A stretch of 64,000 nucleotides of DNA from Bacillus sp. EAC (GTDB lineage Bacteria > Bacillota > Bacilli > Bacillales > Bacillaceae_G): positions 1 through 64,000 of the forward strand of contig NZ_NCSY01000007.1 in NCBI RefSeq assembly GCF_002156875.1, given 5' to 3'. The notes under the pieces were generated by a model. It made no database searches. It was not told the origin of the DNA and saw only the letters and a list, made by a program, of their open reading frames with translations. Below, piece after piece: positions 1 to 64,000 of this stretch. The position numbers were made by a program, and so were the translations under genes. Numbering within the stretch: the first letter of the stretch is position 1; each line of letters opens with the position of its first letter.

Positions 1-172
1 ATGCTGTATTAGAGGAACACCTATTTTGAAAGTTATGAATACATTGCCAAAAAAAATTGAAAAAACAATTTCTGGACGATACGGTACATATTTTGACGTT
101 AATAAGAATTTTACCTCAAAGTTTAAGAACTTTATAAATTTTATTTTTAAGGAAAAAAATCAAAGGAGATAA
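1..172 (+). CDS. C-terminal end of an unidentified protein (cut by window edge)
   Basis: The frame is open from the window edge to a TAA at 170-172, leaving the last 56 residues (including RGTPILKVMNTLPKK and RYGTYFDV). This tail is basic and shows no domain I can name. The first array repeat starts about 16 bases after the stop, the same spacing as for the other cassette genes, so it is probably the gene of the preceding unit. Confidence 0.6.
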   Translation, partial: CCIRGTPILKVMNTLPKKIEKTISGRYGTYFDVNKNFTSKFKNFINFIFKEKNQRR

Positions 173-187
173 TAAGTTTTTTTCTCT

Positions 188-270
188 TCTTATGCAACTA
201 ACTGGCGCGTTAGTTCAATAACGTGAGTTGCTACGGCAGCTCATTTTTATTGTGCTTATGTCAGTATTGT
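188..270 (+). repeat. Array repeat 1 (A+B+C)
   Basis: Part A is the palindrome at 196-215, with a TGGCG-type centre and left outer arm CTTATGC. Part B is the stem GAGTTGCTACGGCAGCTC followed by T5. Part C starts TGTGCTTATGTCAG. The names A (palindrome), B (stem-loop plus T-run) and C (tail) are used for all later copies. Confidence 0.9.
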
Positions 271-365
271 CGAAAAAGAAAAGGGAAACGGTTATAAAAA
301 TAGAAATTATTTTTATAACAAATTCATTAGATAAAATAATATTTTTACAAGTTAGGAGTGAAGTA

Positions 366-995
366 ATGTCTGAATATCGTGTTGTAGAATTAGAAAAGTG
401 GGAGAGAAAAGAATATTATAATTATTACTTTTCAATAAATGTTACTCATGAACTGACAACGAAAATAGATGTAACTAATGCCGTTGAATATTGCCAAAAT
501 AATAATTACAGCTTCTATGCCTATATGATTTTTAATATTACGAAATCTATTAACTCTATCAAAAATTACCGTTATGATCTTATTGAAAATGAATTAGTAT
601 GTTGGGATTATCTAGTTCCGGCATTTACTATTTTTGATAAAGAAAAAGAAAAATTTCAATGTATTTGGTTAGATAAATTTGAAAGTATGGCCGAATTTCA
701 ATCTGCTTTTAAAGAAGAAGTTGAAAAATACGTTGGTTCCGATAAAATGTTTCCTAAAGTTAATCAACCCTTAAACACCTTTGATATATCATCTATTCCT
801 TGGGTGAGTTTTGATAATTTTTCTTTAAATATCGCTAATTCTTCTTGTTATTTAAAGCCAATATTGACTATTGGAAAGTATTCTGAACAAAACGGGAGAT
901 TATCTATACCTATTTCTATTAAATCTCACCACGCTACAGTAGATGGATTCCATGTAGCAAAATTTTTTGAAAAGCTAACAAAGAATATTGATTAA
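366..995 (+). CDS. Chloramphenicol O-acetyltransferase (CAT family)
   Basis: A 209-residue cytoplasmic enzyme expected to transfer acetyl from acetyl-CoA to the 3-hydroxyl of chloramphenicol. The C-terminal HHATVDGFH is the CAT active-site signature HHxxxDG, with the catalytic histidine near residue 188. The length and the motif YSFYAYMIFNITKSIN fit the trimeric CAT family (about 215 residues). The ATG at 366 is chosen because GGAG lies at 355-358; the frame is open further upstream, but that part runs through repeat 1 and has no ribosome site. The gene stands alone in its unit. Family membership is clear; actual drug resistance is inferred, since some CAT-like proteins acetylate other substrates. 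Confidence 0.9.
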   Translation: MSEYRVVELEKWERKEYYNYYFSINVTHELTTKIDVTNAVEYCQNNNYSFYAYMIFNITKSINSIKNYRYDLIENELVCWDYLVPAFTIFDKEKEKFQCIWLDKFESMAEFQSAFKEEVEKYVGSDKMFPKVNQPLNTFDISSIPWVSFDNFSLNIANSSCYLKPILTIGKYSEQNGRLSIPISIKSHHATVDGFHVAKFFEKLTKNID

Positions 996-1073
996 GTATT
1001 GGTTATTGATTTAAATGTTGTTTTTTGTATTTTGATTTTCTAAACTTCGCATTAATTTTTAAATTTTAACATT

Positions 1074-1140
1074 CCTTATGCAACTAACTGGCGCTTTAGT
1101 AGAATAGTATGAGTAGCCAATGGCTACTCATTTTTAATTG
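1074..1140 (+). repeat. Array repeat 2 (A+B)
   Basis: A at 1082-1101 with a TGGCG-type centre. B is GAGTAGCCAATGGCTACTC followed by T5. The C tail is not recognisable. Confidence 0.85.
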
Positions 1141-1311
1141 ATTAAAAAGGATTATTCACCTTCAACATTTAATATCTATTTAGAAATACTAAGTTTTAAT
1201 AATGTAGTAGGAAATTTAAATAGAATAACTGTCTAAACACAGGATTATTTAATTGATCCATTTTTATTTTTTAAGGAGAAGAGTTAATAAAGAAGAGGGG
1301 ATTTTGTTGTC

Positions 1312-1572
1312 ATGAGGCTAGATTGGTTTATTACGTTTATTTTAATTAGTGCTTATACAAGCTTGCTCTCCGAGATTGTAGCAGATTTTTTCCATTATTC
1401 ACATATACTTATGTATGGACTATCCGGTATGGTAAGCGGTGGTTTAATTTTTTTAATCATAAAAAATATACCTAGAATATCCGGTAAGATTATAAATTTG
1501 AAAATAGCCATAGTAATACTAATGATCAACGGTGGATTATTTGGAGTTATTGGAAAATACTTCGAACTATAA
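1312..1572 (+). CDS. Small three-helix membrane protein, unknown function
   Basis: 86 residues with about three hydrophobic segments (residues 5-22, 29-50 and 63-80) separated by short basic loops. A GAGGGG site precedes the ATG. It is the only gene between repeats 2 and 3. I recognise no family. Confidence 0.65.
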   Translation: MRLDWFITFILISAYTSLLSEIVADFFHYSHILMYGLSGMVSGGLIFLIIKNIPRISGKIINLKIAIVILMINGGLFGVIGKYFEL

Positions 1573-1578
1573 AATATT

Positions 1579-1650
1579 CTTATGTAACTAACGAGCGTGT
1601 TAGTTAAATAAAAAAGCTGCTTAGATGCAGCTTTTTTATTGGTATTTAAA
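1579..1650 (+). repeat. Array repeat 3 (A+B)
   Basis: A at 1586-1605 with centre AGCG and left outer arm CTTATGT. B is a terminator-like stem GCTGC/GCAGC at 1616-1631 with T6. Confidence 0.9.
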
Positions 1651-1731
1651 TACTATAATTGTCTGATCATATTAGAATTGAAACAATTAAGATATCTATT
1701 CGCAATAATATAGTCAGTCAGAACTTGGGGA

Positions 1732-2115
1732 GTGTTCATCACGATAAAACTAATTTGTAGAACTTGTAAAATAGAGGTTTCTGAAGAGGTAGAGGAATTA
1801 AAGAATACTAAATTACTATATAGTAACGGTGACCAAGAGTATATACGTAAAGGTTTTTACATACTTGACTTTACTCCCATTGGTGGTGTTGTATCGGAAC
1901 TTAACTTAAAAGACTTCTTTATTATTAATATCGAAGATTCAATTAATTCAAAACCTCACATAAATCCCGATAGATTAATTGGATGTTGTGGTTTGAGTGG
2001 GGTTTATGGACATAATATTGTATGCATAAATAATCATGAAATTGGTATTAAAGAAGAAGACTGTTCGGGACCACATTATGTAGCGTTAGATCCTGAATTA
2101 GTAAAACGTATATAA
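1732..2115 (+). CDS. Cysteine-rich protein of unknown function
   Basis: About 127 residues, soluble, with CRTC near the N-terminus, a CC pair near residue 88 and two more cysteines (residues 98 and 111). CxxC pairs suggest metal or redox chemistry, but I cannot assign a family. The start is uncertain. The GTG at 1732 overlaps the ribosome-binding sequence GGGGAG (1727-1732), so initiation there is unlikely. ATC at 1738 or ATA at 1744 sits at a workable distance. Confidence 0.6.
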   Translation: MFITIKLICRTCKIEVSEEVEELKNTKLLYSNGDQEYIRKGFYILDFTPIGGVVSELNLKDFFIINIEDSINSKPHINPDRLIGCCGLSGVYGHNIVCINNHEIGIKEEDCSGPHYVALDPELVKRI

Positions 2116-2142
2116 AATTGTAAGAATAATTTTATATACTTA

Positions 2143-2236
2143 CTTATTGAACTAACTGGCGCGTTAGTTGAAGAACACTTGCTGCTAATGCAGCTTTTTT
2201 TATGAAGTAAATGGCACGATGATTAATAAGGAAAGG
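2143..2236 (+). repeat. Array repeat 4 (A+B+C)
   Basis: A at 2150-2169 (TGGCG centre), left outer arm CTTATTG. B is GCTGCTAATGCAGC with T7. C is AAATGGCACGATGATTAATAAGGA. Confidence 0.92.
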
Positions 2237-2313
2237 ACATTTCCAATAATATATTGAATAGTTAATATATGACTAGTTAAAGTATAGTAATTATTCAAAG
2301 GAGAAAAAATTCA

Positions 2314-2562
2314 ATGAAACAAAATAATACGGAGAAACAATCAAACCAAATTCCAATGCTGTATATGTTTTTTATTATGATCTTGACCGTACGTTTTTTT
2401 GAATCATTCCAAGAGGGAATATTGGAAAAGTTATGGTTTGTTGTCCTTATGTTACTCTTAATTTACTTAGCAATTATTTCTCGGAAGACAAAGTTGATAA
2501 TAACTTTAAATATAATTTCTATTGTATGTTTATTTATTATGGGAGTTGTTTTGTTCGGTTGA
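2314..2562 (+). CDS. Small membrane protein, unknown function
   Basis: 82 residues with a polar N-terminal tail (MKQNNTEKQSNQ) and about three hydrophobic helices. AAAGGAG lies a few bases before the ATG. Sole gene of its unit; no recognised family. Confidence 0.65.
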   Translation: MKQNNTEKQSNQIPMLYMFFIMILTVRFFESFQEGILEKLWFVVLMLLLIYLAIISRKTKLIITLNIISIVCLFIMGVVLFG

Positions 2563-2606
2563 TGATTACACATGGAGAAACAGTAAATGTAAAGTATTAT
2601 GATACT

Positions 2607-2704
2607 AATTCAACTAACGAGAGCGTTAGTTGAACTACAAAAAGAGGATGATCATAATTGATCATCCTCTTTTTTGCTAAATGGCAGGTTTGTTGTAGAA
2701 GGAA
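2607..2704 (+). repeat. Array repeat 5 (A+B+C)
   Basis: A at 2612-2631 with centre AGAG. B is a different stem, GAGGATGATCA/TGATCATCCTC with T6. C is CTAAATGGCAGGTTTGTTG. Confidence 0.92.
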
Positions 2705-2805
2705 ATAGAATTTTTAAAATGACACAATCTTTTAAACTGGAATGTTATTCTACTACTTATAGTTAGATTTGTACAAATAAGAGGATGGAAAAAGAGGTGG
2801 CTGAT

Positions 2806-3237
2806 ATAAAGAAATATATTGTTGTAATTCTATTTTGCTTTTTGCTGACAGGGTGCAAAAAATATGATAATAAACGTGAACCGATATCAGTAGAGAAAAT
2901 AGACTGGCAATACTTTACAATCGAAGGGGAGGGTGATCCTGCTAGCTTTCAACGCATAGTAATAACTTCTGAAGGAAATTCTTTTAGAATAGACAGAGGT
3001 TATTTTAATGAGTTTTGTAAATTGATGATGGATAACCCAAACAAAATTAATACAAAATTTGAACAAAATACCCTTAAAATATATTTCCGATTTAATGAAG
3101 ATAACCCCTTGCTAACAAGGTTGTACTATAAAGTCAATAAGAAATATAATGGCAAAGAATCTATTTTTTATGTAGATAATTCATTGTTACCAGAACTTGA
3201 AAAAATAAAAGTAAGACATGTACAGACGGACAAATAA
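2806..3237 (+). CDS. Lipoprotein, paralogue of the 11.7 kb gene
   Basis: About 143 residues with a lipoprotein signal ending in LLTGC, so probably lipid-anchored to the outer face of the membrane. The mature part is soluble (REPISVEKIDW near its start, YNGKESIFYVDNSLLPEL near its end) and is shared with the protein at 11708-12118. The best ribosome site, GAGGTGG (2794-2800), precedes an ATA codon at 2806, giving (M)KKYIVVILFCFLLTGC. The in-frame ATG at 2785 has its purine-rich sequence directly abutting it. Function unknown. Confidence 0.7.
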   Translation: MKKYIVVILFCFLLTGCKKYDNKREPISVEKIDWQYFTIEGEGDPASFQRIVITSEGNSFRIDRGYFNEFCKLMMDNPNKINTKFEQNTLKIYFRFNEDNPLLTRLYYKVNKKYNGKESIFYVDNSLLPELEKIKVRHVQTDK

Positions 3238-3360
3238 AATTTATGGAGATATTACAAAAATTCAATATTCCTTATCTTGATAAAAATGACTCAATTTACA
3301 TTTATGGATACGTTAAAAATACCGAAAACCAAACCTATAAATAAGGAGATGAGGATTTGT

Positions 3361-3446
3361 GTTATTAAACTAACGAGCGTCTTAGTTGAAAATCCTATGG
3401 AATGTTTTAACAGCCCTTTTATTGTGCTAACTGGTATTTTAACAAA
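3361..3446 (+). repeat. Array repeat 6 (A+C, weak B)
   Basis: A at 3368-3387 (centre AGCG, right arm mutated to TCTTAGTT). C is TGTGCTAACTGGTATTTTAAC. Confidence 0.8.
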
Positions 3447-3527
3447 ATACAAAAAAATATTCATAAAATTGGGGATTTTGGTGAAAATATAGTGGATTCA
3501 ATTAACCCACTAAAAGAAGGTATTGAA

Positions 3528-4652
3528 ATGAATAGGAAATTAAGAATTAGTGGTTTTCAATTTTTTTGTACGATTGTTTTGTTTCAGATTAGTATGACAG
3601 GTCTTTTACCTTATGCTATTAATGTCAAGCAAGATGCATGGATTAGTGCGTTAATAGGTCTTTTTTTAGGATGTTTATTATTTTTAGTTTATATTAAACT
3701 ATTTGAAATTTATCCGGCTATCCATTTTACAAATTATGTTCAACAAATTTTGGGTAAGTTCGCAGGTAAACTTGTAATTATCGCATATATTATCTATTTT
3801 ATTTACATGGCAGCACGAATTTTAAGAGAATTTGAACAATTATTGGTTATAACACTGTTCGAATCATCCTCACTTATTTCATTAGGGATATTAATGATGT
3901 TTTTAATTATGTATGGACTTTTTAAGGGGTTCGAAACTATCGCTCGTACAACTGAAGTCATATTTTTTTTTATAATCCTTATTATTTCAATAATAGTAGC
4001 CTTTGAATTTATAGCTAAGATTCACCATATAAATAATTTGAGACCTGTTTTAGAAAATGGATGGAGACCTGTTATTACTGCATCTATTCCTATAGGAATA
4101 ACATTTCCATTTGGTGAGATGGTTACTTTTTTAATGATAATGCCACATTTAAATAAACAACAAAATGCACTCAAGATAGGAATTCCAGCATTAGTATTCT
4201 CAGGACTTATCTTAACGTTTTTTACAATAATAAATATATCAATATTAGGTATTTCCGTATTAGAAAGAACCAATTATCCTCTTTTGGTAGGAGTTAGTTA
4301 TATTAATATCGCTAATTTTGTTCAACGATTAGATTCTTTTATTGTAATATTTATGATTTGTGGAGGTTTTATAAAAATTACTATCTTTTTCTATTGTGCT
4401 GTTTCAGGAACTGCTGAAATATTTAATATAAGAAAAACAAATGATCTAATTTATCCAATAGGTGTAATAATTCTAATATGTTCAATTTTAGTTGCACGAA
4501 ATCAAATCGAAAGTATTAAAGAAAGGATTGAAATTATTCCTTATATTTTACATATACCACTTCAAATAATAATTCCTATTTGTTTATTAATAATTGCTCT
4601 AATACAAAGGAAATTTAAAGAGAAATTACCGTTACCTTTGTTCAATAAGTAA
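3528..4652 (+). CDS. GerB-family (GerAB-type) spore germination permease
   Basis: A 374-residue integral membrane protein with about ten helices, typical of the GerAB endospore germination family (APC superfamily), the permease subunit of nutrient germinant receptors in the spore inner membrane. Family-like stretches include FQFFCTIVLFQISMTGLLPYA near the N-terminus and FPFGEMVTFLMIMPHL midway. The ATG at 3528 is chosen because AAAGAAGG lies 7 bases upstream. Receptor genes usually form gerA-gerB-gerC operons; this one is alone between two repeats. A GerA-family gene is also alone at 62.4 kb. Confidence 0.88.
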   Translation: MNRKLRISGFQFFCTIVLFQISMTGLLPYAINVKQDAWISALIGLFLGCLLFLVYIKLFEIYPAIHFTNYVQQILGKFAGKLVIIAYIIYFIYMAARILREFEQLLVITLFESSSLISLGILMMFLIMYGLFKGFETIARTTEVIFFFIILIISIIVAFEFIAKIHHINNLRPVLENGWRPVITASIPIGITFPFGEMVTFLMIMPHLNKQQNALKIGIPALVFSGLILTFFTIINISILGISVLERTNYPLLVGVSYINIANFVQRLDSFIVIFMICGGFIKITIFFYCAVSGTAEIFNIRKTNDLIYPIGVIILICSILVARNQIESIKERIEIIPYILHIPLQIIIPICLLIIALIQRKFKEKLPLPLFNK

Positions 4653-4653
4653 T

Positions 4654-4684
4654 AAAAAAAATCTTCTCTTGAAGATCTTTTTTT
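4654..4684 (+). terminator. Rho-independent terminator after the GerB gene
   Basis: The stem ATCTTC/GAAGAT with a TCTT loop is preceded by an A-run and followed by T7. It lies directly after the stop codon and is separate from the next array repeat. Confidence 0.85.
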
Positions 4685-4750
4685 ATTGCCGATAAGCGTA
4701 TTTATGAAATCTAAATTCACATACGATTTCATGTGAAAATATGCTAGTTC

Positions 4751-4780
4751 TTGTTCAACTAACGAGCGCGTCAGTTGAAG
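4751..4780 (+). repeat. Array repeat 7 (A only)
   Basis: A at 4757-4776 (AGCG centre; right arm GTCAGTT). No clear B or C. Confidence 0.8.
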
Positions 4781-4860
4781 TAGAAAACGGAAGGTTTCTC
4801 ATTAATGAAGGATCTTATTTGTTCCAATTTTTATATATATTTAGTAAAGAACTTTTTTAT

Positions 4861-4998
4861 CTAAGGACTCATAGATGATTTTTTCTTTTTATCCTTTTCT
4901 CTTGATTCGCGCAATTGTTTAACTGCTTCCTCAGACAAAATTCCTTTGTCTGAGTATCTTTCAAGTTCTTCGTCATTGAACCATTTATTTTTCTCCAT
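4861..4998 (-). CDS. Small charged protein, unknown function
   Basis: 45 residues, reading MEKNKWFNDEELERYSDKGI and ending in a lysine-rich tail. GAGGTA lies 4 bases before the ATG on the minus strand. The segment DEELERYSDKGILSEEAVKQL loosely recalls SHOCT-like short helical domains; I would not assign it. It is an inverted gene inside a unit whose two bordering repeats both point +. Confidence 0.6.
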   Translation of the reverse strand: MEKNKWFNDEELERYSDKGILSEEAVKQLRESREKDKKKKSSMSP

Positions 4999-5088
4999 GC
5001 TATACCTCGCTTATTGTTAATGTTTTATAGTATCCCCAAAATCATATAAGTATTTCTAGATAAAAAGTCAATTATTGAATGAAATATT

Positions 5089-5183
5089 CTCAACTAACGA
5101 GAGAGTTAGTTGAAGATCAATGAGTCACTGTTGTGGCTCATTTTTTTATTTAAGTAACGGGCAGTTTAATTCAATAAGGATCA
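5089..5183 (+). repeat. Array repeat 8 (A+B+C)
   Basis: A at 5092-5111 (centre AGAG). B is GAGTCACTGTTGTGGCTC with T7. C is AACGGGCAGTTTAATTCAATAAGGA truncated to its core. It lies between divergent genes, so it terminates no + gene. Confidence 0.9.
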
Positions 5184-5276
5184 GTGGTGAAATAATTGTA
5201 AAAACTTACTAATTATTATTAATAAGAATATTGTTATTATTAAATCGAATACCATTAACATCTATGGAGGAACAAA

Positions 5277-5614
5277 TTGAATTATTTAAGAAATTTCAAA
5301 CAATGGCTTATTAAAGATTACGATAAAAGAGACACCTCTTCTTAAATTTCATAACAATTATAATTCTATTTATCTTTTTTGCCATTAAATATCAGTAGGG
5401 GAAGCCTCTTTCGACGATTAGTAGTTTATTTGGTAGTTTCTATTTTATTGCAGATATCATTTGTTTTTTTCTATTTGTAATATTAATTAGAGTGATTGAA
5501 GAGGGAATCCGAAAAATAATTGGAAACGGGAAAGAAATCGGATTAGTATATTCCTTTCTTTATATGGGCGTATTAATTACTACGATTATCATTGTTAACC
5601 AATATTATTTATAA
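5277..5614 (+). pseudogene. Broken small membrane protein gene
   Basis: A TTG start preceded by GGAGG opens MNYLRNFKQWLIKDYDKRDTSS and then stops. The remaining coding, rich in hydrophobic residues (for example LFIFFAIKYQ and VLITTIIIVNQYYL), continues in another frame and carries one internal TAG near 5395. At least one frameshift and one nonsense codon are therefore needed. The 3' end stops just before repeat 9. Confidence 0.6.
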
Positions 5615-5618
5615 GGAG

Positions 5619-5712
5619 CTTATTGAACTAATGAGCGCGTTAGTTGAATATCTTGAGTTGCTCCGGTGACTCTTTTTTTGTTTCACTAAAAGGCAGGATA
5701 GTTGAATTGAAT
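5619..5712 (+). repeat. Array repeat 9 (A+B+C)
   Basis: A at 5626-5645 (AATGAGCGCG centre), left outer arm CTTATTG. B is GAGTTGCTCCGGTGACTC with T7. C is CACTAAAAGGCAGGATAGTT. Confidence 0.92.
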
Positions 5713-5753
5713 ATGGTAAAATTATACATAAAATGTAGAGTGAGGTGTTTACT

Positions 5754-6095
5754 ATGTCTGTTTATAATATTAATTTGGAAAACAATTCTGATTAAGAAGA
5801 AGTATTTGAAATCGAAGGAGATAATATTGCTCAAGTAACCGTTCTTGATAATAGTGGGAATGATATTACACAAAATTGTAGAGTACAAATTACCCTAAGT
5901 AAAAATGCATTGATTGGTTTATGTACTGAGCTAATCCGTTTAGCACATGATTATAAAGATGGTAAACATTTTCATATTGACCCAATAAGTAAAGAATATG
6001 TAGTCCAATCAATGGGAGCTATGCTTCATCCTGAGAGTTGTGAACTTATTGTGTGTTGTGGAGATTATGATACATTTAATGATTATACAAAATAA
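5754..6095 (+). pseudogene. Unknown cytoplasmic protein gene with one in-frame stop
   Basis: The ATG at 5754 follows GTGAGGTG and starts MSVYNINLENNSD, then meets TAA at 5793-5795. The same frame stays open for 100 further codons (EEVFEIEGDNIAQV ... ELIRLAHDYKDGKHFHID ... LHPESCELIVCC). The reading looks fully protein-like, so a single nonsense change explains the break. CAA to TAA (Gln to stop) would suffice. No function known to me. Confidence 0.7.
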
Positions 6096-6102
6096 GATGT
6101 TT

Positions 6103-6192
6103 AGTTATGTAACTAACGAGCGCGTTAGTTGAACAGCGAGGGGCTATTTCGGTAGTCCTTTTTTAATTGTGCTTAATGGTATGGAATAAATT
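6103..6192 (+). repeat. Array repeat 10 (A+B+C)
   Basis: A at 6111-6130 (AGCG). B is GGGGCTATTTCGGTAGTCC with T6. C is TGTGCTTAATGGTATGGAATAA. Confidence 0.92.
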
Positions 6193-6287
6193 GACTAAGA
6201 AGGATTCATTAGTAAACACATAGAATAAGTATTTGTATTAGTTGGTAAATTTTTACAAATAAATAATATCTATAGAGAGGTAAATTA

Positions 6288-6482
6288 ATGGGATTTTTCT
6301 TTTATTCAAATATGATAAAGAATATAATTGTCACTTTTTTTCAAAATAGTATATGGGTGGTAGGATTTTTTTATATATTGATTAAGACATTTGAAAATGA
6401 AACTCTTAAGTACTTTTCGAAATACTTTATTGGTGTTATTTTAGCGTTATTATTCCTTTACTCAGTAACGGTAAGCATATAA
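6288..6482 (+). CDS. Small two-helix membrane protein
   Basis: 64 residues with hydrophobic segments near residues 9-31 and 44-63. AGAGAGG is 7 bases before the ATG. Single gene of its unit; family unknown. Confidence 0.6.
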   Translation: MGFFFYSNMIKNIIVTFFQNSIWVVGFFYILIKTFENETLKYFSKYFIGVILALLFLYSVTVSI

Positions 6483-6491
6483 TTACACTTC

Positions 6492-6585
6492 TTTATTCAT
6501 CTAATGCATGGGTTAGTGGAAGATCATGAGTCACAAAGTGGCTCATTTTTTATTGAAGTAAGTAGTTTAATTGAATTAGGATAAT
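6492..6585 (+). repeat. Array repeat 11 (A+B+C, diverged)
   Basis: The diverged A core CTAATGCATGGGTTAG is at 6501-6516. B is GAGTCACAAAGTGGCTC with T5. C contains AGTAGTTTAATTGAATTAGGA. Confidence 0.82.
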
Positions 6586-6731
6586 TTGTAATTCTCTGAT
6601 TGCTAGATACTGAACAATTGTAATTGTTGCATTTGATGGATTGATTCAGTATGGAAAAAACGAATAAGTACCTAGATGAAGAAAAGTCTAAAAGGAAAGT
6701 AGTATTTTCCTATTCTATGGAGGATTATATA

Positions 6732-7337
6732 ATGAAAAATATAAGAATTATATGGTTATTTGTTACGGTTATCTTAGTATGGTTTGTACTATATTTTTAT
6801 CAAAATCAAAAATTTTCGGTGAATATTTATTCTAGTAACTTAAGCAAAGAAATAAAACAGAATATCAATTATTCTCATGGTCCTAGAAATCCATTAGTGA
6901 AAGAGGTACAAGTATTAAAAGTAGTTACATTAGACGATAGCAATATTGCTTTAGCATTTAGTAAATATGATGGACTTTACGGTAGAACTCGTCTGGTCAA
7001 AGGACCAAATGGAAAGTACCAAATAAAAGGTTCTTTATGGAGAGGTAGAATAGATCTTGCTGAAGTGGAAACATTTAAAACAAATAAAGGAAGATATCAA
7101 GTGATTATGGGTAATAATGAAAATGGCGATATTGATACAATAGAATTAAGAGCTTATACTTTTAATAGTAGCAATAGAGAATATTCGAATTACACTACGA
7201 CACTAGGAGTTCCAAAGCAAGATGCCTATTTCATCTATAAAAAAATACCAACTGATAATCATCTTAAAAACTTTATGGGTGATATCGAATTTGTTTGTAA
7301 AAATAAACAAGGAAAAGTCATTTTTCCAGTGCAATAA
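6732..7337 (+). CDS. Membrane-anchored extracytoplasmic protein, unknown
   Basis: 201 residues with one N-terminal hydrophobic helix (IIWLFVTVILVWFVLYFY) and a soluble domain beyond it, probably outside the cell. The ATG at 6732 is preferred over an upstream in-frame ATG at 6651 because ATGGAGGA lies 7 bases before it. The soluble part has WRGRIDLAEVETFKTNKGRYQVI and no known motif. Confidence 0.65.
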   Translation: MKNIRIIWLFVTVILVWFVLYFYQNQKFSVNIYSSNLSKEIKQNINYSHGPRNPLVKEVQVLKVVTLDDSNIALAFSKYDGLYGRTRLVKGPNGKYQIKGSLWRGRIDLAEVETFKTNKGRYQVIMGNNENGDIDTIELRAYTFNSSNREYSNYTTTLGVPKQDAYFIYKKIPTDNHLKNFMGDIEFVCKNKQGKVIFPVQ

Positions 7338-7370
7338 CTCATTACTATTAACTAAAAAATATCAAATCTA

Positions 7371-7460
7371 ATAGAATTAACGCATGTGTTAGTTGAAGTT
7401 CAAGAGCAGCCGAGACTGCTTTTTTATTTAAGTATTAGGCAAATTAGTTGAAGAAGGTAA
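7371..7460 (+). repeat. Array repeat 12 (A+B+C)
   Basis: A at 7375-7394 with a CATG centre and one left-arm mismatch. B is AGCAGCCGAGACTGCT with T5. C is AGTATTAGGCAAATTAGTT. Confidence 0.88.
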
Positions 7461-7514
7461 GGAATAATTAATGGAGATTTAATAACTTAACTTATATTGA
7501 AATTAGGTGATTAA

Positions 7515-7877
7515 ATGAGCCATTCAGCAGCTCAATGGAATGCATTTATTAAAGAAATCATCGGAAATAGAATAGTATTTACAATTAAAGACGAAGGTGG
7601 AATTCCAACTTCAACGAATATTGATGGAGAGACATCAATGCCATTTTGGTCATTAAAATCAAGGGCTGAAAAGATTATTGAAAATATTCCTTCCTATAGT
7701 AGATTTCAAGTATATGAAATTAGTTTAAATGATATTATTAATAAATGGCTTAAAGGACTTGAGAATGATGGTCTTTTTGTAGGGGTTAATTGGAGTGGTA
7801 TTAAGGCTAAAGGTTACGATATAAATCCAGCAGAAGTGTTGGATAGAATTCAATATGAACATAATTTATTTGATTGA
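7515..7877 (+). CDS. DUF2750-family protein
   Basis: 120 residues. The pattern SHSAAQWNAFIKEIIGN..VFTIKDEGG followed by MPFWSLKSRAEKI matches the DUF2750 family of small soluble proteins of unknown function. AGGTG precedes the ATG. Single gene in its unit. Confidence 0.75.
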   Translation: MSHSAAQWNAFIKEIIGNRIVFTIKDEGGIPTSTNIDGETSMPFWSLKSRAEKIIENIPSYSRFQVYEISLNDIINKWLKGLENDGLFVGVNWSGIKAKGYDINPAEVLDRIQYEHNLFD

Positions 7878-7878
7878 T

Positions 7879-7908
7879 CTTATTCAACTAACGCATGCTT
7901 TAGTTCAA
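7879..7908 (+). repeat. Array repeat 13 (A only)
   Basis: A at 7886-7905 with a CATG centre and left outer arm CTTATTC. It is followed within 70 bases by the next gene, without B or C. Confidence 0.85.
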
Positions 7909-7970
7909 CATCAATTAGAAAGCAATGAACTTTTAATATAAATTCAATATGGAATTGTGGAGGAGATATT

Positions 7971-8432
7971 TTGAAATATCGATTTCAATCAAATAAAACT
8001 CTTGATGAACTTAGAAGTACCATTTCAGCAAATATATATAAAGACAGAACATCAGCAGTTGATTCGATATGGGATAAAAATTTCGAGGAAAAAGGGAAGA
8101 TATTTTACGGGGATGTAAAAAATAATAAATTCTCATTTAAACGTCTATCAATGAATGGTCGTTTATATTCTCTAAGTTTTAATGGAGAAATAATACAAAA
8201 TGGAACTCGAACCGAAATCATTGGTAGATTTAATTATGATTTTATCTTGAACGGTTTAGTTTATTTTATTTTTCTTTTTGTTTCTGTATTTTTAGGGATT
8301 ATAAATGGATGGATACAGAAGAATTCTTATGCATTTTTTTTATTTGAAATAAGTGCATTTATTTTGTATATAATACCAAGTGAGTTTAGTAGAAGAAGAG
8401 AGAAACATAAATTTATTTATTACTTAATTTAA
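7971..8432 (+). CDS. Unknown protein with C-terminal two-helix membrane part
   Basis: 153 residues starting at TTG behind GGAGGAG. Residues 1-85 are soluble and mixed-charge; residues 88-110 and 118-135 are hydrophobic helices; the tail is basic (SRRREKHK). Family unknown. Confidence 0.65.
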   Translation: MKYRFQSNKTLDELRSTISANIYKDRTSAVDSIWDKNFEEKGKIFYGDVKNNKFSFKRLSMNGRLYSLSFNGEIIQNGTRTEIIGRFNYDFILNGLVYFIFLFVSVFLGIINGWIQKNSYAFFLFEISAFILYIIPSEFSRRREKHKFIYYLI

Positions 8433-8434
8433 CT

Positions 8435-8468
8435 CTTATGTAACTAACTGGCGCGTTAGTTCAATAAA
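8435..8468 (+). repeat. Array repeat 14 (A only)
   Basis: A at 8442-8461 (TGGCG centre), left outer arm CTTATGT, right arm GTTCAATAA. It lies between convergent genes. Confidence 0.88.
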
Positions 8469-8513
8469 AATGCTAAATAATTTTTGTAATAAATGAGTTC
8501 ATTTATAGTACAA

Positions 8514-8562
8514 AAAAGGATAGAAATAGCAGATATTATTTCTGCTTTCCTATCCTTGTTTT
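8514..8562. terminator. Bidirectional terminator between convergent genes
   Basis: The stem AAGGATAG/CTATCCTT is extended inward by AGCAGA/TCTGCT, with an A-run before and T-run after. It can serve the + gene ending at 8432 and the minus LysM gene. Confidence 0.8.
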
Positions 8563-8686
8563 TACGCATTAAATATGTGACATTAAATAAAAAAACACTA
8601 AACTATAAATATTTTTAATCGATTGCTTGACTTTTAATAAATTTTTTTCTCAATAGTGGTCCTAAATTGGTACCGGATTTTTTCAA

Positions 8687-9709
8687 TTATTGATTCAAAT
8701 GAGTTAATGTCGCACCATATGGAGAGACATCGAAAAATTCGCCGTAACCAAGCACGTTTCCTTTACCATTAGCAATTACCGACTTTCGAGACGTCCACGT
8801 TTCTCTCCATTGCGAAGGAACATCAACTGAACGACGTTTCACAATAATTTTCATTTTTACTGTTTCAATTTGGGCTGGTGTTAAGTTAGCTGTTTTAATT
8901 TTTTTAAAGTCAGACAGAATGAGATTTTTTGTTTTTTCAGAAATATACCCGCTCTGCACAAAAATATCAAATAGCAAAGCATATCCTCTTTTTGTCCATA
9001 GTCCAAACGTTTTATAATACTTTTCTGCTTGGTCATAATAATAATCAGCAGCTTGGATTTGTCTAGCAACGCCTTCTTTGCTTGATCCAATATTAAATAA
9101 ATACATATTCCAAGGCTCGATCACTTGATACTTATTGGATGGATTTGAAATTGAATTCCCCCAAGCAATTTGTTCAGCTTTGGTTTTGTGCATTACTACA
9201 TCAACAAAAGTATTGTATGAGGTGAAATCATCACCAAATGCAGATTGAACTACTTGTTTGTGTTTCGTTAACAAATCTATTAAGATTGGTTGAAGTGTGT
9301 CACTTCCAAAATTTTCTTGAAGTGCACCAAACGACAAACCAGCCCCATCAAAATTCCCACTTGTCATCCCAAAAGCATCTTCAGTTGTTGAGGAAGTTTC
9401 ATACCAGGCTGTAACTGATAATGCTATTTTCTTTACTGATTGGCTTGCTGGTAATTTCACTGGTTTGATTGTCGACTTCTTAGTTGGAACCACTAATTTT
9501 TGACCAATGTTAATATTGTTCGATTTTAATTTATTTTGTTTTTTCAATTCAGAAACTGATACCTTAAATTTTTTCGAAATAAAATAAAGTGTATCACCTT
9601 TTTTCACTTTGTAGACAACCGATGCAGCCTCGATTGGTTTCTCAATTGAGCCGAGTAAAAAAACCAGGGAAAAGCTAATAAGTAAGAGCAATACCCGTTT
9701 ATTCTTCAA
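8687..9709 (-). CDS. Secreted LysM-domain cell-wall hydrolase, lysozyme-like (putative)
   Basis: About 340 residues. It has a signal peptide (KNKRVLLLLISFSLVFLLGS), one LysM domain (YKVKKGDTLYFISKKFKVSV ... IGQKLVVP, roughly residues 33-75) that binds peptidoglycan glycan, and a catalytic-looking domain. GNFDGAGLSFGALQ and NFGSDTLQPIL resemble lysozyme-superfamily muramidase or chitosanase-like proteins. The wall-hydrolase role is inferred. An ATG at 9718 directly abuts AGGAGG, so the TTG at 9709 (9-base spacing) is the better start. The gene is inverted relative to its two bordering repeats. Confidence 0.75.
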   Translation of the reverse strand: MKNKRVLLLLISFSLVFLLGSIEKPIEAASVVYKVKKGDTLYFISKKFKVSVSELKKQNKLKSNNINIGQKLVVPTKKSTIKPVKLPASQSVKKIALSVTAWYETSSTTEDAFGMTSGNFDGAGLSFGALQENFGSDTLQPILIDLLTKHKQVVQSAFGDDFTSYNTFVDVVMHKTKAEQIAWGNSISNPSNKYQVIEPWNMYLFNIGSSKEGVARQIQAADYYYDQAEKYYKTFGLWTKRGYALLFDIFVQSGYISEKTKNLILSDFKKIKTANLTPAQIETVKMKIIVKRRSVDVPSQWRETWTSRKSVIANGKGNVLGYGEFFDVSPYGATLTHLNQ

Positions 9710-9944
9710 TTCTATCATCCTCCTGTTCTAGTTGTTTTATTCTAGTTCAAAGAGTCAGAACTACGATACGATGCTTACATATTCATCATATTGGAAACGT
9801 ATTCAAAAAACTAGTTGTAAAAATTTCATGTGGACAAATTTGAGTTTGTTTGATGGAGTACTAGTACTAGGATAGGAGAACTTATAATGCTGGTAAGCAA
9901 ATGAAAAATGAATTGCTTTGGTATATGTAAAATAAAGTCTTTCT

Positions 9945-10049
9945 AATGAAACTAACGAGAGCTTAAGTTGAATAACGATGGACTGCCTCGGCAGTCCATT
10001 TTTATCGTGCTAACTGGCATTTTAGGTTTAGTTTAATAAGTATTGTATA
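9945..10049 (+). repeat. Array repeat 15 (A+B+C), between divergent genes
   Basis: A at 9950-9969 (AGAG centre, right arm CTTAAGTT). B is GGACTGCCTCGGCAGTCC with T5. C is CGTGCTAACTGGCATTTTAG. No + gene precedes it in this unit, so it is not acting as a gene terminator here. Confidence 0.9.
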
Positions 10050-10150
10050 GACTTAAAGAATTAAATTTCTGTTAGAATAGGTTTATCCTAATTTTGATAT
10101 AAAGTTTACTGGAATCTTTTATCAGATTTAAATTAGCATTGGAGGATTAA

Positions 10151-10309
10151 ATGAACAGTTTTATACCATCATTTATTGCATTAGTTATTATTGGATTAGC
10201 TATTTTTAGTTTCATTACATTAATCAAAAACATTAGTAAAAAACGATTTACTAAAATTAAAGAGTTAGAACAAAGAATTAGTGATTTAGAAAAAAATAAA
10301 TTCAACTAA
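10151..10309 (+). CDS. Tiny TM/coiled-coil protein ending in the repeat
   Basis: 52 residues with one N-terminal membrane helix (FIALVIIGLAIFSFITLI) and a charged amphipathic tail (KIKELEQRISDLEKNK). GGAGGA lies just before the ATG. The stop TAA (10307-10309) is inside the left arm of repeat 16, so the repeat supplies the last codon and stop. It has the same architecture as the proteins at 47143 and 47342. Confidence 0.7.
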   Translation: MNSFIPSFIALVIIGLAIFSFITLIKNISKKRFTKIKELEQRISDLEKNKFN

Positions 10310-10395
10310 CGCAAGCGTTAGTTAAACAATAAGTAGGAGCTGAATGTTAAGCTCCTACTTTATTATTCTGAGAATTAGTCGAATAAAATTGTAAG
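10300..10395 (+). repeat. Array repeat 16 (A+B+C), overlaps a gene end
   Basis: A at 10304-10323 (centre CAAG, arms ACTAACG/CGTTAGT). B is GTAGGAGC/GCTCCTAC. The C tail is degraded (GAGAATTAGTCGAATAA). Confidence 0.9.
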
Positions 10396-10446
10396 CATAA
10401 AAAAATTACTGAGTTGTAGTTTATATCATTATATAGGAGTGTAATC

Positions 10447-11016
10447 ATGAGTGAATTTAGTGAGAGCTACCATCTTTTTTCTAATGATCAGAAAGATGGT
10501 ATTGAACTGTTAAAGCGTTCTTTCGTTCGTGGATTTGTATATCCAGAAAAAAATAATTGGGTTACGATTATTCCAAGTGGAAGGAAATTTCATGTAATTA
10601 GAAGATTTATAAAAAATAATAAAGGTGTATTGATACATTTGATAAATGCGGAGGACCATGGTTGGTCTTTATCTATATACGATGGTATAAAAAGGACCTT
10701 TCATTTTGAATGCAGTTGGGAAGAAGACATAGAAATTAACCAAGATGAATACCACCGGGAGCGATTAGTTGAATTAATAAATTCCAATCCCCATAAAGTA
10801 AAGCCCATAACACCTTTAGATATAACACAGATATTTTATGTTTCAGACTTTGAAGAACTAATTGAGAAAAATCCAGTAACTCAAGTAGCAAATTTACTGC
10901 GATTAGAACATTTCGAATGGATTTCCTACGATTACGTTCAAAAAGATTATAAAGAAGACCCACAAGAAATCAAAAACAAAGGTATTCTCATAGTTAATAA
11001 TTGGATACCTTTTTAA
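10447..11016 (+). CDS. Unknown soluble protein
   Basis: 189 residues, no signal or membrane segment, acidic, with many aromatic residues (HGWSLSIYDGIKRTFHFEC). ATAGGAG precedes the ATG. It looks like the stand-alone soluble proteins often found as immunity or accessory genes in Bacillaceae, but I cannot assign a family. Confidence 0.65.
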   Translation: MSEFSESYHLFSNDQKDGIELLKRSFVRGFVYPEKNNWVTIIPSGRKFHVIRRFIKNNKGVLIHLINAEDHGWSLSIYDGIKRTFHFECSWEEDIEINQDEYHRERLVELINSNPHKVKPITPLDITQIFYVSDFEELIEKNPVTQVANLLRLEHFEWISYDYVQKDYKEDPQEIKNKGILIVNNWIPF

Positions 11017-11030
11017 TAAACTTTGTATTA

Positions 11031-11126
11031 CTTATTGAACTAACGAGCGCGTTAGTTGTACAACGATAGACTACTTATGTAGTCAATTTTTTAATGCACT
11101 AAATGGGAGAATAGTCTCCTAACAAT
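11031..11126 (+). repeat. Array repeat 17 (A+B+C)
   Basis: A at 11038-11057 (AGCG), left outer arm CTTATTG, right outer arm GTTGTACAAC. B is GACTACTTATGTAGTC with T6. C is GCACTAAATGGGAGAATAGT. Confidence 0.92.
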
Positions 11127-11165
11127 GAGAATTATGTTAGTATTTAACTAAATGGAGGTGCCAAA

Positions 11166-11534
11166 ATGATATCACAAGCACTTATTATACATAAGAGACA
11201 TATATTAATGGTCAAACAATTTGTTCAAAGAGGAGATATTGTTTGGAACTATCCAGGTGGAGGAATCGAAAAAAATGAAACCCCTGAAGAAGCTTGTATA
11301 AGAGAAGTTAAAGAAGAAACAGGATATGATGTAGAAATAAAATCATTACTTTTTAATAAACAAAACAAGTTTACATACATTGCAGAGATAATAGGTGGAG
11401 AATTATATCTAGATATGAATAATGAAGACAATAGTGATATCCTTGATGTTGCTTGGATTTCGATCGATGAAAAAGACAAGTTTGATCCATATACAGCGCC
11501 ACTATTAAAATTGTTTCTTGAAGAGATAAAATAG
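11166..11534 (+). CDS. Nudix hydrolase
   Basis: 122 residues. The Nudix box is complete: GGGIEKNETPEEACIREV followed by KEETGY, giving the G-x5-E-x7-REV-x-EE-x-G pattern whose glutamates bind Mg2+. The family hydrolyses nucleoside-diphosphate-linked compounds; the substrate cannot be told from sequence. GGAGGTG precedes the ATG. Confidence 0.88.
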   Translation: MISQALIIHKRHILMVKQFVQRGDIVWNYPGGGIEKNETPEEACIREVKEETGYDVEIKSLLFNKQNKFTYIAEIIGGELYLDMNNEDNSDILDVAWISIDEKDKFDPYTAPLLKLFLEEIK

Positions 11535-11574
11535 CTTCTATTTTAGTTTTAACAGAAAGTCAAAAATACCCAGT

Positions 11575-11600
11575 ATCCCACTAACGAGCGCGTTAGTTTA
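11575..11600 (+). repeat. Array repeat 18 (A only)
   Basis: Core CTAACGAGCGCGTTAG at 11581-11596; outer left arm lost (CCCA precedes it). Confidence 0.82.
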
Positions 11601-11707
11601 ATCTTGTAAAGGCATGTTAATCATTCCTTTTGAAGTTAACTTTGAACGATATTATTGAAAAGGGGAACCTGTTATAAAAAAAAGCATTAATTATTCAATT
11701 AGCAATA

Positions 11708-12118
11708 ATGGTTTCACTAGGTTGTGCATTTTGGTTTTTAAAAATAATTGGTTTTTTTGAACCTGTTAATGATATTCGAGAACCAATTTCTGTTAGCAAT
11801 ATAGAGTGGGGATATTTAAGTACTGAGGAAGAACGTATGGATTCGATAACTGTTTATTCACAAGGTCATACATTCGGACTTTCTTCGTTTCAAACAGCTC
11901 AATTTTGTAAGTTAATGCAAGAAAATAAAAATAATATTTATAAGAAACAAAACAATTTTTCAATAAAAGTTCAATTTAGATTCAGAGAAGTATATGTAAT
12001 AAACTCGTTATATAAAATTGATAAGTATAACGGAAAAGAATCTACTTTTTATGTAGATAAATCATTAATTCCAGAATTGAAACAAATATATTATTCTAAT
12101 TTTGATGACAATCATTAA
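11708..12118 (+). CDS. Lipoprotein paralogue with disrupted start
   Basis: About 137 visible residues. REPISVSNIEWGY and YNGKESTFYVDKSLIPEL match the lipoprotein at 2806-3237. VSLGC at the N-terminus looks like a lipobox. AAAGGGGAA is followed 8 bases later by ATA AAA AAA (11674), but an extra A in the A-run puts this one base out of frame with the body. The ATG at 11708 has no ribosome site and would remove most of the signal. The gene is either silent or the A-run length is a sequencing error. Confidence 0.6.
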   Translation: MVSLGCAFWFLKIIGFFEPVNDIREPISVSNIEWGYLSTEEERMDSITVYSQGHTFGLSSFQTAQFCKLMQENKNNIYKKQNNFSIKVQFRFREVYVINSLYKIDKYNGKESTFYVDKSLIPELKQIYYSNFDDNH

Positions 12119-12154
12119 CATCTTTGAAATCCCATTTTATTGATCAATTTATAA

Positions 12155-12199
12155 TTCAAAAAAGTCCTCTTTCTCTAGTCAGATTTGAGGACTTTTGAA
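12155..12199. terminator. Terminator-like stem-loop
   Basis: AAAAGTCCTC pairs with GAGGACTTTT around a 17-base loop, after the lipoprotein paralogue and before repeat 19. Confidence 0.65.
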
Positions 12200-12229
12200 T
12201 TCTAATAATCTGGTGGCACATTGATACAT

Positions 12230-12266
12230 CATATGCAACTAACGAGCGCGTTAGTTGTACAAGACT
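12230..12266 (+). repeat. Array repeat 19 (A only)
   Basis: A at 12237-12256 (AGCG), left arm ATATGC, right arm GTTGTACAAG. Confidence 0.88.
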
Positions 12267-12330
12267 AACGCAAACATATCCCGTCAAGGACATATTATGA
12301 AACAGTGCTTTAATAAAGGAGTTGTATAAA

Positions 12331-12999
12331 ATGAATGAAAATAAAGGTACAGAACTAAAACGATCTTCAAAAGCAGAAAACATTCTACCTCAGATCAATA
12401 GTAAAACTAAGCTAGGCGACTTACGAAAAATTGCGAAGGACATTAAAAAAAATCACGAACTAGCTATGGAACTTTGGTCAACCGAAGAGTTTTTGCCCAG
12501 ACTATTAGCAATCTTAATTATGGACAAAAAACTTCTTTCACAAGATGTGCTAAATAAGCTTGATAAGGATATGCAGACTCACACTTTTGATGAGCGAAAT
12601 AACTTAATGGATTGGTTAATGGCTAATCAGCTCACCAAAGACAATAAGAAAATTGCATTGATGGAGTCATGGGGAAATAGTCCTTCTGCTCTTCAAAGGC
12701 GATCTTTCTGGTATTATCAAGGGCGATTGAGATGGACTGGACAAACACCGCCTGATAACACCGCAGACTTGCTATCTGCATTGGAAGCTAATATTACTCA
12801 GGAAGAACCGGAAGTTCAATGGGCTATGAATTTCACCGCAGGTTGGATAGGCGTTTATGATGAAAAGAATCGTGCACGTTGTATTAAACTTGGTGAGAAA
12901 ACGGGTCTTTACAAAGATGAAATAGTAGCAAAAGGATGTACTCCCAGCTATTTGCCGGAGTTCATTACGATTGAAGTTAACAAACGACATAATAATTAG
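12331..12999 (+). CDS. AlkD-like DNA alkylation repair family protein
   Basis: 222 residues, soluble and all-helical. LGDLRKIAKDIKKNHELAMELW, FLPRLLAILIMDKK and RRSFWYYQGRL fit the HEAT-repeat alkylpurine DNA glycosylase-like family (AlkC/AlkD type), whose members excise or bind alkylated bases. I infer the same role but did not identify the catalytic aspartate with certainty. The ATG at 12331 is chosen for its spacing behind AAAGGAG; an in-frame TTG at 12322 is too close. Confidence 0.68.
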   Translation: MNENKGTELKRSSKAENILPQINSKTKLGDLRKIAKDIKKNHELAMELWSTEEFLPRLLAILIMDKKLLSQDVLNKLDKDMQTHTFDERNNLMDWLMANQLTKDNKKIALMESWGNSPSALQRRSFWYYQGRLRWTGQTPPDNTADLLSALEANITQEEPEVQWAMNFTAGWIGVYDEKNRARCIKLGEKTGLYKDEIVAKGCTPSYLPEFITIEVNKRHNN

Positions 13000-13253
13000 T
13001 TACCTCTGAAAAATTCATTAGGGTTTAATGCAAAAAATAAAGGAATTCAAAGCCTCAATATGAAAATTGTAATAGGCTTGAACCGAAAAATAAAGAAAAC
13101 AACGCGTTTTGGCAGCTAGCTAGTTAGTGAAATATGCAAGGAAGATGTAAAAGATTAACCCACTATCTCTTTTTGCTCTGTAGGGCGCTTATCTTTTAGA
13201 AGAACAACTTTCCAGCTGCGCAGTACAACGATTATATGTAATTAAGAGAAGCT
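13000..13253. other. Gene-free stretch
   Basis: No credible reading frame with a ribosome site. Several short stop-rich frames only; nothing identifiable. Confidence 0.5.
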
Positions 13254-13330
13254 ACTTATGTAACTAACGAGAGCGTTTGTAACATAAGAAAAAAGGAACT
13301 TCGTTTCATACGAAGTTCCTTTTTTCTTTT
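13254..13330 (+). repeat. Array repeat 20 (A+B)
   Basis: A at 13262-13281 (AGAG centre; right arm CGTTTGTAA). B is the strong terminator stem AAGGAACTTCG/CGAAGTTCCTT (13292-13322) with T6. Confidence 0.88.
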
Positions 13331-14130
13331 TCCAATCGGTCGCTCAGCTAGGGAATCGATTGAAGTATTTATGCACTAAAATCTTGTGGTTTTACTTAAA
13401 GGAAGATTAGAAATTACGATTCATTATTGGATATAAATTGTCAAAGCGTTCAGAAAGCAAATAATTGTGTCCCTCATTTTATCTTCGAATAAAATCACCT
13501 ACATAAATAAAGTAGAATAGCGTCCTATTTCTTTGAAAGAGCTTTATAGCTATGCCTCGATGGAAAACTTAATTAAATTAGTTAAATGGGAATGAAGAGA
13601 TCAGTATTGAATTTTGAAAATGGCGTATTAAAGGGTATATCATCAGGATTCTATCATTATGAAATTCTATTACTATTTTAGGAGGAAAGTGGGGGATGAG
13701 CAATTTATCTATTTTTTATTAAGTAGCTAACTATTAAAGTTACTATACCATTATACAAATTAATTTTTTTTGTCAACAAAAAAACTTAAAAACACAGACT
13801 TATATTGATTTTCCTCCTATAATCTACCCTCATTCTTCTTTATTGATAACTGAAATGAATCATTATGATAACGAGAATGTCATTTACTAAAAAAAAATAT
13901 CACCATATAATAACCTTAACATTTTGAATAGTCTAAAATTTTACGTTTTTATTAATGGTTTAATTCCACTATTCTAAAATGCAATTTATGTTAGAGGTGA
14001 TGCATAAGAAAACATTAGATTATCTAAAAAATAGAAACAAACAGTAGAAAATACTAAGTTAATGATTCGTTCTGTTGATATTATCAGCCAGTATTTACAG
14101 GTTGATCAATATAAAATATGGAGGTTAACA
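13331..14130. other. Long gene-free region upstream of a decayed gene
   Basis: About 800 bases without a supported gene. It is AT-rich with scattered stops and an isolated AGGAGGAAAG at 13680 that leads into no long frame. It may hold decayed sequence. Confidence 0.45.
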
Positions 14131-14524
14131 AATGAGAACAAAGATAAAAAACGAATTACTTCATTAGCACACGTTCTAACCTTATTCATTTCTTCTATTT
14201 AGTAGTTTGGTTTTTGCCTCAATTGAAAAGTCACTAAATGCAACAAAGAACCCACCCAAGTGAATCACCAGTCCCGCTCTCCCATTCTCAAAAGTCACTA
14301 CAATTTTAAGGTTGAAACACAGGATAAGGATATTTCCAAAGCTGATGTTACAGCAGAAGGAAAATGGACTTCACTAGAAGAGAAAGTTATAGCAGTTGCT
14401 AGTAAGTGTTAACTGCAGTGAAAGCAGGGTCTATACATGTACAATTCAATCTTGGAACTGCTGTTTTAAACGTTGAAGAAATATTACTAAAGATGCACTT
14501 GTTTTAAGTCAAATATCAAGATGA
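14131..14524 (+). pseudogene. Decayed secreted-protein gene
   Basis: An ATG behind ATGGAGG opens MRTKIKNELLH and then stops. Protein-like pieces continue in changing frames: a signal-like hydrophobic stretch (SFLLFSSLVFAS), then KDISKADVTAEGKWTSLEEK, VKAGSIHVQFNLGTAVLN and TKDALVLSQISR. Several stops and frameshifts are needed, so the gene is dead. It immediately precedes the subtilase gene and may once have been co-expressed with it. Confidence 0.55.
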
Positions 14525-14544
14525 GCTAAGTAGGAGGAAAGTGT

Positions 14545-17500
14545 ATGATGAGGAAGAAAAAAGGTTTTTCTTACAAAGTAATTACTACTACAACTTTAGC
14601 AGCATTGTTGTTAACGTCAACGGGATTTGCAGAAGAAACAGAAAGTAACACGGTTCCAGCTCCAAGTATTGAGGACATTGTAAAACAAGGTCAAAAAATT
14701 TTCTTAGATAAAGAGAAGCATTTAAATGAAGATCAAGTAGATGAACTAGGTTATAAGGATTTAAGTGAAAATGGTAATGTAAAAGCTTATAACCCAAATG
14801 AACAAGTTCGGGTAATAGTTGAAGTAGAACAACCAGAATCGATTGATATTTCTCCTAAAGAAAAAAAGAAGCAACAAAAGCAAAAGCAAGATGACATAAT
14901 AGCAAAAATTTCAAAGCAAAGATCAGCTTCCAAGGTAAAAAATCGTTTCTTTGAAGGCTTTAATGGGTTTAGTGTTGAAACAGAATTTCGTAAGGTTAAA
15001 GAAATACAAAATACACCTGGGGTTGCAAATGTACATATTGCAAGAACTTTTGAGCCATCAATGGGTGCAAGCAAAGAATTGGTACAAGCTCAAAATGTAT
15101 GGCAGCAATATGGTTATAAAGGTGAAGGGTTACTAGTTGGGGTTATAGATTCCGGAATTGATTATACTCATAAAGATATGACACTTACTGAAAAAGGTAA
15201 AAAAAAGGAAAAATGGACAGAATCCAATATCCCAAATAAGTTCGCTGAAACTGAAGTAAATGAGAAATGGTACAGTGACAAAGTACCTACAGGTTATGAT
15301 TGGGCGGATGATGATACTGATGTAATACCTCATGGTCAATTTGGAAGCCCACACGGTACACATGTAGCAGGTACTGTAGGAGCAAATGGTGACGAATCAA
15401 ATGATGGCGTACAAGGAATTGCGCCGGGAGTGCAACTTTTAGCTGAAAAAGTATTTTCTGATAATGGCGAAGGTGCTTATGAGGATGACATTATCGCTGG
15501 TATTGAGCACGCAGTAACTATGGGAGCAGATGTTATTAACATGAGTTTAGGAACTGATGCTGGATTTGTTGGTGAGGACAACGATCCGATTCAGAAGGCA
15601 ATACACGTAGCAACAGAACATGGCACACTTGTTGTAGTTGCTGGTGGGAACTCTGCTTATAGCACTAAAAATGATCTAATACAATCTTCTTTACAACCTT
15701 ATGCCGAAAATCCAGATATTGGTACAGTGAGTGAACCAGGTGTAAGTCCATATGCAATTTCTGTTGCTTCATATGAAAATTCGAAAGTACATGTGAGCAC
15801 ACTTGTAGAAGAAAATGGACTTCAGCTTCCATATCAAGATCAAAGTCAGTTTAACTTTAAGCTTTCTAAAGTATTATCTCCATTTGAAAGTTACGAGATG
15901 ATTTATGTAGGTGAAGGTAGAACTGAAGATTTTAATAATAAAGATGTCACAGGTAAAATTGTTATTGCTAAACCAAATCAAATATATGGATCATACAGTT
16001 ATATTCAATACGAAGCAAGTAGGAAAGGTGCTAAAGCTGTTATTTTAGTACCGTCGAATACAGATGTTGACTATCCAATTACTGACTTTAGTCCATATTT
16101 TACTCCTGCGGCAACAACAGGCAAAGCAATCGGTAATTCGTTAATTTCTAAGTTAACAAGCGGATATATCGTTAAAATGAAATTATCAAAAGGAATTTAT
16201 ATTGATAATCCAAGTAAAGATACAATGTCATATTTCTCATCTTATGGAACACCACATACATTAGACTTTAAACCTGAATTATCAGCACCAGGAGGTAATA
16301 TTTATTCAACTGTTCCAGGAAATGAGTATGAGATTATGAGTGGAACATCAATGGCGACTCCACATGTAGCAGGTGGATCTGCACTTTTATTACAATCCTT
16401 ATATGAAAAAGGTTTAGATCATTCAAAGAAAACAGCTTTAAAAGCTAAAATTGCTTTAATGAACACGTCTAAAATTGTACAAGATCCACGGACAAATTCT
16501 GAAGTTCCTTACTCACCACGAATTCAAGGGTCTGGTTTGATGCAAATACAAAATGCAATTAAAACACCTGTACTCGTAACAAGAGAAAAAACTCCTCTAG
16601 AACAAGCAGGATCAGTTGCATTAAAAGAGATTAATAGTAATAATGTCCAATTTAAATTGAATTTAGATGCACTTCAAAACAATAAAGATAAAGATAAAGA
16701 AGAATTTGAATACAGAGTTTATGTAGATGTCCTAACAGACGGCAAAGAAACAAAAGAATTTGACTTAGACAATGATGGTGCATTGGATTCAAAAGAGTAT
16801 TTAACATTAAAAAATAAGCGAATACAAGGTGCTATAGCTTCAGTGAACGGAGAAAAAGTAACTAACTCACGTGGGAATATAATAAAAATTAAGACAGGGC
16901 AAAGTAAGAATCTCGATATTCAAATTGAATTACCATCTAATTTAAAGAAAGGAATTTTTGTTGAGGGATATGTACGACTAGTTCCAACAGGTCAAAACGC
17001 AGATTTAGCTGTTCCAATTTCTGTACCATATATGGGCTTCTATGGAAAATGGGATCAACCATATAATATTGACCCTGCGGCATGGGATAAAGATGCTTTC
17101 TTGGGTTTCACAGCTCTTTGGAATGATGAACCTGGTTCAGAAGGCAACTTCCCACTAGGTTATGATCCGAAAACTGGAACATTTAAAAAAAGTAGAATGG
17201 TTATCTCTCCGAATGCACTCTTTAAAAATGTATTCTCAACTTTTACGGCACTAAGAAACTTACAAAAGACAGAAATGTATGTTGAGAATGAAAATGGTAA
17301 AAGGATTCAATATCTTGGTGACTTTAGTGAATATACTGGAAAGCCTTGGAAATTCCGTAAAAATATTATGTCTTATCAAAACTATATGAATGGTGGTTAT
17401 TTGTGGGATGTAAAAGACCAAAATGGCCAAGTAGTCAAAGATGGAAATTATAAGTATGTAATAAAAACAACACTAGATTATAAGGATGCTAAACCTCAAG

Positions 17501-18081
17501 TAGTAAAACTACCTATCCAAGTAGATTCTGTTGCTCCAGTTGTTTCGGATATTAAAGTACAACCGAAAGAAGGACAATATGAAATCTCTTTCAAAGCAGT
17601 AGACAACGAAAATGGTAGTGGATTTAAAGGTGCAATTATTTGGTATAACGGTCAATATATGCCATTACAGATTGGACAGACCTCAGTCCTTGTGAAAGAA
17701 GAACCAAAGAGCCTAGTCGTATTGGGCATTGATTATGCTTTAAATCATGGATATTCAGTGTGGGGAGACCCTTCATATATTAATGAGGGAATGCTAGTTA
17801 GCTGGTTTAGTGTATGGCCAAATGAAAATATTTCTGCAAGTACACCTGCGGGAATTAATGCATTTGCTAGTAACAATGTAAATTGGACAATCAATATAAA
17901 AGATATAAATGGAAAAGTAATTGATTCTATTGTAGTTGAAAATGAAACTGAAATTCATTTGAACTGGACGCCTGAGTTAGATGTTCCAAATGGTACGTAT
18001 TTTGTTTCAGCAGACGTTGAAAATAAACAAGGCTTTAAAGTAACTACAACCCCACAAACTGTTAATGTATTACAAAAATAG
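14545..18081 (+). CDS. Large secreted S8 subtilisin-like serine protease
   Basis: 1178 residues. A signal peptide (residues 1-29) is followed by an inhibitor-type propeptide (about 85-172, ending in the RRTFEP-like HIARTFEPS). The peptidase S8 domain has Asp202 in VIDSGIDYTH, His270 in SPHGTHVAGTVG and Ser602 in SGTSMATPHVAGG; a PA-type insert lies around 420-550. The C-terminal half carries Fn3-like beta domains. This is the layout of Vpr-like and lactocepin-like cell-envelope proteases. AGGAGG lies 10 bases before the ATG. It should be secreted, releasing peptides from protein. Its unit (repeat 20 to 21) is one of the largest. Confidence 0.92.
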   Translation: MMRKKKGFSYKVITTTTLAALLLTSTGFAEETESNTVPAPSIEDIVKQGQKIFLDKEKHLNEDQVDELGYKDLSENGNVKAYNPNEQVRVIVEVEQPESIDISPKEKKKQQKQKQDDIIAKISKQRSASKVKNRFFEGFNGFSVETEFRKVKEIQNTPGVANVHIARTFEPSMGASKELVQAQNVWQQYGYKGEGLLVGVIDSGIDYTHKDMTLTEKGKKKEKWTESNIPNKFAETEVNEKWYSDKVPTGYDWADDDTDVIPHGQFGSPHGTHVAGTVGANGDESNDGVQGIAPGVQLLAEKVFSDNGEGAYEDDIIAGIEHAVTMGADVINMSLGTDAGFVGEDNDPIQKAIHVATEHGTLVVVAGGNSAYSTKNDLIQSSLQPYAENPDIGTVSEPGVSPYAISVASYENSKVHVSTLVEENGLQLPYQDQSQFNFKLSKVLSPFESYEMIYVGEGRTEDFNNKDVTGKIVIAKPNQIYGSYSYIQYEASRKGAKAVILVPSNTDVDYPITDFSPYFTPAATTGKAIGNSLISKLTSGYIVKMKLSKGIYIDNPSKDTMSYFSSYGTPHTLDFKPELSAPGGNIYSTVPGNEYEIMSGTSMATPHVAGGSALLLQSLYEKGLDHSKKTALKAKIALMNTSKIVQDPRTNSEVPYSPRIQGSGLMQIQNAIKTPVLVTREKTPLEQAGSVALKEINSNNVQFKLNLDALQNNKDKDKEEFEYRVYVDVLTDGKETKEFDLDNDGALDSKEYLTLKNKRIQGAIASVNGEKVTNSRGNIIKIKTGQSKNLDIQIELPSNLKKGIFVEGYVRLVPTGQNADLAVPISVPYMGFYGKWDQPYNIDPAAWDKDAFLGFTALWNDEPGSEGNFPLGYDPKTGTFKKSRMVISPNALFKNVFSTFTALRNLQKTEMYVENENGKRIQYLGDFSEYTGKPWKFRKNIMSYQNYMNGGYLWDVKDQNGQVVKDGNYKYVIKTTLDYKDAKPQVVKLPIQVDSVAPVVSDIKVQPKEGQYEISFKAVDNENGSGFKGAIIWYNGQYMPLQIGQTSVLVKEEPKSLVVLGIDYALNHGYSVWGDPSYINEGMLVSWFSVWPNENISASTPAGINAFASNNVNWTINIKDINGKVIDSIVVENETEIHLNWTPELDVPNGTYFVSADVENKQGFKVTTTPQTVNVLQK

Positions 18082-18085
18082 AATG

Positions 18086-18128
18086 AAAAAATGCCACTCT
18101 CATATTCTATGAGCTGGCATTTTTTTTA
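18086..18128 (+). terminator. Terminator of the subtilase gene
   Basis: AAAATGCCA pairs with TGGCATTTT, with an inner CTCATA/TATGAG stem, followed by T8. It directly follows the stop. Confidence 0.85.
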
Positions 18129-18389
18129 GTGATAATATTCTCTTATAAAATTCAATTCTTACTTATTCTATTATCACATAGATTAATAGATCGAATTAAT
18201 TCAATTAGGCCATTACAGAAACCAGAAAATATGAAAATGGAAGCATTCCTCATTCTAATATTGAAGCTATAAAAGAATGATGAGCCAAGGTATAATGATG
18301 ATAGCTGCAACAGTAAGAATGGTATCAATGTATAAGGGTTAAAGGAAGGATAAACATTAGAAATCCATAACACAGAGGAGGAGTTACTA

Positions 18390-18751
18390 ATGAAATTTAT
18401 GATGGTTGTGAAGGCTTCAAAGGATTCTGAAGCAGGGACAATGCCAAGGGAGCAGATGGATCTGATGTTTGCAGCGATGAAGAAATATAATGAAGAACTG
18501 AAGAAAGCTGGAGTTCTGGTGTCAGTCGGTGGACTCCATCCAAGCTCCAACGGTATTCGTATTACTTTCCCTGTTCCTGGAGAACCGCCGACCATTACAG
18601 AGGAACTTTCGCTGAAGTCAATGAGTTGATTGCAGGTTACTGGTTCATAGATGTGAAATCTCGCGAGGAAGCAATCGAGTGGGCGATGCGCGCACCAGAT
18701 CCACATGGTCTTGGGGAAGGACAGATTGAGCTTCGCCAAGTATTCGAATAG
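18390..18751 (+). pseudogene. Frameshifted YCII/DGPF-domain protein
   Basis: GGAGGAG precedes an ATG opening MKFMMVVKASKDSEAGTMPR ... KKAGVLVSVGGLHPSS, typical of the DGPF/YCII-related family. The first frame stops at 18629. The expected continuation (AEVNELIAGYWFIDVKSREE ... IELRQVFE) lies in the next frame up to 18751. One single-base indel near 18605 would restore about 120 residues. The gene looks less AT-rich than its neighbours, suggesting a different source. A long minus-strand frame here is only its shadow. Confidence 0.78.
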
Positions 18752-18908
18752 ACCGATAGGCTAATCATTGGATTAACAATGACTTAAAAGAAGTGATTCT
18801 AATCATTCATAAAGCTAGGAATTAAAGATTTAAATCAATAAGAATCACGGATGGGGATAAATACTATGATAATATTTGTATAAAATATTGTTGTTTGTGA
18901 AGTATTCT

Positions 18909-18940
18909 ACTTCAACTAACGAGCGCGTTAGTTGCATAAA
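18909..18940 (+). repeat. Array repeat 21 (A only)
   Basis: A at 18914-18933 (AGCG), left arm TTC, right arm GTTGCATAA. Confidence 0.88.
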
Positions 18941-19031
18941 AAACATTTGCAAAGATAAAATTCTGTTAAACTAAGAATTAGAAATACAGCACATCAACTG
19001 GTACGACTACAGAAAGGCAGAATTAAAAATT

Positions 19032-19211
19032 ATGTCACGACGATTATTAAGAAATATCATTCTATTTATTCTTATTGTGGGTCTGGGTGGTTGGATGTTC
19101 ACCCACGATTATAAGATCGGAATCTTTGCCCCACTAGTTTTTACATTAATAAAGTTAATTTGGGATTTTATTGAAGATAGAGTTAAAAAAGAAAAGAAAA
19201 TATACAACTAA
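19032..19211 (+). CDS. Small membrane protein ending in the repeat
   Basis: 59 residues with two hydrophobic stretches (LFILIVGLGGWMF and IFAPLVFTLIKLIWDFI) and a basic tail. Its stop TAA (19209-19211) is inside the left arm of repeat 22. The ribosome site is weak (AAAGG about 15 bases upstream), so expression is uncertain. Confidence 0.5.
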   Translation: MSRRLLRNIILFILIVGLGGWMFTHDYKIGIFAPLVFTLIKLIWDFIEDRVKKEKKIYN

Positions 19212-19300
19212 GAGCGCGTGAGTTGAACAGCGAGAGCAGCCTATGGCTGTTCTTTTTTAATTCAAGTAATTGGCATGATGGTTGAATAGGGAAGGTGAAA
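19201..19300 (+). repeat. Array repeat 22 (A+B+C)
   Basis: Diverged A at 19206-19224 (AACTAAGAGCGCGTGAGTT). B is AGCAGCCTATGGCTGTTC with T6. C is AATTGGCATGATGGTTGAATAGG. Confidence 0.88.
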
Positions 19301-19399
19301 AAATCTAACAAATGTTTAACAAAATATCACTCTTATCGGTAATTCAATTCGAAAAATCGAATTAAATGAATTAAATATATAACTTTGGGTGGTAATAAA

Positions 19400-19672
19400 A
19401 TGACGAAGAAGAAAGATCAAGTTCTTTATTTTATATTAGGAGCATTTTTATTTGGAATTATGCTTTATATGTTCCATAGTTTTATCTGGTCATTCTTCTT
19501 TTTATTATTTATAAGTTATTTAATAACCTTAAAGCTTGCAGATGACAGTAGAAGTTTTAGAAGACAAATGTTAAGTGCTTCAATAGGGATTTTCTTCTTT
19601 GGATTAATTTCTGTGTTGATAATATTAATTGCAAAAGGTTTTATTATGTATGTAATTGACTTATATAACTAA
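19400..19672 (+). CDS. Small three-helix membrane protein ending in the repeat
   Basis: 90 residues, hydrophobic throughout, with a conserved-looking basic middle (DDSRSFRRQM). GGGTGG is 7 bases before the ATG at 19400. The stop TAA (19670-19672) lies inside the left arm of repeat 23. Unknown family. Confidence 0.65.
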   Translation: MTKKKDQVLYFILGAFLFGIMLYMFHSFIWSFFFLLFISYLITLKLADDSRSFRRQMLSASIGIFFFGLISVLIILIAKGFIMYVIDLYN

Positions 19673-19760
19673 CTGGCGCATTAGTTGAAGATCAAGAACT
19701 GTTATTACAGTTCTTTTTTTATTGAAGTAAATGGCAGTTTTGTTCAATATGATATGGTAA
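19660..19760 (+). repeat. Array repeat 23 (A+B+C)
   Basis: A at 19667-19686 (TGGCG centre). B is AAGAACTG/CAGTTCTT with T7. C is AAATGGCAGTTTTGTTCAATA. Confidence 0.92.
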
Positions 19761-19831
19761 TTTTTTCAAACAAAAAGCAAGGGATTAGTATGATAAAATT
19801 CAACTATTAAAACTATTTAGGGAGAAAAATT

Positions 19832-20089
19832 GTGATTTTTGAAAACTTATTTTTTGTATTTTTTATGTTAGCATCATTTCATTTTTATAAAAAGTACATA
19901 TTAATTGGGCATGGAATGAACTATTTTATTGGAGCAAATTCATTTATTGCAGGTTTTGGAATTATAAAAGACAATATTCCCGATGAAAAGAAATGGTTTT
20001 TTCATATCGTAACAATAATAATAGGTCTATCGATTTTAGCTTTAGTTGAATTTTTAAGGAAAAAACATAAGAATAAAATCATTAGTTAA
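19832..20089 (+). CDS. Small membrane protein, unknown
   Basis: 85 residues with about three hydrophobic segments and a lysine-rich tail. The GTG start lies 8 bases behind GGGAG. No recognised family. Confidence 0.6.
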   Translation: MIFENLFFVFFMLASFHFYKKYILIGHGMNYFIGANSFIAGFGIIKDNIPDEKKWFFHIVTIIIGLSILALVEFLRKKHKNKIIS

Positions 20090-20193
20090 GTTTTTTCCAC
20101 TATTTCTGAAACAACAATCTTACTAAAAGTGTCATAATCAGTATTCCAATTTTGATGGACGTGAAGCAGAAGAAAATATAGAACTAATGTAAG

Positions 20194-20275
20194 CTTAAGT
20201 AACTAACGCATGCGCTAGTTGAAGTTCATCAAAGCTGCTTTTGCAATTTTTAAGTACGTTCAGGTAGTTTGGTAG
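20194..20275 (+). repeat. Array repeat 24 (A+C, weak B)
   Basis: A at 20201-20220 (CATG centre; right arm CGCTAGTT). B is eroded (AAAGCTGCTTTTGCAATTTTT). The tail is fragmentary. Confidence 0.82.
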
Positions 20276-20321
20276 GATACGGAATTTCGTAATTGATTCA
20301 ATTGATATAGGAAGTGAAAAA

Positions 20322-20756
20322 ATGTTCATGTATTATTTTATGCTCATACTAGGAGTTTTCATGGTAATAGGGGCATTATTTTTCTTAATAGCTATGTACT
20401 TTGATAAAGAGTATCCATTATCAATTTTAGGTAAAAGCCTTGGAAGCTTTTTAGTAGGTGTTTTACTTTTATGGATCACACTACCAAGCCTAAAATATGT
20501 TGTGCTTAAGGATTATGATGTTGTCAGTGGAAAATGTGTTATTGAAATAGATTCATCAGGTCGTTCTTCCGATGCGGACATTGAAATGCTCGATACAGAT
20601 GAAATCTTTACCTTCAGTGATATTCCTGCCCTTGATGCTTATGGAAAGTCAATCCCTTATTATTGTAAGGTGACTGTTACAAAAGATCATATGTTTGAAA
20701 TTAGTTATAAAATTTATAATCCCAAAACACGAAAGTTAATTTTAACTGGTAAATAG
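20322..20756 (+). CDS. Membrane-anchored protein with exterior domain, unknown
   Basis: 144 residues: two N-terminal helices (residues 3-24 and 40-58), then a soluble domain (DVVSGKCVIEIDSSGRSSDA ... TDEIFTFSDIPAL) probably outside the cell. AGGAAGTG precedes the ATG. Function unknown. Confidence 0.65.
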   Translation: MFMYYFMLILGVFMVIGALFFLIAMYFDKEYPLSILGKSLGSFLVGVLLLWITLPSLKYVVLKDYDVVSGKCVIEIDSSGRSSDADIEMLDTDEIFTFSDIPALDAYGKSIPYYCKVTVTKDHMFEISYKIYNPKTRKLILTGK

Positions 20757-20795
20757 TTTATTTTTCACAAGTTACAAATGAGTTACTTATGTCTT

Positions 20796-20895
20796 TTACA
20801 CTAACTAACGAGCGCGTTAGTTGAGCAACAAGAAGGGCTGCTTATGCGGTCTATTTTTTATTGCGCTAATTGGCATTTTATTGTAATAAGTTATT
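20796..20895 (+). repeat. Array repeat 25 (A+B+C)
   Basis: A at 20803-20822 (AGCG). B is GGGCTGCTTATGCGGTCT with T6. C is GCGCTAATTGGCATTTTATTG. Confidence 0.92.
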
Positions 20896-20972
20896 ACAAT
20901 AAATACCACTTTCCAGTATTTTCAAATATAGTTAAAATTATATGTAAATAACATCTAGTGAGGATATGAAAC

Positions 20973-21398
20973 ATGGGAATTTTGAATAAAAAAAGTAAGT
21001 TGCTAGTATTAATCGGGATTGGAATTATTATATTTAGTTTATTTTTACCCTGGACCTCAATGGGATCAGAAGTGCGAAACTTTTGGGGTTTTGATAGATT
21101 TGGCGTGGTTAGTTTAAGTGTTGCAGTCATATCATGGTTTTATGCAAAAAAAGAAAGTTATTTATTTGTATTAGGTTTAACTATTATCGTTTCTACCTTT
21201 TCTTTAATTAATTTCGTAAATATGGCAGATACGATGTACATATCAGCACCTGACATTAACTATAGTAAACATGTTGTTAATGGATGTTTTTATTTTCATA
21301 TTTTCGGATGTTTATTCACATTAATAACATGTATTGTATTAAGTGTTATTAATTTTATAAAAAAGAAAGAAATACAATCTTCAACTGACGCACGTTAG
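20973..21398 (+). CDS. Four-helix membrane protein whose C-terminus is encoded by the repeat
   Basis: 141 residues with about four helices (LVLIGIGIIIFSLFLPW, GVVSLSVAVISWF, LFVLGLTIIVSTFSLI and IFGCLFTLITCIVLSVI). GTGAGGA precedes the ATG. The last residues (STDAR) and the TAG stop are read through the palindrome of repeat 26. Unknown function. Confidence 0.65.
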   Translation: MGILNKKSKLLVLIGIGIIIFSLFLPWTSMGSEVRNFWGFDRFGVVSLSVAVISWFYAKKESYLFVLGLTIIVSTFSLINFVNMADTMYISAPDINYSKHVVNGCFYFHIFGCLFTLITCIVLSVINFIKKKEIQSSTDAR

Positions 21399-21402
21399 TT
21401 GG
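21380..21402 (+). repeat. Array repeat 26 (A only, overlaps gene end)
   Basis: Shortened core AACTGACGCACGTTAGTT at 21383-21400. No B or C. Confidence 0.75.
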
Positions 21403-21541
21403 ATTAAATTTAGAGATAGATTATTACAGTAGCTTCTGTTTTAATAACTTTGAAGAAGTAAATCAAAATAAAAATTGAATGATAAAATGTATGATATAAA
21501 AATATAAAAATTAATAACTTACTTTCTACTGGAGCATGAAA

Positions 21542-22228
21542 ATGAAAAAAATATTATTTTTTAGTTTGACTTTAATCTTAATACTGTTTGGATGTGAAAA
21601 ACGTATGAATCAATCATTAGATACTTCTAAATTAAAAAAGTTTGAGCAACCAAATCTTACAAAAGAACAAAGAAAGATGATACCGATCACCTATAAAGCC
21701 TCTTCGCTAGAAGAAGGTTTAAATGCTCTTCCTTTTAAATTAAAGATTCCTAAAAATTTGCCTTTTAAAGTTGTACCTAGTGAATCATTACAAATTGATG
21801 ATTATAATCATAATGGTAGGAAATTAGGCGTACGTTATAGTCTTTCTCAAATTGACAATTCAAAACAATTTGTAATTAATGTTTCAATTTATAATTACAA
21901 GCATGAACTTGAATCTGATTTTGAGACTGGTGAAGTTGTAGACCTTGATTCTGAAGTTGATGAGTCTGATGAACTTGTAGAACTTGATACTGATGAACCT
22001 GAAGAAATTGTTCAATTAAAAGGTGGGGTTAGTGGTAATTATACTGGTTATTCAACTTTAGGAGTATCATATGAACTTGGTAAATCTCAAGAGGTTGGGG
22101 AACTAATAGAAAATACACTTATCTTTGCAAAAGGTGGTATTTATTATGAACTTACCTTTGTTGCAAATTTTGGTAATTCTAAAATAATTAAGCAATACGT
22201 CAATAATATTGCAAACCAGATGTTGTAA
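21542..22228 (+). CDS. Lipoprotein, unknown function
   Basis: 228 residues. The signal KKILFFSLTLILILFGC has a lipobox (LFGC). An acidic linker rich in Asp/Glu (about residues 125-160, e.g. VVDLDSEVDESDELVELDTD) separates two folded parts. The end segment GGIYYELTFVANFGNSK resembles DUF4367-like extracytoplasmic domains, a weak match. The ATG at 21542 is spaced correctly from GGAG. Confidence 0.65.
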   Translation: MKKILFFSLTLILILFGCEKRMNQSLDTSKLKKFEQPNLTKEQRKMIPITYKASSLEEGLNALPFKLKIPKNLPFKVVPSESLQIDDYNHNGRKLGVRYSLSQIDNSKQFVINVSIYNYKHELESDFETGEVVDLDSEVDESDELVELDTDEPEEIVQLKGGVSGNYTGYSTLGVSYELGKSQEVGELIENTLIFAKGGIYYELTFVANFGNSKIIKQYVNNIANQML

Positions 22229-22268
22229 TATTGCAAAATGAAGTGCTTTCTTGGTCTTGAAACTATCT

Positions 22269-22362
22269 TGTTGAACTAACGAGTGCTTTAGTTAATCATT
22301 AAAAGCAGCCATTGGCTGCTTTTTTATTATTATATTTGGCAGTTTAGTTGAAGAAGGAATTG
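22269..22362 (+). repeat. Array repeat 27 (A+B+C)
   Basis: A at 22274-22293 (AGTG centre). B is AGCAGCCATTGGCTGCT with T5. C is TATTTGGCAGTTTAGTTGAA. Confidence 0.92.
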
Positions 22363-22554
22363 TGGATGTAAACCTTGAATAGTTAGCTTATATACGGATT
22401 GCTTAAACAAATAATAGCGTTATTATCTCACTTCTCTTATTCACTAGTAATAAAAAGTGTAATGCTGAAGTAAAATTTTATTACCGTTCAGATTTTTAGT
22501 AGATTTTTATGTAAAATAATAATAGATATTCTAGTTTACTAGGAGGAAAAACTC

Positions 22555-23832
22555 ATGAAGAGTTTTACAAAACAAGAGAATAGTTGGATGTTTTATGATT
22601 GGGCCAATTCAGCTTATTCTATTATTATTACAACAGCTGTTTTCCCACTGTTTTATAAGTCTGCAGCTACAAAAGCTGGGATGAGTGCTTCAGATTCTAC
22701 TGCTTACTTAGGTTATACGATTGCCATTTCAACATTCATATTAGCGATGTTAGGACCAATTCTTGGGACGATTGCTGATTATAAGGGATTTAAAAAGAAA
22801 TTCTTCTCTTTCTTTTTAATACTTGGAGTATCCTTTACAGCACTTCTTGCCTTTATACCAAGTGATAAATGGTTAATATTATTAATTTGTTATACGATTG
22901 CAGCTATAGGATCTGCTGGAGCTAATGTTTTCTATGATGCCTTTTTAGTTGATGTCACATCTGAAAAGCGAATGAACAGAATTTCCGCCAGAGGCTTTGG
23001 ATTAGGCTACATAGGAAGTACCATTCCATTTCTGATTAGCATTGCTGTCATCATTTTAGCTCAAACAGAAATTCTTCCGATTAATACTACAACTGCAAGT
23101 CAAATTGCCTTTCTGATTACCGCTGTTTGGTGGGGGCTATTTTCAATCCCTATTTTACGAAATGTTCATCAAAATTACTTTATTGAACCTGAACAAAATC
23201 CTATTATGAATAGCTTTAAACGGATCGTAAAAACCTTCAAAAATATTCAACATTATCGAGCGTTGTTTTTATTTTTACTTGCATATTTCTTCTATATTGA
23301 TGGTGTTGGAACTATAATTACAATGTCTACAGCCTATGGCTCTGACCTTGGAATTAGCTCGACAAACTTATTGATTATCTTATTTGTCACACAAGTTGTA
23401 GCTGCCCCCTTTTCAATCCTTTTCGGGAGATTATCAGAAAAGTTTTCCGGTAAAAAAATGCTTTATGTTGGAATCACCGTCTATATTATCATATGTATAT
23501 ATGCATTCTTCTTAAAAACAACTTTAGACTTTTGGATTTTAGCGATGCTTGTAGCAACCTCCCAAGGTGGCATTCAATCGTTAAGCCGTTCATTTTATGC
23601 GAAGCTTGTACCAAAAGAAAAATCAAATGAGTTTTTTGGTTTTTACAATATCTTTGGTAAATTTGCATCGATTATGGGACCTTTATTAGTCGGCCTAACT
23701 GCACAAATGACAGGACATTCTAATATGGGCGTTTTTAGTTTAATTATTTTATTTGTAATTGGTATGATTATTTTAACTCGTGTTTCTGAACCAAAGGATG
23801 ATGCATCTGTAGAAACAAGTAAAACCTTTTAA
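22555..23832 (+). CDS. MFS transporter, UMF1 family
   Basis: 425 residues, about 12 membrane helices. The N-terminus ENSWMFYDWANSAYSIIITT is characteristic of the UMF1/Atg22-like branch of the major facilitator superfamily. GTIADYKGFKKKF (loop 2-3) and FGRLSEKFSGKK (loop 8-9) are the usual MFS loop motifs. The substrate is unknown. AGGAGG is 8-10 bases before the ATG. Confidence 0.85.
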   Translation: MKSFTKQENSWMFYDWANSAYSIIITTAVFPLFYKSAATKAGMSASDSTAYLGYTIAISTFILAMLGPILGTIADYKGFKKKFFSFFLILGVSFTALLAFIPSDKWLILLICYTIAAIGSAGANVFYDAFLVDVTSEKRMNRISARGFGLGYIGSTIPFLISIAVIILAQTEILPINTTTASQIAFLITAVWWGLFSIPILRNVHQNYFIEPEQNPIMNSFKRIVKTFKNIQHYRALFLFLLAYFFYIDGVGTIITMSTAYGSDLGISSTNLLIILFVTQVVAAPFSILFGRLSEKFSGKKMLYVGITVYIIICIYAFFLKTTLDFWILAMLVATSQGGIQSLSRSFYAKLVPKEKSNEFFGFYNIFGKFASIMGPLLVGLTAQMTGHSNMGVFSLIILFVIGMIILTRVSEPKDDASVETSKTF

Positions 23833-23835
23833 TAC

Positions 23836-23882
23836 AAAAAAGTCTCCCTTATAAGCGTTTTACTTATAACGGAGACTTTTTT
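23836..23882. terminator. Terminator after the MFS gene
   Basis: AAAAAGTCTCC pairs with GGAGACTTTTT, with an inner TTATAAG/CTTATAA stem, followed by T-rich sequence. Confidence 0.85.
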
Positions 23883-24110
23883 ATGCTTGCTTAATAGTTG
23901 GTTCAACAATCATTTTCGTTTCAAAGTCAGATATTTTATTGGAGAAAAATGGATATTGAATAATTGCCACTTTATACAATTAGATCTATGATTTAAGAAG
24001 GTAACTAGATTCTAATGTTGAATACTTTGTTATTCAGCAAGGAGGGAATTGTTTGAGGTTGCAAAAAATATTGTTTGTCTCAGATTTAGCCTTTTAAATA
24101 ATTAATTGTT

Positions 24111-24212
24111 CATATGTAACTAACGGATGCTTTAGTTGAAGTTTAAGAGTAGCCAATGGCTGCTTTTTTTATGAATAAATTAGTTGGATAGATGAACAAG
24201 GAATTAATATAT
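24111..24212 (+). repeat. Array repeat 28 (A+B, partial C)
   Basis: A at 24118-24137 (centre GATG), left outer arm CATATGT. B is AGTAGCCAATGGCTGCT with T6. The tail keeps TTAGTTGGATAG. Confidence 0.88.
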
Positions 24213-24258
24213 AAATCTAGAAATAAATCATTATATGGTATAGGGATGAGGGAAAGAA

Positions 24259-24510
24259 ATGAATGGTTCAATTGGGGTAAGTTACTCTACTAGTTTATAT
24301 GAAATTATTGGAACGCTATTAGCAGGAATAATTTTAGGAGTGATATTATTAATCTATGGCAATAAAAAGGGAGTAAGAAAGGTAGGGTTCTTAGGACTTG
24401 GTGCATGTGTAGCAAGCAGTTTTATCCTCGGACTGTATGTGCAAATTCCAGTTTTTATAATCTTTTTATTTTTAATTAAAGTCTCTTCTAGAAAACAAAT
24501 AATTACGTAA
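24259..24510 (+). CDS. Small membrane protein, unknown
   Basis: 83 residues with three hydrophobic segments (LYEIIGTLLAGIILGVILLIY, VGFLGLGACVASSFILGLYV and IPVFIIFLFLIKV). The ATG follows GAGGGAAAG. Its first residues (MNGSIGVSYSTSLYEIIG) resemble those of the 47342 protein (MENGTGIGWSSVLFEVVG). Confidence 0.62.
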   Translation: MNGSIGVSYSTSLYEIIGTLLAGIILGVILLIYGNKKGVRKVGFLGLGACVASSFILGLYVQIPVFIIFLFLIKVSSRKQIIT

Positions 24511-24530
24511 GTTTTTGATATAGATTTTTA

Positions 24531-24570
24531 TCCTTATTGTACTAACGAGCGCGTTAGTTGAACAAGGAGA
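24531..24570 (+). repeat. Array repeat 29 (A only)
   Basis: Core ACTAACGAGCGCGTTAGT at 24541-24558, left outer arm CCTTATTG, right arm TGAACAAGGAGA leading straight into the next ribosome site. Confidence 0.88.
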
Positions 24571-24582
24571 GTAATTGAGTAA

Positions 24583-25296
24583 ATGAATTTGAAGAAGGGA
24601 GTGATTACCATCATTAAGAAAAAAGTAGCCTTATCTTTTAGCGGTAAGGATTCAACGTTGGCATTGCATGATCTTTTACATAATAATGAATTTGAAGTAG
24701 TTTTACTCATTGCTTCAGTAACGGAAGGTTTGAAACGTACTAGCATTCATGGTGTTAGGGTAGAATTGTTGGATGCCCAGGCAAAATCTATTGGACTTCC
24801 ACTTCGAAAAATATGGATTCCAGAAAGTTGTTCTAATCAAAAATATCAAGAAATAATGACTGAGGTAAATATAGAGTTAAAAGAGCAAGGGATTGAGGAT
24901 ATTGCCTTTGGAGACTTATTTCTTGAAGATGTGCGTAAGTACCGTGAGGATATGCTAAAACCGTTAGAAATAAATCCTATTTTTCCACTTTGGGGAGAAA
25001 ATACGACAAACGTTCTTAAACGTTTTTTATCTCTAGGCTATAAAACCATTATTACGTGTGTGGATTTAACAAAATTATCAGAAGGATTTTCCGGTAAAGA
25101 AATAAATGAACAATTTATTGACGAACTTCCTTTTGGGGTTGATCCTTGCGGTGAAAATGGGGAGTACCATTCATTTGTTTTTGATGGTCCCATTTTTAAT
25201 AAGCCAATTCAGTTTCATGTAGGAGAAAAGAAGCTGACAGCTGATGCATATTCAGGAGAAACTAGATTTTGTTTTACAGACTTGGTACCGCTTTAA
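24583..25296 (+). CDS. Dph6-family ATP-PPase (diphthine-ammonia ligase-like)
   Basis: About 227-237 residues. KKKVALSFSGKDSTLALHDLL is the PP-loop (SFSGKDS) of the adenine-nucleotide alpha-hydrolase fold. EDIAFGDLFLEDVRKYRED and DPCGENGEYHSFVFDGP match the Dph6-like family. Archaea and eukaryotes use it to amidate diphthine on EF2, which bacteria lack, so the bacterial substrate is unknown. The natural start by homology is at (M)KKKVALSF, where the codon is ATT (24613) behind GGGAG. The ATG at 24583 with AAGGAG upstream adds about 10 residues. Confidence 0.82.
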   Translation: MNLKKGVITIIKKKVALSFSGKDSTLALHDLLHNNEFEVVLLIASVTEGLKRTSIHGVRVELLDAQAKSIGLPLRKIWIPESCSNQKYQEIMTEVNIELKEQGIEDIAFGDLFLEDVRKYREDMLKPLEINPIFPLWGENTTNVLKRFLSLGYKTIITCVDLTKLSEGFSGKEINEQFIDELPFGVDPCGENGEYHSFVFDGPIFNKPIQFHVGEKKLTADAYSGETRFCFTDLVPL

Positions 25297-25315
25297 TAAT
25301 GCTAATTTTATATAA

Positions 25316-25381
25316 TTTATTCAACTAGCGAGCGCATTAGTTGAATATCATGAGCTGCTAAAATGTAGCTTTTTTTCATTT
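25316..25381 (+). repeat. Array repeat 30 (A+B)
   Basis: A at 25323-25342 (left arm AACTAGCG). B is GAGCTGCTAAAATGTAGCTT with T5. Confidence 0.87.
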
Positions 25382-25443
25382 ATTGTTACTGATTATAGAG
25401 TGATATAAAATTGTATTATTAGATTTCTAGGAGAGCTTTAAAT

Positions 25444-25713
25444 ATGAATATATATGTTCTAATAATATGCACATTGATTTTACTATTATTGAGTGGAAAT
25501 GCTTTTTACGTTACTTTTAAGAAATATGAAGATGATGACGATTATTCTGGGGGGACATCTACAGGAGAGTTTTATGAATTATTATTCGGAATTTTAGAAT
25601 TTATCTCTGAAAAATTATTTCCAAAAAGATATCATTTCATCATTTTTAAGGTTTTTTCATTTGTATTTGGACTATTTATGTTAGGACTAGCCATATTAAT
25701 ATGGGTACTTTAA
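25444..25713 (+). CDS. Small two-helix membrane protein
   Basis: 89 residues: an N-terminal helix (IYVLIICTLILLLLSG), an acidic loop (YEDDDDYSGG) and a C-terminal helix (FVFGLFMLGLAILIWVL). AGGAGAG precedes the ATG. Unknown family. Confidence 0.62.
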   Translation: MNIYVLIICTLILLLLSGNAFYVTFKKYEDDDDYSGGTSTGEFYELLFGILEFISEKLFPKRYHFIIFKVFSFVFGLFMLGLAILIWVL

Positions 25714-25720
25714 ATTAAAC

Positions 25721-25782
25721 GCTTATGCAACTAACGTTCAGCGTTAATTGAACAACAAACAGAGGATGATCATTATTCAATC
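25721..25782 (+). repeat. Array repeat 31 (A plus half of B, truncated)
   Basis: A at 25729-25749 with an extended centre (GTTCAG). The left strand of a GAGGATGATCA-type B stem (compare repeats 5 and 48) runs to TTCAATCA, then foreign sequence replaces the right strand, T-run and tail. Confidence 0.82.
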
Positions 25783-25786
25783 ACAT

Positions 25787-26350
25787 ATGAAAATTAAACA
25801 ATTAATGTATTACATGTTACCGATATTTTTAACGATGATTTTATCAATATGTGTAGGAATCCCACAAACACTTGCTTTCTCGATGGGTTGGTTTTTCATG
25901 TCAATTTTTACATTTGGCATTCCGATTTTGATTCTTGCTTCGCCATATTTGTTGTACTTCTTCTGTATTGGTAAAATATTCGAGAAATCAAATAAATTAT
26001 GGATTTGGGCGATGGTCGGAACAACGGTAGTGTTTATCGTCTTTTTGGTTATCTCGGCATATTCATATAAGCCAATTGAAAACAAAATGTATTTTACGAA
26101 TGATACAATTACAAAACTATCAAACGAGTCGCTTACTCTTTATGAAGAAAGAACTCATATGAAGGGGAAAGTGGGAAAAATAAGTAAAACAAGTGCATTG
26201 GAAGGTTGGAACGACGTCGAAGTGAGTGGGTTGGTTGAAGGAAGAGAACTTAAAGTTATTGTGAAATCAACTGTAAAAGAAAAGGGATTAACAATCATTT
26301 ATCATTATCAGTATAAAAATGGAAAATGGGTCATGGTTAAACAATCCTAA
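25787..26350 (+). CDS. Membrane-anchored protein, unknown
   Basis: 187 residues with three or four helices in the first 105 residues, then a soluble exterior domain (LYEERTHMKGKVGKISKTSA ... YHYQYKNGKWVMVKQS). The usual ribosome site is missing because the coding begins right after the truncated repeat 31. ATG codons at 25766 and 25787 are both possible, each poorly supported. Its composition looks slightly less AT-rich than its neighbours. Confidence 0.58.
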   Translation: MKIKQLMYYMLPIFLTMILSICVGIPQTLAFSMGWFFMSIFTFGIPILILASPYLLYFFCIGKIFEKSNKLWIWAMVGTTVVFIVFLVISAYSYKPIENKMYFTNDTITKLSNESLTLYEERTHMKGKVGKISKTSALEGWNDVEVSGLVEGRELKVIVKSTVKEKGLTIIYHYQYKNGKWVMVKQS

Positions 26351-26378
26351 AATAGCCTTAGTTTATAGAAAACTAACT

Positions 26379-26480
26379 CTTATTGAACTAACGAGCGCGT
26401 TAGTTCAATAAGAATAAATGAGCTGATTGATTAATCAGCTCATTTATCACTATTTGGCAGAATAGTTCAATAAGGAAAGT
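26379..26480 (+). repeat. Array repeat 32 (A+B+C), perfectly symmetrical A
   Basis: The A arms extend to CTTATTGAACTAACG / CGTTAGTTCAATAAG (26379-26412), 15 bp perfect, with centre AGCG. B is AATGAGCTGATT/AATCAGCTCATT. C is TATTTGGCAGAATAGTTCAA followed by TAAGG. Confidence 0.95.
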
Positions 26481-26541
26481 TTAAAAATGTTACAATTAGA
26501 AGTAATTAACTACTATGATATGCAGGATGGATTAAATTAGA

Positions 26542-26859
26542 ATGATAAAATTGACAGGTTCTCATATTTTTCGATTTTTATTTTTTTGTGTAATTATATT
26601 TTTTATTGTTAATAATTTACTTCTAAAATTATTTTTAATGCTATTTATCATCGTAATACCACTTATTCAATTTAAATATGATAATAAGACCAATCTGAAT
26701 AAGAAATTATTATGGATAATAGCAAACTTAGATCCTGTAATAATGACTTTAATATTTTTAATCTATCTGGTACAAGAAAAATTCTCAATTAATTATTTTG
26801 GATTCATTATTACTGGCTTATTAATTTATTTTACAGGGAAAACAAAGAAGAAAAATTGA
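26542..26859 (+). CDS. Small four-helix membrane protein
   Basis: 105 residues, very hydrophobic, with a KKKN tail. The ribosome site is weak (AGGATGG 12 bases upstream). Sole gene of its unit; family unknown. Confidence 0.58.
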   Translation: MIKLTGSHIFRFLFFCVIIFFIVNNLLLKLFLMLFIIVIPLIQFKYDNKTNLNKKLLWIIANLDPVIMTLIFLIYLVQEKFSINYFGFIITGLLIYFTGKTKKKN

Positions 26860-26886
26860 ATGAAATATGATAAAAAATTAAAGACT

Positions 26887-26965
26887 TTATTGAACTAACG
26901 AGCGCGATAGTTCAACAACGATAGACTGCTTAGACAGTCTTTTTTATTGCTCTAACTTACAGTCT
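26887..26965 (+). repeat. Array repeat 33 (A+B+C)
   Basis: A at 26893-26912 (right arm CGATAGTT). B is GACTGCTTAGACAGTC with T6. C is CTCTAACTTACAGTCTATGA. Confidence 0.88.
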
Positions 26966-27093
26966 ATGAAGTACTAATTGTTTATAAAGAGTATGTGAAA
27001 AATTAGTCTACATAATAAACTTATCATAAAGAACCTGTTGTAAGGATCCATGTTATAATGTAGATATTTTACGACAACATGAAGGAGTAACGT

Positions 27094-27558
27094 ATGTACA
27101 TTTGGAATATAAAAGGTCTTGTTCAAGCTATAAAAGAGGGAAGCCTGTCTAGTAAGTCACAAAAACACCATAAAGCAGTAGGTATTTCTTTATTCACTTT
27201 AGCACTATTAGCATCTCCGATATTAATGCTAACTGAATCTTTCAATTACTTAGATATTATTGATATGATTAGTTACTTAGTTATAAATATAGTTGGAATC
27301 TATATATCATACATAATTAATAACCGTGGAGATGGGAAAGAATTTGGGTTTCGTTACTTTAGTTTATATCTCCCAACCACACTCCGATTTTTTGTCCTTT
27401 TTTTGATTATTACTGTAGTAGGGTATTTAGTTCTCCCGTTTTTTGATCCTGCAATTTCATTAGATGAGACAAACTGGTTCGATCTAGTTTCTTCTGTAGT
27501 AACAGAAATTTATTTTAATATTTTAATGGTGAAATATATTAAAAACATAAATGAGTAG
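27094..27558 (+). CDS. Four-helix membrane protein, unknown
   Basis: 154 residues: a cytoplasmic-like start (MYIWNIKGLVQAIKEGSLSS) and four helices. GAAGGAG precedes the ATG, and a TATAAT hexamer lies at 27053-27058 about 35 bases upstream, a likely -10 box without a clear -35. Resembles Yip1-like or RDD-like small membrane proteins only in general character. Confidence 0.65.
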   Translation: MYIWNIKGLVQAIKEGSLSSKSQKHHKAVGISLFTLALLASPILMLTESFNYLDIIDMISYLVINIVGIYISYIINNRGDGKEFGFRYFSLYLPTTLRFFVLFLIITVVGYLVLPFFDPAISLDETNWFDLVSSVVTEIYFNILMVKYIKNINE

Positions 27559-27567
27559 TTTTTGTAT

Positions 27568-27660
27568 ATTAATTGAACTAATGAGCGCGTTAGTTGTATA
27601 ACGTGATCGCCTTTTTAGTCGGTTTTTTAATTTACTAATAACAGAATAGGAACATGAAAA
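27568..27660 (+). repeat. Array repeat 34 (A+B, partial C)
   Basis: A at 27576-27595 (AATGAGCGCG centre), right outer arm GTTGTATAAC. B is GATCGCCTTTTTAGTCGGTT with T5. Confidence 0.85.
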
Positions 27661-27695
27661 GATAATAACTGCTGAATTTAAGTTTAGATAAATTC

Positions 27696-27821
27696 ATGAT
27701 ATGGAAAAACTTAATTTATAAGATTTTAGAAGAGTCAGGTTTTAGTGAACCAGCTGCCCTAAAACAATTAAAAGAGATAGAATCAGAGCTAACTGAGAAG
27801 AGATTTGTGTTAAAAACATAA
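27696..27821 (+). CDS. Possible 41-residue cytoplasmic peptide
   Basis: Opens MIWKNLIYKILEESGFSEPA and ends with a charged helical run. No clear ribosome site, so this could equally be a remnant. Confidence 0.35.
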   Translation: MIWKNLIYKILEESGFSEPAALKQLKEIESELTEKRFVLKT

Positions 27822-27854
27822 AATAAAGAAAATGACTAGAGGTTTAATAGTAAA

Positions 27855-28181
27855 ATGAAGAGCACAACTAAGAAGTTATTTAAAATAATATTTATTTTCA
27901 TGATTTTTTATATGTTAATAAGCTCATATTTAATAAATAAAATGTCTTGGCAATATTTTGAGGAGTTTTAAAAAAATGAAAAACATCTAGATTATGATAA
28001 TACTGGTCATCATCTAGGTTGGTATGGACCTAATGGGCCATTAAAGTATAAATCAAGTGGTATAAGTGATGGTGGAATTTTCATAAAATACGATGTGACT
28101 TTTCTTGATGAAAAAGGAAATAAAATTGAATATTCAGCATTTGAAATGTTCGGTATATTCATTGATTTATCAAAAAACTAA
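27855..28181 (+). pseudogene. Membrane-anchored protein gene with one in-frame TAA
   Basis: The ATG at 27855 opens an N-terminal helix (LFKIIFIFMIFYMLISSYLI) and reaches TAA at 27969-27971. The same frame then runs 70 codons (NEKHLDYDNTGHHLGWYGPN ... YDVTFLDEKGNKIEYSAFEM) to a proper stop. A single CAA-to-TAA change would explain it. Confidence 0.65.
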
Positions 28182-28204
28182 TAAAATATAAATATACCTA
28201 TTTA

Positions 28205-28295
28205 ACCTTATACAACTATCGAGCGCGTTAGTTCAACAACATGAGTTTTTTAGGTGACTCTTATTTGTGCAGTAGCAGTTTAATTAAATACATAA
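28205..28295 (+). repeat. Array repeat 35 (A+B+C)
   Basis: A at 28214-28233 (left arm AACTATCG), left outer arm CTTATAC. B is GAGTTTTTTAGGTGACTC. C is TGTGCAGTAGCAGTTTAATT. Confidence 0.86.
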
Positions 28296-28463
28296 TACTT
28301 GTAACTAATTTCAATCATGACTTATTGAAGGCAATATCATTTAAGTGCAACAATTTACATATTATGGGAATTAAGGATCGAGGAATACGAGTAGAATTTA
28401 CTTGTTAATTACGTTTTTCTCCCTAAAAAGGGGTTAGAATAGACATGATTTGGAGTGATTGCA

Positions 28464-29366
28464 ATGAATAAAGCAACAAAAGGCTGGATTAATGGTTTCC
28501 TAGGAGTACTTATCTTCAGTGGTTCTCTACCTGCGACGCGGTTGGCTGTGGCTGAATTCGATCCGTTGTTCCTAACAGTCTGCCGCGCCGCGATAGCTGG
28601 TGTATTGGCAGGAGCTCTTCTTCTAATCTTCCAGCAGAAACGACCTGTCAAAAGCGACATTGTTCCATTATTGGTAGTGGCGTTCGGCGTCGTTATTGGT
28701 TTTCCTCTACTGACAGCCTTGGCCCTTCAGTATGTCACGTCCGCACATGCTATTATCTTCATTGGGCTACTGCCACTCTCGACGGCAATTTTTGGCGTAC
28801 TTCGGGGTGGTGAACGGCACCGACCAGCCTTTTGGATCTTTTCAGTTATAGGCAGTTTCTTGGTGACAGGATTTGCACTAATTCATGGTGGGGAATCATC
28901 ACCAATCGGTGACGCTTTCATGCTGGCTTCCATCATCGTATGTGGTCTCGGTTATGCAGAAGGTGCTCGACTTTCACGTCGTCTAGGGAACTGGCAGGTG
29001 ATTTCTTGGGCTCTCGTTCTATCTCTTCCCCTTATGATTCCACTCTCGTTCTATTTAAATCCGGGCTCGTGGAAGGACATCGGCCATCCTGCTCTCTTCA
29101 GTCTTGCTTATGTATCCTTATTCAGCATGCTCATTGGCTTTGTGTTCTGGTATCGAGGTCTTGCGCAAGGAGGCATAGCGGCGGTTGGACAGTTACAACT
29201 TCTCCAACCTTTCTTTGGACTATTGCTTGCCTCACTGATTCTACACGAGAAAGTTGGTTGGTTACTTGTGGCAGTTAATACCATCGTTGTACTATGCGTG
29301 GTAGCAGCTCGCAGATTTGCAAAGGAAAATGTAGTCCCAATTAAAAACGAGATTGAACAAAATTAA
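28464..29366 (+). CDS. EamA-family (DMT) transporter
   Basis: About 300 residues, ten membrane helices in two EamA repeats, the drug/metabolite exporter layout (helix-rich GFLGVLIFSGSLPATRLAV at the start; SLFSMLIGFVFWYRGLAQGG in the second half). The substrate is not predictable. The ATG at 28464 lies 8 bases after GGAG. The coding is visibly richer in G+C than the surrounding units (for example GCCGCGCCGCGATAGC near 28581), suggesting recent arrival from another genome. Confidence 0.86.
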   Translation: MNKATKGWINGFLGVLIFSGSLPATRLAVAEFDPLFLTVCRAAIAGVLAGALLLIFQQKRPVKSDIVPLLVVAFGVVIGFPLLTALALQYVTSAHAIIFIGLLPLSTAIFGVLRGGERHRPAFWIFSVIGSFLVTGFALIHGGESSPIGDAFMLASIIVCGLGYAEGARLSRRLGNWQVISWALVLSLPLMIPLSFYLNPGSWKDIGHPALFSLAYVSLFSMLIGFVFWYRGLAQGGIAAVGQLQLLQPFFGLLLASLILHEKVGWLLVAVNTIVVLCVVAARRFAKENVVPIKNEIEQN

Positions 29367-29386
29367 AAAACTATTCAATCTCGTTT
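29345..29386. terminator. Stem-loop overlapping the EamA stop codon
   Basis: AAACGAGATTGAA pairs perfectly with TTCAATCTCGTTT. It begins inside the last codons of the gene and ends in T-rich sequence. Confidence 0.78.
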
Positions 29387-29405
29387 ATCTTTACCCAAAT
29401 CCGGT

Positions 29406-29496
29406 CTTATATAACTTACTGGCGCGTTAGTTATATAATACTTTTGGAGCTGATTAATTAATCAGTTCCATTTTTATTCCATTTTAGTTATAAAGG
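29406..29496 (+). repeat. Array repeat 36 (A+B, partial C)
   Basis: A at 29413-29432 (TGGCG centre). The outer arms are TTATATAAC and GTTATATAA, a co-varying pair. B is GGAGCTGATTAATTAATCAG. Confidence 0.9.
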
Positions 29497-29555
29497 TATT
29501 TAGAAACATAAATAGAAATATATTTTATAGGTAATTTGATTGGAGTTGTCTATTT

Positions 29556-30095
29556 ATGAGATATCTTAAATTATTTTTATGTATGATCTTACTACTTACT
29601 GGGTGTTCATATAAAACTTTGAATGAAGCTATCCAAAAAAAGTGGAAAGTACCAGTGAAAATTCAATACATCGAGAACAAAAAACAAACAGTTATTTTTA
29701 CAGATGGAACAACAGACGTACAATATGTTTTTAGTACATTTGAAAAAAAACATGATAGATACATATATTCTACAGATCAAGAAGAAGGTTACACTTTTGA
29801 CTCTGATGATGGTGTTCCATTCTTAATTAGGACAATTAATAGAGAAAAAGTAGGAAATATAATATGGGGCGCATTAAAAACGAATAAAAAGGTAGTAAGA
29901 GTTAATGTAGTATATACCAATAAAAATAATGGTGATGATCAAATTGAAGTACAGATACCAGTAAAAAATAATGTTTTTATTGGGTACCCTACTCGTTCCT
30001 TTTTTGACTCTGAAACTTCTTTATATCAAGAGTGGGATCTTTCCGCAATAGCATATGATGAAGATGGTAAAGTAGTCGCAAATATTAATTATTAA
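29556..30095 (+). CDS. Lipoprotein, unknown function
   Basis: 179 residues; signal RYLKLFLCMILLLTGC with lipobox LLTGC. The mature part has beta-type segments (WKVPVKIQYIENKKQTVIFT, VVRVNVVYTNKNNGD). GGAG lies upstream of the ATG. No family recognised. Confidence 0.68.
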   Translation: MRYLKLFLCMILLLTGCSYKTLNEAIQKKWKVPVKIQYIENKKQTVIFTDGTTDVQYVFSTFEKKHDRYIYSTDQEEGYTFDSDDGVPFLIRTINREKVGNIIWGALKTNKKVVRVNVVYTNKNNGDDQIEVQIPVKNNVFIGYPTRSFFDSETSLYQEWDLSAIAYDEDGKVVANINY

Positions 30096-30096
30096 T

Positions 30097-30200
30097 CCTT
30101 ATTGAACTAACGAGCGCGTTAGTTGTATAACAAAAAGGAGCTGATGGAATTATCTGCTCCTTTTTAACTATTAGTCAGTTTAGTTGCATATGAAAAGGAT
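30097..30200 (+). repeat. Array repeat 37 (A+B+C)
   Basis: A at 30105-30124 (AGCG), left outer arm CCTTATTG, right outer arm GTTGTATAAC. B is AAGGAGC...GCTCCTTTTT. C is CTATTAGTCAGTTTAGTTG. Confidence 0.92.
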
Positions 30201-30248
30201 TTCTTAAATAATAAATGTAAACAGAACTCTAATAACGAAGGTGAATAA

Positions 30249-30650
30249 ATGGATTTAGTAACTAAACTTAAAAACAAAAAAATGTTAATAACTGAGATCC
30301 CGAAATGGGGTAATTATTTACGTTATAATTGGGAGTTGAATTTTGCAAATAACCTTAGTATTTCTGAGAAAAATAACATTTACTTAGATGCCTACTTATG
30401 GCATATATTTAGTTGGGAAAAAGTGAATTGTATTAAAGGGGATCAGGCAAATAATGAGTTTGATAAAATAAAGAAAAAAAGTTGCTATATTTTCTATCAG
30501 CACCATAATTATGCAATGATTATTGAGAATGCGAATAAAATTAAAGTAGCAGACTTTATAGATGAAGAGGATGTTTATGTAGTAGATAGTGATTTTAATT
30601 GGACATATGTAAAAACACATGGAGAAGATTTTGGTCCTTACTTTAAATAG
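30249..30650 (+). CDS. DUF4275-family protein
   Basis: 133 residues, soluble. WGNYLRYNWELNFANNLS, YLDAYLWHIFSWEKV and CYIFYQHHNYAMIIENANKI match the DUF4275 family of Bacillus, function unknown. CGAAGGTG precedes the ATG. Confidence 0.75.
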   Translation: MDLVTKLKNKKMLITEIPKWGNYLRYNWELNFANNLSISEKNNIYLDAYLWHIFSWEKVNCIKGDQANNEFDKIKKKSCYIFYQHHNYAMIIENANKIKVADFIDEEDVYVVDSDFNWTYVKTHGEDFGPYFK

Positions 30651-30678
30651 AAAGTATATATTCTTTAAAAGTTGAATT

Positions 30679-30712
30679 TATACAACTATCGAATGCATTG
30701 GTTCAATAAGAT
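30679..30712 (+). repeat. Array repeat 38 (A only, diverged)
   Basis: A at 30684-30703 (AACTATCGAATGCATTGGTT), right outer arm GTTCAATAAG; left arm TTATAC. Confidence 0.8.
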
Positions 30713-30725
30713 AAAAGGAGTTTTT

Positions 30726-31106
30726 ATGGGAATTCACGATAATCAAATTAGTGGCTACGAGGTGGAATTATCAAACAATAAAATAATTTTTCACACTGTA
30801 TCGGAATCAAATAGTCAAATTGATGTTTTATAGACAGATGTACTTGCTCATTACTTTGAAACTCAACTACAAGGAAGTATATTATTTAGTATAGATGAGT
30901 CGGATATATCCAAATTTTGTGCTGAAAATGAACAGTTATTAGAAAAACAAAAATGCTACGTTTGGCCAATTATGTATGACGATGTAATTGAGTTACAGAA
31001 CATCTTAATAAAGAATAGATATAAATATTATGAGATTATAGCCTCTTATGGTCTCAGTGGGTGGATATTAGCCAAAAATTACGAAATTACTGAATTAGAA
31101 GACTAG
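30726..31106 (+). pseudogene. YxiG-like protein gene with one in-frame TAG
   Basis: AAAGGAG precedes an ATG opening MGIHDNQISGYEVELSNNKI. A TAG at 30831-30833 interrupts the frame after SQIDVL, then 91 more codons follow (TDVLAHYFETQLQGSILFSI ... YYEIIASYGLSGWILAKNYE). The overall pattern recalls the small YxiG-like proteins of Bacillus. One nonsense change is enough to explain the break. Confidence 0.68.
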
Positions 31107-31157
31107 TAAAATTAACAGTCGTGTAATTCGAATATATTGAAGTTCATTATAGGAATT

Positions 31158-31250
31158 TTTTATAACTAACGAGTGCGTTAGTTGAAGATCATGAGTCACA
31201 GCTGTGGCTCCTTTTTATTTAAGGATAAAGTTTAGTTGAATAGGGATTTG
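31158..31250 (+). repeat. Array repeat 39 (A+B+C)
   Basis: A at 31164-31183 (AGTG). B is GAGTCACAGCTGTGGCTC with T5. C is AAGTTTAGTTGAATAGGGA. Confidence 0.9.
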
Positions 31251-31324
31251 TGAGTTTCTAGATAAAAATATAATATAACTAGAAGTACACATATGATAAA
31301 AATTTATATAGAATAGGTGATTAT

Positions 31325-31561
31325 TTGTACAAATATAGCATTACGAAGTAAAATCCTTCTTTTAGAAATGATAAAGGTGCTTATTTGAAAGAGGATTGGA
31401 CCGCAATTAGTGATATAGGAAAATATTTCGATGGACAACAATTGACAAATGATAGTTATAAAAATATAGAAGATAATTATATAAAGGATATAATAGAAAG
31501 CTTCTCTTTAGAGTTTTTTAAGAATAATATGAAAAAATATCCTAAACTTTATAGACTTTAG
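31325..31561 (+). pseudogene. Short soluble-protein gene with one in-frame TAA
   Basis: A TTG start behind AGGTGATTA opens MYKYSITK, then TAA at 31349-31351, then NPSFRNDKGAYLKEDWTAIS DIGKYF in the same frame to a stop at 31559. By character it is one of the short YxxYSITKYNP-type proteins common in Bacillus, where the interrupted position would be tyrosine (TAT/TAC to TAA). Confidence 0.65.
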
Positions 31562-31640
31562 TAGTTAAATATATAGGAGTTTTAGCTAATATTTTGGTGC
31601 GGTATATAATGACGGGGAATATGACTGAATTTTTCAGAAG

Positions 31641-31679
31641 AAAAGACTTATCTCATTAATGATTAAAGATAAGTCTTTT
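31641..31679. terminator. Bidirectional terminator between convergent genes
   Basis: AAAAGACTTATC pairs with GATAAGTCTTTT. It lies before the 3' end of the minus-strand Ig-like gene; no array repeat is present at this gap. Confidence 0.85.
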
Positions 31680-31747
31680 CATTTCTTTCAATTTCTTTTG
31701 AGTTTATTTAATTATTTACTAGGTTAAAATTCTGTTCGTCTTTTTTT

Positions 31748-34072
31748 TTAGCTGACTTTTATAATTTTATAACTCTCATTACCTGCTGCATCAACAGCCC
31801 ATATTCTAAGAGTTGAACCTTTTTTTAATTTTCGGATCTTAATTTTAAATGAACCATTACTTAAGGCTTTACCTTCAGCAATTATTCCTTGATATTCCAT
31901 CCAGTCCACACGGATTTTCGCATATTTTTCTACCTTGCCTGTAACGTAAGTAGAATTACTTGATACTTTATCAATTTTTTGAATAACTGGTGCAAGTTTA
32001 TCAGATACTTTTCTTGAAAAAGAAGTACTAGCATCTTTTGTATTAACTACGATTTTGACAATTTTTCCAGGAGATAAACTAGATATAGCGAACTTAAATT
32101 CTCCACTCATATTAACTTTTGTTTGTTTTACATATTTATTGTTAATATATAACTTTGCAGAAGCATATGGAACAGAAGAACCAGAAATAAGTGTAGAACG
32201 GTTGCTAATTGAATTCACTGTCAATGGAAGAACTACTTTCCCGCTCACCTGTTTACCAATATTACCTGCTAAGTCTTTTGCTTGTATGGAATAATTTGTA
32301 TTTACTTTTTGTTTTGGAAACTTAATGGTAAACTTACCAGTTGAATCTGCTTTACCTACATAAATTATATCTTTTATATTTAAAGTTAATTTTGCATTTG
32401 GTTCAGTTAGACCAGTTACAGAGGTTGAAGCCGAATTAATATCGTTCAACTTTGTAGTTGGTAGAGTTCGGTCAATTACGAATTTAAATTGACTTGTCTG
32501 AGATGAACCGCTTGATGATAAAGCTCTTGTTTGTGTAGATGATTGAGATGAATTAATTGTTGCAGTGTATACACCTTCACTAGTTACTTGTGCTTTTCCA
32601 TTAACACTTATGCTTGTACTTTCTGATTTTAAACTTACATTTAAACTACTTGGCACAACTACATCAACATTTGATTTAAAATAAGCCGTTGACACATCTG
32701 CACTATTATCTAATGTATTTTCATCATTTACACTAACCCAACGATAATCTTTATATGTGTAGTTTTCATTTTTACTATTCACACTATAAGTTACTAAATA
32801 TACACCTTTTGTTTGCGTATCTACATTCCCATTGTACGTAATATCATTCGTTAAATCGCCTTCATAATTTGATATCGCTTGTACATTATACATAGGTTCA
32901 AATGTTGAACCAGTTAAAATACTATTAAATTCTCCATCAGTGCCTGTAAAAATTGATTGTATATTGATTTCAGGGACATTTACAAGATCCTTTGGCATGA
33001 TCCAATTGGTATTATTTGCATTATCAGTAATGTAAATCTGTTTTAATAAATATTTGCCAGGCAGTTGTTCAACTGGAACTTGTACTGTAAATGTGTATTT
33101 TCCATCTTTTTTTGTCCATACATCTGGGGTATACAAAGTATGTGGTGACAATTTGTTTCCAAATGCAACGCTTATATCTTTTATCTCCGTTTCTTTATCT
33201 TCTGCTTCAACTGTTACTTCAAAAGTATCTCCTGGTTGAACAGACGATTTCGAAATTTCTATCGAATGAAATTTTGGCACGGTGAAATCATTTAATCCAC
33301 CTGTTATTGTAATCTTTTTATTTTGAAGAAAGGCATAATCTTTATTAAAAAAACGATAAGAAGTATATCTAGTGCCTAAACTTACTTCCTCAACATACCA
33401 TTCTCCATTTTTTAAATCATCTGGTACAGTTAAAATGGCTTCCCAAGTGGATTCGTTTAGTTTTTTTGTTAGAAGAGTAGTATATCGATTGCCAGTTTCT
33501 TTATGAACAAAAGCCACAGTACCTTGTACAATTATATTACTCGGATCATATACATCTAAATTTATTTTTGCATCTTCATTAACAGATACTTTGGGTGTAA
33601 GAATTGTTAGTCCTCTTAATTCGGGCTTTACTGGTATTGCAGCTCCATCCTTTACATTAAACGACAAAGCTTTTAATATAGCATCGTCTTCTATATGATA
33701 ATTCGAATAATTACCTGCATTATCCCTAAAAGTGACAGATTCTATATTCCATTCTCCCTGTAAAAATTCAGAATCTATTTTTCTTTCATATTGAAATTTA
33801 TTATTTCCTATATAAAAATTAACTCCATTATTCTTTTCACCTGAACTATGTTTCAATTCAATCATGCTACTATGGCCAGTTGTATTAAGCCCTGATTCTA
33901 AATCAGGTGCCAATTCAAAAGTAATTTTTAAAACATCGCCAACTTTTAGCTCTTTCGAATTAATAGATACATTGATCAATTTTGGTGGAGTAATATCACT
34001 AGCTGCATAGCCAATTAAATTTACTGGCAAAACTAGTAGTAAAACAAGAATCATTGAAATAAGCTTTTTCAT
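31748..34072 (-). CDS. Secreted multi-domain Ig-like surface protein
   Basis: About 774 residues. A signal peptide (KKLISMILVLLLVLPVNLIG) is followed by three similar Ig/bacterial-group beta domains (each near TPPKLINVSINSKELKVGD or VPKFHSIEISKSSVQPGD). Next come a DUF5011-like domain (VDTQTKGVYLVTYSVNSKNE) and C-terminal bacterial Ig repeats (SASTSVTGLTEPNAKLTLNI; STLISGSSVPYASAKLYI). There is no sortase motif or wall-binding repeat, so it is probably released or loosely held. The start at 34072 follows AAGGAG with 9-base spacing; an upstream in-frame ATG lacks one. The gene is oriented against its bordering repeats. Confidence 0.8.
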   Translation of the reverse strand: MKKLISMILVLLLVLPVNLIGYAASDITPPKLINVSINSKELKVGDVLKITFELAPDLESGLNTTGHSSMIELKHSSGEKNNGVNFYIGNNKFQYERKIDSEFLQGEWNIESVTFRDNAGNYSNYHIEDDAILKALSFNVKDGAAIPVKPELRGLTILTPKVSVNEDAKINLDVYDPSNIIVQGTVAFVHKETGNRYTTLLTKKLNESTWEAILTVPDDLKNGEWYVEEVSLGTRYTSYRFFNKDYAFLQNKKITITGGLNDFTVPKFHSIEISKSSVQPGDTFEVTVEAEDKETEIKDISVAFGNKLSPHTLYTPDVWTKKDGKYTFTVQVPVEQLPGKYLLKQIYITDNANNTNWIMPKDLVNVPEINIQSIFTGTDGEFNSILTGSTFEPMYNVQAISNYEGDLTNDITYNGNVDTQTKGVYLVTYSVNSKNENYTYKDYRWVSVNDENTLDNSADVSTAYFKSNVDVVVPSSLNVSLKSESTSISVNGKAQVTSEGVYTATINSSQSSTQTRALSSSGSSQTSQFKFVIDRTLPTTKLNDINSASTSVTGLTEPNAKLTLNIKDIIYVGKADSTGKFTIKFPKQKVNTNYSIQAKDLAGNIGKQVSGKVVLPLTVNSISNRSTLISGSSVPYASAKLYINNKYVKQTKVNMSGEFKFAISSLSPGKIVKIVVNTKDASTSFSRKVSDKLAPVIQKIDKVSSNSTYVTGKVEKYAKIRVDWMEYQGIIAEGKALSNGSFKIKIRKLKKGSTLRIWAVDAAGNESYKIIKVS

Positions 34073-34313
34073 CTGCTCAAACTCCTTCTGTTTATATTCT
34101 TTGATGATGTACAACTGTATTATTATATAAGATTATTTATTTTCAGTAAATTAGTAAATTTTAATATAAATCTTATTTATACCTTTTACTCTTAAAACAT
34201 TGTCTAAGATAAGAAACAAGAGAGATTTATTTTATTCATCATGAAAATACGAATTTAAAGAATATATGTTTTATATAGAATGTAGAGAATCATTTGATGA
34301 AAAAGCTATTGAA
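34073..34313. other. Intergenic region upstream of the Ig-like gene
   Basis: About 240 AT-rich bases that must hold the minus-strand promoter. I see no clear -35/-10 pair, dyad or gene. Confidence 0.4.
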
Positions 34314-34384
34314 TCATATTGAACTAACGAGCGCTTTAGTTGAACAACAAATAGAGGGTGATTATTCGATCACCCTCTAAGAAT
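34314..34384 (+). repeat. Array repeat 40 (A+B), between divergent genes
   Basis: A at 34322-34341 (AGCG; right arm CTTTAGTT), left outer arm CATATTG. B is TAGAGGGTGAT/ATCACCCTCTA without a T-run. It follows no + gene. Confidence 0.9.
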
Positions 34385-34869
34385 TTAAAGTTAACACTTA
34401 AATATGAAATTGGATTAATCATTATTTCTTCACCTGTTTGATAGGGCAAATGTATCATTCTGAAAATTTTTTAAACGTGAATTTTTATCATTATCTTTAT
34501 TAATTTAATAGATTTTCCATTTTTTCCCCAAATTCAAGGCTATTTTTCATTTCAAAATACAACAAAACATATAAAAAAAAGATTAAAAGAACCCCAAAAA
34601 AACTAATTTTTCTACATTGAATTTGTATAAATGACTATTTATTTCATAAAAAATATAAATATTTAAGTCTTTTGTATTAACGATTATTTCTTAAATTTCC
34701 CCAATTTACTCAACACCCATTTTCTTCAATAATAGTATTAACATAGGTAGTTTGTAATTGAATCATGCGAAATTTAATGAGAGCTGAAAACAGTTCGGCA
34801 CAATTAAATCTAAGTATCGTTATTCATGAACACTTACATATGTAATAAAAAGAGGCATGGAGGGTAAAA
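34385..34869. other. Long leader upstream of the dockerin subtilase
   Basis: About 480 AT-rich bases with no supported gene; presumably promoter and untranslated leader of the protease. No recognised riboswitch. Confidence 0.45.
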
Positions 34870-37800
34870 ATGGTGAAAAAGTCGTACAATCGTAAAATTG
34901 TGAAAAGTTTATCTGTAGTTGCACTATCATCTAGTTTTATTTTAGGTTCTCTTGGACATTTTGAACTTACAAAAGCTGCAAGTTATACAAAGGTTGAAGA
35001 TATTTTAGCAAACTTAACTCCACAACAAAGATCTGCACTTAAGCAATTATCATCCAATGAAGAGACAGGACTTCAAATTTCATCTGATATTGATCAAACT
35101 TCAACTAAACAAACATCAGTAATCGTACAGTTTGCAAATCAACCTACAAAAGTTGCTCAAATTGAAGCGAGCCTTCAAGGGAAAAATCTAAGTGAAACTG
35201 AAGCAACGAAATTGATTAATCAAGATCATGAAACGTTTAATCAAGATGTTGGACAAGTACTAGTGGATGAGAATAGTAAAAAAGTAGGTTACAAGGTTAA
35301 TCGCTCATATAAAAATGCGTTTAACGGTGTTTCTATGAGCTTACCTGCTAATCAAATAAAAAATCTATTAAAATCAAAAGCAGTTAAAACTGTTTGGAGC
35401 AATGAAACATTTTCAATTGAACCGCCTACTGCAGAAGATAATAATGCATTAAAGGCTGATGAGGAAAAGGTTGGAAACTATACGCCTTATGATGGCTTAG
35501 ATCGTTTACATACTGAAGGTTTCACTGGTAAAGGAATTAAAGTGGGAATTTTAGATACGGGGATTGATTATCACCACCCAGATTTAAAGGACGCATTTAA
35601 AGGTGGATATGATTTCGTTGACAATGATAATGATCCAATGGAAACAACTTATGCTGATTGGAAGAAATCTGGAAAACCAGAAATAAGCAACTCCTCACCT
35701 TACTATACAGAACATGGTACACATGTTGCTGGTATTATTGGTGGTCGTGCTAAAGCAGATAATGAGTATAAAATGTTAGGTGCGGCACCTGAGGCCGATA
35801 TATACTCTTACCGTGTACTTGGACCATATGGTAGTGGAACAACTGATGCCATTATTGCTGGATTGGATCGAGCAGTGAGTGACGGTATGGACGTGATTAA
35901 TATGTCTTTAGGTAACTCGTTAAATGATCCATTATACGCGACTTCAGTTGCTGTAAATAATGCTGTTTTAAGCGGTGTTATGACTGTTGTTGCAGCTGGT
36001 AATAGTGGAGATAAAAATTATACATTAGGTTCACCTGCTGCATCTGCATTAGCTTTAACAGTTGGTGCATCAACAATTTCACTTGATATATATCAATACG
36101 AAGGTTTACAAAATGGTGTTAATTACACAGTAAGACAATTAGCAAGAAATTATTCAGATGATCTAACTCAACTAAAGGGAAAAACATTCCAACTAGTTGA
36201 TGTTGGACTAGCTAGAACAGCAGCTGATTTTAATGGAAAAGATTTAAGTGGAAAAATTGCTTTCATCAAACGTGGTACAAATGCATTAATAGAAAAAATC
36301 AAAAATGCAAAAACAAGAGGAGCTGTCGGAGTACTTATGTATAACGATGAAGCAAACCAAGCGGAGGGGGCAATTCAGTCTTTCTTAGGTGAATCAGTTG
36401 ATGCAGTACCTACATTTTCAGTTTCAAATAGTGAAGGTCAAGCAATCTTAGCATCTATTCAAGCAGGAAATGCAAGCTTCACATTTGGTGATAATTCGAA
36501 AATTAAAACAGCTAGTGATGAATTAGCAGGATTCAGTTCAAGAGGGCCTTCTCGTGTGAATTATGATATTAAACCAGAAGTAACTGCACCAGGTGTTGCA
36601 ATTATGTCAACTGTTCCGTTTTATGTTAACAATAAAACGGTAGATGGAACTCATCCTGAAGATTACAAATATGCGTATGAGCGTTTATCTGGAACGTCAA
36701 TGGCTACACCTTATGTAGCTGGTGTATCTGCATTATTATTACAGTCGAACAAAGATTTACAACCAGCAGATATCAAATCAATTTTAATGAATACAGCAGA
36801 TCCGTTATCAAAAAATTATAGCGTGTTTGAAATCGGAAGCGGACGAGTTGATGCGTATGAAGCAATTCATTCAAATGTTGAATTACAGGTAAATGATCAA
36901 ACACCGACAGTTAATGAAAAAGGTAAACTAAAAACGATTAAAGAATTAACTGGTGGCATTAGCTTCGGCTCATACGGATTCAATGATCAAAATATTACTG
37001 ATGACCGTACGGTTACATTGAAAAATCGAAGTGAAAAAGCAAAAACATTTAATGTGAATGTTAATTTCCAAACAGGATTAAGGGGTTCATTAGATGCTGC
37101 GAAAAATAATGTAACGCTATCTGGACAAACTTCAGTTAAAGTAAATGGAATTAGCTCTAAAAACATTAAATTTAATTTAAATATTCCAAAGACAGCGGAA
37201 AAAGGAACATATGAAGGATATATCGTCTTTACGAATGCTGCAGATCCATCAGAAACTTACCAAATTCCATTTGGTGGTCGAGTAGTAAATGAAGGTATTG
37301 ATACACTTTCGATCCTAAATCCAATGTTTTCTGGAGATACAGCTTGGCCAGAACAATCAGCTCCAGGCATGTCATTTAGTTTTTCAGAAAAATCGCATAT
37401 GAGAACTATTGACGTTGTAGTTCAAGATGCAACAACTGGTGAAGATGTTGGATACCTTGGAACTTTCGATGGATTTGGAGTAAATGAAAACACAGTTTAC
37501 GGGATTTCATATGCCTTTACAGGGGCTTATTTCCCATTCACTGGTGATCCAAAAAATCCTATCGCTAATTCAATTGTTATGGCAAAAACAGGTCACTATA
37601 AATTAAGACTGATTGGAACAAATGATCAAGGGAAAACATTCTCGAAATCAGCAGATTTTTTCTATGAAAAAGGGGCACCAAAAATGACTTCAACGTTTGA
37701 TTCATTAGATCAAAAGGTTATTGAATATAAAGATAGTCAATTTGATTCAAATGGACAATTTTTATATGACTTTAATATTAATTTAAATGATCCTGAGACA

Positions 37801-39054
37801 AATGAATCTAATAAATTTGGAATTCCAGTTGATCAATCAAGTAATAAAATTGTTTCCCAGTACGATAGTCCATACTTTGCACAACCAATAAATACAGATA
37901 AAAACGGAAATTACAATGATCAAATCTTAGTTAAAAAGAGAACAACTCCATTAAAGGTTCAATTTTATGGAATGGATGCTGCTAGAAACTTTACTTCAGA
38001 TGCTACGGCAATGTTAAGGGTCGCTTTTGTTGCTGACAATTATCCATACTATTACTTAAAAGCAAATAAACAAACTGCTTCAACTGGAGATACGATCAAT
38101 TATTCACTTCGTTCGAATAATATTAAAAACTTAAAAACAGCGAAGATTACAATTCCAGTATTAATGGTAGATAACAAAGCCTTAGCTACAATTAAAAATG
38201 TAGTTGTTAGTGATGCAGTTAAGCAATATGGTGATGCAAATGTAAGTGTTACTAACACTAATGATGGAATTACTTCAGCATATACAATTACGTTTAACTA
38301 TTTAGGAAACAAAACGTTACCTGAAGATCTGCAACTAGTTAACTTCGATTTAGTATCAGTTAACGAATATTGGAGGAACTTCCCTGTAAACTGGTATTCT
38401 ATGGAATTTACAGGAACAACAATCGATCAATCAGATGCTATCACAAATAACGTTTATACTTATATGGAATCTATGAATTTAAAACAAACTTACTCAAGAT
38501 TAGAGGGTAATTTGAAATTAGAAGGCACAATTGATCCAACTACTAACCAACCGAATTGGGCTTTAAACCAACAAAATATTGGAGCAAAAGTAACTGTTAC
38601 TTCTTATGATGGAAATGTTTCAGATGCTTACTTTACCAACAAAAATGGCAGTTATTCTGCAGTAGGACTAAAGCCTGATACAAAGCCTTATACTATAAAA
38701 GTTGATGTACCAGGCCACTTCACAATGTATAAGGAATTAGTGTTGTCAGATGAAGTTCAAGGAGAGCAACTTGGAAGAAGACTAGGTTTTAACTTAACCC
38801 AAGCGGCAGCTGGAGATACGAATAAAGATAATGTCATTGATATTTTAGATGCATTAAATATCCAAACTTATTGGGGAACAAATAAATCAGGTTCTGATTT
38901 GAACTTCGATGGAGTTGTAAATAAAAAGGATATGGACTATGTAGTTAAAAACTACGGTTTACAAAATAGTACTGTTCCAAATCCACCTAAGGCTAAGACG
39001 GCGTATAAAGGTGTAACGCTAGATGTTGTTTTAACTCAACTAGGTCTAAAATAA
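34870..39054 (+). CDS. Very large secreted S8 subtilase with C-terminal dockerin
   Basis: 1394 residues. A signal peptide (residues 1-36, ending TKAAS) precedes an inhibitor I9-type propeptide (about 70-185). The S8 catalytic domain has Asp229 in ILDTGIDYHHPD, His282 in EHGTHVAGIIGG and Ser610 in SGTSMATPYVAG, with a PA insert about 430-540. Beta-rich Fn3-like domains follow. A type I dockerin lies at about 1315-1366, with two calcium-loop segments (DTNKDNVIDILDALN and DLNFDGVVNKKDMD). Dockerins normally dock into cohesins; no cohesin gene is visible here. GGAGGG precedes the ATG. It is expected to act outside the cell, degrading protein. Confidence 0.92.
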   Translation: MVKKSYNRKIVKSLSVVALSSSFILGSLGHFELTKAASYTKVEDILANLTPQQRSALKQLSSNEETGLQISSDIDQTSTKQTSVIVQFANQPTKVAQIEASLQGKNLSETEATKLINQDHETFNQDVGQVLVDENSKKVGYKVNRSYKNAFNGVSMSLPANQIKNLLKSKAVKTVWSNETFSIEPPTAEDNNALKADEEKVGNYTPYDGLDRLHTEGFTGKGIKVGILDTGIDYHHPDLKDAFKGGYDFVDNDNDPMETTYADWKKSGKPEISNSSPYYTEHGTHVAGIIGGRAKADNEYKMLGAAPEADIYSYRVLGPYGSGTTDAIIAGLDRAVSDGMDVINMSLGNSLNDPLYATSVAVNNAVLSGVMTVVAAGNSGDKNYTLGSPAASALALTVGASTISLDIYQYEGLQNGVNYTVRQLARNYSDDLTQLKGKTFQLVDVGLARTAADFNGKDLSGKIAFIKRGTNALIEKIKNAKTRGAVGVLMYNDEANQAEGAIQSFLGESVDAVPTFSVSNSEGQAILASIQAGNASFTFGDNSKIKTASDELAGFSSRGPSRVNYDIKPEVTAPGVAIMSTVPFYVNNKTVDGTHPEDYKYAYERLSGTSMATPYVAGVSALLLQSNKDLQPADIKSILMNTADPLSKNYSVFEIGSGRVDAYEAIHSNVELQVNDQTPTVNEKGKLKTIKELTGGISFGSYGFNDQNITDDRTVTLKNRSEKAKTFNVNVNFQTGLRGSLDAAKNNVTLSGQTSVKVNGISSKNIKFNLNIPKTAEKGTYEGYIVFTNAADPSETYQIPFGGRVVNEGIDTLSILNPMFSGDTAWPEQSAPGMSFSFSEKSHMRTIDVVVQDATTGEDVGYLGTFDGFGVNENTVYGISYAFTGAYFPFTGDPKNPIANSIVMAKTGHYKLRLIGTNDQGKTFSKSADFFYEKGAPKMTSTFDSLDQKVIEYKDSQFDSNGQFLYDFNINLNDPETNESNKFGIPVDQSSNKIVSQYDSPYFAQPINTDKNGNYNDQILVKKRTTPLKVQFYGMDAARNFTSDATAMLRVAFVADNYPYYYLKANKQTASTGDTINYSLRSNNIKNLKTAKITIPVLMVDNKALATIKNVVVSDAVKQYGDANVSVTNTNDGITSAYTITFNYLGNKTLPEDLQLVNFDLVSVNEYWRNFPVNWYSMEFTGTTIDQSDAITNNVYTYMESMNLKQTYSRLEGNLKLEGTIDPTTNQPNWALNQQNIGAKVTVTSYDGNVSDAYFTNKNGSYSAVGLKPDTKPYTIKVDVPGHFTMYKELVLSDEVQGEQLGRRLGFNLTQAAAGDTNKDNVIDILDALNIQTYWGTNKSGSDLNFDGVVNKKDMDYVVKNYGLQNSTVPNPPKAKTAYKGVTLDVVLTQLGLK

Positions 39055-39082
39055 AATATAAATAAAAGAAGCCATTCAATTG

Positions 39083-39180
39083 GCTTATTGAACTAACGAG
39101 CGCGTTAGTTCCGCAACGATGGACTACTTCGGTGGTCTTTTTTTTTGCACTAACTGACAGTAAAGTTCAATAAGAAAAGG
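39083..39180 (+). repeat. Array repeat 41 (A+B+C)
   Basis: A at 39091-39110 (AGCG), left outer arm CTTATTG. B is GGACTACTTCGGTGGTC with T8. C is CACTAACTGACAGTAAAGTT then CAATAAG. Confidence 0.93.
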
Positions 39181-39261
39181 GAAATTTTGGGTATAACTAG
39201 AATTCCTCTAATAGAAACTTTTTTAGGTTAACAAACGAAAAGAACTACTGAGGTGAGTTAG

Positions 39262-40536
39262 ATGGAATCTATTTTCAAAGAAATTGTACATGTTATGCAT
39301 CACGATTATTCTGGTTATGAAGACAAAAAAGGTTGGGATAACCCTAATTACTTTCTTCAGAAAATAAAAGAATTAATGGTGAGTAAAAAACTTACCAAAG
39401 AACTATTTACTGAGATTGTTAAAGATTATTTATTGGATTTCGAAGATCAGCATATCTACTTTGAACAATATAATTCTACAAATAAAGAACTGAAAGATCG
39501 TGGATTTCGAGTACGTCGGTTTGAGAATAAATTATATGTGACTGAAGTTGGTGGCGAAAGTAGAATAAAACGTGGTATGTTCTTCAATTCATTAGGAGGT
39601 TATTCGATTCCTGAATTGGCTGAATTCCATAAACGATTGATATGTGAATCATCTGTAGAACGTGAAAATTGGTCCCCAATTCTTTCTTTATACAGCTATG
39701 GTGAATTAGTAGACTTAAATGGTAATCTTAGTTTGTTTTCAATGAACTTTTATGAAAAATCTCCCTATACTCCTACTTATACTATTAGGTCATTAAAAGA
39801 GAATGTACTACTAATTACAATTACAGATTTTATGGATTCTCAAGCAATTTTAAACATGATAAAAGAAAATCATCAATTACTTGAAATAACTGAACATTGG
39901 ATTATCGATGTTCGTACTAATTATGGTGGTAGTGATTCAAGTTTTTTTCCGTTGCTTCCACATATCCTGCCAGAAGAAGGAATTGATCTAGCCGATTCAG
40001 ATGAAAAGATGTATTTCAATTGTACGAATACAAACACTGAGCTCCAATTAGCCGAACTTAATAAATATATAGAAAACACTAACGAAAAACAATCATTATT
40101 ATTTCTAAATGTCTTTAAGAAAGAATGGGAAAAAAATAAGGGGAAAGGATTTGTAGAATTCAACTTTGATGAGCTCTTCCCAACAAGCATTATCAAAGGG
40201 AAAAGGATTCCAAATAATATATTTATATTAACTGATTGTATGTGTGGAAGCTCAGGAGACTCTTTCGTAGAAATTTGCAAGAAGTCTAGAAAAGTAACCG
40301 TTATAGGCAGACCTACTAAGGGTTTAAACGATTATACGAACTTGATTAGTATGAAATGGAATAACGAATTTGAGTTAATGTATCCTACTTCACGTCTATC
40401 GCGAATTGACAAAGGGCAAGGGATGTCAGGAATAGGTATTAAACCACATATTTATATTCCATGGAGTCCTAATCATTTAGAAGAAGATATAGATTTAAAT
40501 GCTGCAACTTCAATTATAGCTTCATCGAGCGTGTAA
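39262..40536 (+). CDS. S41-family peptidase
   Basis: 424 residues without a signal peptide. The C-terminal half has the S41 (C-terminal processing/tail-specific protease) signature: the nucleophile serine in MCGSSGDSFVEICKKS (about residue 332) and the downstream VIGRPTKGLNDY. IIDVRTNYGGSDSSFFPLLP matches the preceding conserved strand-loop. The N-terminal half (residues 1-190) lacks an evident PDZ domain. GAGGTGAG precedes the ATG. Likely a cytoplasmic peptidase of unknown target. Confidence 0.8.
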   Translation: MESIFKEIVHVMHHDYSGYEDKKGWDNPNYFLQKIKELMVSKKLTKELFTEIVKDYLLDFEDQHIYFEQYNSTNKELKDRGFRVRRFENKLYVTEVGGESRIKRGMFFNSLGGYSIPELAEFHKRLICESSVERENWSPILSLYSYGELVDLNGNLSLFSMNFYEKSPYTPTYTIRSLKENVLLITITDFMDSQAILNMIKENHQLLEITEHWIIDVRTNYGGSDSSFFPLLPHILPEEGIDLADSDEKMYFNCTNTNTELQLAELNKYIENTNEKQSLLFLNVFKKEWEKNKGKGFVEFNFDELFPTSIIKGKRIPNNIFILTDCMCGSSGDSFVEICKKSRKVTVIGRPTKGLNDYTNLISMKWNNEFELMYPTSRLSRIDKGQGMSGIGIKPHIYIPWSPNHLEEDIDLNAATSIIASSSV

Positions 40537-40558
40537 AATATATGATATTTATATTAAT

Positions 40559-40660
40559 CCTTATTCAACTAACGAGAGTGTTAGTTGAAAAGTTTGGACT
40601 ACTTCGGTAGTCCCTTTTTATTGTACTTATGGCAGTAGAGTTTTATTAGGAAAGGTAAAA
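40559..40660 (+). repeat. Array repeat 42 (A+B+C)
   Basis: A at 40567-40586 (AGAG), left outer arm TCCTTATTC. B is GGACTACTTCGGTAGTCC with T5. C is TGTACTTATGGCAGTAGAGT then TTTATTAGGA. The two outer ends are near-complementary. Confidence 0.93.
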
Positions 40661-40710
40661 AGGACTATTTTAATTTAAAGAGAATATCTAAATATAAGGA
40701 AGTGACTAAA

Positions 40711-41430
40711 ATGAAAAATTTTATTATCTTTGGAGCAAGCAAAGGATTGGGTCAGGCATTTGCCAAAGGGTTGCCAGATAAAGGTGATAGTGTATGGATT
40801 GTTTCCAGAAGTTGTCCTGAAAGTTTGATTTTTAAAGATGGGGTTAATAGATATTGGATAGAAGCTGACTTATCGAAATCTGATACGAGCAATCGGATTT
40901 CGAAAGCATTAGATGGCGTTAGATTAGACGTATTAATATATAATGTTGGCATTTGGGAAAGCAAAGGATTTCGAGAAGGATATGATTTTGAGAATGATGA
41001 TCCAGAAGAAATTGCAAAAATAATTCAAGTAAACGTAACATCAGTAATTACCTGCATACAAAAGTTATTATTGAATCTTAAAAAATCTGATAACGCAAAG
41101 ATTATTTTAATTGGATCTACGGCAGGACTAGAAAATAATCAATTAACCCAAATTTCCTTTGTAGCTTCTAAATTTGGGTTACGTGGTATTGGAAATTCTT
41201 TAAGAGAACATGTGAAAAAATATGGAATCAGTGTAACCTGCATTAATCCTGGCGAAATTGCAACACAAATTGCATATGAAGAAGGAATTGAGAAAGTTTT
41301 ATCAACTTACAAAGGTACACAAATTCCCCTTCAGGATATCGTTTCATTAGTTAAATGCATTATTAACCTTTCCAAAGCTTCTTGTGTAAAAGAAGTAAAT
41401 ATTCCAGCAATGTTCGATACAGATGCATAA
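40711..41430 (+). CDS. SDR-family oxidoreductase with altered active site
   Basis: 239 residues. A Rossmann start KNFIIFGASKGLGQAFAKGL carries the TGxxxGxG-type dinucleotide motif. NVGIW and LIGSTAG are conserved SDR strands. In the catalytic YxxxK motif the tyrosine is replaced by phenylalanine (ISFVASKFG). Classical SDRs need this tyrosine as the general acid, so catalysis is doubtful or the chemistry differs. AAGGAAGTG precedes the ATG at 40711. Confidence 0.82.
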   Translation: MKNFIIFGASKGLGQAFAKGLPDKGDSVWIVSRSCPESLIFKDGVNRYWIEADLSKSDTSNRISKALDGVRLDVLIYNVGIWESKGFREGYDFENDDPEEIAKIIQVNVTSVITCIQKLLLNLKKSDNAKIILIGSTAGLENNQLTQISFVASKFGLRGIGNSLREHVKKYGISVTCINPGEIATQIAYEEGIEKVLSTYKGTQIPLQDIVSLVKCIINLSKASCVKEVNIPAMFDTDA

Positions 41431-41454
41431 TTTCTTCGTATTCAATAATATTTC

Positions 41455-41535
41455 ATGTACAACTAATACGAGCGTTAGTTGAATTGAGATTAACAGCAAA
41501 ACTCGGTTCTGAAGAACCGAGTTTTGTTTGTCACC
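41455..41535 (+). repeat. Array repeat 43 (A+B)
   Basis: A at 41461-41480 (AACTAATACGAGCGTTAGTT). B is AAAACTCGGTTC/GAACCGAGTTTT, able to terminate in both directions between convergent genes. Confidence 0.88.
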
Positions 41536-41584
41536 AAATTATATTAATTATTTTGCTGGTAACACGGTGCGTTAAAAACCAAAT

Positions 41585-42049
41585 TTATTCTTCACTTTCC
41601 AACTTTTCCCACTCACTTAAATACATGACTTCTTGTACCACATTTTTTTTCTTTTCAGGAAGCAAACAAAGAAACTCTAATGAATTGCCGTCAGGATCGT
41701 AAAAATAAAGATTAGCAGTAGGTGTCCATGTTTGTACCATGGGCTCGGTTGGTTCAAGACCAAAAGCTGATCTTGGACTTATACCTTTATTGAGTAGCCA
41801 TTCTCTTGCATTAATTATATCTTCATAGTTAATCTTGAAAGCAAAGTGACTCTTATGAAATTCTTCCTCAGAAACCTCCCAAACGCCCAGCATTTGTTCT
41901 TTCTTATTCTTTTTATCAAACCAAAAAAATGCTACACGGCGCTCCTCGATATAATGTGCTAGCTCTAATCCCAGTTTTTTATAAAATTCTATTGCTACTT
42001 CTAAATTTTTTGTTTGAACATGTGTTTCATATAGAGTTCCTGGAAACAT
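41585..42049 (-). CDS. VOC (glyoxalase-fold) family protein
   Basis: 154 residues with paired beta-alpha-beta-beta-beta modules: TLYETHVQTKNLEVAIEFYK opens the first and NLYFYDPDGNSLEFLCLLPE ends the second, with the metal-site glutamate in SLEF. The superfamily includes glyoxalases and antibiotic-binding proteins; the role here is unknown. The ATG at 42049 lies 9 bases after GAGGAGG; an earlier ATG at 42067 has none. Oriented against the array. Confidence 0.8.
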   Translation of the reverse strand: MFPGTLYETHVQTKNLEVAIEFYKKLGLELAHYIEERRVAFFWFDKKNKKEQMLGVWEVSEEEFHKSHFAFKINYEDIINAREWLLNKGISPRSAFGLEPTEPMVQTWTPTANLYFYDPDGNSLEFLCLLPEKKKNVVQEVMYLSEWEKLESEE

Positions 42050-42432
42050 TAATAAGTTCCTCCTCAATTTTGAGAAAATTCTTATTATTCATCTCCATTG
42101 TAACATATAACAAATTGAGGTGATATTGAATAAATGCCTGAGCATATAATACATAAAAGTAAGAAGACTATCGACTTCACTCGATAATTTTTATAATACG
42201 TTCCATGACTTTAAAGAATAACTGGTCAATTTAACTAGAGGATTTCTGATGAGAAAAACTGAATACATAAGCGATTGGAAAGTTAGTTAGAGCAGCATCA
42301 ATATCATTCCCAAAAGTAAAACAATAGACCATACGGTAGTTTGAAAAGACCATTAACAAAGTATTAGCTCAAAAAACACTTGGAGGAATATATGTTAATG
42401 GGTTTACATTAAGGTACATGGAGATGGTGTAA
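42050..42432. other. Gap between divergent VOC and FAD genes, no repeat
   Basis: About 380 bases with only short broken frames and no array repeat. It must hold both promoters; I cannot point to them confidently. Confidence 0.4.
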
Positions 42433-43701
42433 ATGACATTAGATAAGAAAAAGTATGATGCATCCGTAATTGGTGGAGGATTGTCAGGTATAACTGCGGC
42501 TATTTATCTAGCGAAGGCAGGCAAATCCGTCATTGTTTTTGAAAAAGCAAAAAAACTGGGCGGCATGGCTCAAACAACCAATAAAGATGGTGCCCTATTC
42601 AACTTTGGTCCGCATGCTATGTATGAAGGTGGCGGAGCACTCCAAATCCTTAACGAACTCAACTGCATTCCAAAAGGAGGGTATGCTCCCAAAGGTAGAT
42701 TAATTGGGATTTGGCAAGGGGGCGTGGTCCAAATTCCAACAGATTTGTCTCAAGAAGAAAATATAGAGTGGAATAAACTTATGAGTGGTTTAGGGCAAGT
42801 CGATACAGGTTCGATTCAATCGATAAACTTGATGCAATGGGCAAAAAAACATATATTTTATGATCGTGTTCGACTATTTTTTCTAGCAATGTGCAGGCAA
42901 TGGTCGTATTGTGACAATCCTAGTGTTTTAAGTGCTGGTTTTGTAATCAAGCAAGGACAGCTAGCTGGACAGGGTGTCAAATATATTGATGGAGGCTGGC
43001 AAACCGTTGTGGATAATCTGTATGGACTAGCCATGGAAGTTGGTGTAACATTTGCCACTGGATGTAAAGTAAATAAAATTCTGCATAGCTCTGGTACTGT
43101 TCGTGGCTTAACGCTATCAGATGGCAATACAGTCTTAACGTCTTCAATTATCATTACTGCAGGTCCAGATGAAGCTTGCCGGCTTGTTGATGGAGCAGAT
43201 CAAATGTCGCTAGGAAGGTGGAAGAATGAATCTCGTCCCCTATATGCAGCATGTCTAGATGTAGCATTAAATCGTTTGCCAAATTCAGAAAAAGCTTTCG
43301 CCCTTGGTTTGGATCAACCATTATATTTTTCGATTCAGTCGCTATCGGCTAAATTAAGTGAAAATGGAGCGCATGTAATTCATGTCATGAAGTATAACCA
43401 TAATTGGAGTCAGACAGATCCAAAAGAAGACAAGAAGCAATTGACTAATCTACTTGATCTTCTACAGCCTGGATGGGATAAGGAAATTGTCTCTATACGT
43501 TTCTTACCTAAAATAATGGTTGCCCATGATTCACGTACGATTCACCACGATGGAGCTGGTTCGGCTCCAGGTGTATTCGTTCCAGAAGTAAATGGGCTTT
43601 ATGTTGCTGGTGATTGGGTCGGCATAGAAGGGCGACTTGCCGACGCGGCTATGATCAGCGCAAAACTAGCTGCACAGGAGGTTATTAACAATTTAAATTA
43701 A
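42433..43701 (+). CDS. FAD-dependent amine-oxidase/phytoene-desaturase-type oxidoreductase
   Basis: 422 residues. The N-terminal FAD-binding motif is YDASVIGGGLSGITAAIYLA followed by the glutamate in VIVFEKAKKLGG. The C-terminal NGLYVAGDWVGIEGRLADAA contacts the flavin. The layout matches the NAD(P)-binding Rossmann-like FAD oxidoreductases (phytoene desaturase, protoporphyrinogen oxidase, amine oxidase group); the substrate is unknown. GGAGATGG precedes the ATG. It shares one unit with the VOC gene, divergently. The coding is less AT-rich than that of most neighbours. Confidence 0.82.
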   Translation: MTLDKKKYDASVIGGGLSGITAAIYLAKAGKSVIVFEKAKKLGGMAQTTNKDGALFNFGPHAMYEGGGALQILNELNCIPKGGYAPKGRLIGIWQGGVVQIPTDLSQEENIEWNKLMSGLGQVDTGSIQSINLMQWAKKHIFYDRVRLFFLAMCRQWSYCDNPSVLSAGFVIKQGQLAGQGVKYIDGGWQTVVDNLYGLAMEVGVTFATGCKVNKILHSSGTVRGLTLSDGNTVLTSSIIITAGPDEACRLVDGADQMSLGRWKNESRPLYAACLDVALNRLPNSEKAFALGLDQPLYFSIQSLSAKLSENGAHVIHVMKYNHNWSQTDPKEDKKQLTNLLDLLQPGWDKEIVSIRFLPKIMVAHDSRTIHHDGAGSAPGVFVPEVNGLYVAGDWVGIEGRLADAAMISAKLAAQEVINNLN

Positions 43702-43815
43702 CTACATGATATCTGTAGGTTCTCAATGAGCATTCAGATGATATCATGAAGTTAAGAAAATGTTTTCATTACATTGGGAATGATTTTTTTTATGTTAAGT
43801 CGATTTGTATAGCGA

Positions 43816-43915
43816 CATCTTGTCTAACTAACGCATACGTTAGTTGAAGTAAAAGAGCAGCCATTGGCTGCTTTTTTACTTATGTATTTGGCAGATTAGT
43901 TGAGCAAGGAATTCA
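43816..43915 (+). repeat. Array repeat 44 (A+B+C)
   Basis: A at 43826-43845 (centre CATA). B is AGCAGCCATTGGCTGCT with T5. C is TATTTGGCAGATTAGTTGAG then CAAGGA. Confidence 0.93.
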
Positions 43916-43967
43916 AGAAAAAATATAGAAGATAATAGTAATTAAATTAATTTAGAGGTGAAATCTA

Positions 43968-44225
43968 GTGAACTTTTTGATTGCAATCATTGGAACAATT
44001 ATCTTCCTTTATCTTAAGAAGCCTGCCTTATCGATGATAGCTGGATCATTGGCGGTTCTCCCATTGACACTTTTCGTCTTTTTTTGGATACTTCATAGTA
44101 TGGGAGTAAAGGGTGCAATCTTTTCTTTCATTTCAACTTATTCACTTACGAGTATCCCATATTTAATTTGGATCCTATTTATCTATTCATGTTGGCTCCT
44201 ATTAAAAAAAATTGCAATTGGTTAA
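43968..44225 (+). CDS. Small three-helix membrane protein
   Basis: 85 residues from a GTG start behind GAGGTG. Hydrophobic helices near residues 2-16, 20-42 and 60-80. Unknown family. Confidence 0.62.
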   Translation: MNFLIAIIGTIIFLYLKKPALSMIAGSLAVLPLTLFVFFWILHSMGVKGAIFSFISTYSLTSIPYLIWILFIYSCWLLLKKIAIG

Positions 44226-44259
44226 ACAAAAGGAAAGTATAATTATCTTTTTACGTTAC

Positions 44260-44361
44260 TCCTTATTGAAATAACGAGCGCTTGAGTTGAACAATTAGAT
44301 AGCTGCTTCGGTAGCCATTTTTTTGTACCAACTGGCAGTTTAGTTTTCAATATGGGAAAAG
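44260..44361 (+). repeat. Array repeat 45 (A+B+C)
   Basis: A at 44269-44288 with mutated arms (AAATAACGAGCGCTTGAGTT), left outer arm CCTTATTG. B is AGCTGCTTCGGTAGCC with T6. C is CCAACTGGCAGTTTAGTTTT then CAATATGG. Confidence 0.9.
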
Positions 44362-44439
44362 GGATTTCTAATTGATTAATTGAATATATATTTAAGTTTC
44401 ATTGGGCCATAATTTAAGGTTTTCGAGAGGAGAAATTAT

Positions 44440-45003
44440 ATGAATCCTATTTTATTAGATGTTCCTTTACAAATAGAAACAGACAGACTAATTCTTCGAG
44501 CACCACTTCAAGCTGGTGAAGGGAAAGTAGTAAACCAAGCTATTAAGGATTCAATTAGTGAGTTAAAGCAATGGTTGCTATTATTCCAATCAATTCCTAC
44601 TGTTGAAGAAACAGAAATTATCGTGAGAAATGCCCATATAGATTTTTTGAAAAGAGAAAGCTTTCGTTATCTTATCTATCATAAGGGCACTAACGATTTT
44701 ATTGGAACTGCTAGCCTTCACGGAATTAATTGGAAGATTTCTAAATGTGAAATTGGATACTGGATTAACACACAATTCAGTGGCAATGGATATATGACAG
44801 AAGCAGTAAGTGAGTTAACAAACCTTGGGTTTCAACTACTCAAATTTAGAAGAATTGAAATACGATGTGAATCTATTAACACTAAAAGTCGTATGATCCC
44901 TGAGAAACTAGGTTTTGAGCTAGAAGGGATATTACGTAATGAAGATCTATCAGCTGATGGTAAAAAACTAACTGACACCTGTATTTATGCAAAGATAAAT
45001 TAA
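44440..45003 (+). CDS. GNAT acetyltransferase, RimJ/RimL type (copy 1)
   Basis: 187 residues. IETDRLILRAPLQAGEG, IGYWINTQFSGNGYMTEAV (acetyl-CoA pyrophosphate loop, Q/RxxGxG/A region) and ESINTKSRMIPEKLGFELEG are classic for ribosomal-protein-acetyltransferase-like GNATs that modify N-termini or small molecules. Closely similar in every block to the protein at 61595. GAGAGGAG precedes the ATG. Confidence 0.87.
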   Translation: MNPILLDVPLQIETDRLILRAPLQAGEGKVVNQAIKDSISELKQWLLLFQSIPTVEETEIIVRNAHIDFLKRESFRYLIYHKGTNDFIGTASLHGINWKISKCEIGYWINTQFSGNGYMTEAVSELTNLGFQLLKFRRIEIRCESINTKSRMIPEKLGFELEGILRNEDLSADGKKLTDTCIYAKIN

Positions 45004-45021
45004 CCTATAATTTAAATTTAC

Positions 45022-45115
45022 TTGTACAACAAACGCATGCGTTTGTTGTACAACATGAGTTGCTTCGGCAGCTTTTTTTTGTTCAAATAAAAGGTAGATT
45101 AATGGAATAAGAAAA
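45022..45115 (+). repeat. Array repeat 46 (A+B+C), 32-bp perfect palindrome
   Basis: Left half TTGTACAACAAACGCA and right half TGCGTTTGTTGTACAA are exact complements (45022-45053). The usual ACTAAC/GTTAGT has become ACAAAC/GTTTGT on both sides, a compensatory pair. B is GAGTTGCTTCGGCAGC with T8. C is AAAAGGTAGATTAATGGAAT. Confidence 0.95.
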
Positions 45116-45178
45116 TATAAAATAATTGGATATTTATGGTAAAGTATAATTAGAAACTAATTTACTTTGTGGGAGATT

Positions 45179-45262
45179 ATGTCAAATATATTATTTCCGT
45201 TATTAATATTAGCTTTACTTTTAGGCTTGATATTCGTAATAGTTAAGTTAATTAAAAAGTAA
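45179..45262 (+). CDS. 27-residue hydrophobic peptide
   Basis: MSNILFPLLILALLLGLIFV continues as IVKLIKK. A TATAAT-like hexamer and GGGAGA precede the ATG. It is the only frame in a 240-base unit; single-helix micropeptides of this kind are common but functionally unknown. Confidence 0.5.
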   Translation: MSNILFPLLILALLLGLIFVIVKLIKK

Positions 45263-45286
45263 AATAAGAGTTATCAACTGCATTTA

Positions 45287-45320
45287 CTTATACAACTAAC
45301 GCATGTGTTAGTTTAGCAAA
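45287..45320 (+). repeat. Array repeat 47 (A only)
   Basis: A at 45294-45313 (CATG centre), left outer arm CTTATAC. Confidence 0.87.
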
Positions 45321-45364
45321 AAAATCAGTCTTTTGTACTTTTGATTTAAAGGAGATTCTCTAAA

Positions 45365-45946
45365 ATGGAAAAGGCGATATTTTTCAATGGATGGATATTG
45401 TATGGATCTATAATTATAGTATTATTGATATTATTTGTTTTAAGGGTAAAGTTCAAAAAAGATATGGTGTATCTATTCTTTTTCTCTATTATGTCTATCT
45501 ATTTATGTTATGTTTTAAATTATACTCAATTTCCAATCTATGTATCTAAAACCTACAGGAATTTGATTGGACTACATTTATCGAGACATCTGAATCTAGT
45601 TCCTCTTATAAACCTTACGAAGGAGGATTTTGGGACTTCTTTACTTAATGTTTTGATGACAATACCATTTGGTTTTGGACTTCCTTTTATGACAAAAAGT
45701 ACATTAAAAAAAATAGCCATAGCAGGATTATTTTTAGGGATCGTACTTGAGTCTTTGCAAGGGATTATCGCACTACTTAATGGTTTCACTCTGAGAATTG
45801 TTGATATTAATGATCTCATATTTAATTTTACAGGAACGTTAATTGGATATAGTATATTTAAATTATTTTCTTATCTATTTAAGTTATCAATAAAAAAAGC
45901 TAATATAGAATTAAACTCACTATTAAAACATATACATGATGCTTGA
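45365..45946 (+). CDS. VanZ-family membrane protein
   Basis: 193 residues with about five helices. The VanZ pattern is present: NLVPLINLTKEDFGTSLLNV followed by IPFGFGLPFM and LESLQGI ... VDINDLIFNFTGTLIGY. VanZ proteins are poorly understood; the type member raises teicoplanin resistance. AAAGGAGA precedes the ATG. A second VanZ protein lies at 52965. Confidence 0.82.
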   Translation: MEKAIFFNGWILYGSIIIVLLILFVLRVKFKKDMVYLFFFSIMSIYLCYVLNYTQFPIYVSKTYRNLIGLHLSRHLNLVPLINLTKEDFGTSLLNVLMTIPFGFGLPFMTKSTLKKIAIAGLFLGIVLESLQGIIALLNGFTLRIVDINDLIFNFTGTLIGYSIFKLFSYLFKLSIKKANIELNSLLKHIHDA

Positions 45947-45964
45947 GAATTGATTGAATTTGAT

Positions 45965-46003
45965 AAACGCCTAGAATGTTTTTACTAACATTCTAAGGCG
46001 TTT
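45965..46003 (+). terminator. Terminator after the VanZ gene
   Basis: AAACGCCTAGAATGTT pairs with AACATTCTAAGGCGTTT (one mismatch), followed by more T. Confidence 0.85.
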
Positions 46004-46034
46004 TTATTTAAATGAATGCGATTATAGGCTAGTT

Positions 46035-46135
46035 CTTATACAACTAACGAGCGCATTAGTTCAACAACAAATAGAGGATGATCGTATTCAATCATCCTCT
46101 ATTTTGCTATATGGCAGGATTAGTTCAAGCAAATT
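46035..46135 (+). repeat. Array repeat 48 (A+B+C)
   Basis: A at 46042-46061 (AGCG), left outer arm CTTATAC. B is TAGAGGATGAT/ATCATCCTCTA. C is GCTATATGGCAGGATTAGTT. Confidence 0.93.
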
Positions 46136-46164
46136 GTATAATCATAAAAAGGGGTGATTTTGAT

Positions 46165-46599
46165 TTGGGAAACTTTCCAAATGTTCGAGAAATATTACTC
46201 GATGATGTAGTAGATGAAAAAGAGTTTATTAGCATTTTCAATAGCATTTACAAACATGATTGTTTTATTTATACGATAATTCCTGAATCCGAACATGAAC
46301 TTTTAGAAAAACTATCAAGTAACTTTATTGAATTTAATAAATTATCACTACCTGGAGTTTTTCCTAGAGAAAAAGGGCATTTAGGATATGTAAAAGATAG
46401 TCAAAAGAAATTTATTTTCCAATTTTATCTACGCTCTATTTCAATAGATTATCTTGTTTTTTCAGAGACTGATACATCAGAACTTTTAAGTAAAATAAAC
46501 AATAAGAACGATGACATCTTCAAAATATTTGAAGTTAATAAAATTCCTCATGTAACTATAGGTCCTGATAGTCAATGGCTCAATGTTGTTGAGTATTAA
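46165..46599 (+). CDS. Unknown soluble protein
   Basis: 144 residues from TTG at 46165, 8 bases after AAGGGGTG. Longer in-frame readings run back through repeat 48 and are not credible. Acidic and mixed alpha/beta in character (NVREILLDDVVDEKEFISIF; IPHVTIGPDSQWLNVVEY). No family recognised. Confidence 0.62.
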   Translation: MGNFPNVREILLDDVVDEKEFISIFNSIYKHDCFIYTIIPESEHELLEKLSSNFIEFNKLSLPGVFPREKGHLGYVKDSQKKFIFQFYLRSISIDYLVFSETDTSELLSKINNKNDDIFKIFEVNKIPHVTIGPDSQWLNVVEY

Positions 46600-46607
46600 A
46601 TTCAAAT

Positions 46608-46645
46608 CTTATTGAACTAACGAGCGCATTAGTTGAACAAGGAAT
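46608..46645 (+). repeat. Array repeat 49 (A only)
   Basis: A at 46615-46634 (AGCG, right arm CATTAGTT), left outer arm CTTATTG, right GAACAAGGA. Confidence 0.9.
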
Positions 46646-46708
46646 CTGAAATATTTTAAAGAATATTAATATAGTTAAAAGATTCAATAAGGGAGAATTG
46701 CCATATCA

Positions 46709-46941
46709 ATGGAAAATGAGACGGGTATAACAAAAAGTATGATGGTGTACACTTTTTAGTATTTTTGATTATTTCAATTTTCTGCGATTATTTGAAGTTT
46801 GGTAATATTATTTTCCCGATTTTGTTTCTGCTATATTTTATTTTTTCTTTTTATTTCTTAGAAAAATGGACAAAAGGGAAAATTATAAAATACTCTTCGG
46901 TTTTTATATTACTTTTTGTTATTGGTAAAGAATCAAGATAA
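46709..46941 (+). pseudogene. Frameshifted small membrane protein gene
   Basis: An ATG behind GGGAGAA starts MENETGITKSMMVY. The hydrophobic continuation HFLVFLIISIFCDYLKFGNI ... LFVIGKESR is one base out of frame. A single indel near 46752 restores about 77 residues. Confidence 0.6.
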
Positions 46942-46965
46942 TCTTTTAGGTTAATAATTAAAAAT

Positions 46966-47055
46966 CTTATGCAATGAGAGTGTTAGTTGTATATTACAAA
47001 AGGCTGTTTTTCAGCCTTTTTATTATGCTAACGGGCTGGATTGTTAAGGATTTCA
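46966..47055 (+). repeat. Array repeat 50 (A eroded, B, C)
   Basis: Left arm reduced to CTTATGCAATGAGAG, right arm TGTTAGTTG. B is AAAAGGCTGTTTTTCAGCC with T5. C is ATGCTAACGGGCTGGATTGT then TAAGGA. Confidence 0.83.
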
Positions 47056-47142
47056 GTTTTAAATAGGATTATATTATGTTCATGTCGAATAATTTAAAAT
47101 AGGTAATATTTGGAATTTATTTTAAACGGAGGATTATATTCC

Positions 47143-47295
47143 ATGTTTCTAGGAGACTATATTTTTGCGATAGCAACATACTTAATACCCTTAATTTTTA
47201 TATCACTTATTGTTTTATATTTCCGAAATGCTAAAAAGGATAGAGAACAAGTTAAGAGAATAGAAGAAGAACTAAAAAAGTTAAATAGTAAGTAA
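47143..47295 (+). CDS. Tiny TM/coiled-coil protein
   Basis: 50 residues: one helix (IFAIATYLIPLIFISLIVLY) then a charged coil (EQVKRIEEELKKLN). CGGAGGA is 9 bases before the ATG at 47143. It sits 46 bases before a gene of the same architecture; the two share one unit and probably one transcript. Confidence 0.68.
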   Translation: MFLGDYIFAIATYLIPLIFISLIVLYFRNAKKDREQVKRIEEELKKLNSK

Positions 47296-47341
47296 TCACC
47301 CTATATATTATTAAATGAATGTCTAATATGGAGGTATTACA

Positions 47342-47533
47342 TTGGAAAATGGAACAGGGATAGGATGGTCAAGTGTACTCTTTGAAGTCGTGGGTTTTTG
47401 GCTAATAGTATTATTAGTAATCTATTTTCTTCTTAAAGGGCTCCTAAAGGGTAATGTACAAAAGCGAAATGAGAAAATAATAGAACTTGAAAACCGAATA
47501 GAACGACTTGAAAAGCATTTAGATAAAGAATAA
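47342..47533 (+). CDS. Tiny TM/coiled-coil protein
   Basis: 63 residues from a TTG start behind GGAGG: ENGTGIGWSSVLFEVVGFW, a membrane helix, then a leucine-repeat coil (ELENRIERLEKHLDKE). A decayed copy of this gene lies at 54104-54290. Function unknown; the coil suggests oligomerisation at the membrane. Confidence 0.68.
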   Translation: MENGTGIGWSSVLFEVVGFWLIVLLVIYFLLKGLLKGNVQKRNEKIIELENRIERLEKHLDKE

Positions 47534-47555
47534 ACATTGGATTTTAATTATTGTT

Positions 47556-47625
47556 GCTTATGTAACAAACGAGCGCGTTAGTTATATAAATTGAGGAATA
47601 TTTATGACTCTTTTTTATTAGAGCA
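47556..47625 (+). repeat. Array repeat 51 (A plus weak B)
   Basis: A at 47564-47583 (left arm AACAAACG), left outer arm CTTATGT, right outer arm GTTATATAA. A GAGGAATATTTATGACTC-like B with T6. Confidence 0.86.
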
Positions 47626-47872
47626 TACAAGTATTAGTTAAACAAAAATAATAAAAATCTAAGTAAATTTAACAAATTAACCAATTTAAAGGAATATCAA
47701 ACTTTTTAATTGTATTAGACATATTTGTCCGCGGAGGAAAAGTGAGTGTGAGAAAAACCCTCGGTACCAATTTTTCAGGTCGAAATTGTCCGCCATATAC
47801 GCTGCCCTTCAAAAAAATGGCTTGAAAAAGGAGCAACCTTGCGATTACTCCTAAAACATTATATGAATTATG

Positions 47873-48304
47873 TCACATTTCTTTATAGTACTTTAAACGG
47901 TAATAACTGTTATATCCCAAGAAAAACATATATGCAAAAACTAATGGTAATAACACTATTAAATCTATATCCATCAAGGCAAATGCTAAAATTAAGGCTC
48001 CAAACACAATAACCATCATGTCATATGCTTTCGCTTTTGCTTGATTAGCGATTGCAAAATTACGCTCATCTTTTTTGTCAATCTCTAGCTTCTTTGCCGC
48101 GATGGGATTATTCTTCATAGCGAAACGGACCAGTATTTCTCCCATACCGTGACCAAAAATACTACAGCCTAGCCCAAAACAGATATAAGGTAACAAGCGC
48201 AGCAAACCTTGTGGATCTTCATTAGTTTTGATGAAGTATAGACCACCTGCTAGTAGAACTAAGGCTACTACGGTAAGATAATAAATCGAATTAGTTTTTT
48301 TCAT
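47873..48304 (-). CDS. Four-helix membrane protein, partner of the XRE regulator
   Basis: 143 residues with four helices in two pairs and a charged central loop (KNNPIAAKKLEIDKKDERNF) containing KDERN. Its start overlaps the stop of the upstream regulator gene by 4 bases (48301-48304), so the two are translationally coupled. This HTH plus KDER-containing membrane protein pairing is frequent in Bacillota; function unknown. Confidence 0.72.
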   Translation of the reverse strand: MKKTNSIYYLTVVALVLLAGGLYFIKTNEDPQGLLRLLPYICFGLGCSIFGHGMGEILVRFAMKNNPIAAKKLEIDKKDERNFAIANQAKAKAYDMMVIVFGALILAFALMDIDLIVLLPLVFAYMFFLGYNSYYRLKYYKEM

Positions 48305-48507
48305 ATACTTTCATCCTCCTCATAAATAAAGATTTCTTCGATACTCATACCGAAAAAACGAGCAATCTTGAACGCTAAAAGGATAGATGGGTTATAACGT
48401 CCGTTTTCCAGTGAACCTATAGTTTGTCTTGACACTTCAAGAGCCGTCGCTAACTCTTCTTGCTTAATTCCGCATTGCTTGCGGATTTCTTCTAAACGGT
48501 TGAGCAA
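48301..48507 (-). CDS. XRE-family transcriptional regulator (short)
   Basis: 68 residues, almost only the helix-turn-helix: IRKQCGIKQEELATALEVSR QTIGSLENGRYNPS. The TTG start lies 7 bases after AAGGGGTG. It is the first gene of a two-gene minus-strand operon and probably represses it through the paired sites at 48528-48596. Confidence 0.85.
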   Translation of the reverse strand: MLNRLEEIRKQCGIKQEELATALEVSRQTIGSLENGRYNPSILLAFKIARFFGMSIEEIFIYEEDESI

Positions 48508-48527
48508 CCGTGTTCACCCCTTTTAAT

Positions 48528-48547
48528 ATGGAAAGTTAACTTTACAT
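48528..48547. promoter_or_regulatory. Operator-like dyad 1 upstream of the XRE operon
   Basis: ATGGAAAGTTAACTTTACAT, with AAAGTTAACTTT a perfect palindrome. It is the near-exact reverse complement of the site at 48577-48596. Confidence 0.6.
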
Positions 48548-48587
48548 AAATTGAGTTTAACATGCAATTGGAAATGATGTAAAGTAC
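48548..48587 (-). promoter_or_regulatory. Possible XRE-operon promoter
   Basis: Reading the minus strand, TTTACA (within dyad 2) is followed after 17 bases by TTAAAC, a plausible sigma-A -35/-10 pair. Dyads 1 and 2 flank or overlap it, fitting autoregulation. Confidence 0.45.
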
Positions 48588-48596
48588 ACTTTCCAT
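48577..48596. promoter_or_regulatory. Operator-like dyad 2 upstream of the XRE operon
   Basis: ATGTAAAGTACACTTTCCAT: AAAGT/ACTTT arms with a two-base centre, matching dyad 1 in opposite orientation. Confidence 0.6.
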
Positions 48597-48675
48597 TTGG
48601 GAAATCATCTAAATTCCAAAGGGGATGAAAATGTCATTGGTCTAGGTTCTATTCGGTAATGTATTAAGATATAAC

Positions 48676-48712
48676 TTTATTGAACTATCGAGCGCGTAAG
48701 TTGAAGAATTGT
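48676..48712 (+). repeat. Array repeat 52 (A only), between divergent genes
   Basis: A at 48683-48702 (AACTATCGAGCGCGTAAGTT), left outer arm TTTATTG. Confidence 0.85.
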
Positions 48713-48788
48713 TTGCATAATATTATCTTTTGAATTATAAAGTGCTAAAATAACTTAAGTAAGATAACAACTGATTTGAGGAGTAAAA

Positions 48789-49139
48789 ATGAATAAATTA
48801 CAAAGCGCAGTAATTTTGTCTAAAGTAGATAATTTAGTTTTAACTGAAAAATCTTATGGGATTCACTTGAGTTTTAAGGGAGAAAATCAATTTGATATTG
48901 GAACAATGTTTACTGGAGGAGAAAGAAAAAATAAAATTTCAATTGGAACCATTAATGGCTCACAAGCTCAAGAATTTATGAGAGAAAGATATAATTTAAG
49001 TGATAGTGATAGTGGAACTTATAAAGTAACCTGGTTTAATTTAAATGAAGACAATGAACTTATGGAATTTGTTGAATTGCTAAAAGTTATTCAAGTATTT
49101 AAGAAGATGGGTTTAAGAAAACTTGGAGAGCGACATTAA
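48789..49139 (+). CDS. Unknown soluble protein
   Basis: 116 residues, one folded domain with beta pattern (GIHLSFKGENQFDIGTMF; KVTWFNLNEDNELMEFVE). GAGGAG precedes the ATG. No family recognised. Confidence 0.62.
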   Translation: MNKLQSAVILSKVDNLVLTEKSYGIHLSFKGENQFDIGTMFTGGERKNKISIGTINGSQAQEFMRERYNLSDSDSGTYKVTWFNLNEDNELMEFVELLKVIQVFKKMGLRKLGERH

Positions 49140-49289
49140 GTCTCTTTTTTTGTTTGTTTTGTATAGAAATAAATTACAATTTAGTGGATGGTATACAGGA
49201 AAAGGGAAAGTAATACTACCAAAAAAAGTTACTAATTTACATGTATCTTGCTCTGTAATATTATTAGTAATGCCACTAATTAAAAGTTT

Positions 49290-49325
49290 CTTATTCAACT
49301 AACGAGCGCTTTAGTTGAATAATAG
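49290..49325 (+). repeat. Array repeat 53 (A only)
   Basis: A at 49297-49316 (AGCG; right arm CTTTAGTT), left outer arm CTTATTC. Confidence 0.9.
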
Positions 49326-49353
49326 AAATCTGATTTCATAGGTGGAGAATTGA

Positions 49354-49569
49354 TTGGAAAAGCTTTCTAATGCTTCATGGATAAGATGGTATGAAGATGG
49401 AATGTCGTTTGCAACAATACGATAATCACATGAATGGGCATATAGTGTAATATATAATGAGATAGGAAATTTATATGATGGTTACAAAACCAAAGATGAA
49501 GAAATTGCATCTTCATTAGTTTTTGAATTAGTCAGAATAAACACACTTACTGGGACGAAGTATATATAA
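49354..49569 (+). pseudogene. Short soluble-protein gene with one in-frame TAA
   Basis: A TTG start behind GGTGGAG opens MEKLSNASWIRWYEDGMSFA. TAA at 49423-49425 follows ATIR, then SHEWAYSVIYNEIGNLYDGY ... FELVRINTLTGTKYI runs to a stop at 49567. CAA to TAA is the simplest cause. Confidence 0.65.
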
Positions 49570-49692
49570 TTTCAGATTATGAAAAGGTTAAATTCCTGTA
49601 ACTCTCCAATTATTATTTGTATACATAATAAATTCATATATTCTTAATCGGTAAAAGGGCTGCAATACCAATTTTTTTTATGTTTATTTTAG

Positions 49693-49718
49693 AAAAACGA
49701 CTCATAAGAGTCGTTTTT
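49693..49718. terminator. Terminator between convergent short genes
   Basis: AAAAACGACTC pairs with GAGTCGTTTTT around a four-base loop. It can end transcription of the minus-strand zinc-ribbon gene and anything arriving from the left. Confidence 0.88.
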
Positions 49719-49722
49719 AAAA

Positions 49723-49893
49723 TTAATTTTTATTATAAAAAAGGTCTGGTTTTCCACAATTTGGGCACTCATATTCATAATGATCTTGAATTACCTTACT
49801 ACTATTTGAATATTCGTCATTAGTGGAAATGTTTGAATTACAGTTTGGACAATTAATGCTCGTTTTGGGGGATTTGTTTTTTGAATACTCCAT
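49723..49893 (-). CDS. Small zinc-ribbon-like protein
   Basis: 56 residues with two CPNC motifs (INCPNCNSN and YECPNCGKP) spaced for one zinc ribbon. The rest is polar. AAGGA lies 9 bases before the ATG at 49893 on the minus strand. Function unknown; such ribbons may bind nucleic acid or protein. Confidence 0.65.
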   Translation of the reverse strand: MEYSKNKSPKTSINCPNCNSNISTNDEYSNSSKVIQDHYEYECPNCGKPDLFYNKN

Positions 49894-49899
49894 ATTCAT

Positions 49900-50197
49900 A
49901 CATCCTTTCTTTGCATTTCTGATAAATCCTTTATATTTTACCCATTAAATTATATTTTCTATTAAATTAATACACTTGATTCAAAAATGATATTCTTCTC
50001 TAATGGGAATGTCCTTTTTTATTTATTCTTAAAGCTGATGAATCGGATTAATTATGCTAATAAAATTAGAAATTGCATATTTATTTATTTATTTTATATT
50101 GCATGTAATAGTTGAATAACTGCTCCTAGTTATCTTTAAATGAAAAATAAAATAACGTTTGCTATAAGTTGGTGGTTAATCAATCTATTTTTAATTT
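49900..50197. other. Gene-free stretch
   Basis: About 300 very AT-rich bases between the divergent zinc-ribbon gene and repeat 54. No supported gene or clear promoter. Confidence 0.4.
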
Positions 50198-50289
50198 CTT
50201 ATTGAACTAACGAGCGCGTTAGTTGAACAAAAAGTGCTGCCATAATTTTTTAATACACTATTGGCAGGATAATTCATTAAGCATTGTGT
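50198..50289 (+). repeat. Array repeat 54 (A+C, eroded B)
   Basis: A at 50205-50224 (AGCG), left outer arm CTTATTG. B eroded to GTGCTGCCATAATTTTTTAA. C is ACACTATTGGCAGGATAATT then CATTAAGCA. Confidence 0.9.
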
Positions 50290-50458
50290 TAGAATTAGAC
50301 CGAAAAGAGAGTAATAATAAATGATATTTTATTGCTGGTTATTTTCGTTGTGATAACGATTTTTATACTTTTCAAATAGATAACAACATACCAATATATC
50401 AAAGGAATAAATAATAAAAGAAATGTTCCGAAGTTTTGATATAAGGGGAGCTAAGCTA

Positions 50459-51403
50459 ATGGGGAAGAAAGTGTTGTTCTTCGGTGATGTAGGAATTGAT
50501 GATGCGATCGCTTTGGTTTATGCAAGATTAACAGAAGATATTGATGTAATTGGTATTGTGGCGGATTATGGGAATGTATCTAAAAAAGAAACGACTAGGA
50601 ATGTTCGGTTTTTACTTAAAAGGTCAGGAAAAGAGTATATTAAAGTCTATGGAGGTGCTGAGAATCCAATGACGGGAGAGTTCCCAACCTTTTACCTTGA
50701 TATACATGGTCCGTTCGGTTTAGGTCCAATAGACCCAGGTTTAAAGTTTGAGAACTTAGAAAACTTTTGTGAAGTTATCAATTTGATTGAGCAGTATAAG
50801 CATGAGCTAATTATTGTGAATACTGGGAGGTTAACCTCGCTAGCCACTCTGTTTATCTTATACGAAGATCTGATGAAAAGTGTGAATTCTTACTATATCA
50901 TGGGTGGGGCCTTTCTATATCCTGGAAATGTTACACCAATTGCAGAAGCGAACTTTCATGGAGATCCGATAGCAGCTAATATCGTTATGAAGTATGTAAA
51001 AGGTGCATATATTTTTCCATTAAATGTAACGCAAAATGCAATAGTTACTCCTTCAATGGTCAATTATATTCATTCTAAAGGGAAAACCGATCTTGTAAAA
51101 CCACTATTAGATTACTATTATTTCAACTTTTATCAAAAGAAGGTACCTGGCATACAGGGGAGTCCAGTTCATGATGCGGTAACTCTAATGGGAGTCATTC
51201 GTAGCGACTTATTTACATTCTATCAATCTGCTGTTGTAATTGATTCAACCGATGTGGCTAGAGGTCAAAGTATTGCTGATTTTCGAGTAACAGATACTCC
51301 CGAGAAATTTGATGGGAGACCACAACAACATATCGCAGTAGGCATAGATTATGAAGGGTTTTATAAGGATTTTATGTCAATTATGACTGGGGAGAAATTC
51401 TAG
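50459..51403 (+). CDS. Nucleoside hydrolase-family protein
   Basis: 314 residues. The N-terminal FFGDVGIDDAIALVYARL keeps the calcium-binding aspartates of inosine-uridine nucleoside hydrolases (D..DD); AEANFHGDPIAANIV and PVHDAVTLMGVI are the other conserved blocks. It would cleave the N-glycosidic bond of a ribonucleoside for salvage. The first Asp of the usual DTDPG motif is absent (FGDVG), so specificity may differ. ATG at 50459 is 8 bases after GGGGAG. Confidence 0.86.
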   Translation: MGKKVLFFGDVGIDDAIALVYARLTEDIDVIGIVADYGNVSKKETTRNVRFLLKRSGKEYIKVYGGAENPMTGEFPTFYLDIHGPFGLGPIDPGLKFENLENFCEVINLIEQYKHELIIVNTGRLTSLATLFILYEDLMKSVNSYYIMGGAFLYPGNVTPIAEANFHGDPIAANIVMKYVKGAYIFPLNVTQNAIVTPSMVNYIHSKGKTDLVKPLLDYYYFNFYQKKVPGIQGSPVHDAVTLMGVIRSDLFTFYQSAVVIDSTDVARGQSIADFRVTDTPEKFDGRPQQHIAVGIDYEGFYKDFMSIMTGEKF

Positions 51404-51439
51404 ATTAAAATTTAATAGAGAATATTATCGAATTATAAG

Positions 51440-51535
51440 ATTCGAACTTTAGCGGTAGCGCGTTAGTTGAACAACGAAAGGCTGCTACGGCAGTTTATTT
51501 TTTATTGTGCCAACTGGCAGATTAGTTTATAAGGA
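51440..51535 (+). repeat. Array repeat 55 (A eroded, B, C)
   Basis: Left arm decayed (GAACTTTAGCGG), right arm GCGCGTTAGTTGAACAACG intact. B is GGCTGCTACGGCAGTT with T6. C is GTGCCAACTGGCAGATTAGT then TTATAAGGA. Confidence 0.86.
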
Positions 51536-51645
51536 ATTGCGCTAATTTATATCTTTGTGATTTAAATTATAGTTGAACTTCAACTTCAATTTAAAATTGA
51601 ATAAAATTTAAAGATATTTTATTTTTTTAGAAAAGGTGGTACCCC

Positions 51646-51744
51646 TTGGTTAAAGAAGTCCTCTCTATGGATCAAATGATTAATATAATTCAAATTGAAT
51701 TAACAAAAACTAATTCACCATTTCTTAAGCGGACACTCGATTGA
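51646..51744 (+). CDS. Possible 32-residue peptide
   Basis: TTG start behind AGGTGG, reading MVKEVLSMDQMINIIQIELT and ending LKRTLD. It is followed by its own terminator at 51749. Too short to assign; may be a gene remnant. Confidence 0.35.
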   Translation: MVKEVLSMDQMINIIQIELTKTNSPFLKRTLD

Positions 51745-51748
51745 TCCG

Positions 51749-51809
51749 TGAGAAGGGGTTTAACAATGCTAAAACATCTTAGATTAAACCCGTTATCTCA
51801 TCGCTTTTT
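51749..51809 (+). terminator. Terminator after the short peptide frame
   Basis: Stem GGGTTTAA/TTAAACCC extended by GAGAA/TTATCTC, followed by T8. Confidence 0.7.
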
Positions 51810-51810
51810 T

Positions 51811-52416
51811 TTATATTTGTTTCAATTGTTTGAGTATGGTTATCCAGATTCTCAGACCTGTCAACCATAGTGTCAAAGCAGAGCCGAAACCGATAAAAGT
51901 AGACGTTGCAATTAGAGTTACATTGCTAACAGTGACATTCGTTGGTAATAAGAAAGTAATAACGCCTAAAATACAGAGCACTCCACCTGTACCATAATAA
52001 AAATTTTCTCGAAACAATTTAGCTAAAGGAAAAAAATGAATACCGACAATAATAGCCATAATCGGGAAAAAGACTTCAAAATGATTGATTATGTTACAAA
52101 TCAGACTTGCAATAAAGATCGCAAGACCTTCTAGACCGAAGATCAAACCAAATTTTCGATTTGTTTTTTTCCAATGTTCACTCACTTCCGGTATAAAAGC
52201 ATTGTTCATGTTACGAGCTTTACCAAAAAGCGATATGGCTCCGATGAGTAAGATTAATGTCACAACAACCGAAAGAACAAGTAACCATTGAGCTCCAAGT
52301 CCATGTGAACCAATAATACCAATGGAAGCCCAAAGCGCTCCAAAAAAAGTCATGAACAACACGCCATTTGCAGCTCCAAAGACAGCAGCTTTCGGCAATT
52401 TTACTAAATCAGTCAT
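51811..52416 (-). CDS. Six-helix membrane protein, unknown
   Basis: 201 residues with about six helices and short loops (first loop GKARNMNNAFIPEVSEHWKK). It resembles the uncharacterised DUF7010-like membrane proteins of Bacillus, a guess from general pattern. AGGGG lies upstream with long spacing. Inverted relative to the bordering repeats. Confidence 0.65.
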   Translation of the reverse strand: MTDLVKLPKAAVFGAANGVLFMTFFGALWASIGIIGSHGLGAQWLLVLSVVVTLILLIGAISLFGKARNMNNAFIPEVSEHWKKTNRKFGLIFGLEGLAIFIASLICNIINHFEVFFPIMAIIVGIHFFPLAKLFRENFYYGTGGVLCILGVITFLLPTNVTVSNVTLIATSTFIGFGSALTLWLTGLRIWITILKQLKQI

Positions 52417-52566
52417 AATTAATCAGGCCCCTAAAATCCAAATTTTTTATCTACTCATATATAATCACCCATTCTCCTATTTAGTCTAGCTTTTTTTAAC
52501 AAATGCTATGATAAGTGCGTCTGCAAGAGTGATAGCTGGACCTGGCTTAGCAGGATATTGAATCTC

Positions 52567-52655
52567 CTTATACAACTAACGCATGCTTTAGTTCAATAAG
52601 ATCCCAAGTCGCTAATGCGGCTTTTTTTCAACTATTTGGCAGGATACTTTAAATA
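52567..52655 (+). repeat. Array repeat 56 (A+B+C)
   Basis: A at 52574-52593 (CATG centre; right arm CTTTAGTT), left outer arm CTTATAC, right TTCAATAAG. B is AAGTCGCTAATGCGGCTT with T6. C is ACTATTTGGCAGGATACTTT then AAATAAG. It sits between divergent genes. Confidence 0.92.
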
Positions 52656-52694
52656 AGTAGTATAAAGTGAGTGGGTATTTTTGGTAAAATAATG

Positions 52695-52723
52695 TTGACA
52701 AATAAGTGTACTGTGTATATAGT
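52695..52723 (+). promoter_or_regulatory. Strong sigma-A promoter inside a palindrome
   Basis: TTGACA (52695-52700), 17 bases, TATAGT (52718-52723): near-consensus. The spacer and -10 lie inside the inverted repeat at 52701-52732, so a repressor binding there would block it. The only frame downstream is a 21-codon remnant. Confidence 0.75.
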
Positions 52724-52732
52724 ACACTTATT
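52701..52732. promoter_or_regulatory. Operator-like palindrome, GntR/YtrA style
   Basis: AATAAGTGTACT and AGTACACTTATT are perfect 12-base arms around 8 bases. The TGTACT...AGTACA pattern is typical of GntR-family (YtrA-like) operators. The regulator is not encoded here. Confidence 0.65.
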
Positions 52733-52734
52733 GT

Positions 52735-52756
52735 GTATGTACTAAGTAGTACATAC
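52735..52756. promoter_or_regulatory. Second GTACT/AGTAC palindrome
   Basis: GTATGTACT / AGTACATAC, 9-base arms around AAGT, immediately after the first operator and before the repeat tail. Confidence 0.55.
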
Positions 52757-52759
52757 AGA

Positions 52760-52790
52760 GCTAACTGGCAGGATAGTTCAATAAGCATAG
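52760..52790 (+). repeat. Array repeat tail C alone (57)
   Basis: CTAACTGGCAGGATAGTT followed by CAATAAG, with no A or B in front. It is a detached right end, or the right end of a copy whose interior was replaced by the promoter segment. Confidence 0.82.
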
Positions 52791-52964
52791 TGTGTTTGGA
52801 CTGTGCAGTATAATGAGAAAGCATTATTAAACGAGTGGGAGAAATCATTTTGAAAAAAACAAAACAATGGAGTAAAGAAAATAATGATTATATAGGATTT
52901 GTTCATCGATGTTAGTAAAATAATATAATAATGGATAAATATATGATTAATAAAAGGAGACATT

Positions 52965-53885
52965 ATGGAAATAAAATTAAGGAAACCCATCTTAGTAGGA
53001 ACTATTTTTTATACAATTTTAATTATATATTTTCTATTCTTTGCTTTTAATAGATTAGATTATAGGTTAGATTATAGTGAATATGGATACACATTTATGC
53101 TAGTTCCAGAATCAGTCCCACTTTCATTCCCTAGACTAGCTTTTTCATGGTTATACGATTTAGGAAATATTGCTGCTTTTATCCCTTTTGGAATACTTAT
53201 TCCTCTTTTGTATCGTGTGAGTTTTAGGAAATTCATCTCTATGTTTGTCTTGTCAATCCTCTTTCTGGAAACTATACAGCCTTTAACCTATCTGGGGAGT
53301 TTTGATGTAGATGATGTGATTTCCAATACATTAGGAGCTACGATAGGATTTTTCGCATATAGGGTTGGATTTTCTTCAAAAATGTCTTATAAAAAGCTAA
53401 TTGCTTCGGCCCTATCTATTGGTGTTCTTCTAGTTGGAGTAATCGTGATCTCGGAAACTATCAATTATGTTGTAGCGAAAAGAGAAGGCCCGATTCAAGC
53501 ATTACACGATATCAAAGAAATGAATGGAACCATGCCTATGACTGAAAATCTTCCAAGTTTCACCGTAGCAGGCAAGAAAATAGAACCCAAAATGAACGTG
53601 TATAACAGTGAAGGTGATAAAAGCAAATCATACACTTACATCTTGGGGAACAAGAAAGATGTGACGTTCTATTCTTATTATGGCATTCCAGACAAGGGTA
53701 ATTTCAAGGGAGAAGTTACTATACTGGTAGATGGAAACGTAAAAGCTCAGTACAATAATAAAGGGACAGAATATTTGTGTCTACCATCTTTTGAAAAGAA
53801 GGTAAACGAAATTACGATTATCGTTTCCGGGAACGCCAAACTATGGGACGTTGGATTCAGTGAAAAGAAGCGTTGGTGGGAGTAA
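52965..53885 (+). CDS. VanZ-domain protein with exterior C-terminal domain
   Basis: 306 residues. Residues 1-170 are a VanZ-type membrane domain (WLYDLGNIAAFIPFGILIPL; FDVDDVISNTLGATIGFFAY). After a fifth helix, residues 190-305 form a beta-rich exterior domain (VTFYSYYGIPDKGNFKGEV; ITIIVSGNAKLWDVGF) reminiscent of NPCBM-like carbohydrate-binding folds. AAAGGAGA precedes the ATG. Probably acts at the cell envelope. Related to the shorter VanZ protein at 45365. Confidence 0.8.
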   Translation: MEIKLRKPILVGTIFYTILIIYFLFFAFNRLDYRLDYSEYGYTFMLVPESVPLSFPRLAFSWLYDLGNIAAFIPFGILIPLLYRVSFRKFISMFVLSILFLETIQPLTYLGSFDVDDVISNTLGATIGFFAYRVGFSSKMSYKKLIASALSIGVLLVGVIVISETINYVVAKREGPIQALHDIKEMNGTMPMTENLPSFTVAGKKIEPKMNVYNSEGDKSKSYTYILGNKKDVTFYSYYGIPDKGNFKGEVTILVDGNVKAQYNNKGTEYLCLPSFEKKVNEITIIVSGNAKLWDVGFSEKKRWWE

Positions 53886-54047
53886 AGAAAGAATAAACAA
53901 GCAACCTATGAAACTATGATAATCGCTAAAAGGCTGTTGAGAAAGTCTCGTGAGCCCTCCTATAATTACTAAATTTACTATCGGCTCTTCAATTAGAAGT
54001 GGAACTACTTTCTCCATTTGTAAATCGTTCATCATTGTGAAGTAATT

Positions 54048-54078
54048 CACTTTAACTAACGAGAGCGTTTGTTTAAAA
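54048..54078 (+). repeat. Array repeat 58 (A only)
   Basis: A at 54054-54073 (AGAG; right arm CGTTTGTT). Confidence 0.85.
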
Positions 54079-54103
54079 GAAATAAAAAAATGGAGGTAGT
54101 ATT

Positions 54104-54290
54104 TTGGGAGCAGGAACGGGATAAGTTGGTCAACTACGCTATTTGAAGTCATAGGCTTTTGGTTAATATTATTATTAGTAATCTTTTTTTTATTAAAGGT
54201 ATTCTAAAAGGTAATGCACAATAGCGAAATGATAAATTAATAGATCTTGAAAAGAGAATTGAACTGCTTGTGAAGCAGATTGATAAATAA
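54104..54290 (+). pseudogene. Decayed copy of the 47342 TM/coiled-coil gene
   Basis: TTG behind GGAGGT, then GAGTG and a TAA. The match to 47342-47533 continues in another frame (SWSTTLFEVIGFWLILLLVI FFLLK) and then a third (LIDLEKRIELLVKQIDK). Frameshifts and stops make it non-functional. Confidence 0.72.
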
Positions 54291-54311
54291 TGAAAAAAAT
54301 TTTGAAAATAT

Positions 54312-54405
54312 TCCTTAAGCAACTAACGAGAGCGTTAGTTTGAACAAAGATAGACTGCTTCAGCGGTCTTTTTATTTGCAGTAAATGGTAGAATCGTTGA
54401 GTAAG
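54312..54405 (+). repeat. Array repeat 59 (A+B+C)
   Basis: A at 54321-54340 (AGAG), left outer arm CCTTAAGC. B is GACTGCTTCAGCGGTC with T5. C is GTAAATGGTAGAATCGTTGA. Confidence 0.9.
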
Positions 54406-54483
54406 TATATTAATAAAAATTCCAGTATTTAACATTTATATTACTTGTTACATGTTATTATAGATAAAAAAGGGGTGGATGTT

Positions 54484-54798
54484 ATGAAAAAAAACATTTT
54501 AATATTTATGTTAATATTATCGCTTCTTTCTGTAGTGGGTTGTAATAAAAATAATGACAATAATGTTGAAGGAATTGCATACGCAAGTTTAGAGAGAAGC
54601 GAACAGACTGCGCTAAGTGATAAACATGGAGTGGTTAAAAAAGTTGAGTTTATACCTGATAATGCCACTATCTTAGATAAAAACTATAAGAAAGAAAAGT
54701 TATATTCAGTTTCTTTTAAATATGATACTGGAGATAAAATAGTTATCTTTATAGATACTAAAAATAACAAAAAAGTCGGAATGTTAATGAGCCAATAA
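54484..54798 (+). CDS. Small lipoprotein, unknown
   Basis: 104 residues. Signal KKNILIFMLILSLLSVVGC (lipobox SVVGC). Mature part of about 85 residues with NKNNDNN linker and a small beta domain (KLYSVSFKYDTGDKIVIFID). GGGGTGG is 5 bases before the ATG at 54484. Confidence 0.7.
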   Translation: MKKNILIFMLILSLLSVVGCNKNNDNNVEGIAYASLERSEQTALSDKHGVVKKVEFIPDNATILDKNYKKEKLYSVSFKYDTGDKIVIFIDTKNNKKVGMLMSQ

Positions 54799-54802
54799 AG
54801 TT

Positions 54803-54896
54803 TAATGCAACTAACGAGAGCGTTAGTATAAGTATGTAAGCTGCTTAATGCAGCTTTTTTTATTGAAGTAAACGGTATATTAATTCAAGGAAAAAG
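54803..54896 (+). repeat. Array repeat 60 (A+B+C)
   Basis: A at 54809-54828 (AGAG). B is AAGCTGCTTAATGCAGCTTT. C is GTAAACGGTATATTAATTCA then AGGA. Confidence 0.9.
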
Positions 54897-54946
54897 ATAC
54901 TATGTTATAATCTTGAAGATAAATTTAGTTGAATGAGGTTAACATA

Positions 54947-55339
54947 ATGAAAAAAATATTAATTTTGATATTATTAGGGATTATTGGAATAGGATGTTTT
55001 TTCCTATTTTCAGGTAACGAAGGGTTTAACATTAAGATTAAAAATCAAACGAACAAAAAACTCTCAGGCCTAATTCTTACTACCCCAAAAGGAGATATTA
55101 AAATACCTACACTATTAGAAGGTGAAGTATATAAAATAAATGTAATGCCAAATGGTAAGCGTTCTATAACACTACAATATAAAGATGAAAATGGTAAAAC
55201 AGAATCAATTGGAGTTATAGGCCAATTAAATAAGGAGTATCATGGAAAGGCTGAAGTAATTTTTGATTCTATCGATGAGAGTGGCTCGATAGATGTAAAT
55301 AGTTCATACGAGATTAGTAATTATAAATTATTCAACTAA
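54947..55339 (+). CDS. Membrane-anchored or secreted protein ending in the repeat
   Basis: 130 residues: hydrophobic N-terminus (ILILILLGIIGIGCFFLFSG, containing a Cys that could be a weak lipobox) and a beta-rich exterior domain (NIKIKNQTNKKLSGLILT). A TATAAT hexamer at 54906-54911 is a likely -10 box. GAGG precedes the ATG at 54947. The stop TAA (55337-55339) is inside the left arm of repeat 61. Confidence 0.67.
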   Translation: MKKILILILLGIIGIGCFFLFSGNEGFNIKIKNQTNKKLSGLILTTPKGDIKIPTLLEGEVYKINVMPNGKRSITLQYKDENGKTESIGVIGQLNKEYHGKAEVIFDSIDESGSIDVNSSYEISNYKLFN

Positions 55340-55390
55340 CGAGCGCATAAGTTTAACAAAAATAGCAGCCATAGGCTGCTATTTTATTTA
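55330..55390 (+). repeat. Array repeat 61 (A+B, overlaps gene end)
   Basis: A at 55334-55353 (AGCG; right arm CATAAGTT). B is ATAGCAGCC/GGCTGCTAT. Confidence 0.9.
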
Positions 55391-55461
55391 ATTTATATTT
55401 ACTACTTTCACTGATTAACTAAACTATTTGATTATCAAGATAATTAATATTTATGTCTTAA

Positions 55462-57153
55462 TTAGTGATGTTCAGATGGCTCAGGTTGAATGAAATTCAA
55501 ATGTTTCATTCGATTTATGACAGATAATACTTCATTAATTCTAGGTAATTCAAGCCATCTTTCGAAACCAGGAAAAAAGGAAGAAAATACAATATCCACT
55601 CCATCTTTCTCCATTTCTTCGAGAGCTTTTTGGATTTGTTCATGAAGAAAGATGGTGCGATCCTGATTTCTTATTGCTATTTTTCGAATTAAAAAGGCAA
55701 TAGCTGCAAGCTGGGCTTGTGATGTAATATTATAAAGCCCTCGGATATCAACTTGTTCATCACCAATCATCATGTATCCCATGGTTGAAACTATTAGCTT
55801 TTCTGTACCACTGCCCTGGGGGTAGCTTGTAAAGTGTTCGGTAGTTATTTTTCTTTCAATCTCCCATTTTGTATGTGGGATACGCTCGCGTGGTTTTTCG
55901 TGTTCACCTAAACTTTTTGCTTCCTTGGTGACGATTTTTGGCACAAAATTGTCCATCAGGATGATTTGATCGGCTACAGATAAAAATTCACTACTACCTC
56001 CGATAACAAGTATGGAGGATACGCCAATAGCCTCATAAAGCTCTCTGACACGTTCCGTAAAAGGTGTAATGGGTTCACGTTTGATTAATGACCGCATTTT
56101 CATGTCTTGAATCATAAAATTGGTTGCACTTCTGTCTTCATCAATAAGGAGCAGCTTACACCCGTAGTTGATTGCCTCCATAATATTCGCGGCTTGAGAT
56201 GTGGAACCTGAGGCGTAGTCAGTTGAAAACTGTTCAGCCGAACTATTGGGTATCCATTTTATGAAAGGCGTAATATTGATATTTTTGATGGAACGGCCCT
56301 CCTCAGCTGATATTTCCATTGCACTTTGAACTGTAATCACAAATTCTCGTCCGTCACCTATAATGTGATTGTAAATCCCCGAATTTAGTGCATCCAGCAA
56401 TGTACTTTTACCCGAATAACCACCGCCTGTGATGACCGTTACCCCCTGTTTTATTCCCATACCTCGCAAACCACAAATTTCAACTTCAACATCTTCCGGG
56501 GATTTAAAAGGCAAGGCACTCTCTAGTGGTCCACTTTTGTCTTTATTTCTTGGCAATATGCTGCCATTTCCAATAAAAGCACAATAACCACTGGATTTTA
56601 GCCATTCGCGAATCATATTTTGTTTTTTTTCTAAATCATATGAAGCATTTAATTTGATTAAGTCAAACTTGGTAATAAACTTCTCCACTTCTATTGGAAG
56701 CATTTTGCAGAGCATTCGCATAGCTTTAATATTATCCTTGTATGGAAGTTGAACTGTAATCATTATGCATAAATACAATTTTCCCGATATTTCTTCGACA
56801 AAGGATGCATTTCGTTGCAACAAAACATTGGTTGGACGGAAACAATAAAAAGCACCATTTTCTTTATCAGAACGTGAACGGTTATATATCAATTCATTTA
56901 ATGCCTCTGTATGATCAACCCATTCTCTTAATGCAAAATCTGAGAGAACTACTTGATTGATATTTTCATATAAACCGAGACGCTCAAAGGGTATTTTTAT
57001 GGTGATACATGGTTTATCGAGTGTTAGTTTATGTGTCCTTTCAATATTATAGGCAACCTCATTATTCCAATAGGTTGGGTCGTCTTCATAAATCATACTG
57101 TATGTTGATTGTGCGGATTGTAATGAGCGAAAATATTGAGCTAGTCTTTTAAT
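55462..57153 (-). CDS. ABC-class ATPase (predicted, COG3044-like)
   Basis: 563 residues if read from the ATT at 57153 (544 from an internal ATG at 57096). The Walker A is GVTVITGGGYSGKSTLLDAL, the signature-like DYASGSTSQAANIMEAINYG follows, and CKLLLIDEDRSATNFM is the Walker B. This order is that of the stand-alone ABC-class ATPases of unknown role, not a transporter. AAAGGA lies 9 bases before the ATT codon, with an in-frame TGA just upstream of it, so no ATG/GTG/TTG can extend to this N-terminus (KRLAQYFRSLQSAQSTYS). Follows the small gene at 57160 by 6 bases. Confidence 0.82.
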   Translation of the reverse strand: MKRLAQYFRSLQSAQSTYSMIYEDDPTYWNNEVAYNIERTHKLTLDKPCITIKIPFERLGLYENINQVVLSDFALREWVDHTEALNELIYNRSRSDKENGAFYCFRPTNVLLQRNASFVEEISGKLYLCIMITVQLPYKDNIKAMRMLCKMLPIEVEKFITKFDLIKLNASYDLEKKQNMIREWLKSSGYCAFIGNGSILPRNKDKSGPLESALPFKSPEDVEVEICGLRGMGIKQGVTVITGGGYSGKSTLLDALNSGIYNHIIGDGREFVITVQSAMEISAEEGRSIKNINITPFIKWIPNSSAEQFSTDYASGSTSQAANIMEAINYGCKLLLIDEDRSATNFMIQDMKMRSLIKREPITPFTERVRELYEAIGVSSILVIGGSSEFLSVADQIILMDNFVPKIVTKEAKSLGEHEKPRERIPHTKWEIERKITTEHFTSYPQGSGTEKLIVSTMGYMMIGDEQVDIRGLYNITSQAQLAAIAFLIRKIAIRNQDRTIFLHEQIQKALEEMEKDGVDIVFSSFFPGFERWLELPRINEVLSVINRMKHLNFIQPEPSEHH

Positions 57154-57159
57154 AAAATA

Positions 57160-57372
57160 TCATCCTTTCATATTTGGAAAGCTGTGAATAAGAAAAACTA
57201 ATTCCGAAGTTAAAAAAATATCCCAAGAAGGGGGACCGTTATCCTTTGGAACAATGTAACGACTAATCGGATATGTCCCTAATCTCCTGTTATAATCCTG
57301 CTCAAACATAAGCCAGTACTGTTTGAAATTTTTCGTCGAAAATGAATTCCATCCTAAATAATTCAATTTCAA
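57160..57372 (-). CDS. Small protein in operon with the ABC-class ATPase
   Basis: 70 residues from TTG at 57372, 6 bases after GGGGGAG: KLNYLGWNSFSTKNFKQYWL ... FLTSELVFLIHSFPNMKG. Its stop TGA overlaps the ribosome site region of the ATPase gene, suggesting translational coupling. Unknown function. Confidence 0.65.
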   Translation of the reverse strand: MKLNYLGWNSFSTKNFKQYWLMFEQDYNRRLGTYPISRYIVPKDNGPPSWDIFLTSELVFLIHSFPNMKG

Positions 57373-57899
57373 TAAATCTCCCCCTAATTGAGTTCAGATG
57401 AGTTTGAAAGAAAAAGATTAAATCCTAATCAATTTTAAAATAAAACCAATAATGTTCCTTTGACTATTTCTTGACTAAAAAAAATGACAGCCACTCTGTA
57501 AGTGGCTGTCATAGAATAGTTCGGCAAGGAAGCTTTAACGTTCCTTCTGCCTAAATATAAAAAGCCCTGAGAGTGAAACCTACCCTCAGAGCCAAATGTA
57601 TTCGTAAAAAAATATCTAAATAACAATATGAGGATAAGACATATATTTTTGTGTTTTCATTGTTATCCTCACCTCATTACGATTTATTTTTAAAGTAACA
57701 TTATCCTAACATTAATTTAATTATTTGACAACAGGTGAATCGTATGTTGTTTATTTAGCAAAAATATTGGATTTTTAGAGATTTGAAATTGTACTGTTCA
57801 TTCTCAGTTTTTTTTATATATCGCACCACGAAGAATTACTTAGAAATGGTAGTTTACACTAGTTTTGGAGGTGATTTGGAAAAGAATATAATTACTTTT
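57373..57899. other. Gene-free region with stem-loops
   Basis: Contains ATGACAGCCACT/AGTGGCTGTCAT (57484-57512), a strong stem that could terminate in either direction, and a looser GAGGATAA/TTATCCTC pair around 57629-57671. No credible gene. Confidence 0.5.
57484..57512. terminator. Strong stem-loop, terminator-like
   Basis: ATGACAGCCACT and AGTGGCTGTCAT pair perfectly around a five-base loop; A-rich before on the + strand, so a T-run follows on the minus strand. Confidence 0.6.
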
Positions 57900-57926
57900 T
57901 ATTAAGCTAACGAGTGCAATAGTTTA
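57900..57926 (+). repeat. Array repeat 62 (A only, eroded), between divergent genes
   Basis: GCTAACGAGTGCAATAGTTT at 57906-57925 with right flank AACAACACGA. Confidence 0.8.
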
Positions 57927-57949
57927 ACAACACGAATTGAGGTGAAGAG

Positions 57950-58507
57950 ATGAAGTTTGAATATGAACTCACCGGCTTAGGATGGGCTGAAGGTATTATT
58001 GAAATTAATAATCAAAAACATTACTTTGGTATAAGTTATTTAACAGATGGTTTAGGCGATTTTCTTAACGCACTTTTACAATTAAATAAGTATTGCTTAC
58101 CTTATGATGAGCAGAAGACGATTACAAGTTTAGAATGGGAATCTGAACCGGCAGGCACAAATATCGTTTTTAAATTAAAAGATGATAATTTACATATTAA
58201 GATAATAGGATTTGAAAATCTTAGTTTGAAATTAAATCCTGAAGTGAAAATCGAAACTACATGTTCTTATAATGGATTCTTAAAAGCCGTAATAAAAGAA
58301 ATAGACAAATTAATAAAAAAATATGTTATTGTTGGTTATCGCGAGACATGGTAAGAACATGGCTTTCCATTAAGCGCTTTTTTAAATTAAAAACATTACA
58401 TTCTTAACTTGAATAAGTATCCAATACAATTGATTGACTATTTAGGTGATGAATTAGAAAAAACTGATTTGCAAAATGATATTCAACTATTAATGGTAGA
58501 AATATAA
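57950..58507 (+). pseudogene. Unknown soluble protein gene with two late in-frame stops
   Basis: An ATG behind GAGGTGAAG opens 134 residues (MKFEYELTGLGWAEGIIEIN ... IVGYRETW), then TAA at 58352. The same frame continues EHGFPLSAFLN, TAA at 58388, then KHYILNLNKYPIQLIDYLGD ... LLMVEI to 58507. The continuation looks like the natural C-terminus (W-x-EH-FPL-S-FL-x-KHY). The first 134 residues might still fold. Confidence 0.62.
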
Positions 58508-58511
58508 TATT

Positions 58512-58586
58512 GTTATACAACTAACGAGCGCGTTAGTTGTATAACATGAGGTACCTATCCTATTCATATGGATAAGTACCAATTTC
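58512..58586 (+). repeat. Array repeat 63 (A+B), perfectly symmetrical A
   Basis: Arms GTTATACAACTAACG / CGTTAGTTGTATAAC (58512-58545), 15 bp perfect, centre AGCG. B is GGTACCTATCC/GGATAAGTACC without T-run. Confidence 0.95.
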
Positions 58587-58623
58587 AAAAGTGAAGAGCT
58601 TTTTGCTTAAAAAAATCCTTAAA

Positions 58624-59391
58624 TTAGTGAAGATAATCAAAAGTGTTTTTAGCTAATAATAAGCAAGTTACTAAAATGAAAAGTATACGAACGTAGCCAC
58701 TTCCCTGCTTAATAGCAAATTTCGATCCACAAATGGCACCAGCTATTTGTGCTAACCCCATACATAAACCATAGACGTAATGGATTTGCCCCAAATACAT
58801 AAACATTAACAATGCAGCTATATTACTCCCAAAGTTTAAAAACTTCGCATTTCCTGCTGCCTTTAAAAAATCAAAGCCAGTCATTAAAAAGGCAAATATT
58901 AAGAAGGAACCTGTTCCAGGACCTAGGAAACCATCATAGAAACCAATAGAAAAAATACATATTATAAAAATAATAATGCGGCTGATTGATAATTTTTTAT
59001 TGGTAGAAATAGATCCCCAATCTTTCTTGAAAATTGTATAAATCGCGACAGCTGCAAGCGTAACAAGCATCAGTGGCTTTAACACATTTGGATTCATCAA
59101 ATGGACAGTCCATGCACCTATCATCGAACCAATAAAGGTAAGTGGGAATAACTTATATACTGATTTTAAATCGAGCTTGCCAGAACGATAGAACATTATG
59201 GTACTCGTTAACGATCCAATAGAACCAGCTAATTTATTTGTTGCAACAGCTGCTGCTGGTGGAAGACCTGTAAATAACAATACTGGTAATGTAATCAGCC
59301 CACCGCCTCCGACGACAGAATCAATAAATGCTGCTAAAAAACCAAAAATAATTAATGTAATGAATAACGATGGATCTAAATCAAATATCAT
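58624..59391 (-). CDS. TSUP/TauE-SafE-family membrane permease
   Basis: 255 residues with about eight helices in two halves. The typical motif FGFLAAFIDSVVGGGGLITL near the N-terminus and GFYDGFLGPGTGSFLIFAFL in the middle mark the TauE/SafE (YfcA-like) family of putative sulfonate/sulfite or other anion exporters. GAAAGGTAG precedes the ATG. Inverted relative to its bordering repeats. Confidence 0.87.
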   Translation of the reverse strand: MIFDLDPSLFITLIIFGFLAAFIDSVVGGGGLITLPVLLFTGLPPAAAVATNKLAGSIGSLTSTIMFYRSGKLDLKSVYKLFPLTFIGSMIGAWTVHLMNPNVLKPLMLVTLAAVAIYTIFKKDWGSISTNKKLSISRIIIFIICIFSIGFYDGFLGPGTGSFLIFAFLMTGFDFLKAAGNAKFLNFGSNIAALLMFMYLGQIHYVYGLCMGLAQIAGAICGSKFAIKQGSGYVRILFILVTCLLLAKNTFDYLH

Positions 59392-59550
59392 CTAATCTAC
59401 CTTTCTTTTAGTTACTATTTAGATAGTAGTTAAAATACGTTTCGTTGTAAATAAAATTATTAAATGCACTACAAAGATACAGCCAATTTCTAATTAAGAT
59501 CACACTGAATTAATTTGCTGAGTAGTACTAACTTTTGTGGGGGAAGAAAT

Positions 59551-59748
59551 ATAAATTACATTGCTGATTCATTAGGAATGTAGAAATCAGAAATAGAAAG
59601 ATATCAAATACATCCTGATATCCATAATCCTATTATTTATAAGGCAAATAAAAATAAGGGAAACTTTGATACTCTTGATCTATTGTTGAACAAAATATTA
59701 GTACATACAGCTTTAAAAGATGATGCCCCTTTTTTACTATGCAACTAA
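59551..59748 (+). pseudogene. Short protein gene with ATA start and one in-frame TAG
   Basis: GGGGGAAG is followed after 4 bases by ATA (59551), reading (M)NYIADSLGM, then TAG at 59581, then KSEIERYQIHPDIHNPIIYK ... LKDDAPFLLCN. The stop TAA (59746-59748) is in the left arm of repeat 64. Whether it ever functioned with this start is unclear. Confidence 0.5.
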
Positions 59749-59775
59749 CGCATGCGTTAGTTGCATATGTAACGC
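59736..59775 (+). repeat. Array repeat 64 (A only), 30-bp perfect palindrome
   Basis: Half TATGCAACTAACGCA and half TGCGTTAGTTGCATA are exact complements (59738-59767). No B or C. Confidence 0.92.
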
Positions 59776-59826
59776 TCTCTTTGAATAATAATTACAAAAA
59801 AGTAATAGAAAGAAAGGGAGAATTTA

Positions 59827-60192
59827 TTGAATAGTAAAAATTTAATTATTGCCTCAGTAATTTTATCTTTAGGAATAATTATCGGCTGTTTACTCCTATC
59901 TCTTAAGTTTAGCTCAAGTATTAAAGTACCAAATAATAAAATAGTTGTAGAAAATAAAGTATTGATGGATATTAATGAGGCATCAAAATTTCTCGGACTA
60001 TCTGTTGTTGAGATAAAAGAAATTATTAATGCTGAACAAGAATCCATCGACAAGTATGGTGGTTTTAATGGAATAAGTTTACCCTATATAGTCATAAATA
60101 GAAGTTACTTTTTTGAAAGAGCTTCACTTATGATTTGGGTAAAAGATAGTTTCGATAATCATAGAAATTATAATGATGGAAAAATGAATTAA
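59827..60192 (+). CDS. Membrane-anchored protein with excisionase-like HTH segment
   Basis: 121 residues from TTG, 7 bases after AAAGGGAG. One N-terminal helix (LIIASVILSLGIIIGCLLL), then VLMDINEASKFLGLSVVEIK EIINAE, which resembles the excisionase/MerR-type helix-turn-helix 'EASKFLGLS', followed by ISLPYIVINRSYFFERASLM. Small membrane proteins carrying this DNA-binding-like segment exist in Bacillus, role unknown. Confidence 0.65.
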   Translation: MNSKNLIIASVILSLGIIIGCLLLSLKFSSSIKVPNNKIVVENKVLMDINEASKFLGLSVVEIKEIINAEQESIDKYGGFNGISLPYIVINRSYFFERASLMIWVKDSFDNHRNYNDGKMN

Positions 60193-60202
60193 TTAATGGG
60201 AA

Positions 60203-60296
60203 TAATTTAACAAACGCATGCGTTAGTTAAATTTCACGAGCTGCCACGACGGTTCTTTTTGTTGGACTAACAGGTAAATTAGTTGAACAAGAAAGG
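60203..60296 (+). repeat. Array repeat 65 (A+B+C)
   Basis: A at 60209-60228 (CATG centre; left arm AACAAACG). B is GAGCTGCCACGACGGTTC with T5. C is GGACTAACAGGTAAATTAGT then TGAACAAG. Confidence 0.92.
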
Positions 60297-60310
60297 GATA
60301 TAATTGGTTA

Positions 60311-60487
60311 ATATTCAATTATTTACTTACTGCAAAGATACTTAATCAAAGATATAAAATTGCTTCTGAGGTAGGAGAAATTTGGAAAAATGAAAGGGAA
60401 TTATTTGCTAAAAATATTGGGACATTTAAAATATTAAGAAAAATAAAGGGAAAATGGCAATTCTTATTTAATTTAATATGTAGGTAG
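60311..60487 (+). CDS. Possible 58-residue protein without a standard start
   Basis: An open frame reads FNYLLTAKILNQRYKIASEV GEIWKNERELFAKN ... FLFNLICR. No ATG, GTG or TTG begins it; ATA at 60311 lies 12 bases after AAGGGA. It could be a decayed gene. Confidence 0.3.
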   Translation: MFNYLLTAKILNQRYKIASEVGEIWKNERELFAKNIGTFKILRKIKGKWQFLFNLICR

Positions 60488-60588
60488 ACTTTTTAGAATT
60501 TCTTTTGTTTTATGATCAGAAATCAGTAAAACTATTAAATTGTAGGTTGCTCAAAGTAGTAAAGGTAGACAAAAAAGGAGTGGTAAGG

Positions 60589-60879
60589 ATGAAGTTACAT
60601 ATTTTATCAGAAGAGAAAGAAAGTCAAAACATTCATTATTACTGCATCGCTACTGATAGTCATCGCTACGACTTTGCGATTATCTTTTCAGGGAATTTTT
60701 TAGGGAAAGCCATGGTTATTTCTATTCAAAGCGAACGCATGGTGTTAATTTGCAGGGATGATTTAAAAAATCCAGAACATTGGGTACAAAAGCTTGGAAT
60801 TATGCCAGAGGATATCCCAGATCTTGAACAATTTTTTTATGGCATCCTGGAACAACAGATATTTACCGACCAATATTAA
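60589..60879 (+). CDS. DUF3055 (SAV0927-like) family protein
   Basis: 96 residues, cytoplasmic. HRYDFAIIFSGNFLGKAMVI, MVLICRDDLKNPEHWVQKLG and IPDLEQFFYGIL match the SAV0927/DUF3055 family found across Bacillota, function unknown. AAAGGAG is 8 bases before the ATG at 60589. Confidence 0.75.
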   Translation: MKLHILSEEKESQNIHYYCIATDSHRYDFAIIFSGNFLGKAMVISIQSERMVLICRDDLKNPEHWVQKLGIMPEDIPDLEQFFYGILEQQIFTDQY

Positions 60880-60886
60880 TTCGTTT

Positions 60887-60919
60887 GAGTCTCCAATGTT
60901 TAAGGAGGCTCTTTTTTTT
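60887..60919 (+). terminator. Terminator after the DUF3055 gene
   Basis: GAGTCTCC pairs with GGAGGCTC (one G-T), followed by T8. Confidence 0.8.
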
Positions 60920-60979
60920 GAACATTAAATAGTTATAGATTAAGCAATCTCAAATGTCATTAAGAACTGGATGAGCGTA

Positions 60980-61070
60980 TAATACGAACGTATGCGTTAG
61001 TTCAACAACAATCGCTGCTTCGGCAGTCTTTTTTTAATTGCAATAACTGGCAGGCTAGTTGAATAAGTTC
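60980..61070 (+). repeat. Array repeat 66 (A+B+C)
   Basis: Shortened A GAACGTATGCGTTAGTTC at 60986-61003. B is ATCGCTGCTTCGGCAGTC with T7. C is CAATAACTGGCAGGCTAGTT then GAATAAG. Confidence 0.88.
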
Positions 61071-61236
61071 AGGTGTGCATTTTAATAAGGACGATTAACA
61101 AATTAAAAGTAGTTTTATACGAGTAGGCTATTCCCCCAAGTTACAATTAATAATTATTAAAGTAGAATTAAATAGAAAATTAAATCAATTCTAAAAATAA
61201 TTCGAATAAATCTAAATAATATAGGGGGAGTTTGAA

Positions 61237-61566
61237 ATTAATCAAAAGTTGTTTTATTCAATAGTGTTAATTGTAATTTTACTAGTTTTAAGTGGGTGTA
61301 GTATTCGGAAAAGCAGAGTAGAACAATCTGTAAAAGATTTTCTAAAATCACAATTCAATTTAAATAATGGATATAAAGTTCTTGCTGCTAAGGAAAAAGT
61401 TTTAAGTGAAAATAACAAATATGCTTTTTAAATATAATTTTTAGGTAGCGGTTTGACAGTTTCGTTCATATCAGTTGAATATGGAATTTATTCAATACTG
61501 GATATTCTTACCGATAAAAAGTTATATAGAGTTCTAGGGAAAAAGGTTTATTTATTTTACAAGTAA
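61237..61566 (+). pseudogene. Lipoprotein gene with ATT start and two in-frame stops
   Basis: GGGGGAG is 6 bases before ATT (61237), reading (M)NQKLFYSIVLIVILLVLSGC, a full lipoprotein signal; an in-frame TAG at 61222 rules out a longer reading. After 64 codons come TAA at 61429 and TAA at 61435. The same frame then gives FLGSGLTVSFISVEYGIYSI ... LGKKVYLFYK to 61566. It looks like a decayed lipoprotein. Confidence 0.6.
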
Positions 61567-61594
61567 AGATAGTAATTTTAGGAGAAGAGAGAAT

Positions 61595-62155
61595 ATGAAT
61601 CCATTATTATTAGAAGTACGAACTAAACTAGTTACTGAAAGATTGAATTTACGAATACCAATGGCTGGTGATGGTGAAAAAGTAAATGCAGCAATTAGAG
61701 TCTCAATTAATGAGTTTAAAATTTGGTTACCTTTTGCACAAAGTATTCCTGAAATTACAGAGACAGAAATCAACATGAGAAGTGCTCACAATAAGTTTTT
61801 AAATCGTGAGAGTTTGCGATTTCTGATATTTCATAAAGAAACCGATGAGTTTATTGGAAATTGTACTTTACAGAACATTGACTGGGATGTTCCAAAATTT
61901 GAAATAGGTTACTGGATTGATACTCGATTTAGTGGAAAAGGTTATATGAAAGAAGCAATCGAAGAGTTAACGAATTTTGCCATAAATGATTTAAAAGGAA
62001 GAAGAGTAGTCATACGATGTGAATCAAGTAATGTTAAAAGTCGGGCGATACCTGAGAAATTAGGGTATGAATTAGAAGGTATATTACGAAATGAACATTT
62101 TTCTGCGGATGGCAAAAAACTTACTGATATTTGTGTCTATGCAAAAATTCAATAG
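61595..62155 (+). CDS. GNAT acetyltransferase, RimJ/RimL type (copy 2)
   Basis: 186 residues; VTERLNLRIPMAGDGEKVNA, IGYWIDTRFSGKGYMKEAIE (acetyl-CoA loop) and ESSNVKSRAIPEKLGYELEG repeat the blocks of the protein at 44440. TTAGGAG precedes the ATG. No repeat separates it from the decayed lipoprotein, so the unit is composite or a border was lost. Confidence 0.87.
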   Translation: MNPLLLEVRTKLVTERLNLRIPMAGDGEKVNAAIRVSINEFKIWLPFAQSIPEITETEINMRSAHNKFLNRESLRFLIFHKETDEFIGNCTLQNIDWDVPKFEIGYWIDTRFSGKGYMKEAIEELTNFAINDLKGRRVVIRCESSNVKSRAIPEKLGYELEGILRNEHFSADGKKLTDICVYAKIQ

Positions 62156-62169
62156 CTATTCATCAAAAC

Positions 62170-62210
62170 CTTAATAAACTAACGAGCGCGTTAGTTGAAC
62201 AACGAAAAAA
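62170..62210 (+). repeat. Array repeat 67 (A only)
   Basis: A at 62177-62196 (AGCG), right flank GAACAACGAAAAA. The B stem is absent. Confidence 0.9.
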
Positions 62211-62360
62211 ATAATATTCTTTAACTAATTCTTTTTTAGAGGTTGATTAAGTCCAGATAACTTAGAATTATATAATAGCTTACAAAAATAACCATGAATA
62301 CAAATAAGGAACCATTGTTTTATAAGTATTATTGTACCTATATTGGAAATATTAATCATT

Positions 62361-63830
62361 ATGATGAATCGAGATATAGATAATTTAACGATTAGCTTAC
62401 ATAACAATATAAAGATAATAAGTGAGAAATTAAATAATCCTTCTGATTTAATTATTCGGCATATAAAAATAGGAGGTAATGACAAGCACGATGCCGCACT
62501 TGTTTTTCTACATGGAATTACGAATACAGAATTCATTCAAAATTGTATTATCAAGCCTCTTTTAGAAATAACTGAAACTGTAAATGAGGATTTTATAGAA
62601 GACTTAGCTTACCATACTATCCAATCGAGTATCGTTGAAATAATTCTCTCATTTGATACATGCATCCAAGGATTATTAAAAGGAAAAACTCTACTATTAC
62701 TCAATGGGCATAACAGTGCTATTCTGGCGGATACCAAGGATTGGAAGCATCGAGCTGTTGAACAAACAAATGCAAATCGATCTGTATTTGGCCCAAACCA
62801 AGGTTTCAATGAACAGCTAGAAGTGAATATAAATTTATTAAGAAAAATTGTACAATCCTCTGATCTATGTATTGAAGAAATAAAAATAGGAACTTATACT
62901 AAAACCTCAATTGTTATTATTTACTTAAAAGGAAGAGTGGATCAAAAGGTTTTAGTAGAGACAAGAAATCGTATTACTTCTATAGAAGTAGATTACATTA
63001 TAGAGTCAAGAGTAGTTGAAGATGTAATTGAAGGAAAAAAAACGATTTTTCCCTTACTAACCAATACGGAAAGACCCGACCTCGTTGCCTCGAGTTTATA
63101 TGAAGGTCGAGTAGCGATTATGACAGAGGGGACCCCACAATCAATTATTGTACCCACGTTATTTATTCAATGTTTTCAATCAGCTGACGAATATTATATG
63201 AAACTTGGAAGATTTACCAATCGCCTAAGTACATTTATTGCGTTTATTTTAACAATCTTATTACCTGGTTTTTATCTTGCAATCGAAGAATTTCACAAGG
63301 ATTGGGTTTCTCCCAAATTTTCAAAACAGCTATTTTCTAATTCAGATACACTTCCATCAGCAATAATGGAGGTCTTGTTATTATTACTAGTTTTGGAAAT
63401 GATAGTTATTGCATCTGTCCGTGTACCTAAAGATATAGTTATTACATTATCTCTCGTTGGGGCTGTCGTTTTTGGAGAAGCTGCTACTCAAGCGAAATTA
63501 ATACATCCCATTAGTCTTGTAATTGTCGCAATCACATTTATTTCAAATTATGTGATTACCTCTAGAGGGCTTGCTAATCCAGTGTATACTTTGAGGACAA
63601 TATTTATTATATTAGGTTATTTCGTTGGAATTAGTAGTATGGTAATTGGACTTATATTATTGACAATATATATAGCTAGTTTAAAATCAGTGGGGGTTCC
63701 ATATTTAGCACCAATAATTCCTTTTCATCCAAAGGAATTCAAAGATACTTTTTATAGAGGAAATAGCAAAAAATTAATCAATAGTTTGCATGCTTATCCA
63801 CACGAAGATGAAAAAAACAATAAAAATTAA
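62361..63830 (+). CDS. GerA-family spore germination protein
   Basis: About 489 residues. The N-terminal cytoplasmic domain contains LNNPSDLIIRHIKIGG and NRSVFGPNQGFNEQLEVNI, positions matching the GerA hallmarks SSDLVIR and RGPREGFTE though the second is altered. Four or five C-terminal helices include the conserved TPSAIMEVLL-like LPSAIMEVLLLLLVLEMI. GerA-type subunits partner a GerB permease and GerC lipoprotein in the spore inner membrane; none is adjacent. No good ribosome site precedes the ATG at 62361/62364, so the start is uncertain. Confidence 0.88.
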   Translation: MMNRDIDNLTISLHNNIKIISEKLNNPSDLIIRHIKIGGNDKHDAALVFLHGITNTEFIQNCIIKPLLEITETVNEDFIEDLAYHTIQSSIVEIILSFDTCIQGLLKGKTLLLLNGHNSAILADTKDWKHRAVEQTNANRSVFGPNQGFNEQLEVNINLLRKIVQSSDLCIEEIKIGTYTKTSIVIIYLKGRVDQKVLVETRNRITSIEVDYIIESRVVEDVIEGKKTIFPLLTNTERPDLVASSLYEGRVAIMTEGTPQSIIVPTLFIQCFQSADEYYMKLGRFTNRLSTFIAFILTILLPGFYLAIEEFHKDWVSPKFSKQLFSNSDTLPSAIMEVLLLLLVLEMIVIASVRVPKDIVITLSLVGAVVFGEAATQAKLIHPISLVIVAITFISNYVITSRGLANPVYTLRTIFIILGYFVGISSMVIGLILLTIYIASLKSVGVPYLAPIIPFHPKEFKDTFYRGNSKKLINSLHAYPHEDEKNNKN

Positions 63831-63838
63831 ACGTGAGT

Positions 63839-63878
63839 AAAACATCCCTGTATCTAATTAAGATTACAGGGATGTTTT
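63839..63878. terminator. Terminator after the GerA gene
   Basis: AAAACATCCCTGTA pairs with TACAGGGATGTTTT. T-rich sequence follows. Confidence 0.88.
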
Positions 63879-63953
63879 ATTAGTCTTTGTTAAAATTTAT
63901 CTTTATTGATTTTCAATAAATGAAAAACCACAAAAATTATAATTTTTACTTAC

Positions 63954-64000
63954 TGTTATTCAACTAACGAGCGCGTTAGTTGAATATCATGAAGGTCTGT
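63954..64000 (+). repeat. Array repeat 68 (A, cut by window edge)
   Basis: A at 63962-63981 (AGCG), left arm TTATTC, right flank GAATATCATGAAGG running off the window. The array continues beyond it. Confidence 0.9.

Follow-up and report, generated by a model that had tools for sequence, protein, structure and literature searches.

Integrons are known mainly in Gram-negative bacteria. The 64,000-nucleotide stretch analyzed here (the window, on contig C26) comes from a Gottfriedia genome, that of a Bacillus relative from soil, and is filled with copies of a structured repeat interspersed with genes, which raises the question of whether it is an integron, a cassette system of another kind, or no cassette system at all. 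A preliminary description had counted about 67 co-oriented repeats with mostly one gene per unit and had suggested a Gram-positive cassette system not described before or one that arose by convergence. That proposal is supported by discrete arrays, a recombinase gene inside them, and units that have moved with breakpoints in the repeat. Membership in the integron family is not, the recombinase being no IntI and the site looking not like an attC hairpin but like a conserved core that is double-stranded. On the sequence evidence, we consider it highly probable that the window belongs to a cassette array of very large size that is integron-like in its working, though not by descent.

Parsing the repeat gave 66 elements in the window, all on the + strand and with a median spacing of 658 bases, and the composite layout recurs as first described: a palindromic core (A), a stem-loop with a T-run (B), and a second core (C). 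Apart from the elements bounding the shared units discussed below, A, B, and C follow one another at 189..284, 2143..2237, 2605..2707, 3361..3457 (with a weak C), 5085..5184, 5619..5716, 6492..6585, 7368..7462, 9943..10040, 11031..11129, 19660..19757, 20194..20287, 20796..20896, 22267..22362, 26379..26480, 30098..30198, 39084..39180, 40560..40655, 43819..43914, 44262..44358, 45021..45117, 50198..50287, 52567..52662, 54314..54411, 54802..54898, and 60976..61073. An A followed by B is found at 1075..1108 (C not clear), 1579..1612, 6104..6137, 10297..10330, 13255..13288, 25316..25349, 26886..26919, 27569..27602, 28207..28240, 29406..29439, 31157..31190, 34315..34348, 41454..41487, 47557..47590, and 55327..55360, and an A by itself at 4750..4783, 7879..7912, 8435..8468, 11572..11605, 12230..12263, 18907..18940, 30677..30710, 45287..45320, 48676..48709, 49290..49323, 54047..54080, 57898..57931, 58512..58545, 62170..62203, and 63955..63988, the last having its C past the window end. 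Counting this last one, C was recognized after 30 of the 66 elements. Positions 19263, 47025, 51507, and 52758 are read as C-type cores with A degenerate or absent; three belong to elements with B and C at 19198..19296, 46962..47058, and 51450..51540 (degenerate A at ∼19204, ∼46968, and ∼51450, respectively), and the fourth is a lone core at 52758..52791.

The two arms of A, AACTAA and TTAGTT, are nearly invariant, near-identical inverted copies around an 8-bp spacer. The spacer of A varies by genome (TGGCGC and GAGCGC in G000, TGGCGC in G001, TGATGC in G002, GCATGC/TAATGC in G005, GCATGC in G004, and GGGTGC in G056), and that of C is TGGCAG throughout, except for GGGCAG in G056.

A position weight matrix for A, which picks up A cores and related C tails, scored above 12 bits at 76 places on the + strand of the window and, because A is a palindrome, at 60 places on the minus strand; five random sequences with the dinucleotide frequencies of the window reached 6.1 bits at most. 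Direction could be read from the spacer in 133 of the 242 A matches on eight contigs, the other 109 being undecided, and all 133 agreed within their own contig (48 to 0 on C26). The array spans the window, as had been described, and goes beyond it: on C26 it is dense to ∼74 kb and patchy to ∼146 kb, with scattered copies to ∼220 kb, and with contigs C4, C7, C10, C12, C13, C14, and C22 the genome holds 259 elements on eight contigs. Mapping of the array limits, which had been suggested earlier, showed that the arrays are discrete regions. Of the 157 genome matches to the repeat, 150 fall on the searched parts of these eight contigs. The single gene per unit stands as a tendency. Among units of 120 to 6000 bases from 15 contigs, 369 of 520 held exactly one open reading frame (ORF) of at least 60 amino acids, and in 431 of 490 the longest ORF had the same strand as the array. 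A cassette gene at 366..995 (+) belongs to the chloramphenicol acetyltransferase family (Pfam PF00302 on 363-995).

Units of the window recur elsewhere. The unit bounded by an A+B+C element at 24111..24206 and an A at 24533..24566 (ORF 24259..24510, +) is 97.9% identical to a unit on C4, and that between an A+B+C element at 46035..46137 and an A at 46608..46641 (ORF 46078..46599, +, without a Pfam match) is 92.4% identical to a unit on C12. A third, from an A at 59736..59769 to an A+B+C element at 60202..60297 (ORF 59827..60192, +, also without a Pfam match), is 97.7% identical to a unit of Gottfriedia solisilvae. Among 507 units (15 contigs, six genomes), compared both between species and within genomes, we found 52 homologous pairs, and the 34 pairs with >80% identity and >60% coverage were used to place breakpoints. 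In none of these 34 was a homologous neighbor kept in the same order or sequence shared to the left of the upstream A. The stem-loop B after the upstream A was common to 23 pairs and the sequence past C to 27, with 7 pairs sharing neither; at the other end, the left arm of the downstream A was shared in 19 pairs and the B after it in none. The shared units show B and C traveling with the start of the next unit and not with the end of the gene before, and they indicate that a unit is made up of the right half of A, B, C, a gene, and the left half of an A.

Breakpoints in A far outnumber the occasional ones in C (23 versus 4 of 34). Followed position by position, the left part of A tracks the left unit and TTAGTT onward tracks the right unit, with the spacer tracking one or the other (23 and 17 pairs being in register). 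The crossover falls within the A spacer or at its right edge; A being conserved and its spacer positions following either parent, breakpoints are not placeable to the base. One G. solisilvae cassette is present three times, 97.7 to 99.5% identical and with different neighbors, and another cassette is common (93%) with a genome of a different family (G056). The comparison of unit order called for in the preliminary description, made here between species and within genomes, found whole units in new contexts, and neither the unit pairs nor the orientation tally showed repeats moving apart from genes or oriented at random, the outcome it had named as refuting. These comparisons indicate that the units are mobile, with gene and half-sites moving together. 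Since homology between moved units stops inside A on both sides, A appears to behave like a double-stranded tyrosine recombinase core.

No integrase gene had been visible, and this holds for the window, with none among the 40 ORFs scanned and none on C26 among the TIGR02249 matches listed (six of seven). The array on C22, however, contains an Xer-like tyrosine recombinase of 279 amino acids (P0001, 14704-15543), divergent from the cassettes on the opposite strand and with one cassette and its element on its far side. P0001 scores 129.5 bits against PF00589, and Arg138, Lys162, His228, Arg231, His254, and Tyr263, the R-K-H-R-H-Y catalytic set of the tyrosine recombinase superfamily, are each kept in 51 or more of the 52 intact relatives. 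Archaeal XerA and bacterial XerC and XerD are the named families that score best (NF040815, 207.8 bits with a cut-off of 220; XerC, 205.1 with 335; XerD, 204.2 with 330), but P0001 was rejected as a member since it lies under every cut-off. It also differs from them in being found in cassette arrays and in forming a clade of its own (99/99), apart from five Xer-type rows whose labels were assigned from profile-search rank. It was likewise rejected as an IntI: TIGR02249 gave 94.5 bits (cut-off, 265), with a match split in two (profile positions 12-169 and 235-301) that lacks the middle, and three Bacillota IntI rows stand apart from it in the tree. A novel recombinase had been considered possible at the outset, and the one found belongs to an Xer-like clade separate from IntI.

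A sample of 299 Bacillales genomes contained relatives of P0001 in 60 cases (E ≤ 1e-62), including two in which the recombinase is only 40 to 42% identical, so that the system may be common and merely unannotated; the existing annotation of the relatives is "tyrosine-type recombinase/integrase." The closest are 91 to 92% (two in G001) and 82% identical (G002 and G005). Those at G001:C17, G002:C2, and G005:C12 sit amid sites on the opposite strand, with sites on both sides in G002 and G005, and the proposed recombinase search thereby led to a tyrosine recombinase within the arrays of several genomes. In G046, G098, G116, G083, and G186, most nearby sites have the same strand as the recombinase and lie 3′ of it. 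In Gottfriedia, the gene is broken in many of its copies, and G007 has 30 sites yet a recombinase match at background level only (1.1e-32). Outside Gottfriedia, genome-wide core counts are mostly at control level. At 40 recombinase loci there, C-type matches numbered 45 on the opposite strand and 28 on the same strand, versus 1.5 per strand in shuffles, with the caveat that palindromic cores may match both strands, and 14 of the 40 had no C-type match within ∼6 kb. Of 18 loci, 9 (in Gottfriedia, 5 of 7) have a C-type site upstream, no more than 160 bp from the start of the recombinase, three of the nine being at the five-mismatch limit and all being counted without a shuffle control; a strict count outside Gottfriedia places one 20 to 300 bp upstream at 3 of 40 further loci. 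An attI-like site beside the integrase, as in integrons, is thus present at part of the loci.

A mechanism can be proposed in which the cassette comprises the right half of A, often a terminator-like B and a second core C, usually one gene, and the left half of the next A, with P0001 as the putative agent. Recombination of two directly repeated A sites, across the 8 bp that separate AACTAA from TTAGTT, would release a circle, circles would go into A or C sites, and the C-type site just upstream of the recombinase gene may take the role of attI. Because the sites share a direction and the spacer is asymmetric, cassettes would enter one way round.

In a true chromosomal integron, an IntI-type integrase would instead act on attC hairpins of single-stranded DNA, to which A, B, and C would contribute the parts (R″, L″, VTS, L′, R′). 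A-B-C does have the attC layout of two inverted core pairs flanking a variable stem-loop, the outer boxes ATTCAAC and GTTGAAT agree with RYYYAAC/GTTRRRY, and for the subset from G001 the R″ of a unit is matched by that unit's three bases following GTT in 21 of 85 cases versus 14.4 ± 3.0 expected. Pooled R″/R′ complementarity, by contrast, was at or below permutations for the own tail, the leading bases of the same unit, and the next tail, and this pooled pairing gave no covariation support for an attC-type fold. In attC, structure is kept and sequence poorly so, whereas the A arms are nearly invariant; attC recombines only at L′-R′ (PMC2727003), whereas breakpoints here fall mostly in A, where the box is GTTAGTT, one base off GTTRRRY (the GTTGAAT of C fits). 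Together with the IntI score and clade, this largely refutes the true-integron reading, which we regard as very improbable. The arrays share with chromosomal integrons (superintegrons, e.g., in Vibrio cholerae) a tyrosine recombinase gene, sites specific to the genome, and long one-way arrays of mobile cassettes, most with a single gene. Further shared features are an attI-resembling site upstream at some loci, recombinase genes that are broken, and arrays that lack one, and the co-oriented form recalls the Treponema integrons (PMC3607928). The arrays differ in their separate Xer-like recombinase, in a symmetric core conserved in sequence rather than recognized by structure, in B and C traveling at the cassette start, and, compared with the textbook integron, in having sites on both sides of the recombinase and a cassette beyond it on C22. 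Their hosts are Firmicutes, in which integrons are extremely rare according to the IntegronFinder 2.0 report (PMC9024848).

The dedicated recombinase family located amid the sites of several genomes also bears on whether host XerC/XerD shift the units, as they do the dif modules of Acinetobacter. A is dif-like in its two inverted arms and short spacer, the genome has further Xer-type recombinases, and the Acinetobacter system likewise has gene modules between dif-like short-spacer sites, Xer-family chemistry, and crossovers inside sites (PMC13141974). Those sites, however, alternate in inverse orientation, and the arms flanking their 6-bp spacer differ, one being for XerC and the other for XerD. 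The sites here are direct, more than 100 elements occur on single contigs, and distinct XerC and XerD arms are lacking because the A arms are near-identical inverted copies; we therefore find host XerC/XerD an unlikely agent. Passive shuffling that needs no site-specific enzyme, in which short repeats undergo homologous recombination or segmental duplication, would put breakpoints in the conserved repeat as well, but it would have only ∼20 to 35 bp of homology to work with, and the loss of neighbors in all 34 pairs, the single unit common to two families, and the recombinase within arrays speak against it; it is very unlikely. Least probable of all, and barely credible, is a dispersed, MITE-like (bcr-type) repeat between genes with a fortuitous cassette look. 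The stem-loop, T-run, intergenic position, and high copy number suit such an element, and bcr1 and other stem-loop repeat families of Bacillus are likewise intergenic, structured, and numerous in Bacillaceae (PMC2267715). Random orientation and gene-independent insertion would be expected of it, whereas asymmetric copies all point one way, genes and half-sites occur together in new contexts, and the repeat is concentrated on the array contigs. The available part of that source describes no tie of the bcr1 families to unit mobility or a recombinase, and the 72-bp Bant-1 family in it was compared by description.

Full-text literature searches turned up no description of this cassette system. It is probable, in our view, that integrons arose at least twice and that Bacillales have a cassette-capture platform of their own, an Xer-like recombinase with double-stranded dif-like sites that would circulate, in part on large plasmids, through many genera and supply hundreds of accessory genes. 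If it is a working counterpart in Firmicutes, cassette capture would have evolved more than once, and a double-stranded system would be at hand for comparison with the single-stranded attC reaction. It would also account for the large genome-specific gene blocks in Gottfriedia and would be a source of hundreds of uncharacterized single-gene cassettes.

The composite element of the preliminary description, a palindromic core (A), a stem-loop (B) and a second core (C), is real, with 66 elements in the window. The A consensus reads CTTATTCAACTAAC-TGGCGC-GTTAGTTGAATAA, whereas GAGCGC is the most frequent spacer on contig C26, whose positions 1-64000 make up the window; the C consensus is AACTAA-ATGGCAGT-TTAGTTGAATAAG, and B, variable and bearing a T-run, lies between the two. 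The window's Gottfriedia genome (4.33 Mb in 28 contigs, 99.7% complete) carries 259 elements on the fetched parts of eight array contigs (C4, C7, C10, C12, C13, C14, C22 and C26), which also hold 150 of the 157 forward A-core matches found genome-wide at up to three mismatches. Within a contig, direction is uniform among the 133 copies whose spacer decides it, and a further 109 copies are undecided; the orientation rests on these spacer-decided copies, and a looser two-mismatch tally that counts sites repeatedly was not relied on. In Gottfriedia solisilvae, the portions retrieved from three scaffolds contain 208 elements. The A spacers vary from genome to genome, recalling chromosomal integrons, which have species-specific sites, and C is constant at TGGCAG, or GGGCAG in G056, a genome of another family. 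AAG occupies the C-right position in 74 of 333 elements without C against 24 of 222 with C, and in 120 of 222 for C itself; this excess in C-less elements is as expected of A x C hybrids, that is, of two kinds of A, and is suggestive only.

An RNA reading of the element was rejected, since no Rfam family or tRNA was found in the window and RNAalifold retained only the inner A pairs and the B stem, the former almost without compensatory change. A cassette-borne promoter was likewise set aside, the excess of a TATAAT-like hexamer 28 to 45 bases past the start of C being weak (54% of 222 units against 39 to 41% in two control stretches).

Units, the segments from one A to the next, mostly carry a single gene. 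Among the 520 of 120 to 6000 bases (shorter and longer ones were left out), 369 contain exactly one open reading frame (ORF) of at least 60 aa, and the longest ORF lies on the array strand in 431 of 490. A Pfam scan of 40 window ORFs matched 24 and left 16 without a match; the cargo includes a chloramphenicol-type acetyltransferase, GNATs, NUDIX, VanZ-like proteins, transporters, spore germination GerA and permease, two large subtilases and others, and no transposase was found among these 40. The spore germination genes, of GerA type (62343-63830) and spore permease type (3492-4652), belong to two different cassettes, one near each end of the window, and the subtilase-type proteases, of 1178 and 1394 aa (14545-18081 and 34870-39054), are far over the usual cassette size.

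Units recur in new contexts. Comparison of 507 units of 100 to 4000 bases (smaller and larger ones excluded), cut from 15 contigs of six genomes, gave 52 homologous pairs, and 34 of these formed the breakpoint set after pairs with at most 80% identity or at most 60% coverage had been dropped. Conserved cassette order between genomes was sought and none was seen, no pair of the 34 having a homologous neighbor in the same order; insertion into a conserved neighbor pair was thus not observed. One cassette is present three times in G. solisilvae, at 97.7 to 99.5% identity and in three different contexts.

The shared sequence starts inside the upstream A and stops inside the downstream A. Of the 34 pairs, none has a common flank left of the upstream A; 23 share the B that comes after it and 27 the stretch past C. 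Nineteen share the left arm of the downstream A at a level exceeding the 99% null, and none shares the B behind that A. In five pairs no flank is shared, and two have just the left arm of the downstream A in common. Base-by-base profiling of A, for which 23 and 17 of 28 pairs were used after those out of register had been dropped, shows the left arm following the left unit and TTAGTT onwards following the right unit, with identity raised on both sides at the spacer positions. This two-sided identity may result from staggered cleavage that leaves the spacer as heteroduplex. Given these breakpoint positions at A, a typical unit consists of A-right, B, C, gene and A-left. Four of the 34 pairs begin past C rather than at A, as does, in the alignment as read, a 93% pair common to Gottfriedia and G056.

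A candidate enzyme, P0001 (279 aa), is encoded inside the array of contig C22 at 14704-15543, in the reverse orientation to the cassettes there. The integron integrase model TIGR02249 gave seven matches in this genome and, among the six listed, two are pieces of one gene, P0001. The protein has the full catalytic set of tyrosine recombinases, scores below the XerA, XerC and XerD cut-offs (the nearest being XerA, 207.8 of 220) and reaches only 94.5 against the TIGR02249 cut-off of 265. A 26-row tree, built from an alignment without proteins containing stop codons, groups its family as a single clade (99/99), separate from the five rows of Xer type and the three of Bacillota integron integrase (IntI). 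At E ≤ 1e-62, P0001 has relatives in 60 of 299 Bacillales genomes, representing 34 of 116 genera; two are 40 to 42% identical to it and the remainder at least 57%. IntI passes its cut-off in just 2 of the 398 Bacillota genomes sampled. G. solisilvae also has a cluster of three or more additional tyrosine recombinase genes, ∼32 to 33% identical to P0001 (contig C14, 355226-359306).

Recombinase and sites are associated. Counted over whole genomes, the core AACTAAN8TTAGTT occurs 198 times in G. solisilvae (G001) and 174 times in the window's genome (G000), the two largest counts, both accompanied by intact recombinases. The other Gottfriedia genomes have 74 (G002), 73 (G009), 52 (G003), 41 (G006), 39 (G005), 33 (G011), 30 (G007), 25 (G012), 24 (G004), 18 (G008) and 9 (G010); the reversed core, our control, gives 1 to 8 in the thirteen, and every sampled genome outside Gottfriedia has at most 9 cores. 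G010, with the lowest count, has no P0001 relative above background. Neither has G007, despite its 30 sites, an exception that would be accounted for if its array lacked the enzyme.

Gottfriedia relatives lie among sites at G001:C17, G002:C2 and G005:C12, with the recombinase on the strand opposite the sites, and at G001:C13 without an array. G002:C2 is a plasmid whose GenBank record, CP053689.1 (250,451 bp), names it as belonging to Arthrobacter citreus NEB 577; this label looks wrong, the record having the length and recombinase coordinates of Gottfriedia G002:C2. Nine of 18 loci have a C-type site no more than 160 bp from the start of the recombinase gene, where by analogy it may occupy the position of attI. 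For 40 relatives from other genera, nearby C-type matches number 45 on the opposite strand and 28 on the same strand, against 1.5 per strand in shuffles; 14 of these loci have no match near the recombinase, only 3 have one 20 to 300 bp upstream of it, and several have sites on the recombinase's own strand. In a de novo inverted-repeat search beside 16 loci, the AACTA core ranked top only in the Gottfriedia loci and G056. In G046, a genome of another family, a recombinase is followed at 9446-13100 by several single-gene units on its strand with degenerate A-B-C elements, whose spacers resemble GGGGGC and GGGGCAG. On Peribacillus simplex pSHB26 (12873-15840), the P0001 relative is preceded at a distance of ∼1.3 kb by another tyrosine recombinase gene, and ltrA (group II intron maturase) genes lie less than 15 kb from the recombinase on a Sporosarcina psychrophila plasmid and on CP053689.1.

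Reading A-B-C as a true attC through R'' (ATTCAAC) and R' (GTTGAAT) was rejected, as pooled covariation against the unit's own tail, its leading bases and the next tail (222, 220 and 218 pairs) was no better than permutation. Next-tail pairing was raised in two subsets, the observed mean being reached by 24 and 36 of 2000 permutations, and in the G. solisilvae subset the three bases past GTT match R'' of the same unit in 21 of 85 cases (expected, 14.4 ± 3.0). The attC reading predicts this last excess but not the other raised values; given the number of tests we read them all as noise, in which a weak signal may still lie. An excerpt of PMC2727003 describes attC recombination as confined to L'-R', and the present elements, with sequence-conserved arms, no pooled R''/R' covariation and breakpoints mainly in A, speak against an attC-type reaction. 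From the dif modules of Acinetobacter, as excerpted from PMC13141974, they differ in arms and order, the arms here being alike and the sites direct. For Firmicutes, an excerpt of PMC9024848 gives one complete integron (Limnochorda) and a few CALIN. Full-text searches, in a set outside which most subscription papers and all preprints fall, turned up no prior description of the system, and one may exist elsewhere.

We propose a cassette system driven by a P0001-type recombinase, which would act on double-stranded A and C cores, probably with circles as intermediates, the C-type site near its gene serving as the putative cassette entry point. The system works like an integron but is not classed as one, because the two defining integron features testable on the enzyme and on the site were both absent. 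On a bolder reading, it would be an independently evolved integron.
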